A stretch of 64,000 bases of DNA from Niveispirillum sp. Lineage in GTDB: Bacteria; Pseudomonadota; Alphaproteobacteria; Azospirillales; Azospirillaceae. Made by a program: the position numbers and the translations under genes. This document shows positions 1 to 64,000 of the stretch, in pieces. The first letter of the stretch is position 1. Every line of letters begins with the position of its first letter. The DNA lies in NCBI RefSeq assembly GCF_017996735.1, contig NZ_JAGOGJ010000018.1, positions 1 to 64,000 of the forward strand. The letters are read 5' to 3'. The notes under the pieces are model-generated. The model worked only from the letters and a program-made list of their open reading frames with translations, did no database searches and had not been told where the DNA came from.

Positions 1-2
1 CC

Positions 3-185
3 TGGGTGATGCTGCCCTACTTGCCCGACTGGCGCTGGCTGCTGAACCGCCACGACACACCCTGGTACCCATCGGTACGCCTGTTTCGGCAGCCATCCTG
101 GGGCGACTGGACGGGGCTGGTACAGACAATGGCCAAAGCCCTGGCCGACCTCCGCAAAGCCGCACCAACAGGCAAACGCTCATGA
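3..185 (+). CDS. C-terminal end of a TPR-type protein (5' truncated)
   Basis: An open frame enters from the left edge and stops with TGA at 183-185, giving about 60 residues. The tryptophan- and proline-rich end (LPYLPDWRWLL, then PWYPSVRLFRQP and GDW) resembles the C-terminus of long alphaproteobacterial TPR proteins with a glycosyltransferase-like tail. That assignment rests on memory of the family end and on this short piece only; no TPR unit lies inside the window. It converges with the minus-strand gene ending at 356. Confidence 0.55.
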   Translation, partial: WVMLPYLPDWRWLLNRHDTPWYPSVRLFRQPSWGDWTGLVQTMAKALADLRKAAPTGKRS

Positions 186-297
186 ACAAACGCGGGCACA
201 GGATGGCCAGGTTGGGGATGGGTAACCTTTAGGCTTTGTCAGGTTCAGGTGGAATCGCAACGAGGCCCTCCACCGTGAATCTGGCAGACCCAAGCCA

Positions 298-324
298 CCG
301 GGCAGAGTTCAAGTTCCTGCCCGG
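298..324. terminator. Hairpin between convergent genes
   Basis: CCGGGCAG (298-305) pairs with CTGCCCGG (317-324) across an 11-nt loop. It lies between the end of the left-edge gene and the end of the minus-strand gene at 356, where a shared terminator would be expected. There is no T-tract on either side, so the call is weak. Confidence 0.3.
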
Positions 325-355
325 ATGGCTGCCGCCGTCCGGCGACTGACCGGGC

Positions 356-1366
356 TCAGCCCGGCTGTTCCTCCTGCACCAGGGCAGCGAAGCCAATGGC
401 CATGAAGGGAACCAGATCGAACAATACCCGGGTTTCCGGCAGCACACCGACAATGGGCAGGGATAGCACGATCAAGCCGTGGGCCAGCCCCAGGCCCAGA
501 TAGCGGCGACCGAACCGGCGGGCCAGCAGCCATGTCAATACCAGCGGACCCAGCAGCAGAACCACGATCAGGATATTGAATTCCAGCGTCGGTTGCAGGA
601 ACGCGTCGGCCAGATAGGCTATATTGTCCTGAACATGCGGGTGGAAGCTACGCCCCGCCATTTCCGGCATTCCGAACAGGTCGGGCCCGATCTCCTGTTT
701 CAACAGCGCGGCGCGCAGACCCTGTACCAGCGCCACCCCACCCACCAGACAGGCCAGCCCCGCCAGCAGCATCGGCAGGCGGGGACGGGCACGGTCCAGC
801 GCAGCAGTCAGCAAGGGGTATAGGATCATCCAGGCGGCGATGAAGAAGGCGCTTTCGCGGTTCAGGATCGACACGCAGAACAACCCTGTCATCCAACGCC
901 AATCCTTGCCGGCCAGAACAAAATAGCAAAACAGCGTAAATGACAGCAATTCACCGCTGTCCCAGATGTAATGCCAACGCCTGTTGATGAGGAACATGCA
1001 CAGGACATGGAAACACAGAAAGCCTATCCACGCAGCCTTTGCACCATGGAACCGGTATACGGTCACCAGCATTGCCAGTCCGGTCAGGAAATACAGGCCG
1101 ATAGTATAAAGGACGTGGGCGGCCTGGAAGCTGCCGACGGGGCCGGACAGCAATTGCACCATCCATGGCCCCAGTACGCGGCTTTGATAGACCAGCCAGT
1201 GCGGCGTGCCCGCCACCACCCCTTGCGCGGCGGCGATGGAATCCCCGTACCCGCCCCCCATGATGGTGGCGATCATGCGAAACTGGGCGATGGCCCCCAG
1301 CAAGGCCGCCAGGACCCACGATATGCCATGGATTTCGACAATGCGCAGAAAGGGCCGCCGATCCAT
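356..1366 (-). CDS. Polytopic inner-membrane protein, function unknown
   Basis: 336 residues if started at the ATG at 1366, which has a strong GGAGG four bases upstream; the frame is open further up, but without a comparable ribosome site. The protein is almost entirely hydrophobic, with about eight to nine predicted membrane segments. It contains YQSRVLGPW near residue 70 and an NRES motif followed by hydrophobic segments near residue 150. This layout recalls GT-C-type or EpsG-like polytopic proteins, but no catalytic motif could be identified. No operon partner is visible. The gene stands apart from the caspase island, separated from it by a transposase relic. Confidence 0.7.
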   Translation of the reverse strand: MDRRPFLRIVEIHGISWVLAALLGAIAQFRMIATIMGGGYGDSIAAAQGVVAGTPHWLVYQSRVLGPWMVQLLSGPVGSFQAAHVLYTIGLYFLTGLAMLVTVYRFHGAKAAWIGFLCFHVLCMFLINRRWHYIWDSGELLSFTLFCYFVLAGKDWRWMTGLFCVSILNRESAFFIAAWMILYPLLTAALDRARPRLPMLLAGLACLVGGVALVQGLRAALLKQEIGPDLFGMPEMAGRSFHPHVQDNIAYLADAFLQPTLEFNILIVVLLLGPLVLTWLLARRFGRRYLGLGLAHGLIVLSLPIVGVLPETRVLFDLVPFMAIGFAALVQEEQPG

Positions 1367-1496
1367 TTTTCCTCCATAGAGGGCAATTTCGCGGTCCGCG
1401 TCCAGCGCGCAATCCAATGCCCATAAGAACGCGCCACGCTATCGCCCCTGGCGTGGCCATTCAACATCCAACGGTGGTGCGGCGGATTTGGGCCGG

Positions 1497-1751
1497 CTTT
1501 CAAACGGTTTGGGCTGTATCACGGCCAGCACCGAAAGCCCGCTGAGCCTCACTCGCATGTATCTGATCAACAAGCAGTTCCAGAAGATGCCCCGTCATGG
1601 GGCACGCCATTGAGCGCAAGCGCGTGGACCGCTGATAGGCATGATGGGGCTGGCGGAAACCGATGACCGGCACGCCATATCCATGGCACCGGACATGATC
1701 CGTCTGCTTAACAGACTGGTGTGGGAACACCACCTGACATCCGATATCTGA
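1497..1751 (+). pseudogene. Decayed IS3-family transposase (OrfB) fragment
   Basis: The plus-strand frame starting at 1497 reads LSNGLGCITASTESPLSLTR and then MYLINKQFQKMPRHGARH. This matches the N-terminal part of IS3-family OrfB (ESPL..L..MRLIDEQF..TPFYGARQM). After an in-frame stop at 1611, a different frame gives ERKRVDR, matching the family's GRKRVRRLM. The first frame then continues LIGMMGLAE and, further on, DMIRLLNRLVWEHHLTSDI, comparable to RD.AI.RPNQVW.ADITYI. A stop, an internal deletion and a frameshift make it non-functional. No terminal inverted repeats or OrfA were recognised. It lies just left of the caspase island and may mark an old insertion or recombination boundary. Confidence 0.65.
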
Positions 1752-2042
1752 ATCCGCTTGCAATCCTGCTGATAGTCCTCTTTGGTTGTATGATTCTGAA
1801 AATTAGCCTGAAAACGCAGAAAATTGCTCTGGGATGCTTGGGATATTGTGTATTATATGTACCTATAACACCTTATAGCTATTTCATGGTCTCAAGTTGA
1901 TCCTGTGGGGGGTGATGTTCGGGCCATATACGCTGATATTGCGCCCGGTGCCGTTGGTCGTTCGCACCAAAACGGCTTCATTTCCACGAGCGGCTGTCGC
2001 GGTCGCTTCGAGCTGGCGCTGTGCCCGGCACCTGCTGCCGGT
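1752..2042. other. AT-richer intergenic region left of the caspase island
   Basis: About 290 bases without a credible gene. The stretch 1775-1890 is clearly AT-richer than its surroundings, with TATTGTGTATTATATG near 1843, and could hold promoters. Short frames in 1884-2075 on both strands have no ribosome site and no recognisable protein pattern. The region ends at the first copy of the island's 12-bp motif. Confidence 0.4.
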
Positions 2043-2054
2043 AACCATCCCGAC
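2043..2054 (+). promoter_or_regulatory. Island motif copy 1 (AACCATCCCGAC)
   Basis: A perfect AACCATCCCGAC, preceded by CCGGT, 41 bases before the ATG at 2096. The same or a one-base variant sequence occurs upstream of seven other genes of the island. It is probably a promoter element or operator; no conserved -10 box at a fixed distance was found. Confidence 0.6.
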
Positions 2055-2095
2055 AAGAAGGAAGATCCACTTCACCCGACAAGGGGACAGCGACC

Positions 2096-2641
2096 ATGTC
2101 CACGATCATCCGCACCATGTCCTGGGGACTTGCCCTCATGCTTGTACTCGGCCTCGCAGGCTGCGCTGGAAAGCAGCAGATTGCGGCCGGCCCGATCCTG
2201 CCAAGCAATCCCGCCGACCCGTTCAAGGTTTCACTGACCACCCCTCAACCCCAACCCCTGGTCGAAGGGGAGGGCATGCAGTTTGTTCTGCTCTCTGCCC
2301 TGGACGGTTACGCGCATCTTTATAATCTGCGCCAATCGGGGGATGTGCAAGTGCTGGCCGAGAACCTGCCCCTGGCGGCCCGTGTGCCCCGTTCCTACCC
2401 TTCGATTCAGGACGGGTTCGAATTGCGGGCGCAGGCCCCCGCCGGCCGGGACCAGATTGTGCTGGTCGTTACACGCTCTCCATTCAATGCCGGTGTTCTG
2501 CCCCCCGGACGCCGTCCCCCCGCCGCTACGGTCCAGACGCCGGAACAGGTTGCGACGCGGCTGCGCTCAATACTGGAGCGTCAGCCCGTTGATGGCTGGA
2601 GCCGAGACATCCTGGCGGTGGACGTTCTTGTCCGCCGCTGA
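2096..2641 (+). CDS. DUF4384-type lipoprotein
   Basis: 181 residues with a lipoprotein signal (lipobox LAGC, lipidated Cys23; Ala at +2 suggests the outer membrane). Residues about 45-130 fit the DUF4384 pattern seen repeatedly in this island: DGYAHLYNL, a short acidic turn, a proline-rich stretch, then a hydrophobic strand (QIVLVVTRSPF). DUF4384 is often found beside or fused to caspase-like domains; its molecular role is not established. AAGGGG precedes the ATG. It heads a unit with the DUF4384 gene at 2678 and the caspase at 3795, under motif copy 1. The family call rests on pattern only. Confidence 0.75.
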   Translation: MSTIIRTMSWGLALMLVLGLAGCAGKQQIAAGPILPSNPADPFKVSLTTPQPQPLVEGEGMQFVLLSALDGYAHLYNLRQSGDVQVLAENLPLAARVPRSYPSIQDGFELRAQAPAGRDQIVLVVTRSPFNAGVLPPGRRPPAATVQTPEQVATRLRSILERQPVDGWSRDILAVDVLVRR

Positions 2642-2677
2642 CCTTCACCAGAACGCCAGCAATCCGGGAGCCCTAGC

Positions 2678-3757
2678 ATGAAACACCCTTATCCCGTCTC
2701 TCTTGCGGCCTTGTTGATGGCTATGTCCGTTGCGGCGCTGCCGGCATTCGGAAGCCTTGTCCAACTGCCGCCCATGGAAAGCACGGCGGGCATCGTCCAA
2801 GCCCCGCCGTCGGGCGCGCCGCTGGCCAAGGCAGCAGAGCCGGTACGGCTGGAACTGGTGCCCACCGCCCCGAGCGCGGGTGCCCCAGCCGGAGAGGCAA
2901 CGCCCGCTGATCTGGCCCTTTTTGTCGAGGGAGCGGTGCGTGACATTCTGGGCAATGCCACGGGCGTGGCGCTGTTGACCGAGGTTACGGTACCGCCGCC
3001 GGTCGCCGGTATGGCCAAAAATCTGGTGGCGGAGCCCCTGCCGGCCCGCGCCACCGTGCGTCTTTCCCTGTCTGGTGTGATGGCAGGGCAGGGCGGGGGG
3101 CACCACTTGCCTGTGACATTGGAGGTGCAGCGCGAGGGGAAGGCGCCGGTACGGGAGAGTTTCCGTGTGCTGCCGGCCCAGCGTGACAAGGCCGTGGCGG
3201 GTTTCCGCACCTTCCTGGCCCGTCATTTGCCCTTGGGGGCCCCGGTGGCGGTGCCATCCGCACCGGCCACCGCCACATCTGCCGCTGCTGCCCCGCGCCT
3301 GGGTCCGGTAAAGCCGGTCCTGCGCCTTTGGATGGATAACAGCGACGGCGGCACCGTCACTCTCCGCTCCAAGCTTGTCATCTACTGGCAGGCCAGCCAT
3401 AGCGGTTATGTCAGCCTATATCATTTCGATGCCGGTGGTGGCGTGGAACGCGCCTTCCCCACCCGGCAGATGCCGGAAAACTTTGTGGAGGCGGGGCGGA
3501 TATATCGCTTTCCGGCAAGCGGCCACCTGACCCTGGACGGTCCCGCCGGGCCCCAGAGCTTCCGTGCGGTCATGACGCTCTACCCATCCAACACCAGCCG
3601 GCAGCAGCCCGATGGCCTGTCGTTCCGGGGAGAGCCGCTGCGCGTGATCCCGACCCATTACCCCATGCTTTTTGCCAACGAGGATATGAGCCGGATATTC
3701 GCATTGCCCGGTCATCTCTACACGGAATCGCAACTGCCTTTTGTCCTGAAGCCCTGA
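2678..3757 (+). CDS. Exported protein with C-terminal DUF4384 domain
   Basis: 359 residues, beginning with a Sec signal peptide of about 23 residues. Residues about 65-170 form an alanine/valine-rich domain that I do not recognise. Residues about 215-330 follow the DUF4384 pattern: SGYVSLYHFDAGG, then AFPTRQMPENF, AGRIYRFP, and a final strand FRAVMTLYPS. It lies 36 bases after the lipoprotein gene and 37 bases before the caspase gene, all on the plus strand. It is probably a periplasmic partner of the caspases, inferred from context only. Confidence 0.75.
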   Translation: MKHPYPVSLAALLMAMSVAALPAFGSLVQLPPMESTAGIVQAPPSGAPLAKAAEPVRLELVPTAPSAGAPAGEATPADLALFVEGAVRDILGNATGVALLTEVTVPPPVAGMAKNLVAEPLPARATVRLSLSGVMAGQGGGHHLPVTLEVQREGKAPVRESFRVLPAQRDKAVAGFRTFLARHLPLGAPVAVPSAPATATSAAAAPRLGPVKPVLRLWMDNSDGGTVTLRSKLVIYWQASHSGYVSLYHFDAGGGVERAFPTRQMPENFVEAGRIYRFPASGHLTLDGPAGPQSFRAVMTLYPSNTSRQQPDGLSFRGEPLRVIPTHYPMLFANEDMSRIFALPGHLYTESQLPFVLKP

Positions 3758-3794
3758 ACCGTCCGCCGTCACGCCAGAAAAAAAGGGGATATCC

Positions 3795-5174
3795 ATGGCC
3801 CGACGCATCACGGCCCTGAAAGCCGCCTTCCTTGCCGCTGCCCTGCTGGGCACCACCACAGCCGGGGCCCAGACCAAGGACATCAATGTCCTGCCCAGCA
3901 ATACCAGCCCCACTGTCCGTCTGGATATCAAGATCAGCAGCCGGGTGCTGCGGGTCGGGGACGACGTCAAGATCTGCTTCACATCCAGCCGGAGCGGCTA
4001 TACCAGCCTGTGGAATATCGGCACCTCGGGGCGCGTGGCCCGTATTCACCCCTTCACTGCGGACGCGGCTCCCCACGAGATGGAAGCCGGGCGCGAGACC
4101 TGCGCCGGCGCCGCCACCGATGCCTATCGTTTCAAGGTCGGGGGGCCGCCGGGCCTGGAGGAGACCTATCTCCTGTTTACTGAAAGCGCCGACACCCAGC
4201 CCAAACAACTGAGCTATGCCGATGTCAGCGGCATTTCAAAGGACCTGATGGTGGTCCAGCGCGAGGCCCCGAGCCGGTGGGCCACCGCCAAGGTCAGCTA
4301 CGAGATCGTGCCGCAGAGCGGCCCCGTGGCCCCTCCGGCGCCGCCCCCGCCGCCCCCGGCGCCGGCTGCACCGGCCCGCAAGACCTGGATCATCTCCATG
4401 GGGGCCGATACACAGGGCCTCACCAAAACCAATTACGACGCCTCGCGCTTTGTCGACGCGGCCAGCCGCCTGTTCGCTGTCCCGGCTGCCAATGTCCGTC
4501 TGACACGGAACACCAGCAAGGATCAGTTCCGCGACAATATGGCGTGGCTTGCCCGCAATGCGGGACCAGACGATCTGGTTTTCATCTTCTTTTCTGGTCA
4601 CGGCTACACGATGAAGGACGATAATGGTGATGAAAGCGACGGCCTTGACGAAATGTTCGTCACCCAGGACGTCGAAGGGGCAAGCCGCATCAGCCGTGAC
4701 ATCCTGGTATCGGACGACGAATTCGCCATCTGGTCGCGTGCCATCCGGGCCCGGAACCTGATCGCGGTGCTGGATACATGTCATTCTGGTGGCCTGCACA
4801 AAAGCATCGCAGGCACCCCGACCGGGGCCAAGGCAAAGTCCTTCGATGCTGACGTCTGGGAGGCTGACCGGGCGCCGGCTGCGACCGCCAAGTCGGCGTT
4901 CGGAGAAGAGCCGGAGACAACCGCCAAGGCCATGACCGATGGCATTCGTGGTGTGGTGATCGCTGCAGCGGAGGAGGCACAGGCCGCGTTGGAAGGGCCG
5001 GAGGGGGGCTTGTTCACGGTGGCTTTGCTAAAATCCTGGTCGTCCGGCCAGACGGGCAACCTGGGGCAATCCTATGACCAGGCCCGGGCCGCGACCTACG
5101 AACGCAGCCGCCGCCAGCAGCAACCCAGTCTGGCGGGTGATCGCACCATTCTGGACGGTGTGAGCCTGCGCTGA
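3795..5174 (+). CDS. Exported DUF4384-caspase (peptidase C14) protein
   Basis: 459 residues: signal peptide (1-25), DUF4384 domain (about 35-160, with SGYTSLWNIGTSGRV), a proline-rich linker (about 176-192) and a caspase-like domain (about 195-455). The catalytic pair is visible: His269 in FFSGHG and Cys329 in LDTCHSGG. An acidic stretch after the His (KDDNGDESDG) resembles the calcium-type loop of metacaspase-like proteins. AAGGGG lies upstream of the ATG. It is the third gene of the unit starting at 2096, and motif copy 2 overlaps its stop codon. Periplasmic cysteine peptidase activity is inferred from motifs. Confidence 0.85.
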   Translation: MARRITALKAAFLAAALLGTTTAGAQTKDINVLPSNTSPTVRLDIKISSRVLRVGDDVKICFTSSRSGYTSLWNIGTSGRVARIHPFTADAAPHEMEAGRETCAGAATDAYRFKVGGPPGLEETYLLFTESADTQPKQLSYADVSGISKDLMVVQREAPSRWATAKVSYEIVPQSGPVAPPAPPPPPPAPAAPARKTWIISMGADTQGLTKTNYDASRFVDAASRLFAVPAANVRLTRNTSKDQFRDNMAWLARNAGPDDLVFIFFSGHGYTMKDDNGDESDGLDEMFVTQDVEGASRISRDILVSDDEFAIWSRAIRARNLIAVLDTCHSGGLHKSIAGTPTGAKAKSFDADVWEADRAPAATAKSAFGEEPETTAKAMTDGIRGVVIAAAEEAQAALEGPEGGLFTVALLKSWSSGQTGNLGQSYDQARAATYERSRRQQQPSLAGDRTILDGVSLR

Positions 5175-5185
5175 ACCATCCCGAC
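5174..5185 (+). promoter_or_regulatory. Island motif copy 2 (AACCATCCCGAC)
   Basis: A perfect copy that overlaps the stop codon of the caspase gene and lies 66 bases before the ATG at 5252. A hairpin (CCTCCCCC 5210-5217, GGGGGAGG 5221-5228) follows in the leader, so this copy may start a separate transcript inside the gene row. Confidence 0.6.
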
Positions 5186-5251
5186 AGGATGGATGAGCTG
5201 AAAACGGCGCCTCCCCCATGGGGGGAGGTCTGCCCTGGCAAGGAGAATCCG

Positions 5252-6394
5252 ATGGCCGTCCCCAACCGTGCGCTTCCGTTCCTGCTGGTCGCCTCGGCGC
5301 TGGCCTTACCGGCCCTGGCGGATCTCGGCAGTTCGATCCCGGCCACACCCCCACCGGTGCCCGCACAAGCAGTGGCCGGTGAACCCGGCGTCAGAGACCT
5401 GACACCAGTTCAGCGGCCCGTCGCCACCCTGGCTGCCCCTGCCGCGGATCTTGCGGTGACGGCCTGGGTGGATCATGAGGATAATGTCTATCGCACGGGC
5501 GATGACCTGACCCTTTATGTGAAAACCAGCAAGGATGCCCATGTCACCGTTCTGGATGTGGGCAGCTCTGGCCAGATGCATGTGGTGTTTCCCAATCAGC
5601 ACCAGCCTGACGGTTTCGTGAAAGCCGGCAAGGTGATGGTGCTGCCCGGGCGGGACGCGCCGTTCCGGTTCAAGGTTTCGCCGCCTGTGGGCACCAATGT
5701 CCTCAAGATCATTGCCACCAGTTCCCCGATCGCCCTGTTCAAGCCTGGGCAGTTGAGCGATGCCGGGCCGTTCAAGTCGGTTGCGGGGACGCCCGAGCAA
5801 CTGGCCGGAGACCTGAAATCCGTCTTGAGCGACAAGAAAGGGCAGTGGGCTCAATATACGAAGATCTTTCGGATCGCCGAGCCAAAGCCGCAGGAGAGCA
5901 AGCCGATGCCCGTGGCGGCTGCGACACCGGCGTCTGGCTTGTTGCAGGTGGCACCGCCCGCCGGGTCTTTTGCCCTGCGCCTGACGACGGACCGGCCGCG
6001 TTACCGGTTGGGGGAGAATGTCCGCGTCACGGTAGGTAGTGACCGCGACTGCCATCTGACCCTGCTGGATGCCGGCACATCCGGAAAGGTGACGGTGGTC
6101 TTCCCCAACCGCTTCCAGCCGCAGACCCTGCTGCGGGCCGGCCAGACGGTCAGCGTGCCGGCGGCTGGTGCCGCTTTCGATTTCCGCGCTGCTGGCCCGG
6201 CGGGTACGGAGGCGCTGGTCGCCATCTGCCGGCCGACACCGGAGCCGCTACTGGGATCAGCCTATGATTTCACGCGGACGCCGTTCATGTCACTGGGGGA
6301 CAGTTCGCTGGTGGTGAAGGATCTGGCGACGGTCATGGCCGGTTCGACATCCGGGGTCGGCCATGCGGCGGTCTCTTTCCAGATCCTGCCCTGA
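5252..6394 (+). CDS. Exported protein with two DUF4384 domains
   Basis: 380 residues from the ATG at 5252, chosen because AAGGAG stands before it and a signal peptide (about 22 residues) begins directly; the frame is open upstream to 5189. Two copies of the DUF4384 pattern are plain: one at about 70-190 (AHVTVLDVGSSGQMHVVFPN) and one at about 245-355 (CHLTLLDAGTSGKVTVVFPN). Their close similarity points to an internal duplication. The gene has its own motif copy and ends at a strong hairpin, so it may be monocistronic. No enzymatic motif is present; a binding or scaffold role towards the caspases is a guess. Confidence 0.8.
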   Translation: MAVPNRALPFLLVASALALPALADLGSSIPATPPPVPAQAVAGEPGVRDLTPVQRPVATLAAPAADLAVTAWVDHEDNVYRTGDDLTLYVKTSKDAHVTVLDVGSSGQMHVVFPNQHQPDGFVKAGKVMVLPGRDAPFRFKVSPPVGTNVLKIIATSSPIALFKPGQLSDAGPFKSVAGTPEQLAGDLKSVLSDKKGQWAQYTKIFRIAEPKPQESKPMPVAAATPASGLLQVAPPAGSFALRLTTDRPRYRLGENVRVTVGSDRDCHLTLLDAGTSGKVTVVFPNRFQPQTLLRAGQTVSVPAAGAAFDFRAAGPAGTEALVAICRPTPEPLLGSAYDFTRTPFMSLGDSSLVVKDLATVMAGSTSGVGHAAVSFQILP

Positions 6395-6399
6395 TGGTC

Positions 6400-6435
6400 T
6401 GGTTCCCTCCGCGATCGCGGTAGCGGAGGGAACCA
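6400..6435. terminator. Strong hairpin after the double-DUF4384 gene
   Basis: A perfect 13-bp stem (TGGTTCCCTCCGC at 6400-6412 with GCGGAGGGAACCA at 6423-6435) and a 10-nt loop, six bases after the stop codon. No T-tract follows on the plus strand, but position and stability fit a transcript end. Confidence 0.6.
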
Positions 6436-6492
6436 AACCCGACGCCGGGATTGCTCGATATCCATCGGATTTTGCATACATCAGTATGAATG

Positions 6493-6526
6493 TCTGAATC
6501 AAAAGAAATACACTTTTTGATTCAGA
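6493..6526. promoter_or_regulatory. 12-bp perfect inverted repeat upstream of a caspase gene
   Basis: TCTGAATCAAAA (6493-6504) and TTTTGATTCAGA (6515-6526) are perfect complements separated by 10 bases. It lies about 70 bases before the caspase-PDZ gene at 6599, a unit that lacks the island motif. It could be an operator for a dimeric repressor or an RNA hairpin. Confidence 0.45.
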
Positions 6527-6598
6527 TTCCTGGTGAGAATTAATCTTTTGGTGATAATCTCATCCGACTTCAAGCATATAGGCGAGGGGGACGTCTTG

Positions 6599-7921
6599 AT
6601 GCTGCCCAAGTCATTTATCGCGTTTCTACTCCTTCCTTTTTTCCTGACGGCGTCGCCCGCCCTCGCCGAAAAGCGGGTGGCGCTGATTGTCGGCATCAAC
6701 GACTATACGAACCTCAACCATCTGCAGAAGGCCCGTGCCGATGCGGACGCCTTTTCGGCGCTGCTGGCCCGGCCGGAATTCGGCTTCAAGGTTTCCAAAC
6801 TCCTGGATCCGGACCGCGAGAAGCTGCGGGATGCGTTCGCCCAGTTTCTGGTCGAGGCGGCGGATGCCGATGTTGCGTTGATGCACTTTTCCGGGCACGG
6901 GGTGGAGGTTGCGGGGCAGAACAAGCTGCTGGCTGCGGATTTCCCGGATATCACCACGCGGCAGGAACAGTCGGCGCAACTGGTGTTGCGAAGCGATGGG
7001 TTCGATATTGACGATCTGGTGGCGCAGATCAAGGAGGCGGGGGCCCGGTCCACCGTCCTGATCGTGGATGCCTGTCGTGAAAATCCGTTCAAAAAGTCGA
7101 AAAGCCGCTCTCTGGTTGGAAGCCGAGGGTTGGGCCAGATCGCGCCCCGGGACCGCACCTATATCGCCTATTCCGCAGGGGCGGGGGAACTGGCCCTCGA
7201 CCGGTTGAACGATGCCGACCGGGAACCCACCAGCGTTTTCATGCGCTACCTGTTGCCGGAACTGCAGGTGCCCGGCCGTACCCTTGACGAAGCGGTCAAG
7301 GCAGCGCGGCGCACGGTTAATAGTGTGGCGCGGGAGCAGGCATCGCATAACCAGACCCCGGCCATTTATGACCAGTCGCTTGACCCGATCTACCTGAATC
7401 TGGCTGCCGCGAAGGCGCCGCCAACGCCCAGTTACGTTCCTCCGCCGCCTGTCGCTATCTCGCCTGATGAGATGGCGTGCCGGAGCCTGCAGGACGCCAG
7501 GACGGCGGAACCGTTCGAACTCTATCTGCGCCGGTTTCCCAACGGTATGTGCCGGGATTTCGCGGATATACAAGTATCCAGCTTCCGACCCGTGCCGAAG
7601 CCGGCTGTTCCCGCGCCCGCCCCGTCCTTGCCGGCGCCGTCGGGCACAGCGGCGGGTGAGTATATCGAAGCGCTGGGCATTCAGGTCTCGCCACTTGGCG
7701 ACGGGACGGGTGCCTTCAAGATCGATAGCATCACCAATCGGTCGCCGGTGCTGGGCAGTCTGTTCCTGGGGGATGTGATCCTGAAGGTCAATTACGCCGA
7801 TCCGGAGCCTGGCAAGACGCCACGTACTGTGCTAGAAAATGCTATTCTTGAGAAGAAAAGAATAAATCTTCTCGTGAAACGTGGAAACGCAACCGAATCT
7901 GTTTCGGTGCGGGCGCGGTAG
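6599..7921 (+). CDS. Exported caspase-PDZ fusion protein
   Basis: 440 residues from the ATG at 6599, chosen for the GAGGGGG upstream and for the signal peptide (1-23) that starts there; an upstream ATG at 6533 has neither. The caspase-like domain (about 25-265) has His100 in HFSGHG and Cys159 in VDACREN. A proline-rich linker follows (about 270-350), then a C-terminal PDZ-like domain (about 355-440: LGIQVSPLGDG, then NRSPVLGSLFLGDVILKVN). A PDZ domain on a periplasmic protease usually binds C-termini or regulates activity, as in DegP. The last hundred bases are AT-richer, with rarer codons. It is followed by the CsgG-like gene at 7976. Confidence 0.85.
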   Translation: MLPKSFIAFLLLPFFLTASPALAEKRVALIVGINDYTNLNHLQKARADADAFSALLARPEFGFKVSKLLDPDREKLRDAFAQFLVEAADADVALMHFSGHGVEVAGQNKLLAADFPDITTRQEQSAQLVLRSDGFDIDDLVAQIKEAGARSTVLIVDACRENPFKKSKSRSLVGSRGLGQIAPRDRTYIAYSAGAGELALDRLNDADREPTSVFMRYLLPELQVPGRTLDEAVKAARRTVNSVAREQASHNQTPAIYDQSLDPIYLNLAAAKAPPTPSYVPPPPVAISPDEMACRSLQDARTAEPFELYLRRFPNGMCRDFADIQVSSFRPVPKPAVPAPAPSLPAPSGTAAGEYIEALGIQVSPLGDGTGAFKIDSITNRSPVLGSLFLGDVILKVNYADPEPGKTPRTVLENAILEKKRINLLVKRGNATESVSVRAR

Positions 7922-7975
7922 ACCGGTTTTAATTTCTGATCACTGGCAGTTTTCTGGAAATCATGAGGGGGAAAA

Positions 7976-9088
7976 ATGTCACGCAAAGTGATGGTTTTGG
8001 CAATTAGTGCGGGGTTGTCCCTCATGGCTTGCCAGGTGATGGCAAAGCCAATTACCTATGAAGCAGTCGTTCAGCCGAAATCCGTTGCAGCATCTCAATT
8101 GAAGACGGTTACTGTGTTGCCCTTCAAGGGCACGGATGGTGAGGTTTTTGGTGATGTGCTGCTGGGCAGTCTGCAATCCGCCAAGGTCGATGGTGTTCCC
8201 TATTTCGAGGTCAAGACCTTGCAGGGCGTTACGGCCAATACCCGGTCATTGGGCAAGGATGAACTCGCGGCGGCCGTGAAGCTGGGGGAGCAGTTGGGCG
8301 TGCAGGCGGTCTATGTCGGCACGGTCACCATCGCCCGGATCGTACCGCAGAAGCGTCAGGAACAAAGAACGAGATGCCTTGAAAGCGGCGGGTTCCTGAA
8401 AAAGTGCAAGCAGGAACAAAATTACACGGTGATGTGCGAGAAGGTGGTCCTGGACTATGCGGTAGCCCCGCAGGTTGTCGACGTGAAGTCCAGCAAGATC
8501 GTCTATTCCGATAACCTGACAGAACAGGCCTATTACGACGGCTGTGAGGGTGAGGTACAGACCTCCAACTATGATGAGGTTTCCGGTATCGAGAAATCCC
8601 TCGGGGCGTCCATCGGAGCGCTGGGGTCACTTTTCGGTGGTAAGAAAAAGCCAGCGGCTGATGCCAATGCTGTGCCGGACGTCTGGACGCCCGACGCGCT
8701 GACCGCGGCGACGCGTCTCCGCCTGGCGGAGCGCGTCCGTCGTCATGTCGCCCCCTATGTTACGAAGGTCAGTGTCACCTTCAAATTTGAGGCGCCGGAC
8801 CTGGCGCCTGATGTCAAGTCCCGCTTCAAGGGTGCGGGCGAATTTGCCAAGGCCGGTCAGGTGGAGCAGGCTTGTGGACGCTGGCTTGATCTGTCGGCCG
8901 GTGCCAACGCGCAAAGCTCCGCCCTGCAATATAATCTCGGCGTCTGTGCCGAGGTGCAAGACGATCTGCCCAAGGCCCTGGAGTTCTACAAAAAGGCCGA
9001 GGCGCTGCAAGATCGCCCTGACAAGGATATCGGCGACGCCGTGAAGCGGGCGCGCGAGCGTCTGGCCAACAACAACACCGCAAACTGA
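7976..9088 (+). CDS. Exported CsgG-like protein with C-terminal TPR
   Basis: 370 residues with an N-terminal signal. A Cys19 in SLMAC could be a lipidation site, although VMA just after it also fits signal peptidase I. Residues about 40-120 (TVTVLPFKG..GEVFGDVLLGSL, then LGEQLGVQAVYVGTVTI) resemble CsgG/LpoB-type periplasmic lipoproteins. The middle has a cysteine-rich stretch (residues about 133-165). A TPR-like pair lies near the end (ALQYNLGVCAEVQDDLPKALEFYKKAE). GAGGGGGAAAA precedes the ATG. It shares a unit with the caspase-PDZ gene 54 bases upstream and ends at a hairpin terminator. An envelope assembly or accessory role is inferred. Confidence 0.65.
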   Translation: MSRKVMVLAISAGLSLMACQVMAKPITYEAVVQPKSVAASQLKTVTVLPFKGTDGEVFGDVLLGSLQSAKVDGVPYFEVKTLQGVTANTRSLGKDELAAAVKLGEQLGVQAVYVGTVTIARIVPQKRQEQRTRCLESGGFLKKCKQEQNYTVMCEKVVLDYAVAPQVVDVKSSKIVYSDNLTEQAYYDGCEGEVQTSNYDEVSGIEKSLGASIGALGSLFGGKKKPAADANAVPDVWTPDALTAATRLRLAERVRRHVAPYVTKVSVTFKFEAPDLAPDVKSRFKGAGEFAKAGQVEQACGRWLDLSAGANAQSSALQYNLGVCAEVQDDLPKALEFYKKAEALQDRPDKDIGDAVKRARERLANNNTAN

Positions 9089-9097
9089 GGCGGGACC

Positions 9098-9132
9098 AAG
9101 GAGGGGGATGGTTTGACTATCCTCCTCTTTTC
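9098..9132 (+). terminator. Rho-independent terminator
   Basis: AAGGAGGGGGAT (9098-9109) folds onto ATCCTCCTCTTT (9119-9130) with 12 pairs, two of them G-U, a 9-nt loop and a short T run. It closes the caspase-PDZ/CsgG-like unit before the next motif copy. Confidence 0.6.
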
Positions 9133-9151
9133 GGCCCCTGACCGGTCCGCC

Positions 9152-9163
9152 CACCATCCCGAC
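9152..9163 (+). promoter_or_regulatory. Island motif copy 3 (CACCATCCCGAC)
   Basis: One mismatch to AACCATCCCGAC, 36 bases before the ATG of the transpeptidase gene at 9200 and just after a terminator. This is the expected place for a promoter or operator. Confidence 0.55.
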
Positions 9164-9199
9164 CCTATGGAGAGGTGAACGCCATCCGGAGGGGTTATC

Positions 9200-11752
9200 A
9201 TGGGGTATCGCAGTGGTCTGTTGGGCACGACGCTGGTGGTGTTGGCTGCGGCCGGTGCCGGGTTGGGCATGCTGTCGCGGGTGTCTGAGATTCAGTCCCG
9301 GCAGGAAAAGGTCGATCCGGATCGGACAGACTATGCGGATCTGATGCGCGACCTGATCAAACTGGGTCTTGTGCGTATCGACGGCGCACGCATCCATCTG
9401 CCGTCGCCCGACCATGCGCTGATCCGCGCTGCCATGCGCCTGACCAGCGGACCGGAACATTCTGTTGCACGTGATGGGGATGAGGATGAGGCCGTGCGGC
9501 GGCTTTATGGATCCATGTCCGGCACCTATCTGCTGCGACAGGTCGAACTGCACAACCGTACACGTGCCATCGTGGCCCTTCGCGACGACCGGTTGTCGGG
9601 GCAGGCCTTTTCGTTTCAACAGCCGCAGGCCGCCAGCGGTTGGAGTATGGCCGCCCTGGACGGCGAGGATCGTCCGCCGCGTCGCCTTGCAAAGGCCGTC
9701 CTGCCGGAAGAGATCGGATTTGTGACCCAGCCGCTGGCACGCGGCATGACCGATTGGGTCACCTTCGCCGTTGATGGCCAGAAAGCGCGCTTCCGCACAA
9801 GGCTACCGGCTGGCGCTGGTGAGCGGGTGATCGAGGTGGTGGGCCGGGTAGTGGCGGTCGATCCGGTGCCCCTGCGTATTGAACCGCGCTGCATGGGTAC
9901 GCCTTGTGGAGACCACGACCTGCAGGGCGCCCGGGTCTACCTGCCCCCAATGGAGCAGGAACGGGAGGTCACGATCGTCCTGGAGCCCCTTCGCAATCCC
10001 GATCTCTATGTACCGGGCCTGAACCTGCGGCTGGAGGGGAACAAAATCAGTTGGCGTGAGGCGCCGACGACCCCGGCCGAGCGCATGGGACCGGCGACCA
10101 TGCCCGTGGGCCCGATTTCCACCTCCGATGGCGTCGCCCTGACGCAGGCCGATGGCATGCCGACGGAGCAGGCGCGGGTGTTGGGTCTTCTGCCTATCAC
10201 CGGTATCGGTCCCGAGGATGCGCGAAACCTGCCATTGGCATTGGCCTCTGATCCACGATTGACGTCGGGCCTGCCGGCCACCCTTACCATTGACAGCCAT
10301 GTCCAGGTGGCCATGATCAAGGCATTGGAGACTCTGGACCTGCCGCCGGAAATGGGGGGCGCGGCGGCCCATCCAGATCAGGCCGTTCTGACGGCCATCG
10401 ACGTTGAAACCGGCGCCATCGTGGGGGCCGCGCAATGGCCCTTTCTGCCTGCCGATGCCCACCCCTGGGACCTGCAGCGGCTTGCGGCATTACCGGCCGA
10501 CCGTGATCTACTGACGCCGGCCGCATGGCAGGGCAAGGGGGTGAGGACCGGCCCCGGGTCAACCAACAAGGTACTGGACAGCATGGTCCTGCTGGACAAT
10601 GCGGAGGACCCGGCGATCCAGGCCATGATCACGGGCTGCGCCCCCCGCGCCGATGGCAGCTTCCCTTGTCTCAATCTGCGTTTGACTGGTACGGCATATG
10701 GTATGCCGGGGCAGAGCCAGCCGGTGAAGAACCTGGCCCTCAATGAGTCCGGTAGCTGGCGTATGACGCTGGGTATGAGCCTGAGCAAGCCGCAGCGCTC
10801 CGCCCAATGCCAGGCCGATCCTGTCCGTTCGAATGGCGTTGGCCTTTTGGAGGCGCTGCGTGACAGCGTGAACACCTTTTTCATTCGCGCGGCCGAGTTA
10901 CTGGATGGGAGTGATGCCCTGCGCTATGACCGCGCTTCACGCCGCCTTCAGGAAGGACAGTCGCTGGCTCCGCCTGTGTCGCGGCTGGTCGCCATGGCTG
11001 ATCGGATTGGATTGCTGACCCCCTTCAGTCTTTCTGGCGCCGCGCAGAGTGCGCAGGCGGGCGGCATGCGCTCGCGTCTGGATGCGCAGGCTGCCAGCAT
11101 GGACATAGCCACCATCGCCCGTCGTGAACCCGGCTTCAAGGGCCAGGGAGCGGTGGATGCCACCGCGCAATGCTATATTGGTCAGCGCTGCCATTACACG
11201 GCGCTGCACGGTGCGATGCTGGCTCAGGTGGCCGCACGTGGCCGACCTATGCGCCCTTACCTTGTGTCTGGCTCCGGTGACCGATCCCTGGACCCGCCGA
11301 AAGCGGGTGAGCCTCTGGGTTTCGATCTCGCGCCGCTTCAGGCCGGCATGAAGGCCGTCACGGAGACGGGAACGGCTGCCGGTCCGCAGGCTTTCGGTGG
11401 TTGGTCCGCACGCTTCACCGGTGCTGTCTGTCATGTGTTCGGCAAGACCGGCAGCGCCCAGGTCAGCCGCAGCGGCGTGGAGGGGACCACGGCCTGGTTT
11501 ATCGGCTGGGCCGAACCGCAGGCCTTTGATGCACTGGCCTTGGGCGCCACACCGGCCCGTCGACGCGCCATCGCTTTTTCCTGCATGGCGACAGGAAACC
11601 ATGGCGCCCACAGCACAGGTGGCAGCGTCTGTGCTCCCCTGGTGGCCCGCATGCTGGAAGGGGTGGCCTCTCCCCAGGCCGACTGGCGCCAGGCATCCTT
11701 GGGGTCGTTTCTGAACATCCCCTTCAGCGGCGAGGGCAGCAACCTGCCGTGA
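9200..11752 (+). CDS. Divergent penicillin-binding transpeptidase
   Basis: 850 residues: an N-terminal membrane anchor (about 7-26), a large periplasmic N-terminal region of about 400 residues that I do not recognise, and a C-terminal transpeptidase domain. All three active-site motifs are present in the right order: S454-T-N-K457, S556-V-N558 and K749-T-G751. An acyl-serine D,D-transpeptidase that cross-links peptidoglycan is therefore expected. It is longer than usual class B PBPs (about 580-650). A SEDS-type polymerase is encoded at 33329 in the same motif-defined group, and class B PBPs normally work with a SEDS partner. It is probably monocistronic, between motif copy 3 and a strong terminator. 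A penicillin-recognising regulator is the alternative. Confidence 0.85.
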   Translation: MGYRSGLLGTTLVVLAAAGAGLGMLSRVSEIQSRQEKVDPDRTDYADLMRDLIKLGLVRIDGARIHLPSPDHALIRAAMRLTSGPEHSVARDGDEDEAVRRLYGSMSGTYLLRQVELHNRTRAIVALRDDRLSGQAFSFQQPQAASGWSMAALDGEDRPPRRLAKAVLPEEIGFVTQPLARGMTDWVTFAVDGQKARFRTRLPAGAGERVIEVVGRVVAVDPVPLRIEPRCMGTPCGDHDLQGARVYLPPMEQEREVTIVLEPLRNPDLYVPGLNLRLEGNKISWREAPTTPAERMGPATMPVGPISTSDGVALTQADGMPTEQARVLGLLPITGIGPEDARNLPLALASDPRLTSGLPATLTIDSHVQVAMIKALETLDLPPEMGGAAAHPDQAVLTAIDVETGAIVGAAQWPFLPADAHPWDLQRLAALPADRDLLTPAAWQGKGVRTGPGSTNKVLDSMVLLDNAEDPAIQAMITGCAPRADGSFPCLNLRLTGTAYGMPGQSQPVKNLALNESGSWRMTLGMSLSKPQRSAQCQADPVRSNGVGLLEALRDSVNTFFIRAAELLDGSDALRYDRASRRLQEGQSLAPPVSRLVAMADRIGLLTPFSLSGAAQSAQAGGMRSRLDAQAASMDIATIARREPGFKGQGAVDATAQCYIGQRCHYTALHGAMLAQVAARGRPMRPYLVSGSGDRSLDPPKAGEPLGFDLAPLQAGMKAVTETGTAAGPQAFGGWSARFTGAVCHVFGKTGSAQVSRSGVEGTTAWFIGWAEPQAFDALALGATPARRRAIAFSCMATGNHGAHSTGGSVCAPLVARMLEGVASPQADWRQASLGSFLNIPFSGEGSNLP

Positions 11753-11774
11753 GTTTCGGCGGCGAAACTATTCC

Positions 11775-11814
11775 AGCAGCATGGATCGAGACCGATCCAT
11801 GCTGCTTATTTTTT
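11775..11814 (+). terminator. Rho-independent terminator after the transpeptidase gene
   Basis: A perfect 14-bp stem (AGCAGCATGGATCG 11775-11788, CGATCCATGCTGCT 11793-11806), a 4-nt loop, then TATTTTTT. A textbook terminator 22 bases after the stop codon. Confidence 0.9.
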
Positions 11815-12160
11815 AAATCTCAAGTGCCGGGCCGCTGGCCCCCATTGGCTTCGCTTGCGCCGCATACGGTATCCGTCGCTGCCGCTGGCTACTCCCCGCT
11901 ATTGCGTCGGGGCACGCCCCTTCCTAAGCGTCGCAGCACTGCGGCACCGTCGCCTGACAACATTCGATGAATATGCCGGTGGAGGACGGACATCGGATGC
12001 GGGCGACGCCCTGAATGCCGTCACCTTTAAGAGTCCCGCATGCCTGACCGCACCCCTTTCCAGCTCTGGCAGAAAGGGACGCTGGGTCCGTTCAATGACT
12101 ATTTAAATCCCGCGGGGATCTACTGCCTGCCTTTGTGGAGATGCCATCCGCCGTCGCAAC
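11815..12160. other. Gene-free stretch between two terminators
   Basis: About 345 bases between the plus-strand transpeptidase and the converging minus-strand gene. Overlapping short frames exist (for example 11855-12106 and 12040-12291), but none has a ribosome site or a recognisable protein pattern. I see no tRNA, repeat unit or operator here. It may be a gene relic. Confidence 0.4.
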
Positions 12161-12161
12161 A

Positions 12162-12193
12162 AAAAGGGCCCGGCGTTTCCGCCGGGCCCTTTT
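12162..12193. terminator. Bidirectional rho-independent terminator
   Basis: A perfect 14-bp stem AAAAGGGCCCGGCG / CGCCGGGCCCTTTT with a TTTC loop. The A-rich and T-rich flanks give a T-tract in both directions. It ends the minus-strand gene that stops at 12212. Confidence 0.88.
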
Positions 12194-12211
12194 CCGATCC
12201 GCCGCCCCCCG

Positions 12212-14065
12212 TCAGCGGATCGTGCGGTCCCCATCTGCACGGTATTGCAGGAGATAGGGACCGATCGCCAGATAGGTGCCCGGCTTCATGATCACCTCGC
12301 GGGTACCATTGGGAGCCAGGGTGGCCAGCAAGGTGGACCGGTCCTCGCTCAGCACATGAACGGGCGCGGTTGCAGCCAGCATCAGGGCTAGTTTCAACCC
12401 GTCGGCCGACGGCGTGGCCCGCAGGTGCCGGCGATGCATGCGGAACAGGTCGAGACCAACCGGCTCTCCGGCGGCGAAGGCGACGGTGGCCACCTCATGG
12501 CCCAGCAGGCTCAGGCCCCGGTCTGGGCATTCTTCCGGTGTTTCATCATAGCGACCCACGGTCTGGTCAGAGCCGTTGCTCAGATACAGCACGCGTTCCG
12601 CCTTTGTACCTTCCAACGGGATCCAGGCCAGACAGACATGGCTGATCGCCGTCGGCGCCGGCAGGAGAGGGGGCAACCCCTCGCCCAGAGGTCCCTCGCC
12701 CGGCTGTATAGGCAGAAAATCCTCCGCGGGGTTGTTCTGACGCTTGACTTGATCTTCACCGCAGCAGCCCGATAGGCACAATTTTGCCATGCAGTCCCTG
12801 CGGCCCAGCAGCTTTCCGGGATAGATGGAGAAACTTTCCGGCAATTGCTCACCGTTGCGCAGGCGGGGCAGCAGGGCACCGACAACAACAAGGCGGCTGT
12901 CCGTGTCGGCGGCAATTGGGGGGCCCGAGGAGATAGACTGGTTATTCATGGCCCGATCCACAGTATCAAGGATAGAGCCCAGTGACCGGGGCGGCTGCAA
13001 AGGGGACCGTCCGCCCCAGACCGGCTCCCGCGGGGTCATCACTTCCTTTGGCGTTGGTGCCGGTTCCGGCGTGACGCGCGGGCGCGGACGCGCCGGCTCC
13101 ACCGGCAACAGCCGCACGATTACCGCTTCATCGGGGGGTACATGCCCGGGTGTAGCCACACGGTGGAAGCGCATCTCGGTTACACCATCGCTGTCGGGGA
13201 CGGGCATCCTGTCGTCATCGGCCTGCAGGATGACCCCGTCGCCAAAGCAGCGCCGGCTTTTCACATTGAGGCAGGCCAGCCCGTCGCGCCACGGCCAGCC
13301 CGGCACGTTCACCACGCTTTCGCGGATGCTGCCGCCCAGGACCAGCAGGGTCTGCCCGTCATAGAGGCCGGCGGGCTTGTCCCGCACGCCGGCTGCTTCG
13401 GCTTCGGCATTGCTCAGCATGGACCAGACCGGCTTGATGGCCGGTTCGCGCACGCCCCGGCGCTCGAACACCACCTCCACCGTCTGACGGGGCTGCTGAT
13501 GGGGGCTGGGGGCGAAGATGGCGGGACCCGCCATCACCAGCACTTCTCCTGACGACAACTCGTCGGTGGGCTCCATGATGATCTCGACCGGCCTGTTCCG
13601 TCCATAGGCGGCCCTTACCTTGGCGACCAGCACATCGTGGAACTGCTGAAGATGATCGAAGCCGATGATGCTGGCCTTTTCTTCCAGAGAGATGCTGACA
13701 TGAACAAGAAGATGCACGGGCGTATCGCGGGGGCGGCCTTTCAACTGCTTGTCCATGACGCGGCGGAGCCAGCGGTCCAGCCGTTCTCCCCGGGCGGAGG
13801 GTGCCGGGTGCCGGTCGCTCGCGGTGGTCACCTTGTCCGGATGCTGAAGCAGGGGGAAGGGCCGGCGCCACATCTGGGCCGCCATCCGTACCGGGTTGTC
13901 TTCGGAAAGCTGGGTCAGGCGCAGCCAGGGGCGCGCCTCCTGGATGACGGCGCGGGTTGTGTCACGGGTCCGGCGCTGGCGGGAGGAAAGGCTGGGCTCT
14001 TCGACGGTCACGCTGCGCTGCCCGGTGAGGACCGCACCTTTGCTGAAGGGAATATGGGTATCCAT
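12212..14065 (-). CDS. Large protein of unknown function, possible FHA-like segment
   Basis: 617 residues from the ATG at 14065, chosen for the AAGGAG before it. There is no signal peptide or membrane segment, so a cytoplasmic protein is likely. The first 200 residues are Arg-rich and include a segment with VHLLVHVSISLEEKASIIGF. A proline-rich stretch lies near 335-365. A segment near residues 405-435 (SFSIYPGKLLGRRDCMAKLCL) weakly recalls the start of an FHA domain. A phosphothreonine-binding partner of the neighbouring kinase and phosphatase would fit, but that is a guess. It has its own island motif inside the end of the phosphatase gene and a strong terminator downstream. Confidence 0.6.
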   Translation of the reverse strand: MDTHIPFSKGAVLTGQRSVTVEEPSLSSRQRRTRDTTRAVIQEARPWLRLTQLSEDNPVRMAAQMWRRPFPLLQHPDKVTTASDRHPAPSARGERLDRWLRRVMDKQLKGRPRDTPVHLLVHVSISLEEKASIIGFDHLQQFHDVLVAKVRAAYGRNRPVEIIMEPTDELSSGEVLVMAGPAIFAPSPHQQPRQTVEVVFERRGVREPAIKPVWSMLSNAEAEAAGVRDKPAGLYDGQTLLVLGGSIRESVVNVPGWPWRDGLACLNVKSRRCFGDGVILQADDDRMPVPDSDGVTEMRFHRVATPGHVPPDEAVIVRLLPVEPARPRPRVTPEPAPTPKEVMTPREPVWGGRSPLQPPRSLGSILDTVDRAMNNQSISSGPPIAADTDSRLVVVGALLPRLRNGEQLPESFSIYPGKLLGRRDCMAKLCLSGCCGEDQVKRQNNPAEDFLPIQPGEGPLGEGLPPLLPAPTAISHVCLAWIPLEGTKAERVLYLSNGSDQTVGRYDETPEECPDRGLSLLGHEVATVAFAAGEPVGLDLFRMHRRHLRATPSADGLKLALMLAATAPVHVLSEDRSTLLATLAPNGTREVIMKPGTYLAIGPYLLQYRADGDRTIR

Positions 14066-14109
14066 GGCGATGCTCCTTGTCGGGGGGTGGAGCCGGGAAG
14101 CGGCTGATA

Positions 14110-14985
14110 TCAATCTCGGGATGGTTGCCAGCCGGTGGGCTCGGCGAACAGGCGGCGATAGAGGCCGATCAGCCTGTCCAGCGGGCGCAGCCAGAAAGGT
14201 GCCTCCCGCGTGCCGGGGCGGGGCCGGGCCATCGCGCGTCGCGGCCGCCCGGGGGCCAGGTCTGCCTCCACCAGGCTGGCATTGTCGGCGCCAGGCCCGG
14301 CATCGGCCACGGCCAGACGCAAAGTCTCTTGAAGACCGCCGGGCGGCGGGTAGCCTGGGTCCAGGCTACCCCGGTCCCAGGCGGTCCAGACCCCGTCGCT
14401 GGCCAGCAGCAACCGTCCCACCAGGGCGCGCGGCCACAGGGCGACGCGCGGTTCCACTGGACGATCCAGCCCCAGACAATGGCGCAGGATGTTGCGACGG
14501 GGATGGGCCGTGGCCTCGACGCGGGACAGCAGCCCCATCCGTACCATCTCGCCCACCTCTGAATGATCCTGGCTCCGATAGAGCAGGTGGGGACCACGGA
14601 AGGCATAGATGCGGCTGTCGCCCACATGGGCCATGGCAATCCAGCGGTGCGTGATCAGCACGGCGGCGATGGTCGTGCCGGACCAGATCCCCGCCTCACG
14701 ATTGAGGCACAGCAGCGTCTCCTGGGCGTCAGCGATAGCCTTTTGCAAGGTTGCGGCAGGGTGATGGGCGGCGTTCCGCTGTGCCAGAACACTCCGGGCC
14801 AGGGCTTCCAGGACGGTTTCCGCCGCCCAGCCGCCGCAGGGCAACCCGCCCATGCCGTCGGCGACGGCCAGCAGCAGGCCGGAACGGTCACGAAGCGACA
14901 GGGTCAGCGTGCGATCCTGCTGCTCGTTTCGATCGCCGCATAGGCTGCCGGCGGCACAAGGGATGAAGGGCAGGGGGCGGGTCAT
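14110..14985 (-). CDS. PP2C-family Ser/Thr protein phosphatase
   Basis: 291 residues covering a complete PP2C domain. Visible motifs: RNEQQD near residue 20, VADGMGG with metal ligand Asp43, SGTT near 102, HVGDSRIY near 120, ASDGVW with Asp197, and ADNAS with Asp234. There is no signal peptide or membrane segment, so it acts in the cytoplasm on phosphoserine or phosphothreonine. Its start overlaps the stop of the kinase gene by four bases (ATGA), which suggests coupled translation and a matched kinase/phosphatase pair. Such pairs control cell-wall synthesis in many bacteria, which fits the PBP and SEDS genes in the same regulon. Confidence 0.93.
   Translation of the reverse strand: MTRPLPFIPCAAGSLCGDRNEQQDRTLTLSLRDRSGLLLAVADGMGGLPCGGWAAETVLEALARSVLAQRNAAHHPAATLQKAIADAQETLLCLNREAGIWSGTTIAAVLITHRWIAMAHVGDSRIYAFRGPHLLYRSQDHSEVGEMVRMGLLSRVEATAHPRRNILRHCLGLDRPVEPRVALWPRALVGRLLLASDGVWTAWDRGSLDPGYPPPGGLQETLRLAVADAGPGADNASLVEADLAPGRPRRAMARPRPGTREAPFWLRPLDRLIGLYRRLFAEPTGWQPSRD
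14115..14126 (-). promoter_or_regulatory. Island motif copy 4 (AACCATCCCGAG, minus strand)
   Basis: A minus-strand copy with one difference at the last base, embedded in the last codons of the phosphatase gene (WQPSRD stop) and 49 bases before the ATG at 14065. It indicates a separate start for the downstream gene. Confidence 0.55.
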
Positions 14986-16457
14986 GACGGCACCGCCTGG
15001 GCGCGCTGGCGACCGCTACCCGGCAGGGCGACGCCGGCCAGCATGAAGCAGGCCGCTGTCAGCACACCGCCGGCTTCCGCCAGCCCGGCACCCGCCCAGG
15101 ACAGGCCCGCAGCGGTCACGCCCGCCAGCGATACGCCCCAGACCGACCAGGGCGTGTCGCGCCAGCGGTTGGGTTGCAGGAACAGCAGCCACCAAAGCAT
15201 CATCAGAAGGGCCGCGACAGCACCGGCCATCCCATCCGGCAGCAGCAGGGTCCAACTGCCGGTGTGGTTGGTCAGGGCTGCGGCGGCCAGTGCCGGCACT
15301 GCCAGCGGGTGACGCCGGAACAGCCCAGGCAGGGCCGGGGCCAGCAGCATAGGGGCAAGGGTCAGGGCCGGACCGCTCCAGTCCGGCGGCAGGAATTGTG
15401 CGCGCGCCAGCAGCACCAGGGTGCCAAAGGCCGACAGCGACGATGCTGTCACCCATTCAGCCGGACCTGGCCGTGCCACCACGGGTGTGGGTTTGCCGGC
15501 CGTGTCGCGGTTTGCCGGTTCCGGTCGTACGCCGGGCGTCGCCACGTCGGTAACGCCGCTGCAAATGGCCAGCAGGGCGCGGACGGTGGCCGGCCGCTGG
15601 GACGGTTCCAGCGACATCGCCATCGCCACGCCCCTGCGCAATGCCAGGGGCCAGGCTGTCAGCCGGTTCAGGCGCTTCGAGACCTCAGTCCCGAAGGCCG
15701 GGTCGTCGCGCGTCATCAGATGGTAAAGCGTCGCGCCAAGCGAATAGACGTCCAAGGCGACGTTCAGGTTGGGCAGGCTGGAGATCTCAGGCGCCGTATA
15801 TCCGGCGGACTTTACATGGCGTGACACCCTCATGCTGACATGCCGGGCAGTGCCGAAATCAATCAGGACGGGTTTTTTGGTCTTGGCATTGATGATGACA
15901 TTCTGGGGCTTCACATCGGCATGGATGATGCCGCGGGCGTGCAGGGCGTCGAGCGCCTCCACCAATTGGCGAAGCACGTCCAGCACGGTATCGGCATCCA
16001 ACCGGGTTTCCTGCTTCTTCGCCCATACGTCCAGCGTGTCACCGTCGATGAACTCCATGACGATGTAATCGGTATTGTTCTGATCCTCGAGGATGTCATG
16101 GATGCGGGCGGTATTGGGGATGCCGTTATGTTCAAGGGCGGCCAGGCGTTTTGCTTCGTCGCGTGCCTTGGTCCGGGCCCGGACCAGCACGCTGGCATTG
16201 TCGGGCGACTGGGGCCGGACGCTGCCATCCGCCGCCCGGTAGACCTGATCGAGCGGAAAGATTTCCTTGATGGCAACATCCCGTTCCAGCTTCAGGTCCC
16301 ACGCACGGTAGGTCTGGCCGAAACCGCCATGTCCAAGATACCCGGTGATCCGGTAGCGCCCGGCCAGAACGTGACCGACAGGCAGCCGCTGGGCTGCCGG
16401 CTGGCTGGTGCGGATGCTGGACAGGGGGAGACTGTCGACGATGGATTTGTTGCTCAT
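14982..16457 (-). CDS. Ser/Thr protein kinase with C-terminal membrane domain
   Basis: 491 residues. The kinase domain spans about 33-300: glycine loop GYLGHGGFG (39-47), VAIK with Lys64, HADVKPQN with catalytic Asp181, DFG at 200-202 and GYTAPE near 219. The usual HRD arginine is alanine, so it is a non-RD kinase whose activation may not depend on loop phosphorylation. Residues about 335-480 form about six hydrophobic segments with no evident sensor domain. It overlaps the upstream gene by four bases (16454-16457) and the phosphatase by four bases (14982-14985). The order is anchored periplasmic protein, kinase, phosphatase. Cytoplasmic phosphorylation with membrane input is inferred. Confidence 0.92.
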   Translation of the reverse strand: MSNKSIVDSLPLSSIRTSQPAAQRLPVGHVLAGRYRITGYLGHGGFGQTYRAWDLKLERDVAIKEIFPLDQVYRAADGSVRPQSPDNASVLVRARTKARDEAKRLAALEHNGIPNTARIHDILEDQNNTDYIVMEFIDGDTLDVWAKKQETRLDADTVLDVLRQLVEALDALHARGIIHADVKPQNVIINAKTKKPVLIDFGTARHVSMRVSRHVKSAGYTAPEISSLPNLNVALDVYSLGATLYHLMTRDDPAFGTEVSKRLNRLTAWPLALRRGVAMAMSLEPSQRPATVRALLAICSGVTDVATPGVRPEPANRDTAGKPTPVVARPGPAEWVTASSLSAFGTLVLLARAQFLPPDWSGPALTLAPMLLAPALPGLFRRHPLAVPALAAAALTNHTGSWTLLLPDGMAGAVAALLMMLWWLLFLQPNRWRDTPWSVWGVSLAGVTAAGLSWAGAGLAEAGGVLTAACFMLAGVALPGSGRQRAQAVPS

Positions 16458-17206
16458 GAACGGGCCTCCGCACGGGGGTTCAGGGTGATGACGCAGTCTG
16501 CCGCGGCGCCGGGAATGTCCTTGCTGGTCAGGGTCAGTGGCAGGGCACCGACGGTCCGCGCTACGCCGCCGGCAATGGCGACACGGGTTCCGACACCGAC
16601 CGTGAGCGTCGCTGCCTTTGTCTGCATCACGGGCAACGGGCTTTCCGGATTACGCACCCCGCCCACCAGGCTGGGGTCCGCGATGGTGACGCTGTTGCCG
16701 CAGGGGCCAGGCGACGGGTCTTCTGCGGGCACGGTCTGAAGCGCCAGACGCAGATGGTCGGTGTCTACAGGCCCATCCAGGGACAGGTACCGGCCATGGC
16801 GGTCGGCATCGGTGATCCTTTCGCCACGGTCGGACAGCAGGTTGTGCATCGCCTGCGTCGCGGCGGCGGCGCGCAGCCGGGCGCGGTCGGGGTCACCGCC
16901 AGCCACCCAGACCAGCATCAGGCCGGGACGGTCGGACAGATGGTGAACCTGTTCCAGAACCCTTTCCAGCCCCTGCCAGACCTGTTGCTGGCGGGCCGTA
17001 CCCAGCGACCGGGCGCCGGGATCAAGGTCCATGGCGTCCGCTTCGAACGGCAGCGCCACCTCGGCGGCCCGCCCGCCCGTCCGCAGGCCGAATTGTTCCA
17101 GCAGCGGCAGGATCAGCAGCGCCAGCAGCGTGGCGGCAAGGGCGGCCAGCCCGATCAGGCGGGACGCGTGGCGTGTGCCGGCCGGGTTTGGTTCTTCATC
17201 AAGCAT
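16454..17206 (-). CDS. Membrane-anchored periplasmic protein, function unknown
   Basis: 250 residues from the ATG at 17206, preceded by GGGGG and 50 bases after motif copy 5; the frame is open further upstream, but that part would overlap the motif. One membrane segment (about 17-40) is followed by a periplasmic domain. It contains LMLVWVAGGDPDRARLRAAA and a C-terminal beta-rich part with NSVTIADPSLVGG. No family was recognised. As first gene of a coupled trio with kinase and phosphatase, it could be the envelope sensor or a regulator of the kinase; this is context only. Confidence 0.65.
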   Translation of the reverse strand: MLDEEPNPAGTRHASRLIGLAALAATLLALLILPLLEQFGLRTGGRAAEVALPFEADAMDLDPGARSLGTARQQQVWQGLERVLEQVHHLSDRPGLMLVWVAGGDPDRARLRAAAATQAMHNLLSDRGERITDADRHGRYLSLDGPVDTDHLRLALQTVPAEDPSPGPCGNSVTIADPSLVGGVRNPESPLPVMQTKAATLTVGVGTRVAIAGGVARTVGALPLTLTSKDIPGAAADCVITLNPRAEARS

Positions 17207-17256
17207 GTGGCGCGCCCCCGTTTCGTTTTCATGGCCCTGTCGGACCCGAAAACCGG

Positions 17257-17268
17257 ATCGGGATGGTT
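17257..17268 (-). promoter_or_regulatory. Island motif copy 5 (AACCATCCCGAT, minus strand)
   Basis: Minus-strand copy 50 bases before the ATG at 17206. It faces away from the plus-strand copy at 17290-17301, the two being 21 bases apart around a GC-rich spacer. Divergent genes each carrying one correctly oriented copy is the best evidence that the motif is directional and regulatory. Confidence 0.65.
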
Positions 17269-17289
17269 GCCGGCCGCCCCCTGCCGGCC

Positions 17290-17301
17290 AACCATCCCGA
17301 C
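17290..17301 (+). promoter_or_regulatory. Island motif copy 6 (AACCATCCCGAC)
   Basis: Perfect plus-strand copy pointing at the WD40-caspase gene, 168 bases before its ATG, so the transcript would have a long leader. A partial copy (GGCAACCATCC, 17451-17461) also lies immediately before that ATG. Confidence 0.6.
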
Positions 17302-17469
17302 AGGAAAACAGGGGCGGCAAGGGGCCGCGAAACGGGGGCCGTTCGGGTGCAATTCAACCATCGCGCGCTGGAAGTGCTGGCGATGATACCGGCGGATCAG
17401 TATTCTCCCATTTGGGGAATTGAACACACCAATGGGTGGGTTCGCGGCCGGGCAACCATCCTGGGGGGA

Positions 17470-20340
17470 ATGATGTTCCGACTGTTCACGCTGATCCTGT
17501 GCCTTGCGCTGGTGACCGTGGCGCCGGGGGCGGTTGCCCAGGTGCCGACGGAACCGCAATTGCGGATCGAGGCCGGGATGCATACGGCCATGATCAAGCG
17601 TATTGCCACGGATGCGGCGGGGCGCGTGGCCGTGACCGCATCGGATGACAAGAGCGTGCGGGTGTGGGACATGGCCAGCGGCGACCTGCTGCGTGTGCTG
17701 CGCCCGCCCATCGGGCCGGGGGATGAGGGCAAGCTCTTTGCCGTGGCGCTGTCGGCCGATGGCGCGCTGGTTGCGGCGGGGGGGTGGACAAAGCTGGGTT
17801 CCCAAACCGGGAATACAATCTACCTGTTCGACCGGGCCAGCGGGCGGTTGCGGCAGCGACTGACGGGGTTGCCCAATGTGGTCCAAGACCTCGCCTTCTC
17901 CCCCGACGGCCGCCATCTGGCGGTGGGCATTGGAGGGAGTAACGGCATCCGCGTCTGGCGGATGGGCGGCACCTGGGCACAGGTCCTGGCCGATACGGAA
18001 TATGGCGGGAAGGCCCTTGGCCTGTCCTGGGCGGCGGATGGGCGGCTGGCGGCGACCAGTAATGATGGTGACATCCGGCTTTATGGTCCCGATCTTGTCC
18101 GGCGCTGGCGGGTGAAGGCTAAAGGAGGGGAACGGCCCGCTGGCATTGCCTTTTCGCCCGACGGCACGAAGTTGGCTGTGGGTTATGATGACAAACTGGT
18201 GGTGGAGGTCCTGTCGGCGGCCGATGGTGCCTTGTCCTTCCGCCCCGACCTGACCGGCATCAACAATGGCAATCTGGTCAGCGTGGCCTGGTGGGGCGGC
18301 GATCTGGTGGCGGGTGGCAGCTGGGATGTCGGGGGAGATAACCCCGTCCGCCGCTGGTCGGCCGGGGGGCGTGGGGCGTACCGCGACCTGCCCCTCTCAT
18401 CGACCAGCATCATGGACCTGGCACTGCTGCCCGATGGCGGGTTGCTGGCGGCAGCAGGTGACCCCGCCTGGGGCCGGCTGGAACCCTCGGGCAAAAAACG
18501 GCCCTGGAAGACCTCGCCCAGCATCGACATGCGGGACAAGCTGGGAGATGCCTTCACGGTTGCCGCCGATGGCAGCCGGGTCCGCTTCGGGCAGGAGATT
18601 GGCGGTGGCAAGCCGCTGCTGCTGGATCTGTCGGCGCGGGCGCTGAGCCCGGCCGGCACCGGCACTGGCCTTACCCCGGCCCGAACGGAGGCGCCGGGGC
18701 TGACGGTGGCGGGATGGGTCAATGACGACAACCCGACGCTGAACGCCAAGCCCCTTGCGCTTCAGCAATATGAAACGGCCCGGTCCCTCGCCATGCTGCC
18801 GGACGCCAAGGGCTTTGTGTTGGGCGCCGACTGGAGCCTCCGCCTGTTCGACCAGACCGGCCAGCAACGGGCCGAAAGGTCCGCGCCGGGCACCGCCTGG
18901 GGCGTGAATGCCACGTCGGACGGGCGGCTGCTGGTGGCGGCCTATGGGGATGGCACCATCCGCTGGCACCGGGCCAGCGATCTGGTGGAGGTGCTGGCGG
19001 CCTTTGTGCATGTGGATGGTCGGCGCTGGGTGGCCTGGACGCCGTCAGGCTATTACATGGCGGGGCCGGGGGGGGAGGAGCTGATCGGCTGGCATGTCAA
19101 TAATGGCATGGATCAGGCGGCGGATTTTTATCCGGCCGGGCGGTTCCGGGAGCGGTTCAACCGGCCCGATGTGGTGGAGGCCGTCCTGCGCACCCTGGAC
19201 GAGGCGGAGGCGCTGCGCCAGGCCAATGCGGCGGCGGGCCGGCAGGCGGCGCCGGTTGCGGCGGCATCGGACCTGCGGGCCAGCCTGCCGCCCATTGCGG
19301 AATTTGTCAGCCCCGCCAGTGGCGGTTCCTTCGCGCAACCCATCGTCACCGTGCGCTACCGCGTACGCTCCCCGTCGGGCAAGCCGGTGACGGGGGTCAG
19401 GCTGCTGGTGGATGGCCGCCCGGTGGGGCCAACACGCGGGCTGGGCGCCGTGCAGGCGACCGACCAGGAATTCAGCCTGCCCGTCACCCTGCCCACCCGC
19501 GACGTCACCTTGTCTTTGGTGGCGGAGAGTGCGGACGGGGCGGGGCCGGTGGCCAGCGTGGCGCTGCGCTGGACGGGGCGGCCGGCGGTCGATCCCACCC
19601 TGCCCACGCTCTATGTCCTGGCCGTCGGCACCTCGGCCTATGACAAGCCTGAACTGAAGCTGGGCTATGCAGCCAAGGATGCAAGCGACATCGGCAAGGC
19701 GCTGAAGGCGCAGGAAGGCGGGCTTTATGCCAGGGTTGAGGTAAAGGTCCTGGCCGATGTCGACAAGGATGCCGTGCTGGACGGGCTGGACTGGCTGGTC
19801 AAAAACGTGACCAGCCGCGACGTGGCCATCATTTTCATGGCCGGGCACGGGATGACGGACCTGCGGGGTGACTATTGGTACCTGCCGCGCAACGCTGACC
19901 CCGACAGCCTGCGCCGGACCGCCCTGCCCAAGCGGGAGATCAGCGATGCGCTGGAACGGCTGTCGGGCAAGGTGTTGATGTTCATGGACACCTGCCACGC
20001 CGCCGCGGTCGGGACCGGGCGGCAGACACGGGGCACGGTCGACCTGTCAAAGCTGATCGCCGAACTGGCCGATGCCGATGGCGGCGTCGTCATGTTCTCC
20101 AGTTCCAGCGGCAAGGAACTCTCCGTTGAGGATAGCCGCTGGGCCAACGGTGCCTTTACCGAGGCGCTGCTGGAGGGTCTGTCCGGCAAGGCGGAGGTGG
20201 ATGGCACGCCCGGCATCACCCTGTCCGAACTGGACCTGTGGTTGACGAAGCGGGTGAAGGAACTGACAGATGGGCAGCAGCATCCCGTCATGCAGCGCCC
20301 CGACGCCATCCCCAACATCCCCGTCGCCCTGCCCCGCTGA
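17470..20340 (+). CDS. Exported WD40/Ig-like/caspase protein
   Basis: 956 residues from the ATG at 17470, where a signal peptide of about 23 residues begins after GGGGGG; the frame is open upstream to 17173. Residues about 30-640 contain WD40-type repeats (DDKSVRVWDMASGDLL, LAFSPDGRHLAVGIG, IAFSPDGTKLAVGYD), expected to fold as one or two beta-propellers. An Ig-like segment follows (about 660-700 onwards, EFVSPASGGSF and VRYRVRSPSG). A C-terminal caspase-like domain (about 710-950) has His793 in MAGHGMTD and Cys842 in MDTCHAAA. The usual CHSG is CHAA here, which might alter substrate binding. The propeller would be a protein-binding sensor in the periplasm. Confidence 0.88.
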   Translation: MMFRLFTLILCLALVTVAPGAVAQVPTEPQLRIEAGMHTAMIKRIATDAAGRVAVTASDDKSVRVWDMASGDLLRVLRPPIGPGDEGKLFAVALSADGALVAAGGWTKLGSQTGNTIYLFDRASGRLRQRLTGLPNVVQDLAFSPDGRHLAVGIGGSNGIRVWRMGGTWAQVLADTEYGGKALGLSWAADGRLAATSNDGDIRLYGPDLVRRWRVKAKGGERPAGIAFSPDGTKLAVGYDDKLVVEVLSAADGALSFRPDLTGINNGNLVSVAWWGGDLVAGGSWDVGGDNPVRRWSAGGRGAYRDLPLSSTSIMDLALLPDGGLLAAAGDPAWGRLEPSGKKRPWKTSPSIDMRDKLGDAFTVAADGSRVRFGQEIGGGKPLLLDLSARALSPAGTGTGLTPARTEAPGLTVAGWVNDDNPTLNAKPLALQQYETARSLAMLPDAKGFVLGADWSLRLFDQTGQQRAERSAPGTAWGVNATSDGRLLVAAYGDGTIRWHRASDLVEVLAAFVHVDGRRWVAWTPSGYYMAGPGGEELIGWHVNNGMDQAADFYPAGRFRERFNRPDVVEAVLRTLDEAEALRQANAAAGRQAAPVAAASDLRASLPPIAEFVSPASGGSFAQPIVTVRYRVRSPSGKPVTGVRLLVDGRPVGPTRGLGAVQATDQEFSLPVTLPTRDVTLSLVAESADGAGPVASVALRWTGRPAVDPTLPTLYVLAVGTSAYDKPELKLGYAAKDASDIGKALKAQEGGLYARVEVKVLADVDKDAVLDGLDWLVKNVTSRDVAIIFMAGHGMTDLRGDYWYLPRNADPDSLRRTALPKREISDALERLSGKVLMFMDTCHAAAVGTGRQTRGTVDLSKLIAELADADGGVVMFSSSSGKELSVEDSRWANGAFTEALLEGLSGKAEVDGTPGITLSELDLWLTKRVKELTDGQQHPVMQRPDAIPNIPVALPR

Positions 20341-20353
20341 TCCGGGTGCCGGC

Positions 20354-20365
20354 AACCATCCCGAC
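20354..20365 (+). promoter_or_regulatory. Island motif copy 7 (AACCATCCCGAC)
   Basis: Perfect copy preceded by CCGGC, 40 bases before the ATG at 20406 and 14 bases after the preceding stop. It probably drives the long six-gene unit 20406-29042. Confidence 0.62.
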
Positions 20366-20405
20366 AGAGTGACAGTCCCGCCCAACGCTGATCTGAGGTT
20401 CGACG

Positions 20406-21350
20406 ATGACATTGCAGCGCCGCCTCCTGTTCCTCCTCTCCCTGGCTGCCATCCCCTGGGCCGTGCCGCCTTTGGCCCACGCCTGTCCCCCGATGCAGGA
20501 GGCAGAGGCCGCCCGCCGGGCCGGTGATGTGGAGGCGCTGAAGCGCGGTCACATGGCCGCCATGGCCACGGTCCGCTGCACGCCTGAGGATATTGTGGAG
20601 ATCAGCCGCATGGTTGCCGTCTCCTCGCTGGAGGTTTCCCGCAGCCTTCCGCCCGCCCAGGCGGTGACGATGCTGGAGGAAGGCGCCCGCCGCAACCGGC
20701 AGGTCTGGCAGCTTTATGGACGGCTGGGCGAACTGTACAGCGACATGAACCGCAATGCCGAGGCGGCCCGCGCCTTTGAAACGGCGTTGACCATCATCGG
20801 GGACGAGGACAGCACGCCTGCCGCTCCTGCCGATAGCGTGATCAATGACCTGATCGAACGCGCCAAGGAGAGCCGGCAACTGGCCGAAGGCTATCTCACG
20901 CCGGTCAAGGATCGCGCCGGAGAACCCGGCGGCCTGTGGGCCGACAATGTGCGGGGTGTGGTCGTGGGGGATGTCGCGGTACCCATCCGTTTCGAATATG
21001 ACTCCGCCCAGATGACCCCGGACGGTCTGCGCGCTGCCCAGGACATGGCCGAAATCCTGAAGGCCCAGGGAAAGACGGCCGTGGTGCTGAGCGGCCACAC
21101 CGACAGCGATGGCGAGGATGCCTATAATTGCAAGCTGTCGCGTGACCGGCTTGAAGAGGCCCGCAAGCGTCTGAAGGAATATGGCTTCACGGGCGAGGTG
21201 CGCATCGTGGCCAAGGGCGAGCGCCAGCCGGCGGTGATCCGTAACAGCCAGCGCTACACACCAGACCAGATCAAGGCCCAGAACCGCCGCGTCGAATATC
21301 TGCGCAACACCGGCAACGAAGCGAAGGTGATGGCCAATGCGTGTTCATGA
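20406..21350 (+). CDS. Exported OmpA-family protein with TPR-like region
   Basis: 314 residues: signal peptide (1-26), helical TPR-like region (about 90-150: VWQLYGRLGELYSDMNRNAEAARAFE is split over two helices), and a C-terminal OmpA-type domain (about 190-300). The peptidoglycan-binding hallmarks are present: LSGHTDSDG, the LSRDRLEEARKRL helix, AKGERQP and NRRVEY. It should anchor to peptidoglycan from the periplasm, linking the caspase group to the wall. It overlaps the following caspase gene by 14 bases (21337-21350), which points to coupled synthesis. It is first in its unit, under motif copy 7. Confidence 0.87.
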   Translation: MTLQRRLLFLLSLAAIPWAVPPLAHACPPMQEAEAARRAGDVEALKRGHMAAMATVRCTPEDIVEISRMVAVSSLEVSRSLPPAQAVTMLEEGARRNRQVWQLYGRLGELYSDMNRNAEAARAFETALTIIGDEDSTPAAPADSVINDLIERAKESRQLAEGYLTPVKDRAGEPGGLWADNVRGVVVGDVAVPIRFEYDSAQMTPDGLRAAQDMAEILKAQGKTAVVLSGHTDSDGEDAYNCKLSRDRLEEARKRLKEYGFTGEVRIVAKGERQPAVIRNSQRYTPDQIKAQNRRVEYLRNTGNEAKVMANACS

Positions 21351-22920
21351 TACCCTTCGCCGCGCACTGCCCATTGCGCTGCTGACGCTTGGCCTGGCAC
21401 CGGCGGGTCCTGCCTGGGCGGCCGATATCCACGCGCTTGTCGTGGGTATCGACAAATATGCGCAGGGCCGCAACCTGGAAGGTGCGGTCAACGATGCAGA
21501 CGCCATCGCCAACGCCATGCGGGGCCTTGGCGCCAAGGTGACCCTTCTGCGTAATGGTGAGGCCAGCCGCGACGCCATCCTTGGCGGCTGGAACCACATC
21601 ATCGAAACGGCGCAGCCCGGCGACACGCTGGTTTTCACCTATGCCGGGCATGGACAACAGCAGCCTGAGCGTGTGAAAGGGTCGGAGAAAAAGGGCAAGG
21701 ACCAGTTGCTGCAACTGGGTGGCTATATCGACAAGGAAGGCAATCCCGGCCAGCGCGAGCGTATCCTGGATGATGAGATCTACGATCTGATCCTGAAGGC
21801 CAGCACCCGCAAGCTGCGTGTTATCCTGGTCATCGATAGTTGCCATAGCGGCAACATGTACCGCAGCCTCAGCCCGGAGGCCGGGGTGAATTTCCGCTAT
21901 GGCGGCGAGGGGCAGCCCAGTGCCAATGATCCCTGGAACGGCAAGACCCTGCCGCCGGAGGGGCCGCTGCCGGAGAATGTCTTTTTCTACTCGGCCAGCC
22001 AGCCGGATGAGAAGGTTCCCGAGATCCCGCATAATGGCAAGCAGCACGGCGCCTTGTCCGTTGCCTTTGTGGAGGCATTGACGGGCGGTGCCGCCAAGAA
22101 AGGCGACAGCCCCTTCATCACGCATGAGGAACTGACCCTTTACCTGCGCACCCGTGTTTCGAATTTCGGCGCGCAGATCCAGAATCCCGATGTCGAGCCC
22201 AGGTCGCAATATGACAGCCCCGTCCTGCCCGTCGTTACCCGGGCGGCGGGGACCGTGCCGCAGCCCGACCAGCGGCCCGAGGTCACGCTGCGTGTCACAG
22301 GTGTGGCGGCGGAGAAGCTTCGCCCCGTTCTGGCCGGCACGCCGGGGCTCCGCATCGCTGGCGAGGGCCGGGCCGACCTTATCTGGGATGCCGCGCGCCG
22401 GGAGGCCGTGGATGGACGAGGCCATGTCGCGGCCACCAATATCGGCGAAGCGGGACTGCCAGGACTGATTCAGAAACATCAGGCGCTGACCTGGCTGAAC
22501 CAGCAACCGGTGACGCCACCCCTCGACTTTCAAATCACCCCTGCCAGGGGCGAATATCATCGGGGCGACGAGGTCCGTTTCAGCATCGGCGGCGTCGACG
22601 GCTTGTCGCTGGTCGTGTTCAACCTTGCGGGTGACGGAACGGTGCAGCCGGTCTGGCATGGCTCCGTGCCGGGTGGCACCGGCCCCCAGGGCCGGTTCGA
22701 TCTGGGGCCGTCCCCCGTGACCCCGCCCTTTGGCGCGGACAATGTCATCATCGTGGCCGGGCGCGGCGATCCCGGCCCCCTGATGACGCGCTTGGCGGAA
22801 TTGGATGGCAAGGCGGAGCCCTGGGCGGCGCTGAGGGCGGCGACGGCCTGGCTGAAAACGGTGAAGGACGGACGGATCGGTCAGCAGGTCATCGTGTCAC
22901 GGGAAGGGAAGGCGCCATGA
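21337..22920 (+). CDS. Exported caspase with C-terminal DUF4384-like domain
   Basis: 527 residues with a signal peptide (1-29). The caspase-like domain (about 30-300) has His105 in TYAGHGQQ and Cys169 in IDSCHSG. An insertion (about 108-140) lies just after the His and contains a Lys/Gly-rich loop. The C-terminal part, about 395-490, resembles DUF4384 (GEYHRGDEVRFSIGG, LVVFNLAGDGTVQPV, then NVIIVAGRG). The start overlaps the OmpA-type gene by 14 bases, and the stop overlaps the next caspase gene by four bases (ATGA). Tight coupling of two different caspases suggests they act together or activate each other. Confidence 0.87.
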   Translation: MRVHDTLRRALPIALLTLGLAPAGPAWAADIHALVVGIDKYAQGRNLEGAVNDADAIANAMRGLGAKVTLLRNGEASRDAILGGWNHIIETAQPGDTLVFTYAGHGQQQPERVKGSEKKGKDQLLQLGGYIDKEGNPGQRERILDDEIYDLILKASTRKLRVILVIDSCHSGNMYRSLSPEAGVNFRYGGEGQPSANDPWNGKTLPPEGPLPENVFFYSASQPDEKVPEIPHNGKQHGALSVAFVEALTGGAAKKGDSPFITHEELTLYLRTRVSNFGAQIQNPDVEPRSQYDSPVLPVVTRAAGTVPQPDQRPEVTLRVTGVAAEKLRPVLAGTPGLRIAGEGRADLIWDAARREAVDGRGHVAATNIGEAGLPGLIQKHQALTWLNQQPVTPPLDFQITPARGEYHRGDEVRFSIGGVDGLSLVVFNLAGDGTVQPVWHGSVPGGTGPQGRFDLGPSPVTPPFGADNVIIVAGRGDPGPLMTRLAELDGKAEPWAALRAATAWLKTVKDGRIGQQVIVSREGKAP

Positions 22921-24461
22921 AAGCACTCCGCATTGTCCCACTCCTGGCTCTTGCGGCGCTTCCGATGGTGGTACCGCCGGCTGTCGCGGTCGAACCGTCC
23001 GCCACGGGGGGGCGGGCTCTGATCATCGGTATCGACGATTATGCCAATCCCCGGCTGAAGCTGCAGGGCTCGCGTCAGGATGCAGAGCATATGCAGCGCT
23101 TCGCCGTGGAGAAGCTGGGCATGAAGCCCGATCATGTCCGCGTGCTGTTGAATGATCAGGCCACGGCCAAGAGTATCCTGAACAGTATCGACCAGTTCCT
23201 GATCGCGCCGTCGCGACCGGGAGAGCGGCTGCTGCTCTATTTTTCCGGTCACGGACATCATGTCGCCGACCAGGATGGCGATGAGAAGTCGGGGCCCAAT
23301 GGTGATCCCAATGACGCGCGTGACGAGATTCTGGTCACTTACGACACAGAGGTCAGTGGCAGAGAAGCTGTCGGCTCCTTCATCCGTGACGACGACCTGC
23401 GTCTGCGGATAATGGGGGCGTCCGACCGGCAGTTCATCGTCATCGTCGATAGTTGTCATTCCGGGACCATGACCCGTTCATTGGATGATGGAGACGGGGC
23501 TGCCGTGCGCTCCCCCTTCATCACGGCCGAGGCCAGTACCCGTTCGGCCATTCCCGATCCGGTCAGTCGCGATATCTATCAGGAGGTGCGCAAGGACCGT
23601 GAAGGCATGGGCGACGGCGCCACCAATGTCATTACCTGGACGGCGGTATCGGCGACGCAACTGGCCCATGTCGACCAGTCGACACAGCCCCCGTCGGGCG
23701 GTGTCTTTACCAACGCCTTCTTGCGGGGAATTGAGAAGCTGTCGGCGGACAAAAGCCGCAATGGCAAGGTCAGCCATGCCGAGCTTCTGGCCTATGTGCG
23801 CCAGCAGTCGGAGGAATATTGCCTTAAATATTCCTGCCGCAACGCTCTTACCCCCACGTTGGAGGGGCCGCCCGACATCATGGCCCGCGATGTCATCACC
23901 CTGGCGCGGGACAACAACCCGGTCCAGGCCACGCTGGACCAGATGGCCCCGTCCATCGCCGCGAAGGTGGAGGTGGGGATCGGTCTGGCCGACGGAGATA
24001 ATTGCAAGGATGCGGCATTGCGGGTGGGGGACGAACTGCTCGTCTGTGCCAGAAGCCCGGTCAAGGGGCATCTCCTGCTGCTGGACCTGCGCGACGATGG
24101 CGACACTGTCATCCTGTTCCCCAACGTCCGCAGCCGTGATCAGAATATCGACGACCGCATCGACAAGGCCCAGGCCCTTGTCGTGCCCGACCTTTACGAC
24201 AAGTTCATCCTGACTGCCGATCAGGCCGGGTCCGGTTCCATCCTGGCCCTGGTCACCAGCGACCGGGTGCCGCTGGACGAACTGGAAGCCCATATCCGGC
24301 GCACGAAGAGTGAGCAGGGGGTGGTGGCGGAGGTTGCCGACCGTGATGCCTTCCTGGGCGCCACCATCACCCGTCTGATGCAGCCCTGGACGGGAAACGA
24401 GACAGGAAACCGTGCCGTCCAATGGGCCGCCGGGCACAAGCGATACACCATCCAGCCCTGA
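22917..24461 (+). CDS. Exported caspase with C-terminal DUF4384 domain
   Basis: 514 residues with a signal peptide (1-24). The caspase-like domain (about 35-320) has His112 in FSGHGHH and Cys180 in VDSCHSG. Acidic DQDGDEKSG follows the His, as in metacaspase-like calcium loops. The C-terminal part (about 345-450) has the DUF4384 pattern (KGHLLLLDLRDDGDTVILFPN, read in two strands). It is coupled by a four-base overlap to the caspase upstream and followed 13 bases later by the serpin gene. A calcium-dependent, Arg/Lys-specific activity, as for metacaspases, is possible but not shown. Confidence 0.87.
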   Translation: MKALRIVPLLALAALPMVVPPAVAVEPSATGGRALIIGIDDYANPRLKLQGSRQDAEHMQRFAVEKLGMKPDHVRVLLNDQATAKSILNSIDQFLIAPSRPGERLLLYFSGHGHHVADQDGDEKSGPNGDPNDARDEILVTYDTEVSGREAVGSFIRDDDLRLRIMGASDRQFIVIVDSCHSGTMTRSLDDGDGAAVRSPFITAEASTRSAIPDPVSRDIYQEVRKDREGMGDGATNVITWTAVSATQLAHVDQSTQPPSGGVFTNAFLRGIEKLSADKSRNGKVSHAELLAYVRQQSEEYCLKYSCRNALTPTLEGPPDIMARDVITLARDNNPVQATLDQMAPSIAAKVEVGIGLADGDNCKDAALRVGDELLVCARSPVKGHLLLLDLRDDGDTVILFPNVRSRDQNIDDRIDKAQALVVPDLYDKFILTADQAGSGSILALVTSDRVPLDELEAHIRRTKSEQGVVAEVADRDAFLGATITRLMQPWTGNETGNRAVQWAAGHKRYTIQP

Positions 24462-24474
24462 CCCGGAGAAGATC

Positions 24475-25662
24475 ATGCGATCCCTGCTGACGATCTTTGG
24501 CCTCGCCGGCCTGCTGCTGCTTCCGCCCCCGGCGGGCGCGGCGGATAGCCCGACGGCCGGCCTTGTGCTGAATGCCAATCGCACGGGGTTGGCGCTTCTG
24601 GACCGGGAGATGGAGCGGGGAACCGGCAATGCCGCTGTTTCTCCCGCCAACCTGTCGCGGGCCCTGGCCATCCTTTCCATGGCTGGCAAGGGGCCGGGGC
24701 CGGATGCACTGCGTGCCCGACTTCTGGGCCCAGATGCGCGGCCCGCCGCGTTGCCGGTCGCCCTGGCGGCGCTGGACAAGGCGCTGGCCCGCCCGCCCGC
24801 AGCAGACGGCGCGGCCCCGCCGCTGCTTCAGACCGCCGCTCTCTGGCACGCGCCGGATGCCGTGCCCGTGGCCCGTCCGCCCAAGGACCTCGCGGCCCTG
24901 ATCGATGGCGGGCCAAGACCGCTGAAAGGGGTGGAGGATATCAATGGCTGGGTGAGGCAGGCTACGGCCGGCCGTATCCCCACCCTGCTGGACCGGCTGG
25001 CGGAGGATACGCCCATGGTTCTGGCAACGGCGCTGTTGTTCAAGGATGACTGGTCGTTCCCCTTCGAGACGTCGCAGACCCGACCCGCCCCCTTCACCAA
25101 CGCCACCGGACTGGCGGCAGAGGTGGAGATGATGCAGCGGGAGGACAGGATGCTGGCCGTCCGCGATGGCAGCGATGGTACAATCGGGGTCTCCCTTGGG
25201 TACCGCAACGGGTACAACCTGCTGCTGCTGCTGCCGCCAGCCGGTACGCCGGTAGCAGCCCTCCTGACGCCAGAGGGGACACTGGCCGACCCCGCCTTCA
25301 TGGACGGGAGCACCTATGGCCGGATGTCGGCCCTGCTGGTATTGCCGCGGGTGCAACTGACGCAGCGGCTGGAACTGACCGGCCCTGACGCTGCCATGCC
25401 GGACCTGATCGCGGGGCCGCTGGATCTGTCGCGGCTGCTCAAGGGTGGTCCCTGGCCGCCGGGCCGCGCTGTGCATGCCGTCTCCCTTTCCTGGGATGAA
25501 AAAGGAACCGAACTGGCCGCCGCAACCGCCATCGCCGCCAGCCGCGGCATGTCGGAGGATGTGCGCGAAATCCGCTTCGACCGGCCTTTCCTGTTCCTCT
25601 TGCGCGACGGCGCCACGGGCCTGATCCTGGCGGCGGGGCGGGTGGACAGTCCGAAATCGTGA
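24475..25662 (+). CDS. Exported serpin (protease inhibitor)
   Basis: 395 residues from the ATG at 24475 (GGAGAAG upstream), with a signal peptide of about 22 residues; the usual serpin size is 350-400. Serpin landmarks: NAAVSPANLSRALAILSMA near residue 50, TALLFKDDWSFPF near 185, and the hinge DEKGTELAAATAI (Glu342 as P17, Thr345 as P14). The C-terminal signature RFDRPFLFLLRD..TGLILAAGRV begins at Phe368. The small-residue hinge predicts an inhibitory serpin rather than a non-inhibitory one. The reactive loop carries Ala-Ser-Arg-Gly-Met-Ser around the expected P1, so an Arg, Gly, Met or Ser site cannot be decided. It sits inside the caspase operon. Inhibition of the caspases, as viral CrmA does, is inferred. 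Confidence 0.9.
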   Translation: MRSLLTIFGLAGLLLLPPPAGAADSPTAGLVLNANRTGLALLDREMERGTGNAAVSPANLSRALAILSMAGKGPGPDALRARLLGPDARPAALPVALAALDKALARPPAADGAAPPLLQTAALWHAPDAVPVARPPKDLAALIDGGPRPLKGVEDINGWVRQATAGRIPTLLDRLAEDTPMVLATALLFKDDWSFPFETSQTRPAPFTNATGLAAEVEMMQREDRMLAVRDGSDGTIGVSLGYRNGYNLLLLLPPAGTPVAALLTPEGTLADPAFMDGSTYGRMSALLVLPRVQLTQRLELTGPDAAMPDLIAGPLDLSRLLKGGPWPPGRAVHAVSLSWDEKGTELAAATAIAASRGMSEDVREIRFDRPFLFLLRDGATGLILAAGRVDSPKS

Positions 25663-25704
25663 GGATCAAGACATAAAACCAGAAAACCGGTTGGATGGGG
25701 ACGG

Positions 25705-27558
25705 GTGATGGGTCTGGTGGTGAGAATTCTATGCGTTCTGGCGCTGCTGCTGCCGGTGGGGACGGGCTGGGCACAGTCAGTGCCGCAGCGCCTGGCGCTC
25801 GTGGTCGGCAATAGCGACTATTCCGTCAGTCCTGATCTCGTCAACCCCCGCAACGACGCGCAGGACATGGCCAAAACCCTCTCCGACCTGGGTTTCACCC
25901 TAGTGGGAGGGGGCGCGTTGCGTGATGCGGGACGGGCGGAGATGCTGCGCGCGATCCGTGAGCTGGGCGGCATGGTGCGCAAGGGGGACACGGTGGTCTT
26001 CTATTTTGCGGGCCATGGGGTGCAGTTCGACGGCCAGAACTACATGCTGCCGGCCGATGATCAGGATATCCGTGAACGGGAAGATCTGCCTGAGAATGCG
26101 CCGTCCCTGGCGACGCTGCAGCGCAGCCTGGAGGGAAGGGGGGCCGGCCTGACCCTGTTGCTGCTGGATGCCTGCCGCGACAACCCGCTGCCCGCGCGCA
26201 GCCGTGCCGCCAGCCGCGGCCTGGCGCCGGTGGATCAGGGGCGGCTGGGCGAAGGAACCGTCGTCGCCTTTGCCACCGCCCCGGGATCAACCGCGTCGGA
26301 TGGCAAGGGGCATAACGGCGTGTTCACCCAGGCCCTGCTGACGGCCCTGCGCAAGGATGCGGCCCGGCGTGTGGATGATATCCTGTACGAAGTGACAGAC
26401 CTTGTGCAGAAGCAGGGGGTAGCGCAGAAGCCCTGGTTCAATGTCAATCTGGCGAGACCCGCCTTCCTGCTGCCGCCCCGCGCGGGAGAGGGAGGGCAGT
26501 CGGAGGCGGCCCTGTGGGAGAGCGTGAAGAACAGCCGCGATGCAGCCGCGCTCGAACGGTATCTCGGGCGCTTCCCCGATGGGCTATATGCGCGTGCAGT
26601 CCGCTACCGTATGGCCGCCTTGGGTTCAGCGGTCCCCGTGCCGCTGCCGACGGGAGTGCTTGTACTGGAGGCGCCGCCGAAGCAGCTTTCAAAACAAGAG
26701 ATATCGACCGGTACCCTTGATGAGATCATCGTCACGGGGAGAAACCGTGTTGTCGACGGAGAGGATTGGTCGGAACCACAGGAGGTGCCGCACCTGTTCA
26801 CCGAATGCTATGAATGCCCGGTGATGGTCCGGTTGTGGACGGGTGATTATCTGCGGGGCACGGATAGCGACGATCCGGCCCGGGCCATGGAGCGGCCACA
26901 ACGCAAGGTCACAATCCAGAGACCCTTCGCCGTCAGTGCAACGGAGGTAACACGCCAGGAGTGGGATGATTGTGTCACTGACGGAGGTTGCAGAGGTTTT
27001 GTGCAGCGCGATCCCGAGGGGGAGGATGTTCCTACCGCTAATCTGCCGATTGTGCGGGTGTCCTGGAACGACGCCCAGGCCTATGTCCGCTGGCTCAACA
27101 GCAAGGTGACCAGCAGGATCAAGAATCCCTATCGCCTGCTGACGGAGGCGGAGTGGGAATATGCGGCACGGGCGGACTCGCAGACTGATTATAGTAGTGG
27201 CGACTTCTTGCAACCAAAACATGCAAATTTTAATTATCTGACGGTGGGATTGACGCTTCCGGCGGGGTACGCGCCGCAACCGGTGCCCGTGGGGGAGTTC
27301 AAGGCCAACGATTTCGATCTTTACGATATGCATGGCAATGTCGCGGAATGGGTGGCTGACTGCGCCACCAGCTATGCCAACGTGCCGGATGACGGCACGA
27401 AGGCCCCTGAGAAGGCGGGGTGCCCGCGTGTCATCCGGGGCGGCTCCTATCTCGACGTCCCCACTGAACTCCGCTCCTCCAGTCGCAGGAGTGCCGAAGC
27501 CAATTTACGCAACGACGATGTTGGCTTCCGCGTCGCCCGTACCCTGCCGGATAAGTGA
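25705..27558 (+). CDS. Exported caspase fused to FGE/sulfatase-modifying-like domain
   Basis: 617 residues if started at GTG 25705; the ATG three bases later is equally likely. Signal peptide about 1-24; caspase-like domain (about 27-255) with His104 in YFAGHGVQ and Cys157 in LDACRDN (GTG numbering). A linker follows, then a formylglycine-generating-enzyme-like domain (about 365-612): FAVSATEVTRQEWDDCV, VSWNDAQAYVRWL, LLTEAEWEYAARA, DMHGNVAEWVAD, RVIRGGSY and a final GFRVAR. In such fusions the FGE fold usually acts as a binding module. It lies 42 bases after the serpin, and its stop lies 23 bases before the ATG of the next caspase gene. Confidence 0.88.
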   Translation: MMGLVVRILCVLALLLPVGTGWAQSVPQRLALVVGNSDYSVSPDLVNPRNDAQDMAKTLSDLGFTLVGGGALRDAGRAEMLRAIRELGGMVRKGDTVVFYFAGHGVQFDGQNYMLPADDQDIREREDLPENAPSLATLQRSLEGRGAGLTLLLLDACRDNPLPARSRAASRGLAPVDQGRLGEGTVVAFATAPGSTASDGKGHNGVFTQALLTALRKDAARRVDDILYEVTDLVQKQGVAQKPWFNVNLARPAFLLPPRAGEGGQSEAALWESVKNSRDAAALERYLGRFPDGLYARAVRYRMAALGSAVPVPLPTGVLVLEAPPKQLSKQEISTGTLDEIIVTGRNRVVDGEDWSEPQEVPHLFTECYECPVMVRLWTGDYLRGTDSDDPARAMERPQRKVTIQRPFAVSATEVTRQEWDDCVTDGGCRGFVQRDPEGEDVPTANLPIVRVSWNDAQAYVRWLNSKVTSRIKNPYRLLTEAEWEYAARADSQTDYSSGDFLQPKHANFNYLTVGLTLPAGYAPQPVPVGEFKANDFDLYDMHGNVAEWVADCATSYANVPDDGTKAPEKAGCPRVIRGGSYLDVPTELRSSSRRSAEANLRNDDVGFRVARTLPDK

Positions 27559-27581
27559 TCCATCCTTTCCTGGAGTCCGTG

Positions 27582-29042
27582 ATGCCCATCCGCCATGTCG
27601 GTTTCCTGCTCTTGGTGCTGCTCTTTGGCGCTATCCCGGCGGCATTGGGCAATATAAGGCAGGAATCTGAGGCGGGGCGGAAAGTGGCGCTGGTCATCGG
27701 CAACGGTGCCTACAAGGGGGCGCCCGTGCTGCAAAATCCTCTGAATGATGCGGCGGCGATGCGCAGGGCGCTGGGCGGGATGGGTTTCAGCGTCATCGGT
27801 GGCGACGATCTGGACGTGGCCGCAATGGACGGGTTGCTGGACCGGTTTGCCGGCATGGCGGCGGGGGCGGAACAGGCGGTCATCTATTTCTCGGGCCACG
27901 GGTTGCAGGTGGATGGGGTTAATTACCTGTTGCCTGTTGATATCTCCTTGTCCACGAAGCGTGACCTGCACCGCCGGGCCATCCTGGCCGATGCGATGGT
28001 GGAGGCCATGGCCGGGGCGACCGGGTTACGGTTGCTTATCCTGGATGCCTGCCGCGACAATCCTTTTGCGCGGGCTCTTGAGGCAACGAGTGGGACGAAG
28101 TCGGTTGCGGTGGGCAAGGGCCTGGGTCAGATCGCGGGCCTGGACGGAGTTGGCAATACCCTGGTCGCCTATGCCACTCGCGCCGGTGACGTTGCCCTGG
28201 ATGGAACAGGCAATCTCAGCCCCTACGTCAAGGCCCTGACCACGCATCTGGTGACACCGGGTCTGGAACTGAACCTGCTGTTCGGCCGCGTGCGCGATGA
28301 TGTGGTGAGGGCGACCGGTGGCCGGCAGATTCCCTTCACCTATGGTTCCACCGGCGGGCAGGCCATCTATCTTGCCGGGCTGCCCCTGCCGGTGGAGGCG
28401 CCGGTGCTTGATCGCCCCACCGTGGCGGATGACAAGTGGACGGTGCAGCCCGGTGGTCAGCACAGGCTGAGCGTGCTGGACAATGACAAGGCGGCGGCCG
28501 GTGGGGCGCTGCGGATCGTCGCCGTCACCCAGCCGAAGGCCGGCGAGGTGCGGGTTGCCCCCGACGGGCGCAGTCTGCTGGCCGAGGTGCCGGCAAATAT
28601 CGAGGGGGAGTTGCGCTTCACCTACCGCGTGGAGGATCAGGGCGGTGGCCGGGCGGAAGGGCAGGTGGTCCTTGCCTTGTCGAAGCCGCCTGTGCAGGTA
28701 GACGTCCTGTCGAAGCCGCCTGTGCAGATGGACGAGAATACCCTATCCGTACCGCTCGGCCTGATAGTGGCGGATCTGACGGAGCGGCGTCGTCGGGAGT
28801 TTAATATAAAGCCGAGTGTCAAGGGCGTGGTCGTTATAAGAAACCTTAAGAATCCTGGCTCAAGTGGGGTGTGGGGTCTGCGTCCTGGCAATGTAATTGA
28901 GCGTTTGGACGGTCGACCGGTCGATGGAAAGCATGAGTTTAATGAAATGCTATTGCAATCCATAATCGATAGAAAGAATGGTGTGTCTTTATCTGTGAAT
29001 ATAGATGGATATCTCATGTTTGATTATTTTTGGTTTAGGTAG
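27582..29042 (+). CDS. Exported caspase/cadherin-like/PDZ protein
   Basis: 486 residues from the ATG at 27582 (GGAG six bases upstream); a GTG overlapping the preceding stop is the alternative. Signal peptide about 1-24; caspase-like domain (about 30-265) with His106 in YFSGHG and Cys157 in LDACRDN. A cadherin/Ig-like domain of the VCBS or Big_9 type follows (about 290-375: DDKWTV, LSVLDNDKA, LRFTYRVEDQGGG). Then come a 10-residue tandem repeat (SKPPVQ twice) and a PDZ domain (about 395-486: GLIVADLTERRRREF, KGVVV, GLRPGNVIERLDG). The PDZ-coding DNA (28790-29042) is AT-richer, with rare codons, as if acquired separately. Last gene of the unit. Confidence 0.87.
   Translation: MPIRHVGFLLLVLLFGAIPAALGNIRQESEAGRKVALVIGNGAYKGAPVLQNPLNDAAAMRRALGGMGFSVIGGDDLDVAAMDGLLDRFAGMAAGAEQAVIYFSGHGLQVDGVNYLLPVDISLSTKRDLHRRAILADAMVEAMAGATGLRLLILDACRDNPFARALEATSGTKSVAVGKGLGQIAGLDGVGNTLVAYATRAGDVALDGTGNLSPYVKALTTHLVTPGLELNLLFGRVRDDVVRATGGRQIPFTYGSTGGQAIYLAGLPLPVEAPVLDRPTVADDKWTVQPGGQHRLSVLDNDKAAAGGALRIVAVTQPKAGEVRVAPDGRSLLAEVPANIEGELRFTYRVEDQGGGRAEGQVVLALSKPPVQVDVLSKPPVQMDENTLSVPLGLIVADLTERRRREFNIKPSVKGVVVIRNLKNPGSSGVWGLRPGNVIERLDGRPVDGKHEFNEMLLQSIIDRKNGVSLSVNIDGYLMFDYFWFR
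28681..28736 (+). repeat. 30-bp tandem duplication in a caspase linker
   Basis: CGAAGCCGCCTGTGCAG at 28681 recurs at 28711, a 30-bp period encoding two copies of a 10-residue unit (SKPPVQ followed by a variable part). It lies exactly between the cadherin-like and PDZ domains. Confidence 0.75.
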
Positions 29043-29177
29043 AATAAATATATTGTATTTTGTAATTTTATCTAAATTTTGTTATTTATTTGGCCATGTT
29101 GAAGCATATTGGCAATACGACGGCAGTGGTTACCCGGTTGAGAGAATGGCTCGATCACCAGCATCATCCCCTTCCAT

Positions 29178-29981
29178 CTACCCCTGCCGTTTCAGCACCA
29201 GCCGGCACCTCAGGTTGTCGGGCAGGCGGGTCAGGGGGAGGGCGTCCTGGCGGGTGTCGTCGCCGAAGGCCTTGACGGTGCTGGCCGGTGGGACGGCGCC
29301 GGGTGACCGTTCGGGCAGGGAGGCCACTTCCACCGGGATGGCGGGCAGGGACAGCAGGTGCAGCGTTACGGCCTCATTGCCGGCCGGTGCGGCATGCCAG
29401 TCAGCCGCCGGCAGGCGGGCGGTGGCGCCGCCGGCAGGCCCGTTGCCCAGCAGGACGACGCCCGTCAGTCCCTGGGGTGGCCGGGCCGACAGACGGTAGA
29501 GGCTGCTGGCACCCAGGCTGACGGTGCCATCCACCGACAGGGGCTGGTGGATCACGGTTTCCGTCCCGTCAATCGTGGCTGGCAGGGCGGTATCCTTGAT
29601 GGTCAGCACCCAGGGGCAGGCGGGGGCTGTTGGTGCGTCGGCCGGTGCCGTGCGCAGTTCCAGCCGGTCGATACCGGCGGCGCTTCCCGCTACCCGTACC
29701 GGCCAGGGCGCCGGCCGGCCCAGCAGCAGGGCCAGGGTCGCCGCCCTTTTCTCCGCCAGCGCCAGATCGGTACCGGGGGGGACCAGCCAGCGGAAGCCCG
29801 CCCGGTCATCCTGGCCATAGCGGCGCACCAGTTCCAGAAGCCGTATCCAGCCGGCCTGGTTCGGCCCCAGTTCCAGTTCCGCCGATCCGGCGGCGAAACC
29901 CATGACCAGGGGCGGCGCGGCGGTGGCAGCAGGCGCCAGGGCCAGGGTCAGGAAGGCGGCAAGAACGGGAAGGGGACGCAT
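29178..29981 (-). CDS. Exported protein, possible OmpA-like fold
   Basis: 267 residues from the ATG at 29981, seven bases after the stop of the upstream gene, with a signal peptide of about 21 residues. Residues about 25-100 (MGFAAGSAELEL, then LALAEKRAATLALLLG) loosely resemble an OmpA-type start and its arginine-bearing helix, but the key binding motif is absent. The rest is beta-rich with no recognised family. It is the last gene of a four-gene minus-strand unit facing away from the SEDS gene. An envelope role is inferred from the signal peptide. Confidence 0.6.
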   Translation of the reverse strand: MRPLPVLAAFLTLALAPAATAAPPLVMGFAAGSAELELGPNQAGWIRLLELVRRYGQDDRAGFRWLVPPGTDLALAEKRAATLALLLGRPAPWPVRVAGSAAGIDRLELRTAPADAPTAPACPWVLTIKDTALPATIDGTETVIHQPLSVDGTVSLGASSLYRLSARPPQGLTGVVLLGNGPAGGATARLPAADWHAAPAGNEAVTLHLLSLPAIPVEVASLPERSPGAVPPASTVKAFGDDTRQDALPLTRLPDNLRCRLVLKRQG

Positions 29982-29988
29982 CCTCTGG

Positions 29989-31308
29989 TCACTCCGGGCA
30001 TTGGGGATCATCGCGATCCAGCAGGGTGATGAAATGGGTGACATGGCCGGGCGCCATGTCCGCCAGACGGTTGACCGCCAGGCGCAGCCGCTCCCCCTCT
30101 GTTCCTGCCTTCTTCATGGCTTCGGCCGCCGCTTCATACAGCCCATCAGGCGCCGGTGGCGGTCCGTTCCAGGCCAGAACCATGACGGCTCCGGGTTGCG
30201 CCGGCGGCAACAAGGGAACGTCATGGGTGATGCGGGTCCGGGGGCCGCCCGCGCCGGGCGTCACCTTGATCTCACCCGACCGGCTTAGCGTTACCAACAT
30301 GTCATGGACAGATGCCGGCGCCCCGTCACGGCTGGCATCCAGCGACAGGCGCAGATACTCCCCCACACGATAGGCGGGCAGATTGTCCACAATGCATGCG
30401 GGCCGTTCCACGAAACCATCGCGTGCTGTATTCCGCCAAGCCATGCGCACTGGCACCTGATCGCGGGGATCGGCCGGTAACAGCGAAACGGGACGGGTCA
30501 GCCAATATTGTGCGTATCCGGCCAGGGCCAGCAGAAGAAGGACGGCGGCCCCCACCCGCCGGGCGCGGACCAGACGCGGCGGCTCCACAATATGGGTGAT
30601 GCCCAGGATGCCGGCCGCCTCGCGCAGTGTATCCACGATATGGACCCGGGCGCCCAGGTCTGTCAGCCGGGCGATCAGGTCGGCATGGGTCGCCGCCACA
30701 TCCCGCAAGGCCGGGGGCTGGCCCTCGGGGCCTTTCACCGGCTCCTGCCGGGGAAGGAACAGGTGCCAGGGCCTGTCTGGGGTGGGCGGCTGTGCCCGGA
30801 CGGCCTCTTCCAGCAGCCGCAGCTTGCGGTTAATCAGGCCCACCGGGACAACCCGGGCATCATTTATCAGGGCCGGATCGACGGCCAGATTGCCCGTGGC
30901 CGCCACATTGGGCAGCTTTTGTCCCGCCATGAAGGCCAGGGCCGTCAGGGCGATGCCCAGCGTGGCACTTTCACTGTTCTGCTGCGACAGAAGTTGGACA
31001 TTGGCGGCATTTTCCACCCAGAGCGCGAAATGCGCCATTTCGCGCTGGACCCAGCCTGGCCAGGGCAAGCGGGTGGTGAAGTGGCAGGCCGCAAGGACCT
31101 TCAGCGCATCCAGGCCCCGCTGGCTCAGCTTGGCATCCTTCAGCGCATAGACACGGAAATCCATATCGGCGGCCCTGGCCTCCGCGTACCGGATATTGCC
31201 GCTGTCCGCGACCAGCCGGGCGATAACGCCCAGCGGTTTCGGCTCCGCCGCCCCGGTGGCCGGCAACGGGATCAGCAGGCCGACAGGGTCACGTTTCATC
31301 GCCGGCAT
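29989..31308 (-). CDS. Membrane protein with Lon-like Ser/Lys domain
   Basis: 439 residues (ATG at 31308; a second ATG at 31299 is equally plausible). No signal peptide. Residues about 105-170 match the Lon/ComM-type S16 pattern: SESATLGIALTALAFMAGQ with Ser114 where Lon has its catalytic serine, VAATGNLAVD like the Lon TGE strand, and VVPVGLINRKL with Lys162 in the lysine position. The Ser-Lys spacing is 48, against 43 in E. coli Lon, the difference being a short loop. One membrane segment (about 252-270) is followed by a periplasmic beta-rich part with DUF4384-like features. No AAA+ module is present. Proteolytic activity is unproven. Its start overlaps the preceding gene. Confidence 0.65.
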   Translation of the reverse strand: MPAMKRDPVGLLIPLPATGAAEPKPLGVIARLVADSGNIRYAEARAADMDFRVYALKDAKLSQRGLDALKVLAACHFTTRLPWPGWVQREMAHFALWVENAANVQLLSQQNSESATLGIALTALAFMAGQKLPNVAATGNLAVDPALINDARVVPVGLINRKLRLLEEAVRAQPPTPDRPWHLFLPRQEPVKGPEGQPPALRDVAATHADLIARLTDLGARVHIVDTLREAAGILGITHIVEPPRLVRARRVGAAVLLLLALAGYAQYWLTRPVSLLPADPRDQVPVRMAWRNTARDGFVERPACIVDNLPAYRVGEYLRLSLDASRDGAPASVHDMLVTLSRSGEIKVTPGAGGPRTRITHDVPLLPPAQPGAVMVLAWNGPPPAPDGLYEAAAEAMKKAGTEGERLRLAVNRLADMAPGHVTHFITLLDRDDPQCPE

Positions 31309-31792
31309 CCGCGCCGCTTGTCATATGGAATTCCAGGGCATCGACGCGCAGGTCGGCCAGACCGGTGCGCACGTCCGTCGTGTCGGCCAGAGTAATTACC
31401 GCCTGTCCCTCGTCATCGAAACTTGTCTGGGTATCGATGGCGGCATTGCCGCTGACGATACGCACCCAACGCCGGCTCAGCCGCTCCATGGCATAGGAAC
31501 CGCGGGTCTGAAGGGTGACCGTCAGCCGGCCCTGTTTGGCCGCGACCAGCATGGCCAGATTGTCAGTGGGATCGATGATCAGTTCGCCAATGGGAACCGT
31601 CGGCTCGGCGACCGGGCTGGCCGCCAACTGCCGCAAGTCAAAGCTTTCCACGGTGTCCACCGTGCCCAGCGGGTCGAAAAAGCCTTCATCACGCAGGCGG
31701 GCATCCCAGTAATGGATCTCCAGCGTCCTGCTGAACCGTTCCCAGATGCCGGGCTCCGTGCCAGGCTTGCCGGTGCTGTTGTCTGTGGTCAT
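31289..31792 (-). CDS. Small soluble protein, function unknown
   Basis: 167 residues, acidic, with no signal peptide or membrane segment. Visible stretches include WERFSRTLEIHYWDARLRDEGFFDPLG near the N-terminus (continuous but without a family match) and IGELIIDPTDNLAML in the middle. The start lies three bases after the stop of the 466-residue gene, and the end overlaps the Lon-like gene by 20 bases, so all are translated together. The Asp-rich, beta-prone sequence gives no functional hint. Confidence 0.6.
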   Translation of the reverse strand: MTTDNSTGKPGTEPGIWERFSRTLEIHYWDARLRDEGFFDPLGTVDTVESFDLRQLAASPVAEPTVPIGELIIDPTDNLAMLVAAKQGRLTVTLQTRGSYAMERLSRRWVRIVSGNAAIDTQTSFDDEGQAVITLADTTDVRTGLADLRVDALEFHMTSGADAGDET

Positions 31793-31795
31793 GGG

Positions 31796-33196
31796 TCAAT
31801 CCTCTCCGTCAGTGGACGGGGCCGCCGTATTGGCGGGCAATTGCCGGAACTTCACGATCAGGCGGTGCAGCCACTGGTCCAGGCCGATGGCGCCGTCCGC
31901 TTCGATGCGGGACGATAATCCCTTGATCTTGCTTGTGTAGTCCTTCTGGGGCGTGCCGTTCAGGATGAAGAGCAAAGCTTTGTGCTCGACCTTGTCGATC
32001 CGTCCCTCGTCGCGCGCCTTCTGCGCCTGTTCGATCATCTTTTCCAGGCTGAGCGTGCCGCCTCCGGCTTCGCCCCGTTGCCGTCCCGTCTCTTCGGTTT
32101 CCGGGTTGTGGCCATCTTCCCCCTCCTCATCGTCATCAGCATACCGATCGTTCGCGGGGCCGGACCTGTCCAGCCAGTCCGGCGCGTCGCCGGCTGCATC
32201 CGCCTGTTCCTCTGTCGGGATGGTCGCGGCCAGCACGTCATAGGATACGGTGCGATCCGGGCGCAGATGCCCGATGGACAGCTTGCCCAGTTCTCCATGC
32301 AGGAACGCTTCCAGGCTTTTGTAACCCGGTACCGGGTTGCCGTCCGTCTTTGGATCTTTCGCCAGATCGTCCCAGACCTGCTGCCAGATGGTCAGGGAAT
32401 CCTTTGGCTCGCCATGTCGCGTTGCCTTATCGAAGGCGATCCGGCGCAGGTTGTTGGCAGCCCGCAACTGTGACAGGGAGGCAAGCCAGCCTTCGGGCGG
32501 CTCGATTTCCGGTGGATCGACGCGGCGGCTGCCGATCCGGTGGAAATAGGCGGCGGGATCGACGCCCAACCGCACCAATTCCCGAAATGTACGGTCCAAA
32601 TTCTGCATCGCATCGCCGGCAACATCGATGAAGGCGGTCTTTCCGTTGGAAGACCAGGGCAGCAAGGCCGTCGGTCCGCAACTTATGACATCCCAGAGCC
32701 CAATCCAGTCGGTGATGGGCGCGCTCATTTTTCTCACGTTCAGGCCGAACGGTTCCGCCATGGGATGGGACGAACGTGGAAGTAGGCCGAACGCTTCCCC
32801 GATCCGCCGCAACTCCGGGTCCAAAGCCCGCGCGCCGCCATGATGGGGGGTCACCACCGCCTCGTCCCAGTGTGCCCTGTCTACCCGCTGGCAAAGCAGT
32901 TCCAGGGCCTTGTGCCCTGTGCTGGGGTGGCGCCCCCGCGTCAGCCGGATGGGCGTGTGCAGGACCATACGCAGATAGAGGTCGGCCCGGTCAGCGCGCG
33001 TGTCGAAATCAGCGCCATCGGGTAGCCGCAACAGGCGGCGGCCCTTGCCGCAAAGATAGTCCATCAGACTTTTCTGGATACGCCAGGGATGCACCACGCC
33101 TGCCCCCCCACCTGAGGGGGAACTTAGCAGGTGGGCCAGGAGGTGGGCCAGACGTTGATGCGGACTGAGCTTCGGCGCGTTTGGTTCGCGGGTCAT
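31796..33196 (-). CDS. Cytoplasmic protein of unknown function, first gene of a four-gene unit
   Basis: 466 residues; the ATG has GGGGGAG upstream. No signal peptide or membrane segment. Two Trp-rich segments (ITDWIGLWDVISCGP near 150 and SLTIWQQVWDDLA near 260) and an acidic, low-complexity linker (about 345-375, DDDEEGEDGH) divide the protein. The C-terminal 85 residues are helical and charged (ARDEGRIDKVEHKALLF). I recognise no family. It is divergent from the SEDS gene across a 132-base intergenic region that contains motif copy 8 on the other strand. It could be a regulator or scaffold; no DNA-binding motif is convincing. Confidence 0.6.
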   Translation of the reverse strand: MTREPNAPKLSPHQRLAHLLAHLLSSPSGGGAGVVHPWRIQKSLMDYLCGKGRRLLRLPDGADFDTRADRADLYLRMVLHTPIRLTRGRHPSTGHKALELLCQRVDRAHWDEAVVTPHHGGARALDPELRRIGEAFGLLPRSSHPMAEPFGLNVRKMSAPITDWIGLWDVISCGPTALLPWSSNGKTAFIDVAGDAMQNLDRTFRELVRLGVDPAAYFHRIGSRRVDPPEIEPPEGWLASLSQLRAANNLRRIAFDKATRHGEPKDSLTIWQQVWDDLAKDPKTDGNPVPGYKSLEAFLHGELGKLSIGHLRPDRTVSYDVLAATIPTEEQADAAGDAPDWLDRSGPANDRYADDDEEGEDGHNPETEETGRQRGEAGGGTLSLEKMIEQAQKARDEGRIDKVEHKALLFILNGTPQKDYTSKIKGLSSRIEADGAIGLDQWLHRLIVKFRQLPANTAAPSTDGED

Positions 33197-33285
33197 TCAA
33201 TTCTCCCCCATGTCGCTGGTGCAACGCAGGATGTGGACAAGGCCTGCTCCCCGCAACCGGAAAATGACCTGACTGTGCTGCCTCC

Positions 33286-33297
33286 GACCATCCCGAT
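33286..33297 (+). promoter_or_regulatory. Island motif copy 8 (GACCATCCCGAT)
   Basis: Two end-position differences from AACCATCCCGAC with the ACCATCCCGA core intact, 31 bases before the ATG of the SEDS gene. No copy is oriented towards the divergent gene starting at 33196. Confidence 0.5.
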
Positions 33298-33328
33298 ATT
33301 TGAGAAGAAGCCAGATGAAGGGGGGATC

Positions 33329-35737
33329 ATGCGTACATTCTCATCGACCGGGTCAGGGATGGCCTTTCTCATGGCGCTGGTCATTCTGGCCGTCACGACC
33401 TTGCTGGCGGGGGAGATGGCGGATCGTGCCACGCTTGGCTATCGGGTGACGGAGGTGCATCTGTCCTTGCCCCCTCCCGGCGAAGGGTTGGACCTGTCAC
33501 CGGCACACCTTGGACTCTATCCGGATGACAGCCCGGTTCTGCGTCTGATCCGCGATAGACCCGATGCGGTACCGCGCGTGCTTCCCCTTCGTCCGGGGCT
33601 GGACTTGAAAGTCGACCGCGGAGAGGATTTCCAGTCGCTTTACCGCTACCGGCTTTTTCCAGGTGATGGCCTGACGGGTGCCGGTTTTTCGCTGGCTGTC
33701 GCGATGGAGGGGAAAAGCACCTTTCTGGTGGATCGGGTCGGCGGCGGTCGTATCGACCTGGACCCGGCCCGCATACCGGTGCCCGATGGCCCGCTGAAGG
33801 TGGATGATTGCAACCCGAAGGCCGGGGGCGCGGAAAGGCTATGGATCGGGCTGAAGGATATGTTTCGTAAGCTGTTTGGCCAGCATGGCTGGACATTGGC
33901 GATCGGTGGCAATGTCGCCTGTCCCGGACGCTGGCCCCTCTCGGACGTTGCTCTGGGCTCTCTGCGTCTCGACGTAACGGATGACGGGGAGGTGTGGATT
34001 GATGCTGGCCGCTTCCCGGGCTTGGTGCGTCACCAGCGCCCGCTTCCTGTGGAACTTCCGGCTGTGAAGAGGTTGATGGTGGGGCCGACCCTTTTCGAGA
34101 TGGAGATGAACGGGGGAGATCTGATCCTGCACGCACGTACCGGCCGGCCGCTCCTGTCCGACCCTTTGGCGGGTGACGGGTTGCGGTTCGAAGGACCGGG
34201 AACCCTGCTGGAACGGCCGGGAACCTTGGCCGCGCTGATCGCACTGGCCAATGATCCGCTGCAACCGCTGCTCGCTGGTTTGCTGTTTCTGGTCATCACG
34301 GGGGGACTGTATCTGGCCTGGCGGGCCGAATTGCCGGTGCTGTGGCACCACGGGGCGGCGCTGTGGCTGTTGTGCCTGGGCGCGCAGGCGGTCTACGGCG
34401 TGGTGCGCTCGGGTACGGATGATCCGCTGTTCTGGATGGGGGTGGCGGGAATGGCAGCGGCCTTCGCCACTCTGTGTCTGGCGATCGGCGGCTGGCTGCG
34501 CGGGGCCGGGGGGCTCGTCTGGTGTCTGTTGCTGTTCATGGCTGCCGTCGGGCTGCTGGCGCAGGGGCAGATGGTGGCCGGCGGTCGGGCCGAGGGGGCG
34601 GTGGGCATCCTGGTCCGACATACGGCCTTGGGTGTGGCCGGCAGCGCCCTGGCCTTCTGCCTGCTGTCCCTGGTGCCGTTCGCCCCGCAGATGCGAGTTC
34701 TGGAGGGCTTCACCCTGGACATGGTCGCCTATGATTGGAAACGGGCGCCGTTGGTGTGGCTGATCTTCGTCGTGGGGGTAGCGGCATTGATCCTGGTCGC
34801 CCTCGGGTCGGAACGGGGCGTCGCCTCCATTCAGCCGGCGGAATTCGTGAAGATGGCCGTCGCTGTCATCACGGCCGCCCTGGCCGCCGCGCTTGGCCGC
34901 CTTCTGCGTGAGGGGGGGAGGGAGATGTCGCGCCTGCGGCTGGCATCGTGGTGCGTGACCTGGATACTTCTGTTCATTGGGCTGGCTTGTGCGTTCCTGG
35001 CAGTGAGCGACATGTCGCCGCTTCTGACCCTGGGCTTCATCCTGCTGGGTGGCTGGGCCGGGCTGCTGCTGCATGCGCTGGCTGCGCACCGTGAAAGCCG
35101 GAATTTCGGTCCGCTGGGCTGGGTGCTGCTGCTGCCGGGTGTGGTTCTGGCGGCAGCCCTCTCCTTCGGCCTGTTCAGTAATCCGCAGCCCCTGCTTGAA
35201 ATGCTGGGTGAGGTCGGGGGTGGGCGGTTCGACACCTGGTTCGACCCTTACTATAACCAGATTGGGGGGGCCCAGCTTCTGGATGCCTGGAACGCCATAC
35301 GTACCGCACCGTTGCTGCCGGACCCCGGGGAGTGGTTCGGACCCAACGGAGTGGAGCGCCGGATCGCCGCCGTGCATCATGATTTTGTCGGCGCCTTCGT
35401 CATCGCCCGTTTCGGCATCTTATTGGCGGCAGCGCTTGCGGCGGCGCAGGCGGCGATAGTGGTCGTCCTGATGCTGGCGGGATTGCAGCTTGTCTGGGCG
35501 CCGCCGGCCCACGGCACCGCGCCTGATGGGGGCCTGCTGTTGGGGCACCTCTGTTTGGGCATGGCCACCGCGCTTGGCATGCAATGGCTGGTCGGTTGGG
35601 CCAATCCGCTGGGGCTGCTGCCCGTCATGGGACAGCCCATGTCCTGGATCGCCTATGCCAATTTTCACACCCTGTGCTTCGGTGTTCCGGCCCTCTGGGT
35701 GGGGCTTATGGCGCAGCGTGCGGCAAGGGAAGCGTAG
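33329..35737 (+). CDS. Large FtsW/RodA-type (SEDS) protein with N-terminal extracytoplasmic domain
   Basis: 802 residues from the ATG at 33329 (AGGGGGG upstream), about twice the usual SEDS size. One membrane segment (about 11-30) is followed by a beta-rich region of about 280 residues of unknown fold. A polytopic part then follows, with about ten to twelve segments. SEDS hallmarks: IQPAEFVKMA near 501 (QPSEFxKL in FtsW/RodA), the loop RFDTWFDP with AVHHDFVGAFVIARFG, and NPLGLLPVMGQP (family: NlGvlPvtGiP). SEDS proteins polymerise glycan strands from lipid II together with a class B PBP; the island encodes one at 9200. The sequence is divergent, so activity needs proof. Probably monocistronic under motif copy 8. 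Confidence 0.8.
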   Translation: MRTFSSTGSGMAFLMALVILAVTTLLAGEMADRATLGYRVTEVHLSLPPPGEGLDLSPAHLGLYPDDSPVLRLIRDRPDAVPRVLPLRPGLDLKVDRGEDFQSLYRYRLFPGDGLTGAGFSLAVAMEGKSTFLVDRVGGGRIDLDPARIPVPDGPLKVDDCNPKAGGAERLWIGLKDMFRKLFGQHGWTLAIGGNVACPGRWPLSDVALGSLRLDVTDDGEVWIDAGRFPGLVRHQRPLPVELPAVKRLMVGPTLFEMEMNGGDLILHARTGRPLLSDPLAGDGLRFEGPGTLLERPGTLAALIALANDPLQPLLAGLLFLVITGGLYLAWRAELPVLWHHGAALWLLCLGAQAVYGVVRSGTDDPLFWMGVAGMAAAFATLCLAIGGWLRGAGGLVWCLLLFMAAVGLLAQGQMVAGGRAEGAVGILVRHTALGVAGSALAFCLLSLVPFAPQMRVLEGFTLDMVAYDWKRAPLVWLIFVVGVAALILVALGSERGVASIQPAEFVKMAVAVITAALAAALGRLLREGGREMSRLRLASWCVTWILLFIGLACAFLAVSDMSPLLTLGFILLGGWAGLLLHALAAHRESRNFGPLGWVLLLPGVVLAAALSFGLFSNPQPLLEMLGEVGGGRFDTWFDPYYNQIGGAQLLDAWNAIRTAPLLPDPGEWFGPNGVERRIAAVHHDFVGAFVIARFGILLAAALAAAQAAIVVVLMLAGLQLVWAPPAHGTAPDGGLLLGHLCLGMATALGMQWLVGWANPLGLLPVMGQPMSWIAYANFHTLCFGVPALWVGLMAQRAAREA

Positions 35738-35772
35738 GAAGGAAGACCGCCAGTGTGAAGATTGGACCCGGC

Positions 35773-36363
35773 CTAGGTAACGATCCCGCGCAGGATCAGG
35801 TCGCGGTGCATCGTCACCAGTTGTTCGGCCGACTTCCGGCCCGATGGCTGGTACCAGGAACAGATGCCTGTCAGCATGGACAGGATGGCATAGGCGGCGA
35901 TGGTCGGGTCCTCGGCGCGCAGGGAACCATTCTCCGCCCCCCGGCGCAGGATGTCGATCAGCACCCCTTCATACCGTTTGCGCAGGGCCACGATGGCGGC
36001 GTGATTACCCGCCTCCAGGCTGCGCAACTCCGAATTGGCGATGAACACCTGTTCCCGCCGGGTGATATGATAGCCCACATGGAAGGCGATGAAGGCTTCC
36101 AATTGCGCAAGCGGCGTGGCCCCTGCCGGCACCGCCTGTTGCACCTCCGCCAGCAGGGTGGTCATATGGTCATGGACCAGATCGAACAGGATGTCCTGCT
36201 TGTTGCGGACATGATTATAGAGCGACCCCGGCTGAATGCCGACCGCGTCGGCCAGTTGGCGCAGCGTGATGGCCTCGTACCCTTTACGATAGATCAGGGT
36301 CAGCGCCGCCTTGCGGATCGCCTCCATGGTTTTCGGCCCATGGCTGCCGGCGGTACGGGCCAT
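35773..36363 (-). CDS. TetR-family regulator of the liu operon (predicted)
   Basis: 196 residues from the ATG at 36363, where a typical TetR N-terminus begins; the frame is open far upstream, but that part lies in the intergenic region and over liuA. The helix-turn-helix is clear at residues about 10-55 (AIRKAALTLIYRKGYEAITLRQLADA, then GSLYNHVRNKQDIL). The C-terminal ligand domain is all-helical. It is divergent from liuA, and nested palindromes in the 200-base gap are candidate operators. Regulation by an acyl-CoA from leucine breakdown is plausible from context. In many other proteobacteria the liu regulator is of MerR type. Confidence 0.85.
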   Translation of the reverse strand: MARTAGSHGPKTMEAIRKAALTLIYRKGYEAITLRQLADAVGIQPGSLYNHVRNKQDILFDLVHDHMTTLLAEVQQAVPAGATPLAQLEAFIAFHVGYHITRREQVFIANSELRSLEAGNHAAIVALRKRYEGVLIDILRRGAENGSLRAEDPTIAAYAILSMLTGICSWYQPSGRKSAEQLVTMHRDLILRGIVT

Positions 36364-36496
36364 CAACGGCCTCTCTTCATTGACAGAATCATCCTCGCCG
36401 CAAACTGCGGCGGGCGAGGGGGCGCCGTCAACAGGAATCCACGCATGCATCGCGGCGCAGGACCCGCAGGATTCCTTGTTGAAACGGCCAATAAAA

Positions 36497-36520
36497 AAAC
36501 GTATGACCGTTTCTATAACG
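36497..36520. promoter_or_regulatory. Candidate TetR operator between regulator and liuA
   Basis: Two overlapping palindromes: AAACG-N6-CGTTT (36497-36512) and CGTT-N5-AACG (36508-36520). They lie in the divergent gap 43 to 66 bases before liuA and resemble operators of fatty-acid-type TetR regulators. No footprint-type evidence is available. Confidence 0.45.
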
Positions 36521-36562
36521 GGCCCGCATCCGGGCTGACAATCAACAGAGGACGCCCCGCTC

Positions 36563-37735
36563 ATGCTGCGTAACAGCCTTCCCATGTTCGATTTCGGTCT
36601 TGGTGAGACGGTGGACGCCCTGCGTGATGCCGTCGCTGCCTTTTCGGCGGACGAGATCGCGCCCCGCGCGGCGGAGATCGACCGTACGGACCAGTTCCCC
36701 ATGGACCTGTGGAAGAAGATGGGCGACCTGGGCGTGCTGGGCGTGACGGCGGAGGAGGAATATGGTGGCGCCGGCATGGGCTATATCGAGCATATGGTGG
36801 CGATGGAGGAAATCTCCCGCGCGTCGGCTTCCGTCGGTCTGTCCTACGGCGCCCATTCCAACCTCTGCGTCAACCAGATCCGCCTTAACGGCAATGCCGA
36901 CCAGAAGGGCCGTTATCTGCCCAAGCTGATCAGCGGTGATTTTGTGGGAGCGCTGGCGATGAGCGAGCCGGGGGCCGGCTCCGACGTCGTCTCCATGCGC
37001 CTGCGCGCCGACAAGCGGGGCGACCGTTACGTCCTGAACGGCACCAAGATGTGGATCACCAACGGCCCCGACGCCGATGTTCTGGTCGTCTATGCCAAGA
37101 CCGACCCCGATGCCGGCCCGCGCGGCATCACCGCTTTCCTGGTGGAAAAAGGCTTCAAGGGTTTCTCGGTGGCGCAGAAGCTGGACAAGCTGGGCATGCG
37201 CGGCAGCCACACGGGCGAGCTGGTGTTCGAGGATTGCGAAATCCCGGAAGAGAACGTGCTGGGCCAGTTGAATGGCGGGGTGCGCGTGCTGATGTCGGGC
37301 CTGGATTATGAACGCGCGGTTCTGGCCGCCGGCCCGCTGGGCATCATGCAGGCCTGCCTGGATGTGGTCGTGCCCTATATCCATGAACGCAAGCAGTTCG
37401 GCCAGTCGATCGGCGAGTTCCAGTTGATCCAGGGCAAGGTCGCCGACATGTATGTCGCGCTGAATTCCTGCCGCGCCTATGTCTATGCTGTAGGCCGCGC
37501 GGCCGACGCCAAGCGCATCACCCGCAAGGACGCCGCCGGCGCCATCCTGCTGGCCGCCGAGAAGGCTACGCAACTGGCGCTGGACGCCATCCAGATCCTG
37601 GGCGGCAACGGCTATATCAACGAATACCCGACGGGCCGCCTGCTGCGCGACGCCAAGCTGTACGAGATCGGCGCCGGCACCAGCGAAATCCGCCGCATGC
37701 TGATCGGGCGCGAACTGTTCAAGGAAACGGCGTAA
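36563..37735 (+). CDS. liuA: Isovaleryl-CoA dehydrogenase
   Basis: 390 residues, full length for the acyl-CoA dehydrogenase family. It oxidises isovaleryl-CoA to 3-methylcrotonyl-CoA with FAD in leucine breakdown. Motifs: [12 protein letters not shown] near 135, [18 protein letters not shown] near 160, and [10 protein letters not shown] near 250, whose glutamate is the catalytic base placed as in isovaleryl-CoA dehydrogenases rather than near the C-terminus. The C-terminal [11 protein letters not shown] and GTSEIRR are standard. First gene of the liu operon, opposite the TetR gene; a repeat element separates it from liuB. Confidence 0.95.
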
Positions 37736-37757
37736 GCGCCTTCCGCCCCTCTGATTG

Positions 37758-37853
37758 CCCTCACCCTCCCACCCGCTGACGCGGGCGGGCCCCTCCCTCT
37801 CCCGCTTGCGGGAGAGGGAGGGCCCCAAGCCGGAAGGCTTGGGAGGGTGAGGG
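37758..37853. repeat. Dispersed intergenic repeat, copy 1
   Basis: A 96-bp element bounded by CCCTCACCCTCCCA and its inverted complement TGGGAGGGTGAGGG. Inside is a long hairpin (CCCTCCCTCTCCCGC against GCGGGAGAGGGAGGG). It fills the liuA-liuB gap and may act as a processing or attenuating stem. A related copy is at 44072-44224. Confidence 0.8.
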
Positions 37854-37884
37854 AATACCATCCCCCCACAGGAAGGCCCCTGAA

Positions 37885-39492
37885 ATGCCCGTCCTTCCCA
37901 CCAGTATCGATCCGCGCAGCCCGGCCTTCGCCGAAAACGCCGCTTCTATGAAGGCGCAGGTTGATGACCTGCGAGCCACCATTGGCCGCATCGCCCAGGG
38001 TGGCGGTGAAAAATCCATGGCCAAGCATCTGGCCCGTGGCAAGCTCAGCCCCCGTGACCGGGTGCACACCCTGCTGGACCCCGGCACCCCCTTTCTGGAA
38101 TTCAGTCAGTTGGCCGCCTATCAGGTCTATGCCGACGATGTGCCGGCCGCTGGCATCATCACCGGTATCGGCCGCGTCAATGGTCAGGAATGCGTGGTCG
38201 TCGCCAATGACGCGACCGTGAAGGGCGGCACCTACTATCCGCTGACGGTCAAGAAGCATCTGCGGGCGCAGGATATTGCGCGGGAAAACAACCTGCCCTG
38301 CGTCTATCTGGTCGATAGCGGCGGGGCCAACCTGCCCAATCAGGACGAGGTATTCCCCGACCGCGACCATTTCGGCCGCATCTTCTATAATCAGGCCACC
38401 CTGTCGGCCAATGGCGTGCCACAGATCGCCGTCGTCATGGGCTCCTGCACGGCGGGCGGCGCCTATGTGCCGGCCATGGCCGATGAAAGCATCATCGTCA
38501 AGAACCAGGGCACGATCTTCCTGGGCGGCCCGCCGCTGGTGAAGGCGGCAACGGGTGAGGTTGTGTCGGCGGAGGATCTGGGCGGTGGTGATGTGCATAC
38601 CCGCATCTCCGGCGTGGCCGACCATCTGGCCACCGATGACGGCCATGCGCTGGGTATCGCGCGACGCATCGTCGGCAACCTGAACCGGGTGAAGAACCCG
38701 GAAGTGGATATCAAGCCGGTGCGTGAGCCGCTTTACAGCGCTGACGACATTTACGGCATCATCCCCACCGACACGCGCAAGCCCTATGACGTGCGCGAGA
38801 TCATCGCCCGCATCGTGGACGGGTCGGAACTGGATGAATTCAAGGCCAATTACGGTACGACACTGGTCTGCGGCTTCGCCCGCCTGTGGGGCATGCCTGT
38901 CGGCATCATCGCCAATAACGGCATCCTGTTCAGCGAAAGCGCCGTCAAGGGCGCGCATTTCATCGAACTGTGCTGCCAGCGCAAGATCCCGCTACTGTTC
39001 TTGCAGAACATCACCGGCTTCATGGTGGGTCGCAAGTATGAGAATGCGGGCATCGCCAAGGACGGTGCCAAGCTGGTGACGGCGGTGGCCTGCGCCAATG
39101 TGCCGAAGATCACCCTGATTATCGGCGGCAGCTTCGGTGCCGGCAATTATGGCATGTGCGGCCGCGCCTATTCCCCGCGCTTCCTCTATATGTGGCCCAA
39201 TGCCCGCATCTCTGTCATGGGCGGGGAACAGGCGGCCACCGTGCTGGCCACCGTCCGCCGTGACGGGATGGAAGCGGCCGGCAAGCAATGGAGCGCGGAG
39301 GATGAGGCCGCCTTCAAGGCGCCGATCCGCGAGCAGTATGAAAAGCAGGGCCATCCCTATTACGCGTCGGCCCGCCTCTGGGATGATGGCGTTATCGATC
39401 CGGCTGATACGCGGTCGGTCCTGGGCCTGTCGCTGTCGGCGGCGCTGAACGCGCCCATTCCGCCGGCGAAGTTCGGCGTGTTCCGGATGTGA
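37885..39492 (+). CDS. liuB: Methylcrotonyl-CoA carboxylase, carboxyltransferase (beta) subunit
   Basis: 535 residues, the normal size for the beta subunit. It transfers carboxyl from carboxybiotin to 3-methylcrotonyl-CoA. Motifs: [21 protein letters not shown] near 55, [30 protein letters not shown] near 145 (split by conserved glycine turns), [11 protein letters not shown] near 190, and the C-terminal [16 protein letters not shown] and [11 protein letters not shown]. It pairs with the biotin subunit LiuD two genes downstream. liuC follows at 39504. Confidence 0.95.
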
Positions 39493-39503
39493 GGGGGGAT
39501 ACC

Positions 39504-40277
39504 ATGATCCTGACTGAAATCGATGATCGTGGGGTGGCAACCGTCACCCTGAACCGCCCCGAAATCCACAATGCCTTCAATGAAGAGGTCATTGCCGGCC
39601 TGACCGCCAAATTCAACGACCTGGGTGCCAACCCGTCCGTGCGCGTCGTGGTTCTGCGCGGGAACGGCAAAAGTTTTTCCGCCGGGGGCGACCTGAACTG
39701 GATGCGCCGCATGGCCGGCTACAGCCGGGAGGAAAACCTGACCGACGCCATCGGTCTGGCCACCATGCTGCGCACCCTGAACGAACTGCCGAAACCCACC
39801 ATCGCCGTGATCCATGGCCATTGCTTTGCCGGTGCGGTGGGGCTGGTGGCGGCTTGCGATATCGCAATAGCGGCCGACCCGGTGCAGTTTGCCCTGACCG
39901 AGGTGCGGCTGGGCCTGATCCCCGCCACCATTGGCCCCTATGTGGTGGCCGCCATGGGCGCGCGCGCCTGCCGCCGTTATTTCCTGACGGCCGAGCGGTT
40001 CGGCGTGGCGGAGGCGCACCGCCTGGGTCTGGTGCATGAGGTGGTGGGCAGCGACGGGCTGGACGACGCCGTGGAACGGCAGATCGAACATCTGCTGGCC
40101 GCCGGCCCCCTGGCCCTGGCCGCCGCCAAGGATCTGATCCGCGCCGTTGACGGGCCGGTGACCGATGCCATGGTGGCCGACACTGCCGCCCGCATCGCCG
40201 ATGCACGGTCGGGCGGGGAAGGCCGCGAGGGCCTGTCCGCCTTTTTTGACAAGCGCCAGCCGGGATGGGTGAAATGA
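39504..40277 (+). CDS. liuC: Methylglutaconyl-CoA hydratase (enoyl-CoA hydratase family)
   Basis: 257 residues from the ATG at 39504 (GAGGGGGG upstream). Crotonase fold: LNRPEIHNAFNEEV near 20, GNGKSFSAGGDLNWM near 58 as the oxyanion-hole motif, and HGHCFAGAVGLVAACDIAIA near 105. It hydrates 3-methylglutaconyl-CoA to HMG-CoA; this specificity is inferred from its place between liuB and liuD. Its stop overlaps the liuD start by four bases (ATGA). Confidence 0.92.
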   Translation: MILTEIDDRGVATVTLNRPEIHNAFNEEVIAGLTAKFNDLGANPSVRVVVLRGNGKSFSAGGDLNWMRRMAGYSREENLTDAIGLATMLRTLNELPKPTIAVIHGHCFAGAVGLVAACDIAIAADPVQFALTEVRLGLIPATIGPYVVAAMGARACRRYFLTAERFGVAEAHRLGLVHEVVGSDGLDDAVERQIEHLLAAGPLALAAAKDLIRAVDGPVTDAMVADTAARIADARSGGEGREGLSAFFDKRQPGWVK

Positions 40278-42256
40278 GCCGGATTTCAAAAGTCCTCATC
40301 GCCAATCGTGGCGAGATTGCCGCCCGTGTCATGCGTACCGCCCGCCGTCTGGGCCTGGGCACCGTCGCGGTTTATTCGGATGCCGACGTAAATGCCCTGC
40401 ATGTGGCCACCGCTGACCAAGCCGTGCATATCGGCCCGGCCCCGGCCCGCGAAAGCTATCTGCTGGGCGAGAAGATCATCGCGGCCGCCAAGGCCACGGG
40501 CGCAGACGCCATCCATCCCGGCTATGGCTTCCTGTCGGAAAATGCGGGTTTCGCCGATGCCGTGGCGGCCGCCGGTCTGGTCTTCATCGGCCCGCCGGCC
40601 AGCGCCATCCGCGCCATGGGCGGCAAGTCGGAGGCCAAGGCCCTGATGGCAACGGCCGGTGTGCCGCTGGTGCCGGGTTACCATGGTGAGGATCAGGACG
40701 ACACGCTGCTGGCGACAGAAGCGGCCCGCATCGGCTTCCCCGTGCTGATCAAGGCATCGGCCGGCGGCGGCGGCAAGGGCATGAAGGTCGCCGGTTCGGC
40801 CGATGAGTTCCCCGCCGCTTTGGCCTCCGCCAAGCGCGAAGCCAAGGCCAGCTTCGGTGACGACCGTGTCCTGATCGAGAAATATCTGGCCCGCCCGCGC
40901 CATGTGGAAATCCAGGTCTTCGCCGACCGCCATGGCAACTGCGTCTACCTGTTCGAGCGTGACTGCTCCATCCAGCGCCGGCACCAGAAGGTGGTGGAGG
41001 AAGCGCCGGCCCCCGGCATGGACCCCGCCATCCGGGCCCGCATGGGCCAGGCCGCTGTCGCCGCCGCCAAGGCCATCGGCTATGTCGGCGCCGGCACGGT
41101 GGAATTCCTGCTGGATACGGATAGTTCCTTTTATTTCATGGAGATGAACACCCGTCTTCAAGTGGAACATCCGGTTACGGAGAAGATCACCGGGCAAGAT
41201 CTGGTCGAATGGCAGCTTCGCGTCGCGGCAGGCGAACCCCTGCCGCTGACCCAGGAACAGCTTGCCATCAACGGCCACGCCATTGAGGTCCGGCTCTACG
41301 CCGAAGACCCGGCCAAGGGTTTCCTGCCGCAGACGGGCACGCTGGCGCATCTGCGCTTCCCCGACCAGGGGGACCATGTGCGCGTCGATACCGGCGTGCG
41401 GGCGGGGGATGCCATTTCCATCTTCTACGACCCGATGATCGCCAAGCTGATCGTCTGGGACAAGGATCGCGATAGCGCCGTGCGCCGCCTGGAAAAGGCC
41501 TTGGCGGAGACGGAGGTGGCGGGTCTGAATGCCAATGTGCCGTTCCTGTCCGCCGTGGCCGCCCATCCGGGCTTCCTGGCGGCCGACCTCGATACCCGCT
41601 TTATCGAGCGGTATGAGGCCGACCTGCTGCCCACCGCCACGGCGCCATCGGCCGAGGCGCTGGCCCTGTTCAGCCTGGGCCTAACCCTGTCGCGCCGGAC
41701 GGGCGGCAATGACCCGTGGGACGCCGTCGGCGGCTTCCTGCTGAATCTGCCCGCCAGCGACCGGATCGAGTGGGCTGAAGCCGGGGAGGAGGGGGTAACG
41801 CACACCGTGGATGTCACCTGGGCGCGTCCCGGCTTCACCATTGCCGCCGCCGGCCGCACCCTATCCGTGTCGGGTAGCCTGTCCGCCGACGGCACCCTGT
41901 CGGCCACGCTGGACGGCGTGCGTGTCACGGCGCGCTGGGTACGCTGGGGCGACCATGTGACCCTGTTCCATGCGGGCAGCACACGCACCCTGTCGCTGGT
42001 CGATCCGCATGCGGGCGCCCACGCTGACCATGGCGGCCATGGCCGCCTGACGGCCCCCATGCCGGGCAAGGTGATCGCCCTGCTGGTGGAGGAGGGGGCG
42101 GCGGTGACCAAGGGGCAGCCGGTCATCGTGCTGGAAGCCATGAAGATGGAACACACGCTGAAGGCGCCGTCCGATGGCAAGGTCACCCATCTGCGCTATG
42201 CGGTGGGGGATCAGGTCAGCGAAGGCGTCGAACTGGTCGGGTTCGAGGCCGCGTGA
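40274..42256 (+). CDS. liuD: Methylcrotonyl-CoA carboxylase, biotin-carrying (alpha) subunit
   Basis: 660 residues: biotin carboxylase N-terminal domain (KVLIANRGEIAARVMRTARR near 7), ATP-grasp region (KASAGGGGKGMKV near 155), MNTRLQVEHPVTE near 290, and a C-terminal biotinyl domain with EAMKMEH, Lys624 being the biotinylation site. ATP-dependent carboxylation of biotin feeds the LiuB reaction. Translation is coupled to liuC. Propionyl-CoA or acetyl-CoA carboxylase would be alternatives, but the gene neighbourhood fixes the assignment. Confidence 0.95.
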   Translation: MSRISKVLIANRGEIAARVMRTARRLGLGTVAVYSDADVNALHVATADQAVHIGPAPARESYLLGEKIIAAAKATGADAIHPGYGFLSENAGFADAVAAAGLVFIGPPASAIRAMGGKSEAKALMATAGVPLVPGYHGEDQDDTLLATEAARIGFPVLIKASAGGGGKGMKVAGSADEFPAALASAKREAKASFGDDRVLIEKYLARPRHVEIQVFADRHGNCVYLFERDCSIQRRHQKVVEEAPAPGMDPAIRARMGQAAVAAAKAIGYVGAGTVEFLLDTDSSFYFMEMNTRLQVEHPVTEKITGQDLVEWQLRVAAGEPLPLTQEQLAINGHAIEVRLYAEDPAKGFLPQTGTLAHLRFPDQGDHVRVDTGVRAGDAISIFYDPMIAKLIVWDKDRDSAVRRLEKALAETEVAGLNANVPFLSAVAAHPGFLAADLDTRFIERYEADLLPTATAPSAEALALFSLGLTLSRRTGGNDPWDAVGGFLLNLPASDRIEWAEAGEEGVTHTVDVTWARPGFTIAAAGRTLSVSGSLSADGTLSATLDGVRVTARWVRWGDHVTLFHAGSTRTLSLVDPHAGAHADHGGHGRLTAPMPGKVIALLVEEGAAVTKGQPVIVLEAMKMEHTLKAPSDGKVTHLRYAVGDQVSEGVELVGFEAA

Positions 42257-42270
42257 GACATGCAGGCTTG

Positions 42271-42285
42271 CATGAAAATTTCATG
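42271..42285. promoter_or_regulatory. Palindrome between liuD and the binding-protein gene
   Basis: CATGAAA-A-TTTCATG, immediately preceded by TGCA-GGCT-TGCA (42260-42271). It lies 15 bases after the liuD stop and about 80 bases before the next ATG. It may be an operator for an internal promoter. Confidence 0.35.
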
Positions 42286-42367
42286 TGAGCCCGCTTTCAA
42301 CTTCATTTCCCTTGGTGCCAAATGGGGGTAGACTTGATTCCCAAGTCGGGCACGGTGAGGAACCACC

Positions 42368-43129
42368 ATGTTCTCTCGAAGGACAATCCTGAGAGGACTG
42401 ACCGTCGCCGGGACGCTCCCCCTGTGGCGTCCGGCGCTGGCGCGGCCTGCTACCTTCCGCATGGTCTATTTCGGCGATTTCGCTCCCTTCTCGCAACTGG
42501 ACAGCAGCGGTCAGGTACACGGCATGTTCGTGGATGCGGCCGACAATCTGTTCCGGGACAAGCTGGGGCTCGGGGTGGAGCATCAGGGCTTCCCCTGGGC
42601 ACGCGCACAGGCCATGGTCCGCAACGGGGAGGCCGATGGTTTCCTGACCGTGCCGACCCCGGAACGGCTTGGCTATGTGCTGGCCAGCGCCCGGCCGGTA
42701 TTCACCTTCCCCATGTGTGTCATTGCGGCGCCGGACAATCCGCGGCTGGATGCGTTGCGTCAGGTGCGCCGGCTGGAAGATCTGAAGCCCTTCCGTATCG
42801 GCCATTATATCGGGTCGGGCTGGGCCGATGCCAATCTGCGCCCGCTGGGGCTGGATATCCAATGGGCGGCGGACCTGACGGGGGCCATGCGGCTGGTCGC
42901 CAATGGCCGGGTCGATGCGCTGGTGGACAATGCCGTTTCGATGCGGGTCCGCCTGACCAATACGGAATTCCAGTCACGGCTGGTCGAACTGCCCAATACG
43001 CTGACAACCCAGCCCTACCATCTCTGTATCGGCCGCTCCTCCCCCTTCGCGGATATGATGGCGCAGATCGACACCGTCCTTGCCAAGCGCCCCAGCGGCA
43101 GCGGCCCCACGGTGGCCAAGGCCACCTGA
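42368..43129 (+). CDS. Periplasmic solute-binding-like protein inside the liu operon
   Basis: 253 residues with an N-terminal twin-arginine-like signal (SRRTILRGL, then a hydrophobic stretch). The body follows the family 3 amino-acid-binding fold: FRMVYFGDFAPFSQLDSSGQ near 28, VHGMFVDAADNLF, and LEDLKPFRIGHYIGSGWAD near 140 as the hinge to the second lobe. There is no permease or ATPase nearby, so it may be an orphan binding protein or a sensor ligand carrier. It sits between liuD and liuE, an unusual place. The ligand is unknown. Confidence 0.8.
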   Translation: MFSRRTILRGLTVAGTLPLWRPALARPATFRMVYFGDFAPFSQLDSSGQVHGMFVDAADNLFRDKLGLGVEHQGFPWARAQAMVRNGEADGFLTVPTPERLGYVLASARPVFTFPMCVIAAPDNPRLDALRQVRRLEDLKPFRIGHYIGSGWADANLRPLGLDIQWAADLTGAMRLVANGRVDALVDNAVSMRVRLTNTEFQSRLVELPNTLTTQPYHLCIGRSSPFADMMAQIDTVLAKRPSGSGPTVAKAT

Positions 43130-43169
43130 TCCTGATAAATCCTCCTGATATCCCCAACCGGACGTGATC

Positions 43170-44063
43170 ATGCACGACATCCGCCTTGTCGAGGTTGGCC
43201 CGCGCGACGGGCTGCAGAATGAAAAGACCCTGGTGCCGCTGGCTACCAAGGTGGAACTGGTGAACCGCCTGTCTGCCACGGGCCTGTCCCTGGTGGAGGC
43301 CGGGGCCTTTGTCAGCCCGAAATGGGTGCCACAGATGGCCGACAGCGCCGGTGTGATGCAGGCCATCACCCGCCGGCCCGGCGTCACCTATCCCGTGCTG
43401 GTCCCCAATGAAAAGGGGCTGGAGGCGGCGCTTTCCGTGGGCGTGACGGAGGTGGCGGTGTTCGGTGCAGCATCCGAAGCCTTCAGCCAGAAAAACATCA
43501 ACTGTTCCATCGCCGAAAGCCTGGAACGGTTCCGCCCTGTTATCGACCGCGCCAGACTGACCGGCGTGAAGGTGCGCGGCTATGTCTCCTGCGTGCTGGG
43601 TTGTCCCTATGAGGGGGCGGTCGATCCCGCCAGGGTGGCGGACGTGGCGGCCCGGCTGATGGCCATGGGCTGTTACGAGGTCAGCCTTGGCGACACGATC
43701 GGCGTCGGCAACCCGCGCGCCGCGCGCGCCATGCTGAAACGTGTGGCCGAAGATGTGCCCACGGGTCGCATCGCCCTGCATTTCCACGACACCTATGGCC
43801 AGGCCCTGGCCAATATCCTGGCCTGCATCGAACTGGGTGCCCGTGTCTTCGACGGGGCCGTGGCCGGCCTGGGTGGCTGCCCCTATGCCAAGGGCGCGTC
43901 GGGCAATGTCGCGACGGAGGATGTGCTCTACATGCTGAACGGCATGGGCCTGTCCAGCGGCGTGGACCTGGACGCGCTGGCCGCCATCGGCGAATGGATC
44001 AGCGGCGAACTGGGCCGACCCAATGGCAGCAAGGTGGGAAGGGCACTGGCGGCGCGGGGATAG
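43170..44063 (+). CDS. liuE: Hydroxymethylglutaryl-CoA lyase
   Basis: 297 residues from the ATG at 43170 (a GTG lies two codons earlier). It cleaves HMG-CoA to acetyl-CoA and acetoacetate, the last leucine step here. Motifs: LVEVGPRDGLQNEK near 7, EAGAFVSPKWVPQMAD near 40, SCVLGCPYEG near 140, LHFHDTYGQALAN near 207 with the metal-binding histidines, and the signature GLGGCPYAKGASGNVATED with its catalytic cysteine. Full length for the family. Confidence 0.95.
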   Translation: MHDIRLVEVGPRDGLQNEKTLVPLATKVELVNRLSATGLSLVEAGAFVSPKWVPQMADSAGVMQAITRRPGVTYPVLVPNEKGLEAALSVGVTEVAVFGAASEAFSQKNINCSIAESLERFRPVIDRARLTGVKVRGYVSCVLGCPYEGAVDPARVADVAARLMAMGCYEVSLGDTIGVGNPRAARAMLKRVAEDVPTGRIALHFHDTYGQALANILACIELGARVFDGAVAGLGGCPYAKGASGNVATEDVLYMLNGMGLSSGVDLDALAAIGEWISGELGRPNGSKVGRALAARG

Positions 44064-44071
44064 GGGGCCGA

Positions 44072-44224
44072 CCCTCACCCTCCCATTGGCTTGACGCCAA
44101 CGGGCCCCTCCCTCTCCCGCAAGCGGGCGAGGGGCTTAACAAGCTGTCGTGCGGAATTTCGCCCCTCGCCCACGCAGTGGGAGAGGGAGGGGCCCAAGCC
44201 CGCCAGGGCTTGGGAGGGTGAGGG
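44072..44224. repeat. Dispersed intergenic repeat, copy 2
   Basis: A 153-bp element with the same inverted ends (CCCTCACCCTCCCA and TGGGAGGGTGAGGG) as the element at 37758. It contains CCCTCTCCCGCAAGCGGG and GTGGGAGAGGGAGGGG stems plus about 50 bases of extra centre. It separates the convergent liu and oxidase operons, where it may act as a terminator. Confidence 0.8.
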
Positions 44225-44236
44225 AACACCCCCCAC

Positions 44237-45385
44237 TCACCCCGCCTTCATCCGCTCTACCCGGTAATGCGACAGGTCGATACCCGTGGCCCCCGTGGCG
44301 ATCAGTTCCGCCATGGTCTGGCCCACGCCCGGCCCGATCTGGAACCCGGAACCGGAGAAGCCGAAGGCATAGAACAGGCCGCTGGTCGTGGCGCTCGGCC
44401 CCATCACCGGCAGGCTGTCATCCATATAGCCTTCGATGCCGGTCCAGACGCGGATGATGTTCAGCCGCGCCAGGGCCGGCGCCAACCGCCGCAGTTGCTG
44501 CAACTGCGTCAGGGTGTTCTGCGGCTTCACGAAGGACCGGTAGGTCTCCGCCACCGCCGGCGCGCGGGTGGACCCGCCCAGCACAATATTGCCGCGCGCC
44601 ACTTGCCGGAAATAGACGGTTTCCACCTCCAGCGGCGTCATCACCCCCACCGCCGGGGCAATCGCATAGGGGACGGGTTCGGTGACCGACATGGTGGGGC
44701 TGCGCGCCGTCAGCTTCACCGGCTCCCCGAACTGCGCCGACAACTCACCCGCCCAGGCACCCGCCGTGATCAGCAGCACGGGCGCCTTGAACACGCGCCC
44801 ATCCTTGGCTGTCGCGATAAAATCGGTGCCGACCTTGGTGACATGGCCGATGCGGGTATTCTCGAACACCTGTGCGCCCAGCTTCTGTGCCGCCCGCGCA
44901 AAGGCCGGGGCCGCCAGACGTGGGTTGGCATGGCCGTCCATGGCGGAATATGAGCCGGCCACCACGTCGGTGCCGAAGAAGGGGAACCGGTCGCGCAGCG
45001 CATTGCCGGTCAGGATTTCGAGATCCAGGCCGTTCTGCCGCGCCTCGACGGCATATTCCTCCATCTTGCCGATGTTTTCCGGCCGCTCGCGATAGCAGAC
45101 GCGGATATGCCCGGACTGGAGATATTCGACATCCGCTCCCAGCAACTCATTGGCCTTGCGCCAGATTTCCAGGGAGCGGTTGGCCAGGTGCAACTGATGG
45201 ATGGGCCGTCCCTGGCGGCGGACATTGCCGAAATTGGTGCCGCTGGCCTGCCGCCCCACCAGATCGCTTTCGATCAGGGTGACGGATTTGCCATGGGTAT
45301 GGCGCAGGAAGAAGGCGGCGGAGGAGCCCATAAGGCCGCCGCCGATGATCAGCACATCGCTATGCGTGACGGGATTGGACATCAT
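44237..45385 (-). CDS. DAO-family FAD oxidoreductase, beta-like subunit
   Basis: 382 residues. The N-terminal dinucleotide motif VLIIGGGLMGSSAAFFL (near 12) and the family's C-terminal WTGIEGYMDDSLPVMGPS and GFSGSGFQIGPGVG place it with sarcosine-oxidase-beta, HcnC and OoxB-like proteins. It would oxidise a C-N bond of an amino acid or opine. The start overlaps the preceding subunit by four bases (ATGA). With the next two genes it makes a three-subunit enzyme. The substrate cannot be read from sequence. Confidence 0.85.
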   Translation of the reverse strand: MMSNPVTHSDVLIIGGGLMGSSAAFFLRHTHGKSVTLIESDLVGRQASGTNFGNVRRQGRPIHQLHLANRSLEIWRKANELLGADVEYLQSGHIRVCYRERPENIGKMEEYAVEARQNGLDLEILTGNALRDRFPFFGTDVVAGSYSAMDGHANPRLAAPAFARAAQKLGAQVFENTRIGHVTKVGTDFIATAKDGRVFKAPVLLITAGAWAGELSAQFGEPVKLTARSPTMSVTEPVPYAIAPAVGVMTPLEVETVYFRQVARGNIVLGGSTRAPAVAETYRSFVKPQNTLTQLQQLRRLAPALARLNIIRVWTGIEGYMDDSLPVMGPSATTSGLFYAFGFSGSGFQIGPGVGQTMAELIATGATGIDLSHYRVERMKAG

Positions 45386-46758
45386 TCCGCCTCCCCGATG
45401 GCGATGGGCAGGGGTTTCACCGGGGCCTGACCGCGCAGACGCCCGGCATCGGCAACCGGGAACTCACCATGCGCGGCGATCACTTCCGCCGCCGCATGCC
45501 CGCAGTAACGGCCCTGACAGCGGCCCATGCCGACCCGGCTGAAGGCCTTGGTCCGGTTCGTTTCCGCCGCCCCCGTCACATCCATGGTCCGGCGCACATC
45601 ACCCACCGTCACGCATTCGCAGCGGCAGAGGATGGTATCGTCGGAAAGGGCGGCCGCCTGCTGGTGCGGCCAGGGGAAAGCCTTGGCCAGACCCCGCGCG
45701 AAGCGGCCATAGCGACCCACCTCCCGCCGCAGCATGATGATGGCACCCTGGTCCACGGGCTGACCCAGATCGGACAGCGCCGCCAGGGCCGCCAGCTTCC
45801 CCGACGCCTCCGCCGAGCGCGCACCCAGCACACGGGCACCGTCGCCCGCCAGATAAAGCGGCGTGGGCGCGTCGGCGCGGCCATCCGGGTCCCGCACGGG
45901 CAGATACTGGCGGGTCAACTCGTCGAACGCGAAGGTGCAGCGGGCCAGATCGGCCAATTGTGTTTCCGGACGCAGATGGTAACCCATGGCGACCGCGTCG
46001 GCGGCGAAATGCCGTTCGCTGCCATCACCCAGCCGTACCGTGACGCCCGTGACCCCCGTCCTGGCATCGCCGCTGATCGCCACCGGCGTGACACCGGTCA
46101 GCAGCGGCACGCCCGCCGCCTTGATGGCGCGGGTCAGGGCGATGCCATTCCACAGGACCGACGGCAGGGCCAGAAGGTCGGGCAGGGCGGTAATGCGGGC
46201 GGTGAAGCTGGACGTGTCCAGAACCGCCGCCACCTTGGCGCCGGCCTTGATATACTGAGAGGACACCAGATAAAGCAGCGGGCCTGTGCCCAGAAACACC
46301 ACCTGCGACCCGATGGACACGGCCTGCGCCTTCAGCGCGACCTGTGACCCGCCCAGACTATAGGTGCCGGGCAGGTCCCAACCTGCCATGGGCATCAACC
46401 GGTCGGTGGCACCGGTACACAGGATCAGCGCGTCGTAGGGGATGGCCTCCTGCGCGGTACCGCTGGCGGTCCAGACATGGCCATCCGCGATGTTCCAGAC
46501 CAGGGTTTCGGCCCGGTAGTCAATGCGGTCGCGCAAGGCGTCGAACCCGTCATGCACGGACTTGGCGCGGGGCGCCTCCGTCCCGTACAGGTCCGTGTAA
46601 GCGCGGCGGAAATTCTCCGGCTGGCGGCGATAGATCTGGCCGCCAGCGCGCCGCCCCTCATCAATGACGATGGGTGTCAGACCGGCGGCGACGATGGTTT
46701 CCGCCGCCCGCACGCCGGCGGGGCCGGCGCCGACGATAATCACCCGTGGTTGGCCCAT
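45382..46758 (-). CDS. FAD/NAD(P) oxidoreductase with C-terminal [2Fe-2S] domain, alpha-like subunit
   Basis: 458 residues from the ATG at 46758, where the dinucleotide motif VIIVGAGPAGVRAAE begins. A second nucleotide-binding region has VVFLGTGPLLYLVSSQ near 145. Near the C-terminus CRCECVTVGDVR and GRCQGRYCG supply the four cysteines of a BFD-type iron-sulfur site. This is the architecture of HcnB, OoxA and D-hydroxyproline dehydrogenase subunits. It overlaps the small Fe-S subunit upstream by 19 bases and the DAO subunit downstream by four. Confidence 0.87.
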   Translation of the reverse strand: MGQPRVIIVGAGPAGVRAAETIVAAGLTPIVIDEGRRAGGQIYRRQPENFRRAYTDLYGTEAPRAKSVHDGFDALRDRIDYRAETLVWNIADGHVWTASGTAQEAIPYDALILCTGATDRLMPMAGWDLPGTYSLGGSQVALKAQAVSIGSQVVFLGTGPLLYLVSSQYIKAGAKVAAVLDTSSFTARITALPDLLALPSVLWNGIALTRAIKAAGVPLLTGVTPVAISGDARTGVTGVTVRLGDGSERHFAADAVAMGYHLRPETQLADLARCTFAFDELTRQYLPVRDPDGRADAPTPLYLAGDGARVLGARSAEASGKLAALAALSDLGQPVDQGAIIMLRREVGRYGRFARGLAKAFPWPHQQAAALSDDTILCRCECVTVGDVRRTMDVTGAAETNRTKAFSRVGMGRCQGRYCGHAAAEVIAAHGEFPVADAGRLRGQAPVKPLPIAIGEAE

Positions 46759-47051
46759 GATGCCCCCGGCTGGCTGGTGGTGACGGACATGCCATCCTCG
46801 GCGATGGTGGAACAGGCGCGCAGCCGGTGGCCGCTGTCGGTCCAGACCCAGCAATCCTGGCAGGCCCCCATCAGGCAGAAGCCCGCCCGGTTGCCATCGG
46901 TGAATTCCGATTGGCGCAGGGTGCCGCCCGCCGTCAGCATGGCGACCATCAGCGTGTCGCCTTCCATGGCCTGCACGCGGGTGCCGTCGATGGTGATATG
47001 GATCGGCGACCGGTCCCTTTCGGCCAGCCGTACGAAGCGCCCTTGGCTCAC
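46740..47051 (-). CDS. Small (2Fe-2S) ferredoxin-like subunit
   Basis: 103 residues from GTG 47051, chosen for the GGAGGG six bases upstream and for its four-base overlap (GTGA) with the ABC ATPase stop; an ATG at 47087 lies inside the ATPase gene and lacks a site. Cysteines sit in FCLMGACQDCWV and RACST, the HcnA/OoxC-type pattern. It passes electrons within the three-subunit dehydrogenase formed with the two genes downstream. Confidence 0.85.
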   Translation of the reverse strand: MSQGRFVRLAERDRSPIHITIDGTRVQAMEGDTLMVAMLTAGGTLRQSEFTDGNRAGFCLMGACQDCWVWTDSGHRLRACSTIAEDGMSVTTSQPGASWANHG

Positions 47052-48811
47052 GATGCTCCCTCCGATGCGCCCTCTGGCCGATGACACAGGATAATGTTGC
47101 CGCCCGGCGTCAGGTGCCGGGGCGGGGTGAATTCTTCACAGGTGCCGCAGACACGCCAGGAACAGCGCGGCAGGAACCGGCACAGGTCCGCCCCGTCCTT
47201 GGGCTGTCCGATGGCGGGCGGGGCGGGGCGTGCGCCCTGTTCCTCCAGCCAGCCCGGCCGCAATTCAGGCACAGAGCCGATCAGCAGGTCGGTATAGGGA
47301 TGGCGGGCCACGCCCTCATAGCCCTGCCGCCGGCCCGTCTCCACCTGCGTGCCGGCATACAGCACCATGATGTCGTCGGCGATGGCGCGGACGGTGGCGA
47401 TATCATGGCTGATGAACAGATAGGCCAGCCCCAGTTCCCGCTTCAGTTCGGCCAGCAGGTCCAGGATGGCGGCCCCCACCACCGTATCCAGCGCCGACGT
47501 CACCTCGTCGCACATGATCAGGTCGGGTTTGGCGGCCAGCGCGCGGGCCAGATTGATGCGCTGCTTCTGCCCGCCCGACAGGCCGCCGCAGGCACGGTCG
47601 GCCAGCGATGCCGGCAGCTTGATCAGGTCCAGCAGTTCCGCCACACGCCTGGTCGCCGCCGCGCCCTTCAGCCCATGATAGAAGGTCAGGGGCCGCCCGA
47701 TGATGTCCCCCACCGAATGGGCCGGGTTCAACGCCGTATCGGCATTCTGGAACACCAGCTGGATGCGCCGGAATTGTTCCTTGTTGCGCATGGACAGGGC
47801 CGGTGGCAGGCGGGCGCCGTCGAAATTCACCGATCCGGAGGTGGGCGGCAGCAGGCCGGCAATCACGCGGGCCAGGGTCGACTTGCCTGACCCGCTTTCC
47901 CCGATCACGCCCAGCGTGGCGCCACGCACGATGGTCAGGTTGATGTCGCGCAGGATGGGCGTGGCGGCATAGCCGGCGTTCAGTCCCTTGATCTCCAGCA
48001 GCGGGGCGGCTGCCCCCTTCGGTGCCTCCACCGCTACCCGCTCAGGCCGCGCCGCCGCCATCAGGGTGCGGGTATACTCGTCCTCCGGCTGCTGCAGCAC
48101 CTGGACCGCCGAACCGTTTTCCCGGATGCGGCCCTTGTTCAGCACCACGATGGCGTCGGCCATCTGCGCCACCACGGCCAGATCGTGGGAGACATAGACG
48201 GCCGTGGCGCCTTGTTCACGCACCGCCTGCTTGAAGGCGCGCAGCACCTCGATCTGGGTGGTGACGTCCAGGGCGGTGGTCGGCTCGTCCAGGATGACCA
48301 GTTCCGGCCCCGTGATCAGGGCCATGGCGGCCATCAGGCGCTGCAGCTGCCCGCCCGAAAGCTGATGCGGATAGCGCTCACCGATGCTTTCGGGGTCGGG
48401 CAGGGCCAGCGACCGGAACAGGGCAACCGCCTTGGTCTCCGCCGCCGCGCGGTCCATGCGCCCATGGTTCACGGCGGGTTCCACCACCTGATCCATGATG
48501 CGCCTGGAGGGGTTGAAGGACGCCGCCGCCGACTGCGCGATATAGGACACTCGGTCGCCGCGCAAGGCCGCCAGCCCGTCCTCGTCCAGTGACAGGACAT
48601 CGGTATCGCCGACCCGCACCGATCCGCCCGCGATGCGGCAGCCCAGGCGGGCATAGCCCATCAGGGCCATGGCGATGGTGGTCTTGCCCGACCCGCTTTC
48701 CCCGATCAGGGCCAGCACCCCGCCGCGCGGGATGGAGAAGCCGACATCCGCCACGATGGTGGTGCCGCCTGCAACGACATTCAGGCCCCGGACCTCGACA
48801 TGTGTTTGCAT
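47048..48811 (-). CDS. Fused ABC transporter ATPase (DppD-DppF type)
   Basis: 587 residues with two complete ATPase domains. First: GESGSGKTT near 37, LSGGQLQR near 153, VILDEPTTALD. Second: GESGSGKST near 310, LSGGQKQR near 428, IMCDEVTSALD, where the usual glutamate-proline is Glu-Val. The end carries the oligopeptide-type cysteine tail (CRFLPRCSWRVC, 2-6 Cys) seen in OppF/DppF, which can bind an Fe-S cluster. It energises the importer formed with the next three genes. Confidence 0.93.
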   Translation of the reverse strand: MQTHVEVRGLNVVAGGTTIVADVGFSIPRGGVLALIGESGSGKTTIAMALMGYARLGCRIAGGSVRVGDTDVLSLDEDGLAALRGDRVSYIAQSAAASFNPSRRIMDQVVEPAVNHGRMDRAAAETKAVALFRSLALPDPESIGERYPHQLSGGQLQRLMAAMALITGPELVILDEPTTALDVTTQIEVLRAFKQAVREQGATAVYVSHDLAVVAQMADAIVVLNKGRIRENGSAVQVLQQPEDEYTRTLMAAARPERVAVEAPKGAAAPLLEIKGLNAGYAATPILRDINLTIVRGATLGVIGESGSGKSTLARVIAGLLPPTSGSVNFDGARLPPALSMRNKEQFRRIQLVFQNADTALNPAHSVGDIIGRPLTFYHGLKGAAATRRVAELLDLIKLPASLADRACGGLSGGQKQRINLARALAAKPDLIMCDEVTSALDTVVGAAILDLLAELKRELGLAYLFISHDIATVRAIADDIMVLYAGTQVETGRRQGYEGVARHPYTDLLIGSVPELRPGWLEEQGARPAPPAIGQPKDGADLCRFLPRCSWRVCGTCEEFTPPRHLTPGGNIILCHRPEGASEGAS

Positions 48812-48814
48812 GGC

Positions 48815-49654
48815 TTATTCCTTCCCCGCGATGCGGCGGCCGCGGCCGGGCAGTGAGTCGATCAGCAGGTTGACGCCCACCGTCAGGGTGGCGATGGCGA
48901 TGGCCGGCATCAGGATGGCGGGCGCCGCCTCGCCCAGGCCGGAAATGTTCTCGCGCACCAGCGACCCCAGATCGGCATCCGGCGGCTGCACGCCCAGACC
49001 CAGGAAGGACAGGCCCGACAGCAGCAGCACGATGAACACGAAACGCAACCCGAAATCGGCCAGCATGGGATGGATCATGTTGGGCAGGATTTCGCGCAGC
49101 GCGATATGAACGGCCCCTTCGCCCCGGCAGCGGGCCACCTGCACATAATCCATCTGCGCCAGATTGACGGCCAGCGAACGGGCGATGCGGAAGGCGCCGG
49201 GGAAATAGGTGATGGACGCCACCAGCAGCAGCAGCGGCAGGGAGGAGCCGACCACCGCCACCAGCACCAGCGACAGGATCTTGGACGGGATGGAAATCAG
49301 TGTATCGACAAAGCGGCTGATCCCCTCGTCCACCCAGCGCGGGCTGACCGCCGTGACCAGGGCCAGCGCCGTGCCCGTCGTGCTGGCCACCAAGGCTGCG
49401 GCCAGCGCCAGCCCGACAGAGTAGCGCGCCCCGGACAGAAGCCGGCTCAGCACATCGCGGCCCAGATAATCGCTGCCCAGCGGATGGGCGGCGGTGAAGC
49501 CGGCGAACACGTCATGGGCCACGAAGGCACCGGGGTCATAAGGCGCCAGGAACGGTCCGAAAACCGCCAGGAACAGCCAGAGCATCACCAGCGACAGGCC
49601 CACGCGGCCACTGCCGGACAAGGCTTTCACCCAGGATCGGATGGCGTTCTTCAT
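48815..49654 (-). CDS. ABC transporter permease (DppC type)
   Basis: 279 residues with six membrane segments. AAHPLGSDYLGRDVLSRLLSGARYS near 55 is the DppC/OppC landmark (split at its glycine turn). The ATPase-coupling loop VARCRGEGAVHIALREILPN lies near 170. Its start overlaps the other permease by four bases, and the ATPase gene follows three bases after its stop. It forms the channel of a peptide, opine or related importer. Confidence 0.92.
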   Translation of the reverse strand: MKNAIRSWVKALSGSGRVGLSLVMLWLFLAVFGPFLAPYDPGAFVAHDVFAGFTAAHPLGSDYLGRDVLSRLLSGARYSVGLALAAALVASTTGTALALVTAVSPRWVDEGISRFVDTLISIPSKILSLVLVAVVGSSLPLLLLVASITYFPGAFRIARSLAVNLAQMDYVQVARCRGEGAVHIALREILPNMIHPMLADFGLRFVFIVLLLSGLSFLGLGVQPPDADLGSLVRENISGLGEAAPAILMPAIAIATLTVGVNLLIDSLPGRGRRIAGKE

Positions 49655-50631
49655 CGGTTGCGCAGCCTCGGGTTGGCCAGGATGGCGGCGGTATCGGCCA
49701 CCAGCGCCAGCAGCAGATATGCCGTGCAGAAGATCATGGCGCAGGCCTGGAGCAGCGGCATGTCGCGGCTGGTGACGGCATTCACCATCAGGCTGGCCAG
49801 ACCCGGATAATTAAAGATCGTCTCGACGATGATGGCCCCGCCCAGCAGATAGGACAGCGACAGCACCATGGCATTGACGATGGGGCCGATGGCGTTGGGC
49901 AGCACATGGGTCAGCACCACGCGCGCCGGCTTGATACCCTTCAGCAGCGCCATCTCCACATAAGGCTGGTTAAGCTGCTGGATGATGGCGGCGCGGGTCA
50001 TGCGGGCCATCTGGGCGATCACGATCACCGACAGGGACAGGATCGGCATGGCCAGCGAACGCAACACCAGCCAGGGGCTGGCATCGGCGGGGATCAGCGC
50101 GATCGACGGCAGCCAGCGCAACTGGACGGAAAAGATCAGCACCGCCACCGTGGCCACCAGGAATTCCGGCAGGGCCACCATGGACAGGGTCGCCACATTC
50201 AGGCCCCGGTCCAGCCTTGTGTCGCGGTGCATGGCCGACAGGATGCCGATGGTCAGCGCCACCGGCACCGACACCAGGGCCGACAAGGCCGCCAGCAGCA
50301 GCGAATTGGGCAGGCGCGCGGCGATGACATCGGCCACGGCCATGTTCGCCACCAGCGAATACCCTGGATCACCGGTCAGCATACCCACCAGCCAACGCAC
50401 ATAGCGTTCCGGTGCGGGCCGGTCCAGACCGAACTTTTCCCGCAGCGCCGCGACCGCATCGGCGGTGGCCGCCTGGCCCAGCATTTCCTGCGCGGCGTCG
50501 CCGGGCAGAAGCTGGGCGATGAAAAACACGACAAGCGAGACCAGAAGCAAGGTCAGCGCACCCGACGCGATGCGTTTGCCGATCAGGGGCAGGGCGGTGG
50601 CCAGCAGGCCACGGGTCGCGGGTCCGGCCAT
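49651..50631 (-). CDS. ABC transporter permease (DppB type)
   Basis: 326 residues from the ATG at 50631 (GGGAGGG upstream), six membrane segments. VSLVVFFIAQLLPGDAAQEMLG near 25 and the coupling loop MTRAAIIQQLNQPYVEMALLKG near 205 are typical of DppB/OppB. The binding-protein gene ends five bases upstream, so the four transporter genes form one translated block. Confidence 0.92.
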   Translation of the reverse strand: MAGPATRGLLATALPLIGKRIASGALTLLLVSLVVFFIAQLLPGDAAQEMLGQAATADAVAALREKFGLDRPAPERYVRWLVGMLTGDPGYSLVANMAVADVIAARLPNSLLLAALSALVSVPVALTIGILSAMHRDTRLDRGLNVATLSMVALPEFLVATVAVLIFSVQLRWLPSIALIPADASPWLVLRSLAMPILSLSVIVIAQMARMTRAAIIQQLNQPYVEMALLKGIKPARVVLTHVLPNAIGPIVNAMVLSLSYLLGGAIIVETIFNYPGLASLMVNAVTSRDMPLLQACAMIFCTAYLLLALVADTAAILANPRLRNR

Positions 50632-50636
50632 GGCGA

Positions 50637-52163
50637 TCAGCCCTCCCACCAGACATGTTCAGGAAATTTGTAGCCCATGAACCCGCCCAGCGGGATGGGA
50701 CGCAGGCCCTTGACCCGCTTGTCGAACCCGTCGATCAGGTTGATGAAGACGGGGATGGCGGTGCCGCATTCGGCCGCCACGATTTCCTGCATCTCGCCAT
50801 AGATTTCCTTGCGCAGCGCAAAGTCACCCTGGGCGCGGGCTTCCAGCAGCAACCGGTCGAACCGTTCATTCTTCCAGCCGGTTTCGTTCCAGGCGGCATC
50901 CGACTTGAAGAACTGGCTGAACACCAGATCGGCCGTGGGCCGCGGGTTGGTGTTGCCGAAGCCCAGCGGATGCTTCATCCAATGGGTGGACCAGTAGCCA
51001 TCCGCCGGCATGCGGTTCACTGCCAGCTTCACCCCCACCTTGGCACCATATTCCTGCAAAACCGACGCCATGTCGACCGACCCCTCGGCCGCCGGCGAGC
51101 AATAGAGCGGCAGCGGCGTTGAGGGCAGGTCGGCGTGGGCGAAATGGTACCGCGCCTTGTCCAGATCCAATGTCCGTTGCGGCAGATCGGCACGAAAGAA
51201 CGGGTGAAACGGCGGGATCGGGTGATCGTTGCCGATGGTGGCGTAATCCCGGAACAGCGCCCGGTTCACCAACTCGCGGTCGAACAGATACTTCATGCCC
51301 AGCACAAAATCCGGGCTGCCCGTGGGCTTGCCGTCGCGGCGCATGATCAGGTTGGTGTAAAGGCCCGAGGGCGTGACCAGCAGATCATGCGTGCCGCTTT
51401 CCCGGATGCGGCGGGTGGAGCGTGGATTGACCGCGATGATCATCTGCACGTCGCCCGACAGCAGGGCATTGACCCGCGCCACCTCATCCGGGATGCCGAT
51501 CAGTTCCAGACTGTCCAGAAAGGGGCGGCCCTCGCGGAAATAATCCTCGTTGCGCACGCCGACGGTGCGCACGCCGGGCTGGAACGTCTGGCATCGGAAC
51601 GGGCCGGTACCGTTGGCTTTGCTGAAATCCGTGGTCCCGGCCTTGATGATGCTGAAATGCGACTGCGCCAGGATCGACGGCAGATCGACATTCGGGCTGG
51701 TCAGCACGATCTCCACATCGCGCGGCGACACGGCCCGGACAGAGGCCATCTGCGACGCGATGGGCTTGACCTTCGATCCCGATGCCGGGTCCTGCAGGCG
51801 CAGCAGGGAGAAGACCACGTCATCGGCGGTCAGGCTGCTGCCGTCATGGAACGTCACACCCGGACGCAGGACAACGTGCCAGGTCATCTGGTCTGCGCTG
51901 TCCAGGCTTTCGGCCAGGCAGAGATAGGGCTGGCCATTCTCGTCATAATCCGTCAGCCCGTTATAGAACATGGCGTGACGGCAATAATCGGTGGACAAGG
52001 CCCCCTTGGCGGGGTCCAGCGTATCGGCGGTGGAACTGGACATGCAGGCGGCCGTGACATGGCCGCCGCGCCGGGTCTGTGCGCCGGCCAGCCGGGGCAT
52101 CAGCAGCGGCATCATGCCGGCGGCCAGGCCTGTGCCCAGCATCTGGCGTCGGGAAAGGCGCAT
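50637..52163 (-). CDS. ABC transporter substrate-binding protein (family 5)
   Basis: 508 residues from the ATG at 52163 (GAGGGG upstream), with a twin-arginine-like signal (LSRRQMLGTG). Family 5 features: ADTLDPAKGALSTDYCRHAMFYNGL near 45, then WHVVLRPGVTFHDGSSLTADDVVFS near 95, split at conserved glycines. It binds a peptide, opine or similar ligand and delivers it to the permeases encoded next. The operon's oxidases suggest an amine-bearing compound. Confidence 0.92.
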   Translation of the reverse strand: MRLSRRQMLGTGLAAGMMPLLMPRLAGAQTRRGGHVTAACMSSSTADTLDPAKGALSTDYCRHAMFYNGLTDYDENGQPYLCLAESLDSADQMTWHVVLRPGVTFHDGSSLTADDVVFSLLRLQDPASGSKVKPIASQMASVRAVSPRDVEIVLTSPNVDLPSILAQSHFSIIKAGTTDFSKANGTGPFRCQTFQPGVRTVGVRNEDYFREGRPFLDSLELIGIPDEVARVNALLSGDVQMIIAVNPRSTRRIRESGTHDLLVTPSGLYTNLIMRRDGKPTGSPDFVLGMKYLFDRELVNRALFRDYATIGNDHPIPPFHPFFRADLPQRTLDLDKARYHFAHADLPSTPLPLYCSPAAEGSVDMASVLQEYGAKVGVKLAVNRMPADGYWSTHWMKHPLGFGNTNPRPTADLVFSQFFKSDAAWNETGWKNERFDRLLLEARAQGDFALRKEIYGEMQEIVAAECGTAIPVFINLIDGFDKRVKGLRPIPLGGFMGYKFPEHVWWEG

Positions 52164-52171
52164 GGGGCCCC

Positions 52172-53458
52172 TCAATGCAGGATGTCCTGGATACGATAGT
52201 AAAGGCCGACCAGCGGCAGGAACCAGGGCTTGCCCAGATGGCCCGGCACGGGCGGCCAGGACAGATCGGCCCAGGGATTGGCCGAACGGTCGCCGCCCAT
52301 GACCCGGGCCATGCGCTCGCCCATATGCACCGCCATCTGCGTGCCATGGCCGCTATAGCCCATGGCGTAGAAGATGCCGTCATGCTCGCCGGCGCGCGGC
52401 AGGCGGTCGGCCGTCAGGTCGACCATGCCGCCCCAGCAATAATCCACCCGCACATCCTTCAGCGCCGGGAACATCTCCCGCAGCGTCGCATCCAGAATGC
52501 GCCCGCTCTTGGCGTCCGACAGCGGGTCCGACACGGCAAACCGGGCGCGGCCGCCGAAGATCAGGCGGTTGTCGGGCGACAGGCGGAAATAGTTACCGAT
52601 ATTCTTGCTGGTGACATAGTTGCGCTTGCCGGGGAACAGGCCGGCCGTCAGCGCCTCGGGCAGGGGCTCCGTCGCGATCACGAAGGACCCGACCGACACG
52701 ATGCGCCGCCGGAACCAGCCGAAGGGACCGACGGGGCTGGCCCCGCCCGTGGCCACCAGCACCTGTTTGGCCTGGATATTTCCCTTCGGTGTCCGAAGTT
52801 CCCAGCCGCCGCTGGCGGCATTGGTCAGGCCAACGACCGGTGCGCCTTCATGGATGACGGCCCCTTTTCGCGCCGCCGCCTCGGCCAGACCCACGCCGAA
52901 CCTGCCGACATGCAACTGGCCGCTGGTGGTCTGCAGCAGGCCGCCATGAAAGGCGTCGGACCTTATTTCCGACGCCAGATCGGCCCGCGACAGCAGGCGG
53001 ACATGGGGATCGACGGTCGCCAGCGTCTCCGCCGCGCGGGCCAGCTTGTCATAATGTTCCGGCTTGGCTGCCAGCTTCAGCCGGCCGCAGCGGCGAAAGG
53101 AACAGTCGATCCCTTCCTCGCGGGCGATCCGTTCGACATCATCCACGGCATCGACATGCGCCTGATAGAACTTCCGCGCCGTCTCCACCCCGAAACGGCC
53201 GGCCAGGGCGGCGAAGTCGTGGGCGGTGCCGCTGTTGCACTGGCCGCCATTGCGGCCCGACGCCTCGCCCACCACCCGGCCTGCCTCCAGCACCATGACG
53301 CTGGCGCCTCGCTTTGCCAGGGCCAGGGCTGCCGACAGGCCGGTGAAGCCCCCCCCGATGACAGCCACATCCACGCGCCCCTCAACAGGCCCCGCGGCCC
53401 CGCCGGTAAAGCGGGGGGCCGTGTCCAGCCAGTAGGAAAGGGTTTGCGAAGCGGTCAT
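52172..53458 (-). CDS. DAO-family FAD oxidase (gamma-glutamylputrescine-oxidase-like)
   Basis: 428 residues. The FAD motif DVAVIGGGFTGLSAALALAKRGASV begins near 29 (glycines GGGFTG). EASGRNGGQCNSG near 65 and the C-terminal GYSGHGTQMAVHMGERMA are landmarks of the PuuB/OrdL branch, which oxidises N-alkyl or gamma-glutamyl amines. It is the first gene of the transporter operon; the family 5 binding-protein ATG lies nine bases after its stop. Substrate specificity is inferred loosely. Confidence 0.88.
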   Translation of the reverse strand: MTASQTLSYWLDTAPRFTGGAAGPVEGRVDVAVIGGGFTGLSAALALAKRGASVMVLEAGRVVGEASGRNGGQCNSGTAHDFAALAGRFGVETARKFYQAHVDAVDDVERIAREEGIDCSFRRCGRLKLAAKPEHYDKLARAAETLATVDPHVRLLSRADLASEIRSDAFHGGLLQTTSGQLHVGRFGVGLAEAAARKGAVIHEGAPVVGLTNAASGGWELRTPKGNIQAKQVLVATGGASPVGPFGWFRRRIVSVGSFVIATEPLPEALTAGLFPGKRNYVTSKNIGNYFRLSPDNRLIFGGRARFAVSDPLSDAKSGRILDATLREMFPALKDVRVDYCWGGMVDLTADRLPRAGEHDGIFYAMGYSGHGTQMAVHMGERMARVMGGDRSANPWADLSWPPVPGHLGKPWFLPLVGLYYRIQDILH

Positions 53459-53526
53459 GGACGATCACCGGGTTGCGATTGTGAAAGCTGCTTGATGGTA
53501 TTGCTGCGACCTTCGCCGCTCCTCTC

Positions 53527-53636
53527 CTCATCCCCGCGGAAGCGGGGACCCGGCGCAGAGCGGCGTCTGCCGCGATACCGGTCATATCGGCGCTGACTGC
53601 GCCTTATGCCGGGCCCCCGCTCATCAAGGGGGTGAC
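53527..53636. repeat. Inverted-repeat (palindromic) intergenic element
   Basis: One end reads TCATCCCCGCGGAAGCGGGG followed by ACCCGGCGCAGAGCG; the other end on the opposite strand reads TCACCCCCTTGATGAGCGGG followed by GGCCCGGCATAAGGCG. Each end has its own hairpin, and together they form an imperfect inverted repeat of about 110 bp, like REP- or MITE-type elements. It separates the HAD gene from the oxidase operon. Confidence 0.6.
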
Positions 53637-53659
53637 ACAAAAGCGCGTTAACGGATAAC

Positions 53660-54328
53660 TCACAGCCCCAGCAGCGCCGGCAGGATGCCGATATGCGGGA
53701 TTTCGTAATCGCGATAATTGGGGTTGGTCGGCTCATGGCCGCGCGCCACGAAGACGCGGGCGCCAAAGCCCAGGTCGGTCGCGCTGTTCTGGTCATAGCG
53801 GAAGCTGGAGGAGACATGCATCATCTCCTCCGGACCGCAGCCCAACTGGTCGAACATATATTCGAACGCCTGGAAACGCGGCTTGTAGGCCTGGGCCTGC
53901 TGCGCGGTATAGACGCGATGGAACGGGGCACCCAGCAGGGCCACATTGTGGTGGATCTGCTCGTTCATGGCGTTGGACAGGATGACCAGCGGGATTTCCT
54001 TGGCCACCTTGGACAGGCCGGCCGGCACATCCGGATGCGGGCCCCAGGTGGGCACGGCGTCATAGATGCGGCGGGCTTCCTCGGGCCGGAATTCGACCTT
54101 CCACTTCTTGGCTGTGCGCTCCACGGCATTGTGGATGACCTGATCATAGGGCTTCCAGGCGCCCAGCACCTCGTCCAGGCGATAGGCGGAAAAGTCCTTG
54201 CAGAACTTTTCCATATGTTCCGGCGCGATACGGTCCGGGAACATCTCGCGCGCCATCTCCGACATACGGAAACGGGTCAGCGTGCCATAGCAGTCGAAGG
54301 AGATGTATTTGGGCCGGAAGGGGGCCAT
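53660..54328 (-). CDS. HAD-superfamily type II haloacid dehalogenase-like hydrolase
   Basis: 222 residues from the ATG at 54328. FDCYGTLT near 11 contains the nucleophile Asp12; VILSNAM near 110 is the second motif; YKPRFQAFEYMF supplies the lysine, and RYDQNSATDLGF near 180 the acidic pair. Overall it follows the L-2-haloacid dehalogenase (type II) layout. Dehalogenase activity is possible, but many members act on phosphates or have unknown substrates. It lies upstream of the oxidase operon on the same strand. Confidence 0.85.
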   Translation of the reverse strand: MAPFRPKYISFDCYGTLTRFRMSEMAREMFPDRIAPEHMEKFCKDFSAYRLDEVLGAWKPYDQVIHNAVERTAKKWKVEFRPEEARRIYDAVPTWGPHPDVPAGLSKVAKEIPLVILSNAMNEQIHHNVALLGAPFHRVYTAQQAQAYKPRFQAFEYMFDQLGCGPEEMMHVSSSFRYDQNSATDLGFGARVFVARGHEPTNPNYRDYEIPHIGILPALLGL

Positions 54329-54502
54329 GGCGTCGTCTTTCCATTGCTGCGGTGAAGATCGGGAGGGGCCGTCCAGCCCCCTGCACAAGAGATATTAGGC
54401 CATGGCGGAACCGGAACATCTGTCTGAAAGCGGGGAGGGGACGGCAGGGAATGCGGATTTCCCCGGCACCGGTGCGGCATGTTCTGCCGCACCATCTTCC
54501 GC

Positions 54503-55429
54503 TCAATATCCCCGCGTCCGGTCCACCTGTCCCTGCATGGTCTGGCCGGCCTGATGGCGGCGGATATTGGCGATCAGAACCTCCGCCGACGAATCATCGC
54601 GGGTCTGGCTGGCCACATGCGGCGTCAACAGGATACGGGGATGCGACCAGAACGGATGGTCGGCCGCCGCCGGCTCGGTATTCAGCACATCGATGACGGC
54701 ACCCGACAAATGGCCGCTATCCAATGCGGCCAGCAGATCCGCCTCCACCAGATGCCCGCCACGCCCGACATTGATGATGGCGGCACCGCGCGGCAGAAGA
54801 TGGAAGCTTTTGCGGCACAAAATGCCGCGCGTGTCCCCGGTCAGCGGCAGCAGGCAGATCAGGATGTCGCAGCCCGACAGAAAGGCGGGCAGGGCGTCGG
54901 CACCCGCGAAGATTTCCACGCCCTCGACCGTGCCACCCGACCGGCTCCACCCGCGCAGCGGAAAACCGAAGGGACGCAGGGCCGCCAGCACTGCCTTGCC
55001 CAGATTGCCCAGCCCCATCACACCGACCCGCCGTCCGTCCGCCGGCAGCAGGGGACGTGGTGCCCAGCGGTGGTCAGCCTGCGCCTGCCGGTAATCCAGC
55101 ATCTCGCGGTGCAGGGCCAGGGTGGCGAAGGTGGCGTATTGCACCATGCCGTCGGTCAGGCCCGGCTCCATCATGCGAACCACCTTCACCGGGGCCGGCA
55201 CCTGCGACAGGTCCAGTTGATCCACCCCGGCCCCCACGGAGAACAGAACCTCCAGGTTCGGCAATCCGTGCAGCAAGTCGCGGGTCACGGTCCAGGCCGC
55301 CAGATACCGGATATCGGCGGCGTCGCCGATATCCGGCCAGGTCCGGAACGGCACATCGGGCGCCAGCCGTGCGAAGGCCTCACCCCAGACACGGCCCCGT
55401 TCGGCCGATGATTTGAACAGGAAAGCCAT
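54503..55429 (-). CDS. D-isomer-specific 2-hydroxyacid dehydrogenase (GhrA-like)
   Basis: 308 residues from the ATG at 55429 (AGGAG upstream). The NAD(P)-binding motif GVMGLGNLGKAVL lies near 136, the INVGRGGHLVE arginine region near 220, and LTPHVASQTR with the catalytic histidine near 277. It reduces glyoxylate or hydroxypyruvate, or oxidises 2-hydroxyacids. A keto acid released by the nearby amine oxidases would be a sensible substrate; this is an inference. Confidence 0.88.
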   Translation of the reverse strand: MAFLFKSSAERGRVWGEAFARLAPDVPFRTWPDIGDAADIRYLAAWTVTRDLLHGLPNLEVLFSVGAGVDQLDLSQVPAPVKVVRMMEPGLTDGMVQYATFATLALHREMLDYRQAQADHRWAPRPLLPADGRRVGVMGLGNLGKAVLAALRPFGFPLRGWSRSGGTVEGVEIFAGADALPAFLSGCDILICLLPLTGDTRGILCRKSFHLLPRGAAIINVGRGGHLVEADLLAALDSGHLSGAVIDVLNTEPAAADHPFWSHPRILLTPHVASQTRDDSSAEVLIANIRRHQAGQTMQGQVDRTRGY

Positions 55430-55458
55430 GGGATATGCTCCTGCCGGGACAAACAAAA

Positions 55459-55491
55459 ACCCCCGCCCAGGGGGAACCAGCGGGCGGGGGT
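55459..55491 (-). terminator. Rho-independent terminator of the TonB receptor gene
   Basis: Read on the minus strand, ACCCCCGCCC pairs with GGGCGGGGGT and is followed by TTTTGTTTG. It lies 29 bases after the receptor stop codon at 55520. Confidence 0.85.
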
Positions 55492-55519
55492 GTCGAGTTT
55501 ACAAGGAGTGGTACAGGGA

Positions 55520-57667
55520 TCAGAAGCTGTAGCTGACCCGACCGGTGACGGTGCGCGGCGTACCGGGCGCCACCCACAGTCGGGCGTAGGAAGAAGCGTA
55601 GTAGCGCTTGTCGAACAGGTTGTTCACATCGACCGACACCTTGACCTGCTCCGTCGGCTCGTAAGAGGCCTGCAGCTTCACCAGCGTGTAGCTGGGCAGA
55701 TAGAAGCTGACACCCGTCTCACCCAGGCGCTTGGAGACATGGTTGATGCCGCCACCGACGCTGGCGGTACCCTCGCCAAGCTCGAAATCCTTGAACAGCA
55801 TCAGGTTGGCCGTGTGCTTGGGCACATTGATCAGCGGGTCACCCTCGCGGATCGGCAGGGCGAAGTTGGGGTCCAGGAAATCCTCCGCCACCTCGGCATC
55901 GGTATAGGCATAGGTGACGAACAGGCGGGTATCAGCCGGCAGCTTGGCGTTCAGGTCGAATTCCACGCCCTTGCTGCGGGCGGACCCGACGGCCATGGAG
56001 AAGCCGGCATTGACGGGATCGGCCGTCAGCACGTTGGTCTTCTTCATGGTGTACAGCGACACCGTGCTGTTCAGCTTGCCGTCATCGCTCTCATACTTGG
56101 CGCCCACCTCGTACGACTTGGACTTTTCCGGCTCGAACAGAGTGCCATTGGCGGAACTGCCGCTGTTGGGGCGGAAACCCTTGCCATAGCTGGCATAGAG
56201 GCTGATCTCGTCCGTGGCGTTATAGACGATGCCGCCCTGCGGGCTGAATTCCTTGTAGGAGCGGACCTTGGGATTGGTGGCCGACAGGGCGACGGCATTG
56301 TCCCGCAGGTCGCGCTTGAAATCGTCATAACGGCCGCCGAAGCGGATCTTGAAATTCTCCGTGATGTCGATCTGGTCCTGCAGGTAGATACCCCAGGCGT
56401 CCTGAACCTCGTGCGTGTTGGTCAGCACGGCGTTGGGCGTGGGCAGGTTGCCATAGACGGGATTGAAGACGTCGATGGCATTGTTGGCCGTGGTGATCGG
56501 CCGGCCGGCGGTATAGGCCGGCGGACGGTAACGGCGCTGCAAAGTGTCGATGGTGAACTTGTCCCAGTCGGCACCCGTGATCAGGTGATGGGTGAATGCG
56601 CCGGTGGTAAAGGTGCCGGACAGTTCACCGCGCACCACGCCATGTTCAGTGTCATAGTCGCGCTGGCGGCGCTGACGCGACAGGTACTGGTTGGTGGAAT
56701 TCAGCGTCTGGCGCCCACCCGCCAATTCGGCCTCGGTGGAGAAGCCTTCGAAGGAGGTCTCCTTATAGCTGCCGCCCAGCAGCAGTGACCAATCGTCAGC
56801 CAGGTCGTGCTGCAACTGCACCTGATGGCCCAGCACGTCGATCTGGATGGGGCCGTCGCCCGGTTCACCCAGGAAACGGGCGCGGGGCAGGGCGCCCAGA
56901 TCGCCGTTCACGGCCACGATGCCACGGTCGAACGGCACCTTCTGGTCCACATATTCCATCTCATAGGACACGGTCGTGTCCTCGGTCAGGACCGCCAGGA
57001 TGGAGGGGGAAGCGACCAGCTTCTTGCTGTCCAGTGTGTCGCGGAAACTGCCCGCATCCTCATACGCTGCGTTCAGGCGGATGGCGATGCTTTGCGTGAC
57101 GGGGCCGGTGATGTCGCCTTCGACACGATAGGTGTCATAGCTGCCGGCCGAGGCGGCGACGCTGCCCTTGGTCTTGAATTCCGGCTTCTTGGTGATGATG
57201 TTCACCGTGCCGCCGGGTTCGCCACGGCCGAACAGGGCGGAGTTGGGGCCTTTCAGCACCTCGATCCGCTCCACGTTCGACGCGTCGCGCGGGCCGCCGT
57301 AACCACGGCCGCCATTGAAGCCGTTGACCAGGAAGCCGCTGGGGAAGTTCTCGTCGCCGGCGAAGCCGCGGACCGCAAAGCTGTCCCATAGGCCGCCGAA
57401 ATTATTCTGCTTGGCGATGCCGGAAGCCAGTTCCAGGGCGCCTTCCAGCTTGGTGATGCCCAGATCCTGGAGCAACTCACCGTCAAGGACCTGGATGGCC
57501 TGCGGCGTCTCTTTCAGGGCGACATCGCCGCGATAGGCCTGACGCTGGCCTACGACAATGATTTCTTCCAAGGCGCCATCGGCGGGTTGGGCGGTCGCCA
57601 CAGGGGCGAGAGCCACGCAGGCGGCGGTGGCGGCAAGCGCCAGGCGGAACCGGTTAGTCGCATACAT
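55520..57667 (-). CDS. TonB-dependent (siderophore-type) outer-membrane receptor
   Basis: 715 residues from the ATG at 57667 (AAGGGGA upstream), with a signal peptide of about 27 residues. The TonB box region EEIIVVGQ near 35 is followed by a plug domain (KETPQAIQVLD near 50, ALFGRGEPGGTVNIITKKP near 140). The beta-barrel ends in SYSF with a terminal aromatic residue. The plug pattern is of the siderophore-receptor group. Iron-dependent regulation is likely, but no clear Fur site was seen in the 274 bases upstream. No FecR-type or ABC partner is adjacent. Confidence 0.93.
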   Translation of the reverse strand: MYATNRFRLALAATAACVALAPVATAQPADGALEEIIVVGQRQAYRGDVALKETPQAIQVLDGELLQDLGITKLEGALELASGIAKQNNFGGLWDSFAVRGFAGDENFPSGFLVNGFNGGRGYGGPRDASNVERIEVLKGPNSALFGRGEPGGTVNIITKKPEFKTKGSVAASAGSYDTYRVEGDITGPVTQSIAIRLNAAYEDAGSFRDTLDSKKLVASPSILAVLTEDTTVSYEMEYVDQKVPFDRGIVAVNGDLGALPRARFLGEPGDGPIQIDVLGHQVQLQHDLADDWSLLLGGSYKETSFEGFSTEAELAGGRQTLNSTNQYLSRQRRQRDYDTEHGVVRGELSGTFTTGAFTHHLITGADWDKFTIDTLQRRYRPPAYTAGRPITTANNAIDVFNPVYGNLPTPNAVLTNTHEVQDAWGIYLQDQIDITENFKIRFGGRYDDFKRDLRDNAVALSATNPKVRSYKEFSPQGGIVYNATDEISLYASYGKGFRPNSGSSANGTLFEPEKSKSYEVGAKYESDDGKLNSTVSLYTMKKTNVLTADPVNAGFSMAVGSARSKGVEFDLNAKLPADTRLFVTYAYTDAEVAEDFLDPNFALPIREGDPLINVPKHTANLMLFKDFELGEGTASVGGGINHVSKRLGETGVSFYLPSYTLVKLQASYEPTEQVKVSVDVNNLFDKRYYASSYARLWVAPGTPRTVTGRVSYSF

Positions 57668-57941
57668 CGTTGATCCCCTTTGTGAAGCTGCTCCGCTGTT
57701 CACTCTTCGCGGCGCTGGCCCTGCCGGGCCGTTATTTCGTGCCGCCTGTTATGTTATAACGTTCCTCTGGGGCAAGACCTTTTTTGAATGACCCGCGGTC
57801 TCTTTCCCCTCACCCGATCAGCTTAGGCCGTACGGCAGATAATTTTGCTCGAAGCGGCCGGTTGCGGCGGTGTGTTGTATTGTTGTAGGGCTCAAATGCG
57901 CGGATTATGCCGGGGCGAAAACCCGCGCTTTTTCGGCGCGC

Positions 57942-59147
57942 TTACAGGTATTTCAGCCACCAGATGTCGCGGCGGCGCTGCTTCAGGCCCGCGAACCAGC
58001 GGGTGGGCAGGTACAGCGGCACCAGCAGGATGGCGACCCAGACCCAGACGGTGGAGACATTGTCCACGCCGAAGAACTGACCCTTGTTCAGCCCGTACAG
58101 GGCGACCGCGACCAGATACAGCGCCTTCAGCACATAAAGGTGCAGAAGATAGAAGAACATGGGCGCACCGCCGAACATGGCCAGGTACGGCATGATCCGG
58201 CTGTCCTGATACTTCTCGAACAGCGCCAGCAGCAGCACGCCCGTGCCCACCGTCGGCAGCAGGAACAGCAGCGACGGCGGATATTTGGTCAGCGACAGGA
58301 AGGCCATGACACTGTGCAGCGTGTCGACGCCCGGCACCCAGGGCTTGTCGCCATAGATGTTCAGCGCACGGATCACCACAAACCCCGCCAGCATGATGCT
58401 GCCCGTCAGGATCAGACGGCGGCGGCGGACCAGCGCGTCGGCCCCCCTGGCGAACCAGGGACCGGTGGCATAGCCCAGCAGGATTACGCCGATCCAGGGC
58501 AGGATGGGGTAGGTGGTCTTGGCGATCAGACCGCCGCCCAGCTCGATCACCGACCGCTGGTGCAGCACGGCCCAGATCTCAAAAAAGGCATCGCCGGGCG
58601 CCAGCCGGATCGGGTCCAGCAGATTATGCCCCAGCACAATGACCAGACCCAGCACCACCTGCGCCGCGCGCGGCAGATGCAGCAGCCCGGCCAGCGCGAT
58701 CATGGAAATGCCGATGGCCCAGATTACCTGCAGCCAGAAAGTCTGCGGCGGGAACTGCGCCGACCAGGCGAAGCCCACGAAGGTCAGTTCCAGGAAGATC
58801 AGGAACAGCCCGCGCTTCAGCAGGAACATGGAGGTCTCGGCCTTGCTGTGCGACTGGCCGTAAAGCCAGGCCGACAGGCCGGTCAGCGCCACAAAGGTCG
58901 GTGCGCAGAAGGTGGACAGAAGGCGCGTGAAGAACAGCGCCGGGTCCGTGGTCGTCGTATCGACCGGGTCCGTCACCTGCATGTGCAGGAACCAGGTTTC
59001 CCGCACATGGTCCACCAGCATAAAAACCATGACCAGACCACGCAACGCGTCGATCGCCACCAGACGCGCATGTGCCTTGGCGGCGGCCAGTGTCCTGCCG
59101 GCACCGGCTGCTTTTGTCTGTCCGTCCATACCCGTAATGCTGGTCAT
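57942..59147 (-). CDS. DUF1624/HGSNAT-like polytopic membrane protein
   Basis: 401 residues with about ten membrane segments. The N-terminal RLVAIDALRGLVMVFMLVDHV (near 28; R-x3-D-xLRG with a following histidine) and the later FGGAPMFFYLLHLYVLK are typical of the acyltransferase-like DUF1624 family related to heparan-alpha-glucosaminide N-acetyltransferase. The acyl acceptor is unknown. The gene is divergent from the arsenic operon and lies upstream of the TonB receptor on the same strand. Confidence 0.85.
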   Translation of the reverse strand: MTSITGMDGQTKAAGAGRTLAAAKAHARLVAIDALRGLVMVFMLVDHVRETWFLHMQVTDPVDTTTTDPALFFTRLLSTFCAPTFVALTGLSAWLYGQSHSKAETSMFLLKRGLFLIFLELTFVGFAWSAQFPPQTFWLQVIWAIGISMIALAGLLHLPRAAQVVLGLVIVLGHNLLDPIRLAPGDAFFEIWAVLHQRSVIELGGGLIAKTTYPILPWIGVILLGYATGPWFARGADALVRRRRLILTGSIMLAGFVVIRALNIYGDKPWVPGVDTLHSVMAFLSLTKYPPSLLFLLPTVGTGVLLLALFEKYQDSRIMPYLAMFGGAPMFFYLLHLYVLKALYLVAVALYGLNKGQFFGVDNVSTVWVWVAILLVPLYLPTRWFAGLKQRRRDIWWLKYL

Positions 59148-59288
59148 GCCGTGAACCCCCGTCCGCTGCGATGCGCCTTTTTCCGGCGTCTTGGATCAGA
59201 TTATCCCTGCATGCGGTGCGTATATGCGGAAATACGGGGGGCGGCAGTCAATGCTGCCGAAATGGGCGCGGTGGACAGCAGGCGGATA

Positions 59289-59306
59289 TTTCGATCAATG
59301 TCGAAA
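59289..59306. promoter_or_regulatory. ArsR-type operator, distal box
   Basis: TTTCGA-N6-TCGAAA, a perfect palindrome about 41 bases (centre to centre) upstream of the proximal box, close to four helical turns. It could also control the divergent gene at 59147. Confidence 0.6.
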
Positions 59307-59312
59307 TGACTC

Positions 59313-59341
59313 TTGACTGCGTCGTGATAATTCGATAATTC
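59313..59341 (+). promoter_or_regulatory. arsR promoter (predicted, leaderless transcript)
   Basis: TTGACT (59313-59318), a 17-base spacer and TAATTC (59336-59341) form a sigma-70-type promoter. Counting seven to eight bases on puts the transcript start at the A of the arsR ATG (59349). No Shine-Dalgarno sequence precedes that ATG, so a leaderless mRNA is predicted. Confidence 0.55.
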
Positions 59342-59350
59342 TCGAATTAT
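59327..59350. promoter_or_regulatory. ArsR-type operator, proximal box over the start codon
   Basis: ATAATTCGA-N6-TCGAATTAT, perfect 9-bp arms. It covers the predicted -10 element and the first two bases of the arsR ATG, an ideal site for autorepression. Confidence 0.7.
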
Positions 59351-59729
59351 GGAAAAGACACAAGCCATCGATGCCCTGTCCGCACTGGCCCAATCCACCC
59401 GGCTGGAGATTTTCCGGCTGCTGGTGCGGGCGGGTCCGGACGGGTTGAATGCGGGGGAAATCGCGGAACGCCTTGGCGTTGGCGCCTCCACCCTGTCGCA
59501 TCACCTTGCCACGCTGGACCGGGCGGGACTGCTCCGGTCCTGGCGGGTGCAGCGGCAGATTTTCTACGCCACCGACTATGCGGGGACACGCCGTCTCCTG
59601 GCCTTCCTGATGGAAGATTGCTGCCAGGGCCGGCCCGAACTCTGCGGGGAAGGGGCGGGCAGCGTGGCCTGTGTCGTTGAACAGAAGGAACACACCGATG
59701 AAACGCCTGCACCTGCATGTGGCTGTTGA
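59349..59729 (+). CDS. arsR: ArsR-family metalloregulator
   Basis: 126 residues. Winged-helix core: LAQSTRLEIFRLLV near 13, LNAGEIAERLGVGASTLSHHLATL near 33, then the wing VQRQIFYATDY. Cysteines occur in EDCCQGRPELC near 90 and in the terminal CGC, outside the classical helix site, as in ArsR variants with a displaced arsenite site. It represses its own operon and is released by As(III). It overlaps the next gene by 32 bases. The start lies within its own operator. Confidence 0.9.
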   Translation: MEKTQAIDALSALAQSTRLEIFRLLVRAGPDGLNAGEIAERLGVGASTLSHHLATLDRAGLLRSWRVQRQIFYATDYAGTRRLLAFLMEDCCQGRPELCGEGAGSVACVVEQKEHTDETPAPACGC

Positions 59730-60171
59730 CGATCTGGCCCAGTCCGTCCGTTTTTACTCCACCCTGTTCGCGGCCCAGCCCACGGTTCTGAAGGATGATT
59801 ACGCCAAGTGGATGCTGGACGATCCGCGCGTGAATTTTGCCATCTCCATGCGCGACAGCACGCCCGGCGTTGAACATCTGGGCATCCAGGTGGACAGCGC
59901 CGATGAACTGGCCGAAGTCTATGGCCGCCTGCGCCAGGCTGACGCGCCGGTGCTGGAAGAAGGGCACACGACCTGCTGCTATGCCAAGTCGGAGAAGTCC
60001 TGGGTCACCGACCCGGCCGGCCTGTCCTGGGAAGTCTTCCATACCTATGACGGCAGTGCGACCTATGGCGGCGGCGCCACGGCCATTGACCCGCGCCTTG
60101 CCTCCACCGCCGCACCCACGACGGTGCCGGTGGTGAAGGCGAAATCCGCCTGCTGCGGCCCCGCCGCCTGA
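59698..60171 (+). CDS. arsI: ArsI/CadI-type vicinal-oxygen-chelate protein
   Basis: 157 residues from the ATG at 59698. The vicinal-oxygen-chelate fold has HLHVAVDDLAQSVRFYSTLF at the start, VEHLGIQVDS in the middle, and GHTTCCYAKSEKSW with the adjacent cysteine pair that binds methylarsenite in ArsI. WEVF supplies the glutamate ligand. ArsI is a dioxygenase that breaks the carbon-arsenic bond; CadI proteins share the motif, so the exact activity is open. A C-terminal tail ends in CCGP. Part of the ars operon. Confidence 0.8.
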   Translation: MKRLHLHVAVDDLAQSVRFYSTLFAAQPTVLKDDYAKWMLDDPRVNFAISMRDSTPGVEHLGIQVDSADELAEVYGRLRQADAPVLEEGHTTCCYAKSEKSWVTDPAGLSWEVFHTYDGSATYGGGATAIDPRLASTAAPTTVPVVKAKSACCGPAA

Positions 60172-60208
60172 GCCTTTCCTGCTCGTTATTCTGATCCGGA
60201 GATCCGCC

Positions 60209-60715
60209 ATGCTGGACACTGGCGTCTACAGCGTGCTGTTCCTGTGCACCCATAACAGCGCTCGTTCCGTCATGGCGGAATCCATCCTGAACCGGATGGG
60301 GCAGGGGCGGTTCAAGGCCTATAGCGCCGGCAGCCATCCGTCGGGCCGCATCAATCCGTATGTCCACGATCTGCTGACCCGGCTGGGCTATGACCTGTCG
60401 GGTGCCCGGTCCAAGGACTGGTCGGAATTCGCCCAGCCTGGCGCCCCGGTCCTGGATTTTATCATCACCGTCTGTGATCAGGCGGCGGGAGAGGTTTGCC
60501 CCATCTGGCCCGGCCGGCCGATGACGGCGCATTGGGGCTTTCCCGATCCGTCCTCGGCCACCGGCACCGATGCCGAAAAGGCGGCCTTCACCGCCGATGT
60601 CTATCGTATGATCGAGCGCCGGCTGGCCATCTTCACCAGCCTGCCGCTGGCCACGCTGGACCGGATGGCATTGAAGCGCCGGATGGATGCGATGGGCCGG
60701 GACAACGAAGCATGA
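60209..60715 (+). CDS. arsC: Arsenate reductase, low-molecular-weight phosphatase type
   Basis: 168 residues. The P-loop CTHNSARS (C-x5-R) near residue 13 is followed by the family's SAGSHPSG and, later, FPDPSSATGTD carrying the general-acid aspartate. It reduces arsenate to arsenite using thioredoxin or glutaredoxin. Its stop overlaps the channel-gene start by four bases (ATGA). Confidence 0.9.
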   Translation: MLDTGVYSVLFLCTHNSARSVMAESILNRMGQGRFKAYSAGSHPSGRINPYVHDLLTRLGYDLSGARSKDWSEFAQPGAPVLDFIITVCDQAAGEVCPIWPGRPMTAHWGFPDPSSATGTDAEKAAFTADVYRMIERRLAIFTSLPLATLDRMALKRRMDAMGRDNEA

Positions 60716-61386
60716 TCCGTCCGCCCCTGTTGCAGGCCCTGGTCGCAGAGGGGCTTGGCACCGCGCTGCTGCTAGCCGTGATCGTCGGATCCGGCATCAT
60801 GGGCTGGCGGTTGGCCGGCGGCAATGGCGCCATCGCCCTGCTGGCCAACGCCATTGCCACCGGTGGCGCGCTGGTGGCCCTGATCCACATGTTCGGACCG
60901 CTGTCGGGTGCGCATTTCAACCCAGCCGTAACGCTGGCGCTGTCGTCCACGGGTCATTTCCCGTGGACACGGGTGCCGGCCTATCTTGCGGTACAAGGGA
61001 TCGGCGCCGTGTCGGGCGTACTGCTGGCCCACGCGATGTTCGACCTTACCCTGCTGCAAATGTCCGCGACCGTCCGCACAGGTCCCGGTCAATGGCTGTC
61101 GGAAATGGTTGCCACCCTGGTTCTGCTGACCATCATCCTGCGCGCCCTGCGCAGCGGCACGATGGCGGTTTTGCCCTATGCCGTGCCATTGGCCGTCATG
61201 GCCGGTTACTGGTACACGGCCAGCACGGGTTTCGCCAATCCCGCCGTCACCCTGGCCCGCAGCCTGACCGATAGTTTTGCGGGCATCCGCCCGCTGGACG
61301 TGCCGGGCTTTATCCTGGCCCAACTGGCGGGCCTACTGGCCGCCCTGGTCCTGGATCGCGCCCTGCGCCCAACTGCAATAAGATAA
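60712..61386 (+). CDS. aqpS: Aquaporin-type arsenite channel
   Basis: 224 residues from the ATG at 60712, six membrane segments and both NPA half-helices (GAHFNPAV near 65 and GFANPAV near 165). Its place as the last gene after arsC, with no arsB or acr3 in view, matches the Sinorhizobium type of operon in which AqpS lets arsenite leave by diffusion. A terminator follows directly. Confidence 0.9.
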   Translation: MIRPPLLQALVAEGLGTALLLAVIVGSGIMGWRLAGGNGAIALLANAIATGGALVALIHMFGPLSGAHFNPAVTLALSSTGHFPWTRVPAYLAVQGIGAVSGVLLAHAMFDLTLLQMSATVRTGPGQWLSEMVATLVLLTIILRALRSGTMAVLPYAVPLAVMAGYWYTASTGFANPAVTLARSLTDSFAGIRPLDVPGFILAQLAGLLAALVLDRALRPTAIR

Positions 61387-61399
61387 GTTCTATAAAACC

Positions 61400-61435
61400 A
61401 ATCCGCCTTGACCATGAATGATCAAGGCGGATTTT
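61400..61435 (+). terminator. Rho-independent terminator of the ars operon
   Basis: AATCCGCCTTGA (61400-61411) pairs perfectly with TCAAGGCGGATT (61422-61433), 10-nt loop, followed by TTCTGTT. It lies 14 bases after the aqpS stop. Confidence 0.85.
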
Positions 61436-61587
61436 CTGTTGAGCGTGTTTCGGTGGCTTTGGGGTCGGTTTGAACGTGCCGGTGGCTGAAGCACGTTGCG
61501 ATCTTGTGCGTTTGGGTGGGGAACTGTCCCGGACCTATTCCTCGACGTCGTCAAATAAATAAGGCGTTCCAGGCGGCCCCGGCCCCG

Positions 61588-63066
61588 TCATTCCTTCCGG
61601 CGTTTGGCCTTGTCCAGTTCGGCACGGCTGGCCCAGTGGGAATGGGTGCCGCTGCTGATCTTGTGCGGCAGGGCGATACGGCAGACGGGGCCGTCGGCGA
61701 ACCGCTTGCAATCCACCAGGATACATTCCGACGTGCCCTGGTTCTCATCAATGATGAAGCTGACCAGATAGCCGTCATCCTCATCCTTTGCGTTCACGCG
61801 TGGGGCGAAGGGGCTTTCGCTGGCATAACGGCCCTCGGGCAGGGTCAGGGTCCAGCTCTCGCCTGTCACCAGATCATGCTTCACATAGCCGTTGAACAGG
61901 AACCAGCCTGGCTTGGTGGTGGTGGAATAGGCGTAGCGGTAGGGACGGCCGGCATAGGTCTGGTTGAACATGCCGAATTCCAGGTTGCGGTCGTCCAGCC
62001 TTTGTTCCGTCGTCTGCCCGGTCGCCAGATTAAAGCGCCAGCGGTGCAGCTTGGGGCGGAAACTATGTTCATCGATGAAGGCCATGAAATGGCCGTGCTC
62101 ATCCTCGCGCGGCAGGGGGCCGGGCTGCGGGTTTTCCTGGAAATACCCGTCCAGCACGACCTCGTCCCCCTCCTCATAGCAGTTCAACCAGTGCAGGACA
62201 TAGGTGGGTTCCGCCTCGAACCAGCGGATATCCTCGGTCTTGCCATGGCGCGGGATCAGGGCGAAGCGGGACTTCATCTCCGGATGGAAGCGGCTGACAT
62301 GCAGGCCCTTGGCCAGCAGCGACGGTTCCCAGAACATCGGGAAGTCGTTCAGGATCGACCAGTTCCGGCTGAACGCCATGTCGTGCGGCAGGCGCGGCCC
62401 CGGCAGCGGGATGGGGACATAGTTGGTCACCTGTCCGTCGGCGTCCAGCACGCCGTAATGCATATAGGGGGCGTGGGTCGAATAGTTGAAGAACAGCAGT
62501 TCGCCCGTCGCCTCGTCCACCTTGGGATGGGCGGAGATGCCGTCCAGCGGCACCCAGGGCGCCACGCCCGACTGTTCCAGCGTTTCCGGGTCCAGCACAT
62601 AGGCTTCCCCGCACTGGTAGAAGGTGGAAAGCGCCTTGCCGGCATGCACGATGATATCGGTGCTGGAACTGTCCTTCACGCCGCCATGGGCGCCGAAGCC
62701 GGGGCGCGTGGACACGCCCGGCCGGTCCATGATGCCGCCCCACAGCGACCTTCCGGCCTGCTGCTCGGCCTGGAAACAGCGGGTGCGCACGAAGCGGTTG
62801 CGGTAGGACGCCTTGCCGCCCCGGAAATCGATCTGGTGGATCATGCCGTCGGCGTCGAACGGATGGTGCCGGCCCAGCGGCTCATGCACCTGGTTTTCCG
62901 TATTGCGCAGATAGACTCCGTCAATGTCGTCGGGAATGCACCCTTCGATCACGGTCAGGTCCCAGGCATTCACCTCCTCCATCAACGGGGTCCAGGCACC
63001 GTTCAGATAGGGATGGTTGCTGGGACGCAGGCTCGACACGATCGGCGCCAGACGCACGACATTCAT
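61588..63066 (-). CDS. Carotenoid cleavage oxygenase family protein
   Basis: 492 residues from the ATG at 63066 (GGTTGGAA upstream). The four iron-binding histidines of the RPE65/carotenoid oxygenase family can be placed in GISAHPKVDE, LPHDMAFSRNW, VLHWLNCYEEGDEVVLDG and the C-terminal GTHSHWAS. It would cleave a double bond of a carotenoid, apocarotenoid or stilbene with O2. The substrate is unknown; no carotenoid biosynthesis gene is nearby. It is divergent from the SnoaL-like gene. Confidence 0.92.
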   Translation of the reverse strand: MNVVRLAPIVSSLRPSNHPYLNGAWTPLMEEVNAWDLTVIEGCIPDDIDGVYLRNTENQVHEPLGRHHPFDADGMIHQIDFRGGKASYRNRFVRTRCFQAEQQAGRSLWGGIMDRPGVSTRPGFGAHGGVKDSSSTDIIVHAGKALSTFYQCGEAYVLDPETLEQSGVAPWVPLDGISAHPKVDEATGELLFFNYSTHAPYMHYGVLDADGQVTNYVPIPLPGPRLPHDMAFSRNWSILNDFPMFWEPSLLAKGLHVSRFHPEMKSRFALIPRHGKTEDIRWFEAEPTYVLHWLNCYEEGDEVVLDGYFQENPQPGPLPREDEHGHFMAFIDEHSFRPKLHRWRFNLATGQTTEQRLDDRNLEFGMFNQTYAGRPYRYAYSTTTKPGWFLFNGYVKHDLVTGESWTLTLPEGRYASESPFAPRVNAKDEDDGYLVSFIIDENQGTSECILVDCKRFADGPVCRIALPHKISSGTHSHWASRAELDKAKRRKE

Positions 63067-63248
63067 TTCCAACCTCTTGTTCTTGATGGACAGCCACGGA
63101 CATGACGACAGGGTATCCACCTTCCGATTAACACTATTAGTATGTTTATGCAAGTTAGAAAATTTTGCTCAGTGCCGTTGATTAAAGCAGTTTTCTGACG
63201 CATAGATGTGCCTTGCATACTGATACCACGAAACAGGTGAGGGCGAAG

Positions 63249-63746
63249 ATGCGAACCCTGATTGCGGGTATGGCGCTGGTCATGCTGGCGCTGACCGCAG
63301 CCTCAGTTCCGGCCTATGCCACACAGAAGACGGAGAAGAAGATGGGTGCCGAAGACCCCAAGATCGCGGTCGTCGAACGGATGATCGAGGCCTGGAACAG
63401 TCAGAACTGGCCCCTGGTGGGGGAGCTGTTCACCAAGGACGGCGTTCTGCATTCGATGATGATCCCCCCGGTCGTGGGGCGCGAGGCGATATCCGAGCGC
63501 ATCATCGCCCTGGGCGCCGGTGTGTCGGCCATCAAGCTGGACATCCGCAACATGGGCCGCGTCGGCGACGTCATCTTTGTGGAGCGGGTGGACCGTTTCA
63601 CCTACAAGGGTCATGAGGGCGCGGTGCCGGTCGTGGGCGTGATCGACGTCGAAGGTGACAAGATCAAGGAATGGCGCGAATACTATGATCGGGCGCAGCT
63701 TCTGTCGGAAATGGGCGTGAAGCAGGATTTCCACGGCGCCCATTGA
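63249..63746 (+). CDS. Exported SnoaL-like (NTF2-fold) protein
   Basis: 165 residues from the ATG at 63249 (GAGGGCGAAG upstream), with a signal peptide of about 24 residues. VVERMIEAWNSQNWPLVGELFTKDGVLH near 42 (split at its glycine), VVGREAISERI and the closing IKEWREYYDRAQL are the limonene-epoxide-hydrolase/SnoaL-like pattern. An exported member next to a carotenoid oxygenase could act on a cleavage product; this is only suggested by position. Confidence 0.8.
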   Translation: MRTLIAGMALVMLALTAASVPAYATQKTEKKMGAEDPKIAVVERMIEAWNSQNWPLVGELFTKDGVLHSMMIPPVVGREAISERIIALGAGVSAIKLDIRNMGRVGDVIFVERVDRFTYKGHEGAVPVVGVIDVEGDKIKEWREYYDRAQLLSEMGVKQDFHGAH

Positions 63747-63816
63747 TCGGGGCACGGCCCTGGCCATGGGGTTGGCCGGGGTCGGCACTTTATGGGGTTG
63801 GGCCGTTCAGGTGAGC

Positions 63817-64000
63817 ATGACCAGTCAGACCAGTCAGACATTGATCCGTACCTGCTCCATCTGGCGGGCGTTGGAGATCGTTGGCGACACGCCGACCCTG
63901 CTGACGCTGGAAGCGGCGTGGTTGGGCGTGCGCCGGTTCGACGAGTTCCATCAGCGTACCGGCCTGCTGAAGGCCCTGCTCAGCAACCGGCTGAAAAAGC
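63817..64000 (+). CDS. HxlR-family transcriptional regulator, 5' part only
   Basis: The frame from the ATG at 63817 runs off the right edge after about 61 residues. CSIWRALEIVGDTPTLL near 14, then LGVRRFDEFHQRTGLLKALLSNRLKK, is the winged-helix start of HxlR regulators (CxIARALDVVGDkWtlLIL..GvRRFdeF). The usual KWT is TPT here. A GTG two codons upstream is an alternative start. Confidence 0.85.
   Translation, partial: MTSQTSQTLIRTCSIWRALEIVGDTPTLLTLEAAWLGVRRFDEFHQRTGLLKALLSNRLKK

Follow-up and report, generated by a model that had tools for sequence, protein, structure and literature searches.

A caspase–serpin island with a wall-synthase gene pair in some Azospirillum-like bacteria and a few distant relatives

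What caspase homologs do in bacteria has long been an open question, and a contig of Niveispirillum sp. (NZ_JAGOGJ010000018.1) raises it alongside genes for building the cell wall. The left 36 kb of the 64,000-nucleotide stretch analysed here (the window) hold 23 genes that form one group by content (Table 1). A first-pass annotation had proposed that they encode a single periplasmic proteolytic system tied to wall synthesis. Its DUF4384, OmpA, serpin, kinase, PP2C, transpeptidase and SEDS families were all recovered in family searches, whereas its CsgG-like label for g06 was not, and comparison with related islands turned up no counterpart of g06. That annotation had overlooked the FHA protein (g08), the minus-strand proteins beside the SEDS gene and the fusions of caspases to PDZ, WD40, FGE and Big_9 domains. 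Pfam and NCBIfam returned nothing usable for g08, g11, g19, g20 and g21. The start of g04 was shifted from 5189 to 5252, so that its product opens with a signal peptide. Several adjacent genes share a few bases (among them kinase/PP2C, OmpA/casp4 and casp4/casp5), which suggests co-translation.

Table 1. Genes of the island, with the boundary that closes it on the right
Gene	Product	Coordinates	Strand	Evidence
g01	DUF4384 lipoprotein, lipobox LAGC	2096..2641	+	PF14326 6e-8; homolog of 43% identity in the island of A. agricola
g02	secreted DUF4384 protein	2678..3757	+	PF14326; homologs in the arrays of A. agricola and Contendobacter
g03	caspase 1, DUF4384 + C14, signal-peptide-like N-terminus	3795..5174	+	homologs: 45% A. 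agricola, 39% Contendobacter
g04	secreted protein, two DUF4384 domains	5252..6394	+	PF14326 2.8e-46 over two stretches
g05	caspase 2, C14 + PDZ-like C-terminus	6599..7921	+	Pfam, motifs
g06	secreted TPR protein	7976..9088	+	weak matches to TPR and LipL41
g07	divergent class B PBP, transpeptidase only	9200..11752	+	PF00905; SxxK, SxN, KTG intact
g08	protein with predicted C-terminal FHA domain (residues about 384–614)	12212..14065	-	predicted fold, family motif
g09	PP2C phosphatase	14110..14985	-	PF13672 5e-10
g10	Hanks-type Ser/Thr kinase, C-terminal half hydrophobic	14982..16457	-	PF00069 2.3e-33
g11	probable membrane-anchored protein, gene overlaps kinase gene	16454..17206	-	no Pfam/NCBIfam match
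g12	caspase 3, WD40 propeller + C14	17470..20340	+	53% identical over 955 aa, A. agricola
g13	OmpA-C protein with TPR, gene overlaps g14	20406..21350	+	PF00691
g14	caspase 4 (casp4)	21337..22920	+	OmpA-casp4-casp5 order kept in A. agricola, Contendobacter, other Azospirillum
g15	caspase 5 (casp5), C14 + DUF4384 (DUF4384 below cut-off)	22917..24461	+	Pfam
g16	secreted serpin, predicted P1 Arg (AASR|GMS)	24475..25662	+	PF00079 3.5e-42; loop alignment
g17	caspase 6, C14 + FGE-sulfatase domain	25708..27558	+	Pfam
g18	caspase 7, C14 + Big_9 Ig-like	27582..29042	+	Pfam
g19	secreted protein, signal-peptide-like N-terminus	29178..29981	-	no Pfam match
g20	membrane protein, Lon (S16)-like N-terminal domain, weak assignment	29989..31308	-	Ser and Lys invariant, three homologs
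g20b	167-aa protein	31289..31792	-	kept in A. agricola
g21	466-aa protein	31796..33196	-	kept in A. agricola
g22	SEDS, extracytoplasmic N-terminal domain of about 270 residues	33329..35737	+	PF01098; Asp of HHDF conserved
	right boundary of accessory region	35738..35779		close relatives: 89–91% identity rightwards of 35779–35780, other genes leftwards

All seven proteins first listed as caspase-type match PF00656 above its gathering cut-off, with intact His (SGHG or AGHG) and Cys (D[STA]C[HR]) motifs and, in a motif check, the Asp ahead of the Cys region. Their genes lie between 3.8 and 29 kb of the window and their partner domains vary (DUF4384, PDZ-like, WD40, FGE-sulfatase, Big_9). A six-frame search of the genome found six of them and two C14 genes on another contig; the WD40 caspase (17470) was missed by that search and detected only through Pfam on its protein. 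Seven of the at least nine C14 genes of the 7.47-Mb genome are thus packed into 34 kb, compared with 0.04 expected from random placement, a null that is weak because of tandem duplication; caspase counts in general overstate independence, since the arrays have expanded partly through duplication. The signal peptides originally assigned to all seven caspases hold up as signal-peptide-like N-termini: by a simple score and inspection, hydrophobic N-terminal segments with signal-peptidase-like sites are present in 7/7 caspases, in the DUF4384 proteins, in OmpA and in the serpin. Judged from these N-termini, the island caspases appear to be extracytoplasmic. Positively charged residues are the cleavage sites of orthocaspases (PMC6426788), and the island caspases may be active proteases that cut after Arg/Lys.

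The wall-synthase genes are divergent and retain their catalytic residues. The g22 product has the SEDS domain (PF01098, FTSW_RODA_SPOVE; 28.5 bits versus a cut-off of 26.4), the conserved Asp and a partner class B PBP; g07 has the SxxK, SxN and KTG motifs of a transpeptidase and lacks a glycosyltransferase domain. Both the SEDS Asp and the three PBP motifs are kept in 19/19 homologs. The two genes are adjacent in most relatives and 21 kb apart in the window. Two other SEDS genes in the genome are strong and canonical, and a transpeptidase gene lies on the contig of each; the island pair is therefore auxiliary. Matches to the SEDS protein in Bosea and Hoeflea, considered as ordinary RodA, turned out to belong to a sister PBP-SEDS family without caspases. 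The extracytoplasmic domain of the SEDS protein was modelled confidently and had no clear structural match, its best FHA-like hits (Z 6.5 and 5.6) lying below the reliable range.

The FHA domain of g08 is visible from the predicted fold only, as a search of its profile against PDB chains by sequence found none. The top Foldseek matches of the AF2 model were FHA domains (VIA: Z 12.9, 2.4 Å over 105 residues), and the predicted fold and the GR...SRRH motif of its relatives assign g08 to the FHA proteins. Phosphopeptide binding by g08 is unsure because the window copy has His where the motif has Ser. For g20, the best profile matches were Lon-type proteins, albeit weak (E 0.66), and the Ser and Lys are invariant in three homologs. 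Kinase, phosphatase, FHA protein, SEDS and class B PBP occur together, within one island in the window and in contiguous order in A. agricola. The kinase may control the SEDS-PBP pair. The same parts, namely Hanks kinase, phosphatase, FHA protein(s), SEDS and class B PBP, make up the actinobacterial pknA/pknB-rodA-pbpA-FHA cluster (PMC3989709), a likeness in the parts list rather than demonstrated orthology. In contrast to that cluster, the island is accessory rather than core and its hosts are Gram-negative, its SEDS and PBP are very divergent, each with a large extra extracytoplasmic region, and PASTA repeats were not matched in the kinases of the window or of A. agricola.

Are the wall genes and the caspases neighbours by accident? 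In other genomes the families proved to be linked rather than scattered, both in A. agricola and in Gammaproteobacteria. The A. agricola island spans 42 kb, is nearly syntenic with that of the window and holds about ten caspases. Genes running in one direction encode kinase, PP2C, FHA, PBP and SEDS, followed by an M15 wall peptidase, a caspase and homologs of g20, g20b and g21; further on come DUF4384 proteins, caspases, a WD40-caspase, OmpA, casp4, casp5, a serpin, further caspases, another serpin and another WD40-caspase. Protein identities between this island and the window are 24–53% across both modules, so the association is old rather than freshly copied. Ca. Contendobacter (G443), a gammaproteobacterium, has FHA-SEDS-ECF sigma-PBP genes within an array of 12 caspases in which the gene orders OmpA-casp4-casp5 and DUF4384-casp1-DUF4384 are preserved, and in another gammaproteobacterium (G441) PBP-SEDS is directly followed by two caspases. 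An 18.7-kb fragment from the Azospirillaceae (G020) carries FHA-PBP-SEDS flanked on both sides by caspases. On the PBP-SEDS tree, caspase linkage requires at least three changes, with gains and losses indistinguishable.

Co-occurrence of families was assessed in 82 Azospirillaceae genomes, five of which encode this SEDS, five a serpin and four both; the evidence thus comes from five related SEDS-positive genomes and the tests ignore kinship. Serpins are found in 4/5 SEDS-positive versus 1/77 SEDS-negative genomes (Fisher p 1.4e-5), beyond chance, and co-occur with SEDS even where the genes are on different fragments (G018 and G020). All five SEDS-positive genomes have casp4, compared with 26/82 overall (p 0.0024), and C14 counts are greater in SEDS-positive genomes (p 0.0004). 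Their higher casp4 scores were given no weight as evidence, the profile having been built from those very sequences. A strict class-wide search for casp4 added two further genomes, G343, where casp4 lies within a caspase array on a fragment with no SEDS, and G211, which was poorly resolved in gene calling.

The modules are nevertheless separable. No C14 gene was found in 5 of the 19 SEDS-positive genomes, and 21 of the 26 Azospirillaceae genomes with the casp4 marker are without this SEDS, so that SEDS-free caspase arrays are the more common. The SEDS and caspase modules of G018 and G045 do not share a fragment or replicon stretch. Of the original proposal, the linkage and, as read from sequence, the extracytoplasmic caspases stand, whereas a single obligatory system is unsupported, since the SEDS occurs without caspases and the arrays without SEDS. 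At a probability of about 0.45, we see the island instead as two modules in an optional partnership, one a wall synthase under phospho-control and the other a battery of exported proteases restrained by the serpin.

That each module is found alone in many genomes also fits a serious rival, albeit one we hold to be doubtful, in which chance has brought the two together: independent accessory modules, functionally uncoupled, would be co-travelling on a horizontally acquired envelope island. The island does look accessory. Four close relatives share 89–91% identity with the window rightwards from about 35780 and have unrelated genes leftwards, which gives a sharp edge; the edge is mapped on the right, the contig starting at window base 1. 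Among the ten other genomes of the genus, this SEDS was found in none (0/10), nor was a serpin (0/10). Against chance co-location stand the repeated linkage, at three or more points of the PBP-SEDS tree and in another class too, and the co-occurrence of serpin and SEDS on different fragments. The wall-synthase and protease modules may be functionally linked.

The partnership reading also draws on the serpin. The g16 product has the features of inhibitory serpins (PF00079, 145 bits; a small-residue hinge of the DE.GT.AAAAT type; a reactive loop), and an alignment of reactive loops predicts an Arg or Lys at P1 and an inhibitory-type hinge in 7/7 serpins from six genomes. The exact P1 bond is a prediction, because it is read from the alignment and loop lengths vary by a few residues. 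Arabidopsis Serpin1 is a suicide inhibitor of metacaspase 9, as shown by biochemistry (cited in PMC10609998), whereas the island pair is predicted from loop sequence and linkage. Given this plant precedent as cited there and the Arg/Lys preference of orthocaspases (PMC6426788), the island serpin is a plausible brake on the caspases and may restrain them. A P1-Arg serpin could equally inhibit trypsin-like enzymes, which remain an alternative target: in G343 a trypsin-caspase-DUF4384 fusion adjoins OmpA and the serpin. The serpin of G025, moreover, has no caspase within its 19.5-kb stretch.

Several elements of the protease module have precedents. Among prokaryotic metacaspase operons (Asplund-Samuelsson 2012, PMC3501461), caspases lie beside OmpA, protease/inhibitor genes (Rhizobium) and, once, mreBCD (Alcanivorax). 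The island shares the OmpA and protease/inhibitor neighbours, and its protease module extends these operons, which have three caspases at most; no operon described there joins caspases with the set of serpin, kinase, FHA, SEDS and PBP. The union of caspase and DUF4384 is likewise seen in alphaproteobacterial trypsin-caspase-DUF4384 proteins (PMC6426788), although those had a QC pseudo-dyad and the seven caspases of the window are all HC. In the open-licence literature we found neither the island's whole combination described nor SEDS/PBP with metacaspases or FHA in Proteobacteria, an absence that is weak evidence.

The purpose of the protease battery is probably envelope remodelling or defence. 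If it were defence or antagonism, the caspases would attack incoming proteins (from phage, contractile weapons or predators) and the SEDS-PBP pair would then mend the wall. A patchy accessory distribution and the pairing of protease and inhibitor would suit this role, which we judge unlikely. PADLOC, run on ten island proteins, matched kinase and caspase models, but these are generic and no complete known anti-phage system was found. Caspase-like peptidases do occur in multigene conflict systems; these are mostly MoxR/vWA-centred (PMC7159879), whereas vWA, MoxR and VMAP components had no match among the island families. Self-lysis or programmed death, with caspases dismantling the envelope, appears still less probable. 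Metacaspases have been linked to death in other organisms and the genomes with many caspases include giant sulfur bacteria (PMC4853749), yet the linked wall genes are synthetic and keep their catalytic residues, the one lytic-type gene seen (M15) being that of A. agricola; the same M15 gene fits the partnership of wall synthase and proteases.

Under that partnership, a membrane-bound Hanks-type kinase, a PP2C phosphatase and an FHA phospho-reader would control a dedicated SEDS/class B PBP pair, so that wall building could be switched on by an envelope signal, apart from the housekeeping SEDS/PBP pairs. Exported caspases with differing partner domains would cut envelope proteins after Arg/Lys, tied to the wall by OmpA, and an exported serpin whose bait residue is Arg would restrain them. 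The likeliest course is that the proteases would process or clear envelope proteins while the synthase rebuilds the wall, in a regulated envelope remodelling or damage response. A closer coupling, in which an extracytoplasmic caspase cascade and its cognate serpin directly regulate the kinase-controlled SEDS-PBP synthase, is a more tentative proposal.

The kinase-phosphatase-FHA-SEDS-PBP cluster, known from Actinobacteria, is now seen in Gram-negative bacteria. A. agricola CC-HIH038, a named and isolated strain, has about ten caspases predicted to be exported, serpins whose predicted bait residue is the one expected and a putative kinase-switched wall synthase side by side, a compact arrangement that makes the targets of exported caspases and the inhibition of caspases by serpins directly testable. 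The combination hints that caspase-type proteolysis outside the cytoplasm may be coupled to wall building. If the caspases and their serpin directly regulate the synthase, the circuit would be a bacterial counterpart in design to the caspase/serpin circuits of animals and plants, acting on the cell wall.

The divergent SEDS kind of the island is also present in Achromatium (genome G446, locus L047) and Thiomargarita (G450, L036), which carry 41 and 22 C14 genes, respectively; these are whole-genome counts, and the fragments are short. The window's own genome has two further caspase genes, arranged in tandem outside the island (Table). Elsewhere, a trypsin-caspase-DUF4384 fusion retains an intact caspase dyad and is encoded next to OmpA, serpin and DUF4384 genes. 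A large protein, which in L132 combines Tubulin_2 and GYF_2 domains, is encoded among the OmpA, casp4 and casp5 genes of two Azospirillum genomes.

A sister PBP-SEDS family is found within a recurring gene block in Puniceibacterium, Rhizobiales 2SD, Rhizobium, Hoeflea and one uncultured alphaproteobacterium. The block consists of a weakly HSP70-like gene followed by genes for a coiled-coil protein, an unknown protein of ∼495 aa, the PBP, the SEDS protein (∼1000 aa, with a weak FHA_2 match) and, in most cases, a membrane protein of 700–800 aa. No caspases were found in these blocks (loci L050, L051, L062, L066 and L069).

The conserved right flank of the island is a leucine/isovalerate degradation cluster. 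Farther to the right, an aquaporin-like gene adjoins an ArsC-like reductase gene and, judging from their sequences, the two probably constitute an arsenic-resistance pair.

Table. Coordinates of features in the window and in compared loci
Feature	Location	Content
Tandem caspase genes	G000:C22 (L022:10341-13267)	
Trypsin-caspase-DUF4384 fusion	L125:8203-10524	
Large Azospirillum protein	L132:8063-11737; also G051 array (L130/L131)	∼1220 residues
Leucine/isovalerate cluster	window 36563-44063	acyl-CoA dehydrogenase, carboxylase subunits, enoyl-CoA hydratase, HMG-CoA lyase-like
ArsC-like reductase and aquaporin-like genes	window 60209-61386

Follow-up and report, generated by a model that had tools for sequence, protein, structure and literature searches.

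A putatively secreted serpin encoded inside a caspase operon of Niveispirillum sp., a candidate inhibitor of its neighbouring proteases

Analysis of a 64,000-nucleotide stretch of the Niveispirillum sp. genome (contig NZ_JAGOGJ010000018.1, hereafter the window) confirmed that the gene at 24475-25662 encodes a serpin and that it lies inside an operon of caspase genes. Comparing this locus with its relatives, we propose that the serpin is a dedicated, co-expressed inhibitor of an adjacent exported protease with Arg/Lys specificity, here most likely the metacaspase-type enzyme C3 and/or C2, a reading that we hold to be reasonably probable. Which targets bacterial serpins have within the cells that make them, and what restrains bacterial caspases, are both largely open questions, and the pair described here would be a bacterial counterpart to the serpin-metacaspase brake of plants. 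Since the gene pair also occurs in culturable and genetically tractable Rhizobium, both questions become approachable at the bench. No earlier report of a bacterial caspase-serpin pair was found in the open-licence full text that was searched, and a 2021 phylogeny of serpins does not discuss gene context (PMC8233489).

The 24475-25662 reading frame (plus strand) translates without a stop into 395 residues, starts 5 bases after a Shine-Dalgarno-like GGAGA (24465..24469, plus strand) and has an N-terminus that, judged by eye, resembles a signal peptide. Its product matches Pfam Serpin over residues 38-393 (2.8e-42; score 145.7 bits, family cut-off 27), which places it in the serpin family I4 of MEROPS; it has no match in NCBIfam or PHROGs, and the 7.47 Mb genome encodes no other serpin. 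An AlphaFold2 model built with 87 serpins (pLDDT 86.4), which replaced a poor one built with 6 sequences (pLDDT 55), displays the three-sheet serpin fold with an exposed reactive loop: native miropin was its top Foldseek match, and VIA-align matched 359 residues to antithrombin at 2.4 Å (Z 41.4). An earlier note made from the letters of this DNA had called the gene a confident serpin, quoting the hinge DEKGTELAAAT and the motif FDRPFLFLLRD; both motifs are in the frame and, together with the Pfam score and the fold, they bear this out.

According to the alignment, the reactive-centre loop spans residues 342-368 (25498..25578, plus strand). It opens with the hinge Glu342 and later reads Arg357-Gly358-Met359, the Arg standing at hinge Glu +15, and the predicted P1-P1' pair is Arg357-Gly358 (codons 25543-25548, plus strand), in a register that is uncertain by one residue. 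The earlier note had also proposed modelling this loop, and residues 349-360 are disordered in the model (pLDDT < 50), as would be expected if the loop is free. The hinge, which it had described as typical of inhibitory serpins, is not entirely canonical: judged against the inhibitory pattern used here (Gly at P15, Thr or Ser at P14 and small residues from P12 to P9), Gly344-Thr345 are kept and residues 348-350 are Ala, but P12 is Leu347 in place of a near-invariant Ala. Of 49 positions with a conservation of at least 90% among other bacterial serpins, 32 are kept and 17 are changed, including Ser59Asn and Asn185Thr, which we take to lie in the shutter region. The Leu at P12 and the shutter substitutions could weaken inhibition by this protein, or could mean that it serves as a substrate instead.

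The operon consists of seven genes, five of which encode caspases, in the order WD40-caspase, OmpA, C2, C3, serpin, C4 and C5, all on the plus strand and with successive gaps of 65, -14, -4, 13, 42 and -4 bases. Two caspase genes follow the serpin, as had been noted, but three rather than two precede it. The first gene (17470..20340, with a start ATG at 17470 or 17473 in an ORF that opens at 17173) encodes a protein, presumed to be exported like the other products of this operon, with WD40 (Pfam 1e-22) and caspase (Peptidase_C14, 1.5e-13) domains, a His-Cys dyad and the S1 Asp. Next come an exported TPR protein of the OmpA, peptidoglycan-binding type (20406..21350; Pfam OmpA 1.6e-10) and the exported caspases C2 (21337..22920; C14 9.5e-19) and C3 (22917..24461; C14 1.4e-18), the latter with a DUF4384 domain (9e-5). 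Beyond the serpin, the exported C4 is fused to an FGE-sulfatase domain (25705..27558; C14 1.1e-36, FGE-sulfatase 8.4e-51), and the exported C5 carries an Ig/cadherin-like repeat and a weakly PDZ-like C-terminus (27555..29042; C14 6.5e-35, Big_9 1e-10; residues 396-482 give a weak DegP-type match, 7e-4).

C3 is the product of the gene that immediately precedes the serpin, both in this operon and in relatives. Its best solved relative is metacaspase-1, its His-Cys dyad lies in SGHG and DSCHSG, and it has acidic S1 residues in the form of an Asp in an SRQDA motif and another at Cys-2, all of which are features of metacaspases/orthocaspases (C14B). The dyads checked in the window, that of C2 included, are all intact, and the S1 Asp and the Asp at Cys-2 are kept in all caspase domains examined. 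The metacaspase/paracaspase pattern for a basic P1 consists of Asp residues at these two places, the first S1 motif and Cys-2, and S1 pockets of this kind are expected to be specific for Arg/Lys. Orthocaspases are known to cleave after basic residues (PMC6426788). The genome also encodes another caspase pair (contig C22), distinct from C2/C3 and not accompanied by a serpin. A known defence system was considered and rejected: in PADLOC, the caspases hit nothing more specific than a generic caspase model, and the neighbouring kinase gave matches of the kinase type.

Relatives were recovered by an alignment scan of genome contigs, a single-protein scan having returned none. Serpins are present in 5 of the 82 genomes of the window's family-level group, and four of these (G000, G003, G056 and G057) have the serpin directly after a C3 orthologue. 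The same order was found outside the group in G366, in G276, G162, G368 and G864, in G494 and G1049, and on three Rhizobium plasmids (R. etli CFN42 p42e, R. binae and R. bangladeshense), which brings the total to 11 genomes of alphaproteobacteria, drawn from four family-level groups, and the three named plasmids. In these linked loci, the caspase gene lies just upstream of the serpin on the same strand, abutting it or nearly so. In an alphaproteobacterial sample of 385 genomes from 276 genera, where few candidates were scored per genome and some C3 genes may have been missed, C3 orthologues were detected in 5 genomes, with a serpin adjoining C3 in all five, and serpins in 9 (co-occurrence by genus, p ~ 6e-6). 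None of 80 background serpin loci from many prokaryotic phyla had a nearby caspase gene (0/80), or a trypsin or papain gene of the kinds seen at linked loci; yet 20 of 39 background-serpin genomes have caspases elsewhere, and the detector, when tried on 18 known caspases from genomes of this kind, recovered all 18. This background, the co-occurrence by genus and the P1 contrast given below led us to reject chance adjacency.

Three genomes (G024, G035 and G036) keep C2 and C3 without the serpin, which is therefore dispensable there, and the other searched genomes of the genus have neither C3 nor serpin, which makes the operon accessory. The earlier note had likened a built-in inhibitor to toxin-antitoxin logic in the periplasm; of such a pair, in which loss of the partner would be lethal, the shared operon is seen here, but C3 occurs without a serpin in the three genomes just named. 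Individual loci differ in layout. In G003 (L014 3019-19855), one island carries two serpins together with several caspases, the genes being on opposite strands. On R. etli CFN42 p42e (L135 4377-12179, RHE_RS24690-RHE_RS24705), a caspase, a trypsin-pseudocaspase-DUF4384 protein (RHE_RS24695), the serpin (RHE_RS24700) and a Ser/Thr kinase are encoded in that order. A serpin gene on the mobilizable Sphingobium plasmid 4pYBL2-4 (L136 7515-8810) lies near a relaxase gene and has no adjoining protease.

Arg or Lys occupies hinge Glu +15 (+16 in G366) in all 15 linked serpins, which represent eight lineages, against 13 of 87 background serpins with a basic residue at either position (p = 1.7e-6 for the eight lineages versus the background), and it is followed by Gly, Ala or Ser. 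Because the one-residue shift in G366 moves the Arg-Ala pair together, we read the Arg as P1 rather than P2. This conserved basic residue at the putative P1 and the conserved acidic S1 residues support the earlier suggestion that an Arg at P1 would suit metacaspase-like basic specificity; an Arg P1 also occurs in some serpins without any caspase. In a tree made by a quick method and with long branches, the linked serpins and the G048 serpin group together, tentatively (SH-aLRT 94), and for that reason the pairing may have had a single origin and the lineages should not be counted as fully independent. C2 and C3 form separate orthologue groups in the caspase tree (100/100), and groupings are alike among the C2, C3 and serpin trees.

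Next to every linked serpin lies at least one protease that appears to be active, but its class varies. The pairing of serpin and caspases proposed in the earlier note is supported by a gene order kept across four family-level groups, but elsewhere the partner also bears a trypsin domain and is once papain-like. In the three lineages f80, f82 and f174, C3 carries an N-terminal trypsin domain with an intact triad and Asp189, and these fused trypsins all begin after an Arg (R/IVGG, R/IIGG or R/VIGG). The caspase domain of the Rhizobium C3 has Gln for its catalytic His, with trypsin and serpin kept, and in f82 neither catalytic residue of C2 remains. The C2 caspases at L119 5093-6622 and L120 4910-6463 have His changed to Ala and Cys to Gly and are still in the operon. 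G048 (L017 14089-17156) is not an unlinked exception, since directly upstream of its serpin, in the position of the caspase, lies a gene for a papain-like protease that retains its Cys, His and Asn; OmpA and peptidoglycan-binding DUF4384 genes lie nearby. What accompanies the serpin is thus an exported protease, probably one specific for Arg/Lys, and here this would be the caspases, because the island has no trypsin domain and the only S1A matches elsewhere in this genome are in the HtrA range, none being strong.

In the mechanism that we propose, the caspases and the serpin would be exported to the periplasm, where an active caspase would attack the loop at Arg357-Gly358; the cut loop would insert into beta-sheet A and the acyl-enzyme would be trapped covalently. 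Such a one-shot trap would set a threshold, allowing proteolysis only once activated caspase outruns serpin, and it would shield the bacterium from its own proteases, whichever of the caspases is the target. The fold with its free loop, the operon, the kept pairing, the basic P1, the intact dyads and the acidic S1 residues are the supports for this model.

Since the upstream protein has a trypsin domain in f80, f82 and f174 and the Rhizobium caspase lacks its His, the conserved target may be trypsin. In its fullest form, which we judge unlikely, this explanation makes the fused trypsin domain the ancestral and real target, lost in the window's group, where the serpin would now act on a remote protease or be decaying. 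The intact triad and Asp189 directly upstream, the retention of trypsin and serpin in Rhizobium, the fit of an Arg P1 to trypsin and the divergence of the 24475-25662 serpin all speak for it. However, G000, G003, G056 and G057 have no trypsin domain on the upstream gene and have retained the serpin and its basic P1 over long branches, and the separate S1A protease in the G056 operon has Ser instead of Asp at 189, which is ill-suited to an Arg P1. It is also conceivable, if rather doubtful, that both classes belong to one exported cascade of alphaproteobacteria, in which an Arg-specific caspase would activate a trypsin zymogen and a single co-encoded P1-Arg serpin would stop both, the protease class being exchangeable (caspase, trypsin or papain); if true, caspases would form the basis of a protease-serpin circuit that is complete in itself.

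That the serpin is a substrate or sensor of the caspases, its cleavage or loop insertion serving as a signal, would agree with the P12 Leu and shutter changes of the 24475-25662 protein and with the existence of non-inhibitory serpins (PMC8233489), but other linked serpins are near-canonical, that of G056 keeping a hinge rich in Ala and all but one of the 49 conserved positions (48), and we find this reading quite improbable. Least probable of all is a shield of the envelope against foreign proteases, with the caspases as mere neighbours on a shared accessory island: the lack of both C3 and serpin in the other searched genomes of the genus would fit, but the place right after C3 and the basic P1 are kept across families, and background serpins do not lie beside such proteases.

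The earlier note had pointed to viral CrmA, likewise a serpin against caspase-fold proteases. CrmA has Asp at P1 and targets host apoptotic caspases, whereas Arg357 at the predicted P1, facing self-encoded metacaspase-type enzymes, makes this parallel a poor fit and led us to reject CrmA mimicry; AtSerpin1 of Arabidopsis is closer. Its P1 is basic, as predicted for the linked bacterial serpins, and to our knowledge its gene and those of its targets are not paired in the plant genome. AtSerpin1 inhibits the metacaspases AtMC9 and AtMC1 and the papain-like RD21 (PMC10609998). The same protease classes adjoin these bacterial serpins, but the plant protein is cytosolic and meets its proteases after compartment breakdown, whereas the present ones are bacterial, exported and co-operonic. 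We know of no caspase partner gene for miropin, the siropins, chloropin (PMC5127057, PMC10090351) or tengpin. These are also bacterial serpins, but mostly assayed on host or model proteases. Alphaproteobacterial trypsin-p20-DUF4384 proteins were described as pseudo-orthocaspases with a QC dyad, in an account from which serpins are absent (PMC6426788); the Rhizobium upstream protein is one of them, whereas in C3 of the window the HC dyad is intact and a trypsin domain is absent.

Further genes lie around the operon. The caspase region is flanked by genes for a penicillin-binding transpeptidase and for a protein of the FtsW/RodA type (9200-11752 and 33131-35737), which suggests a link with the cell wall. 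A PP2C phosphatase and Ser/Thr kinase pair (14110-16457, minus strand) adjoins the operon, and the Rhizobium serpin also neighbours a kinase. A series of DUF4384 genes occupies 2096-6394, and one of them (3795-5174) also encodes a caspase domain; within the serpin-caspase module, DUF4384 is found again on caspases, on trypsins and on accessory proteins.
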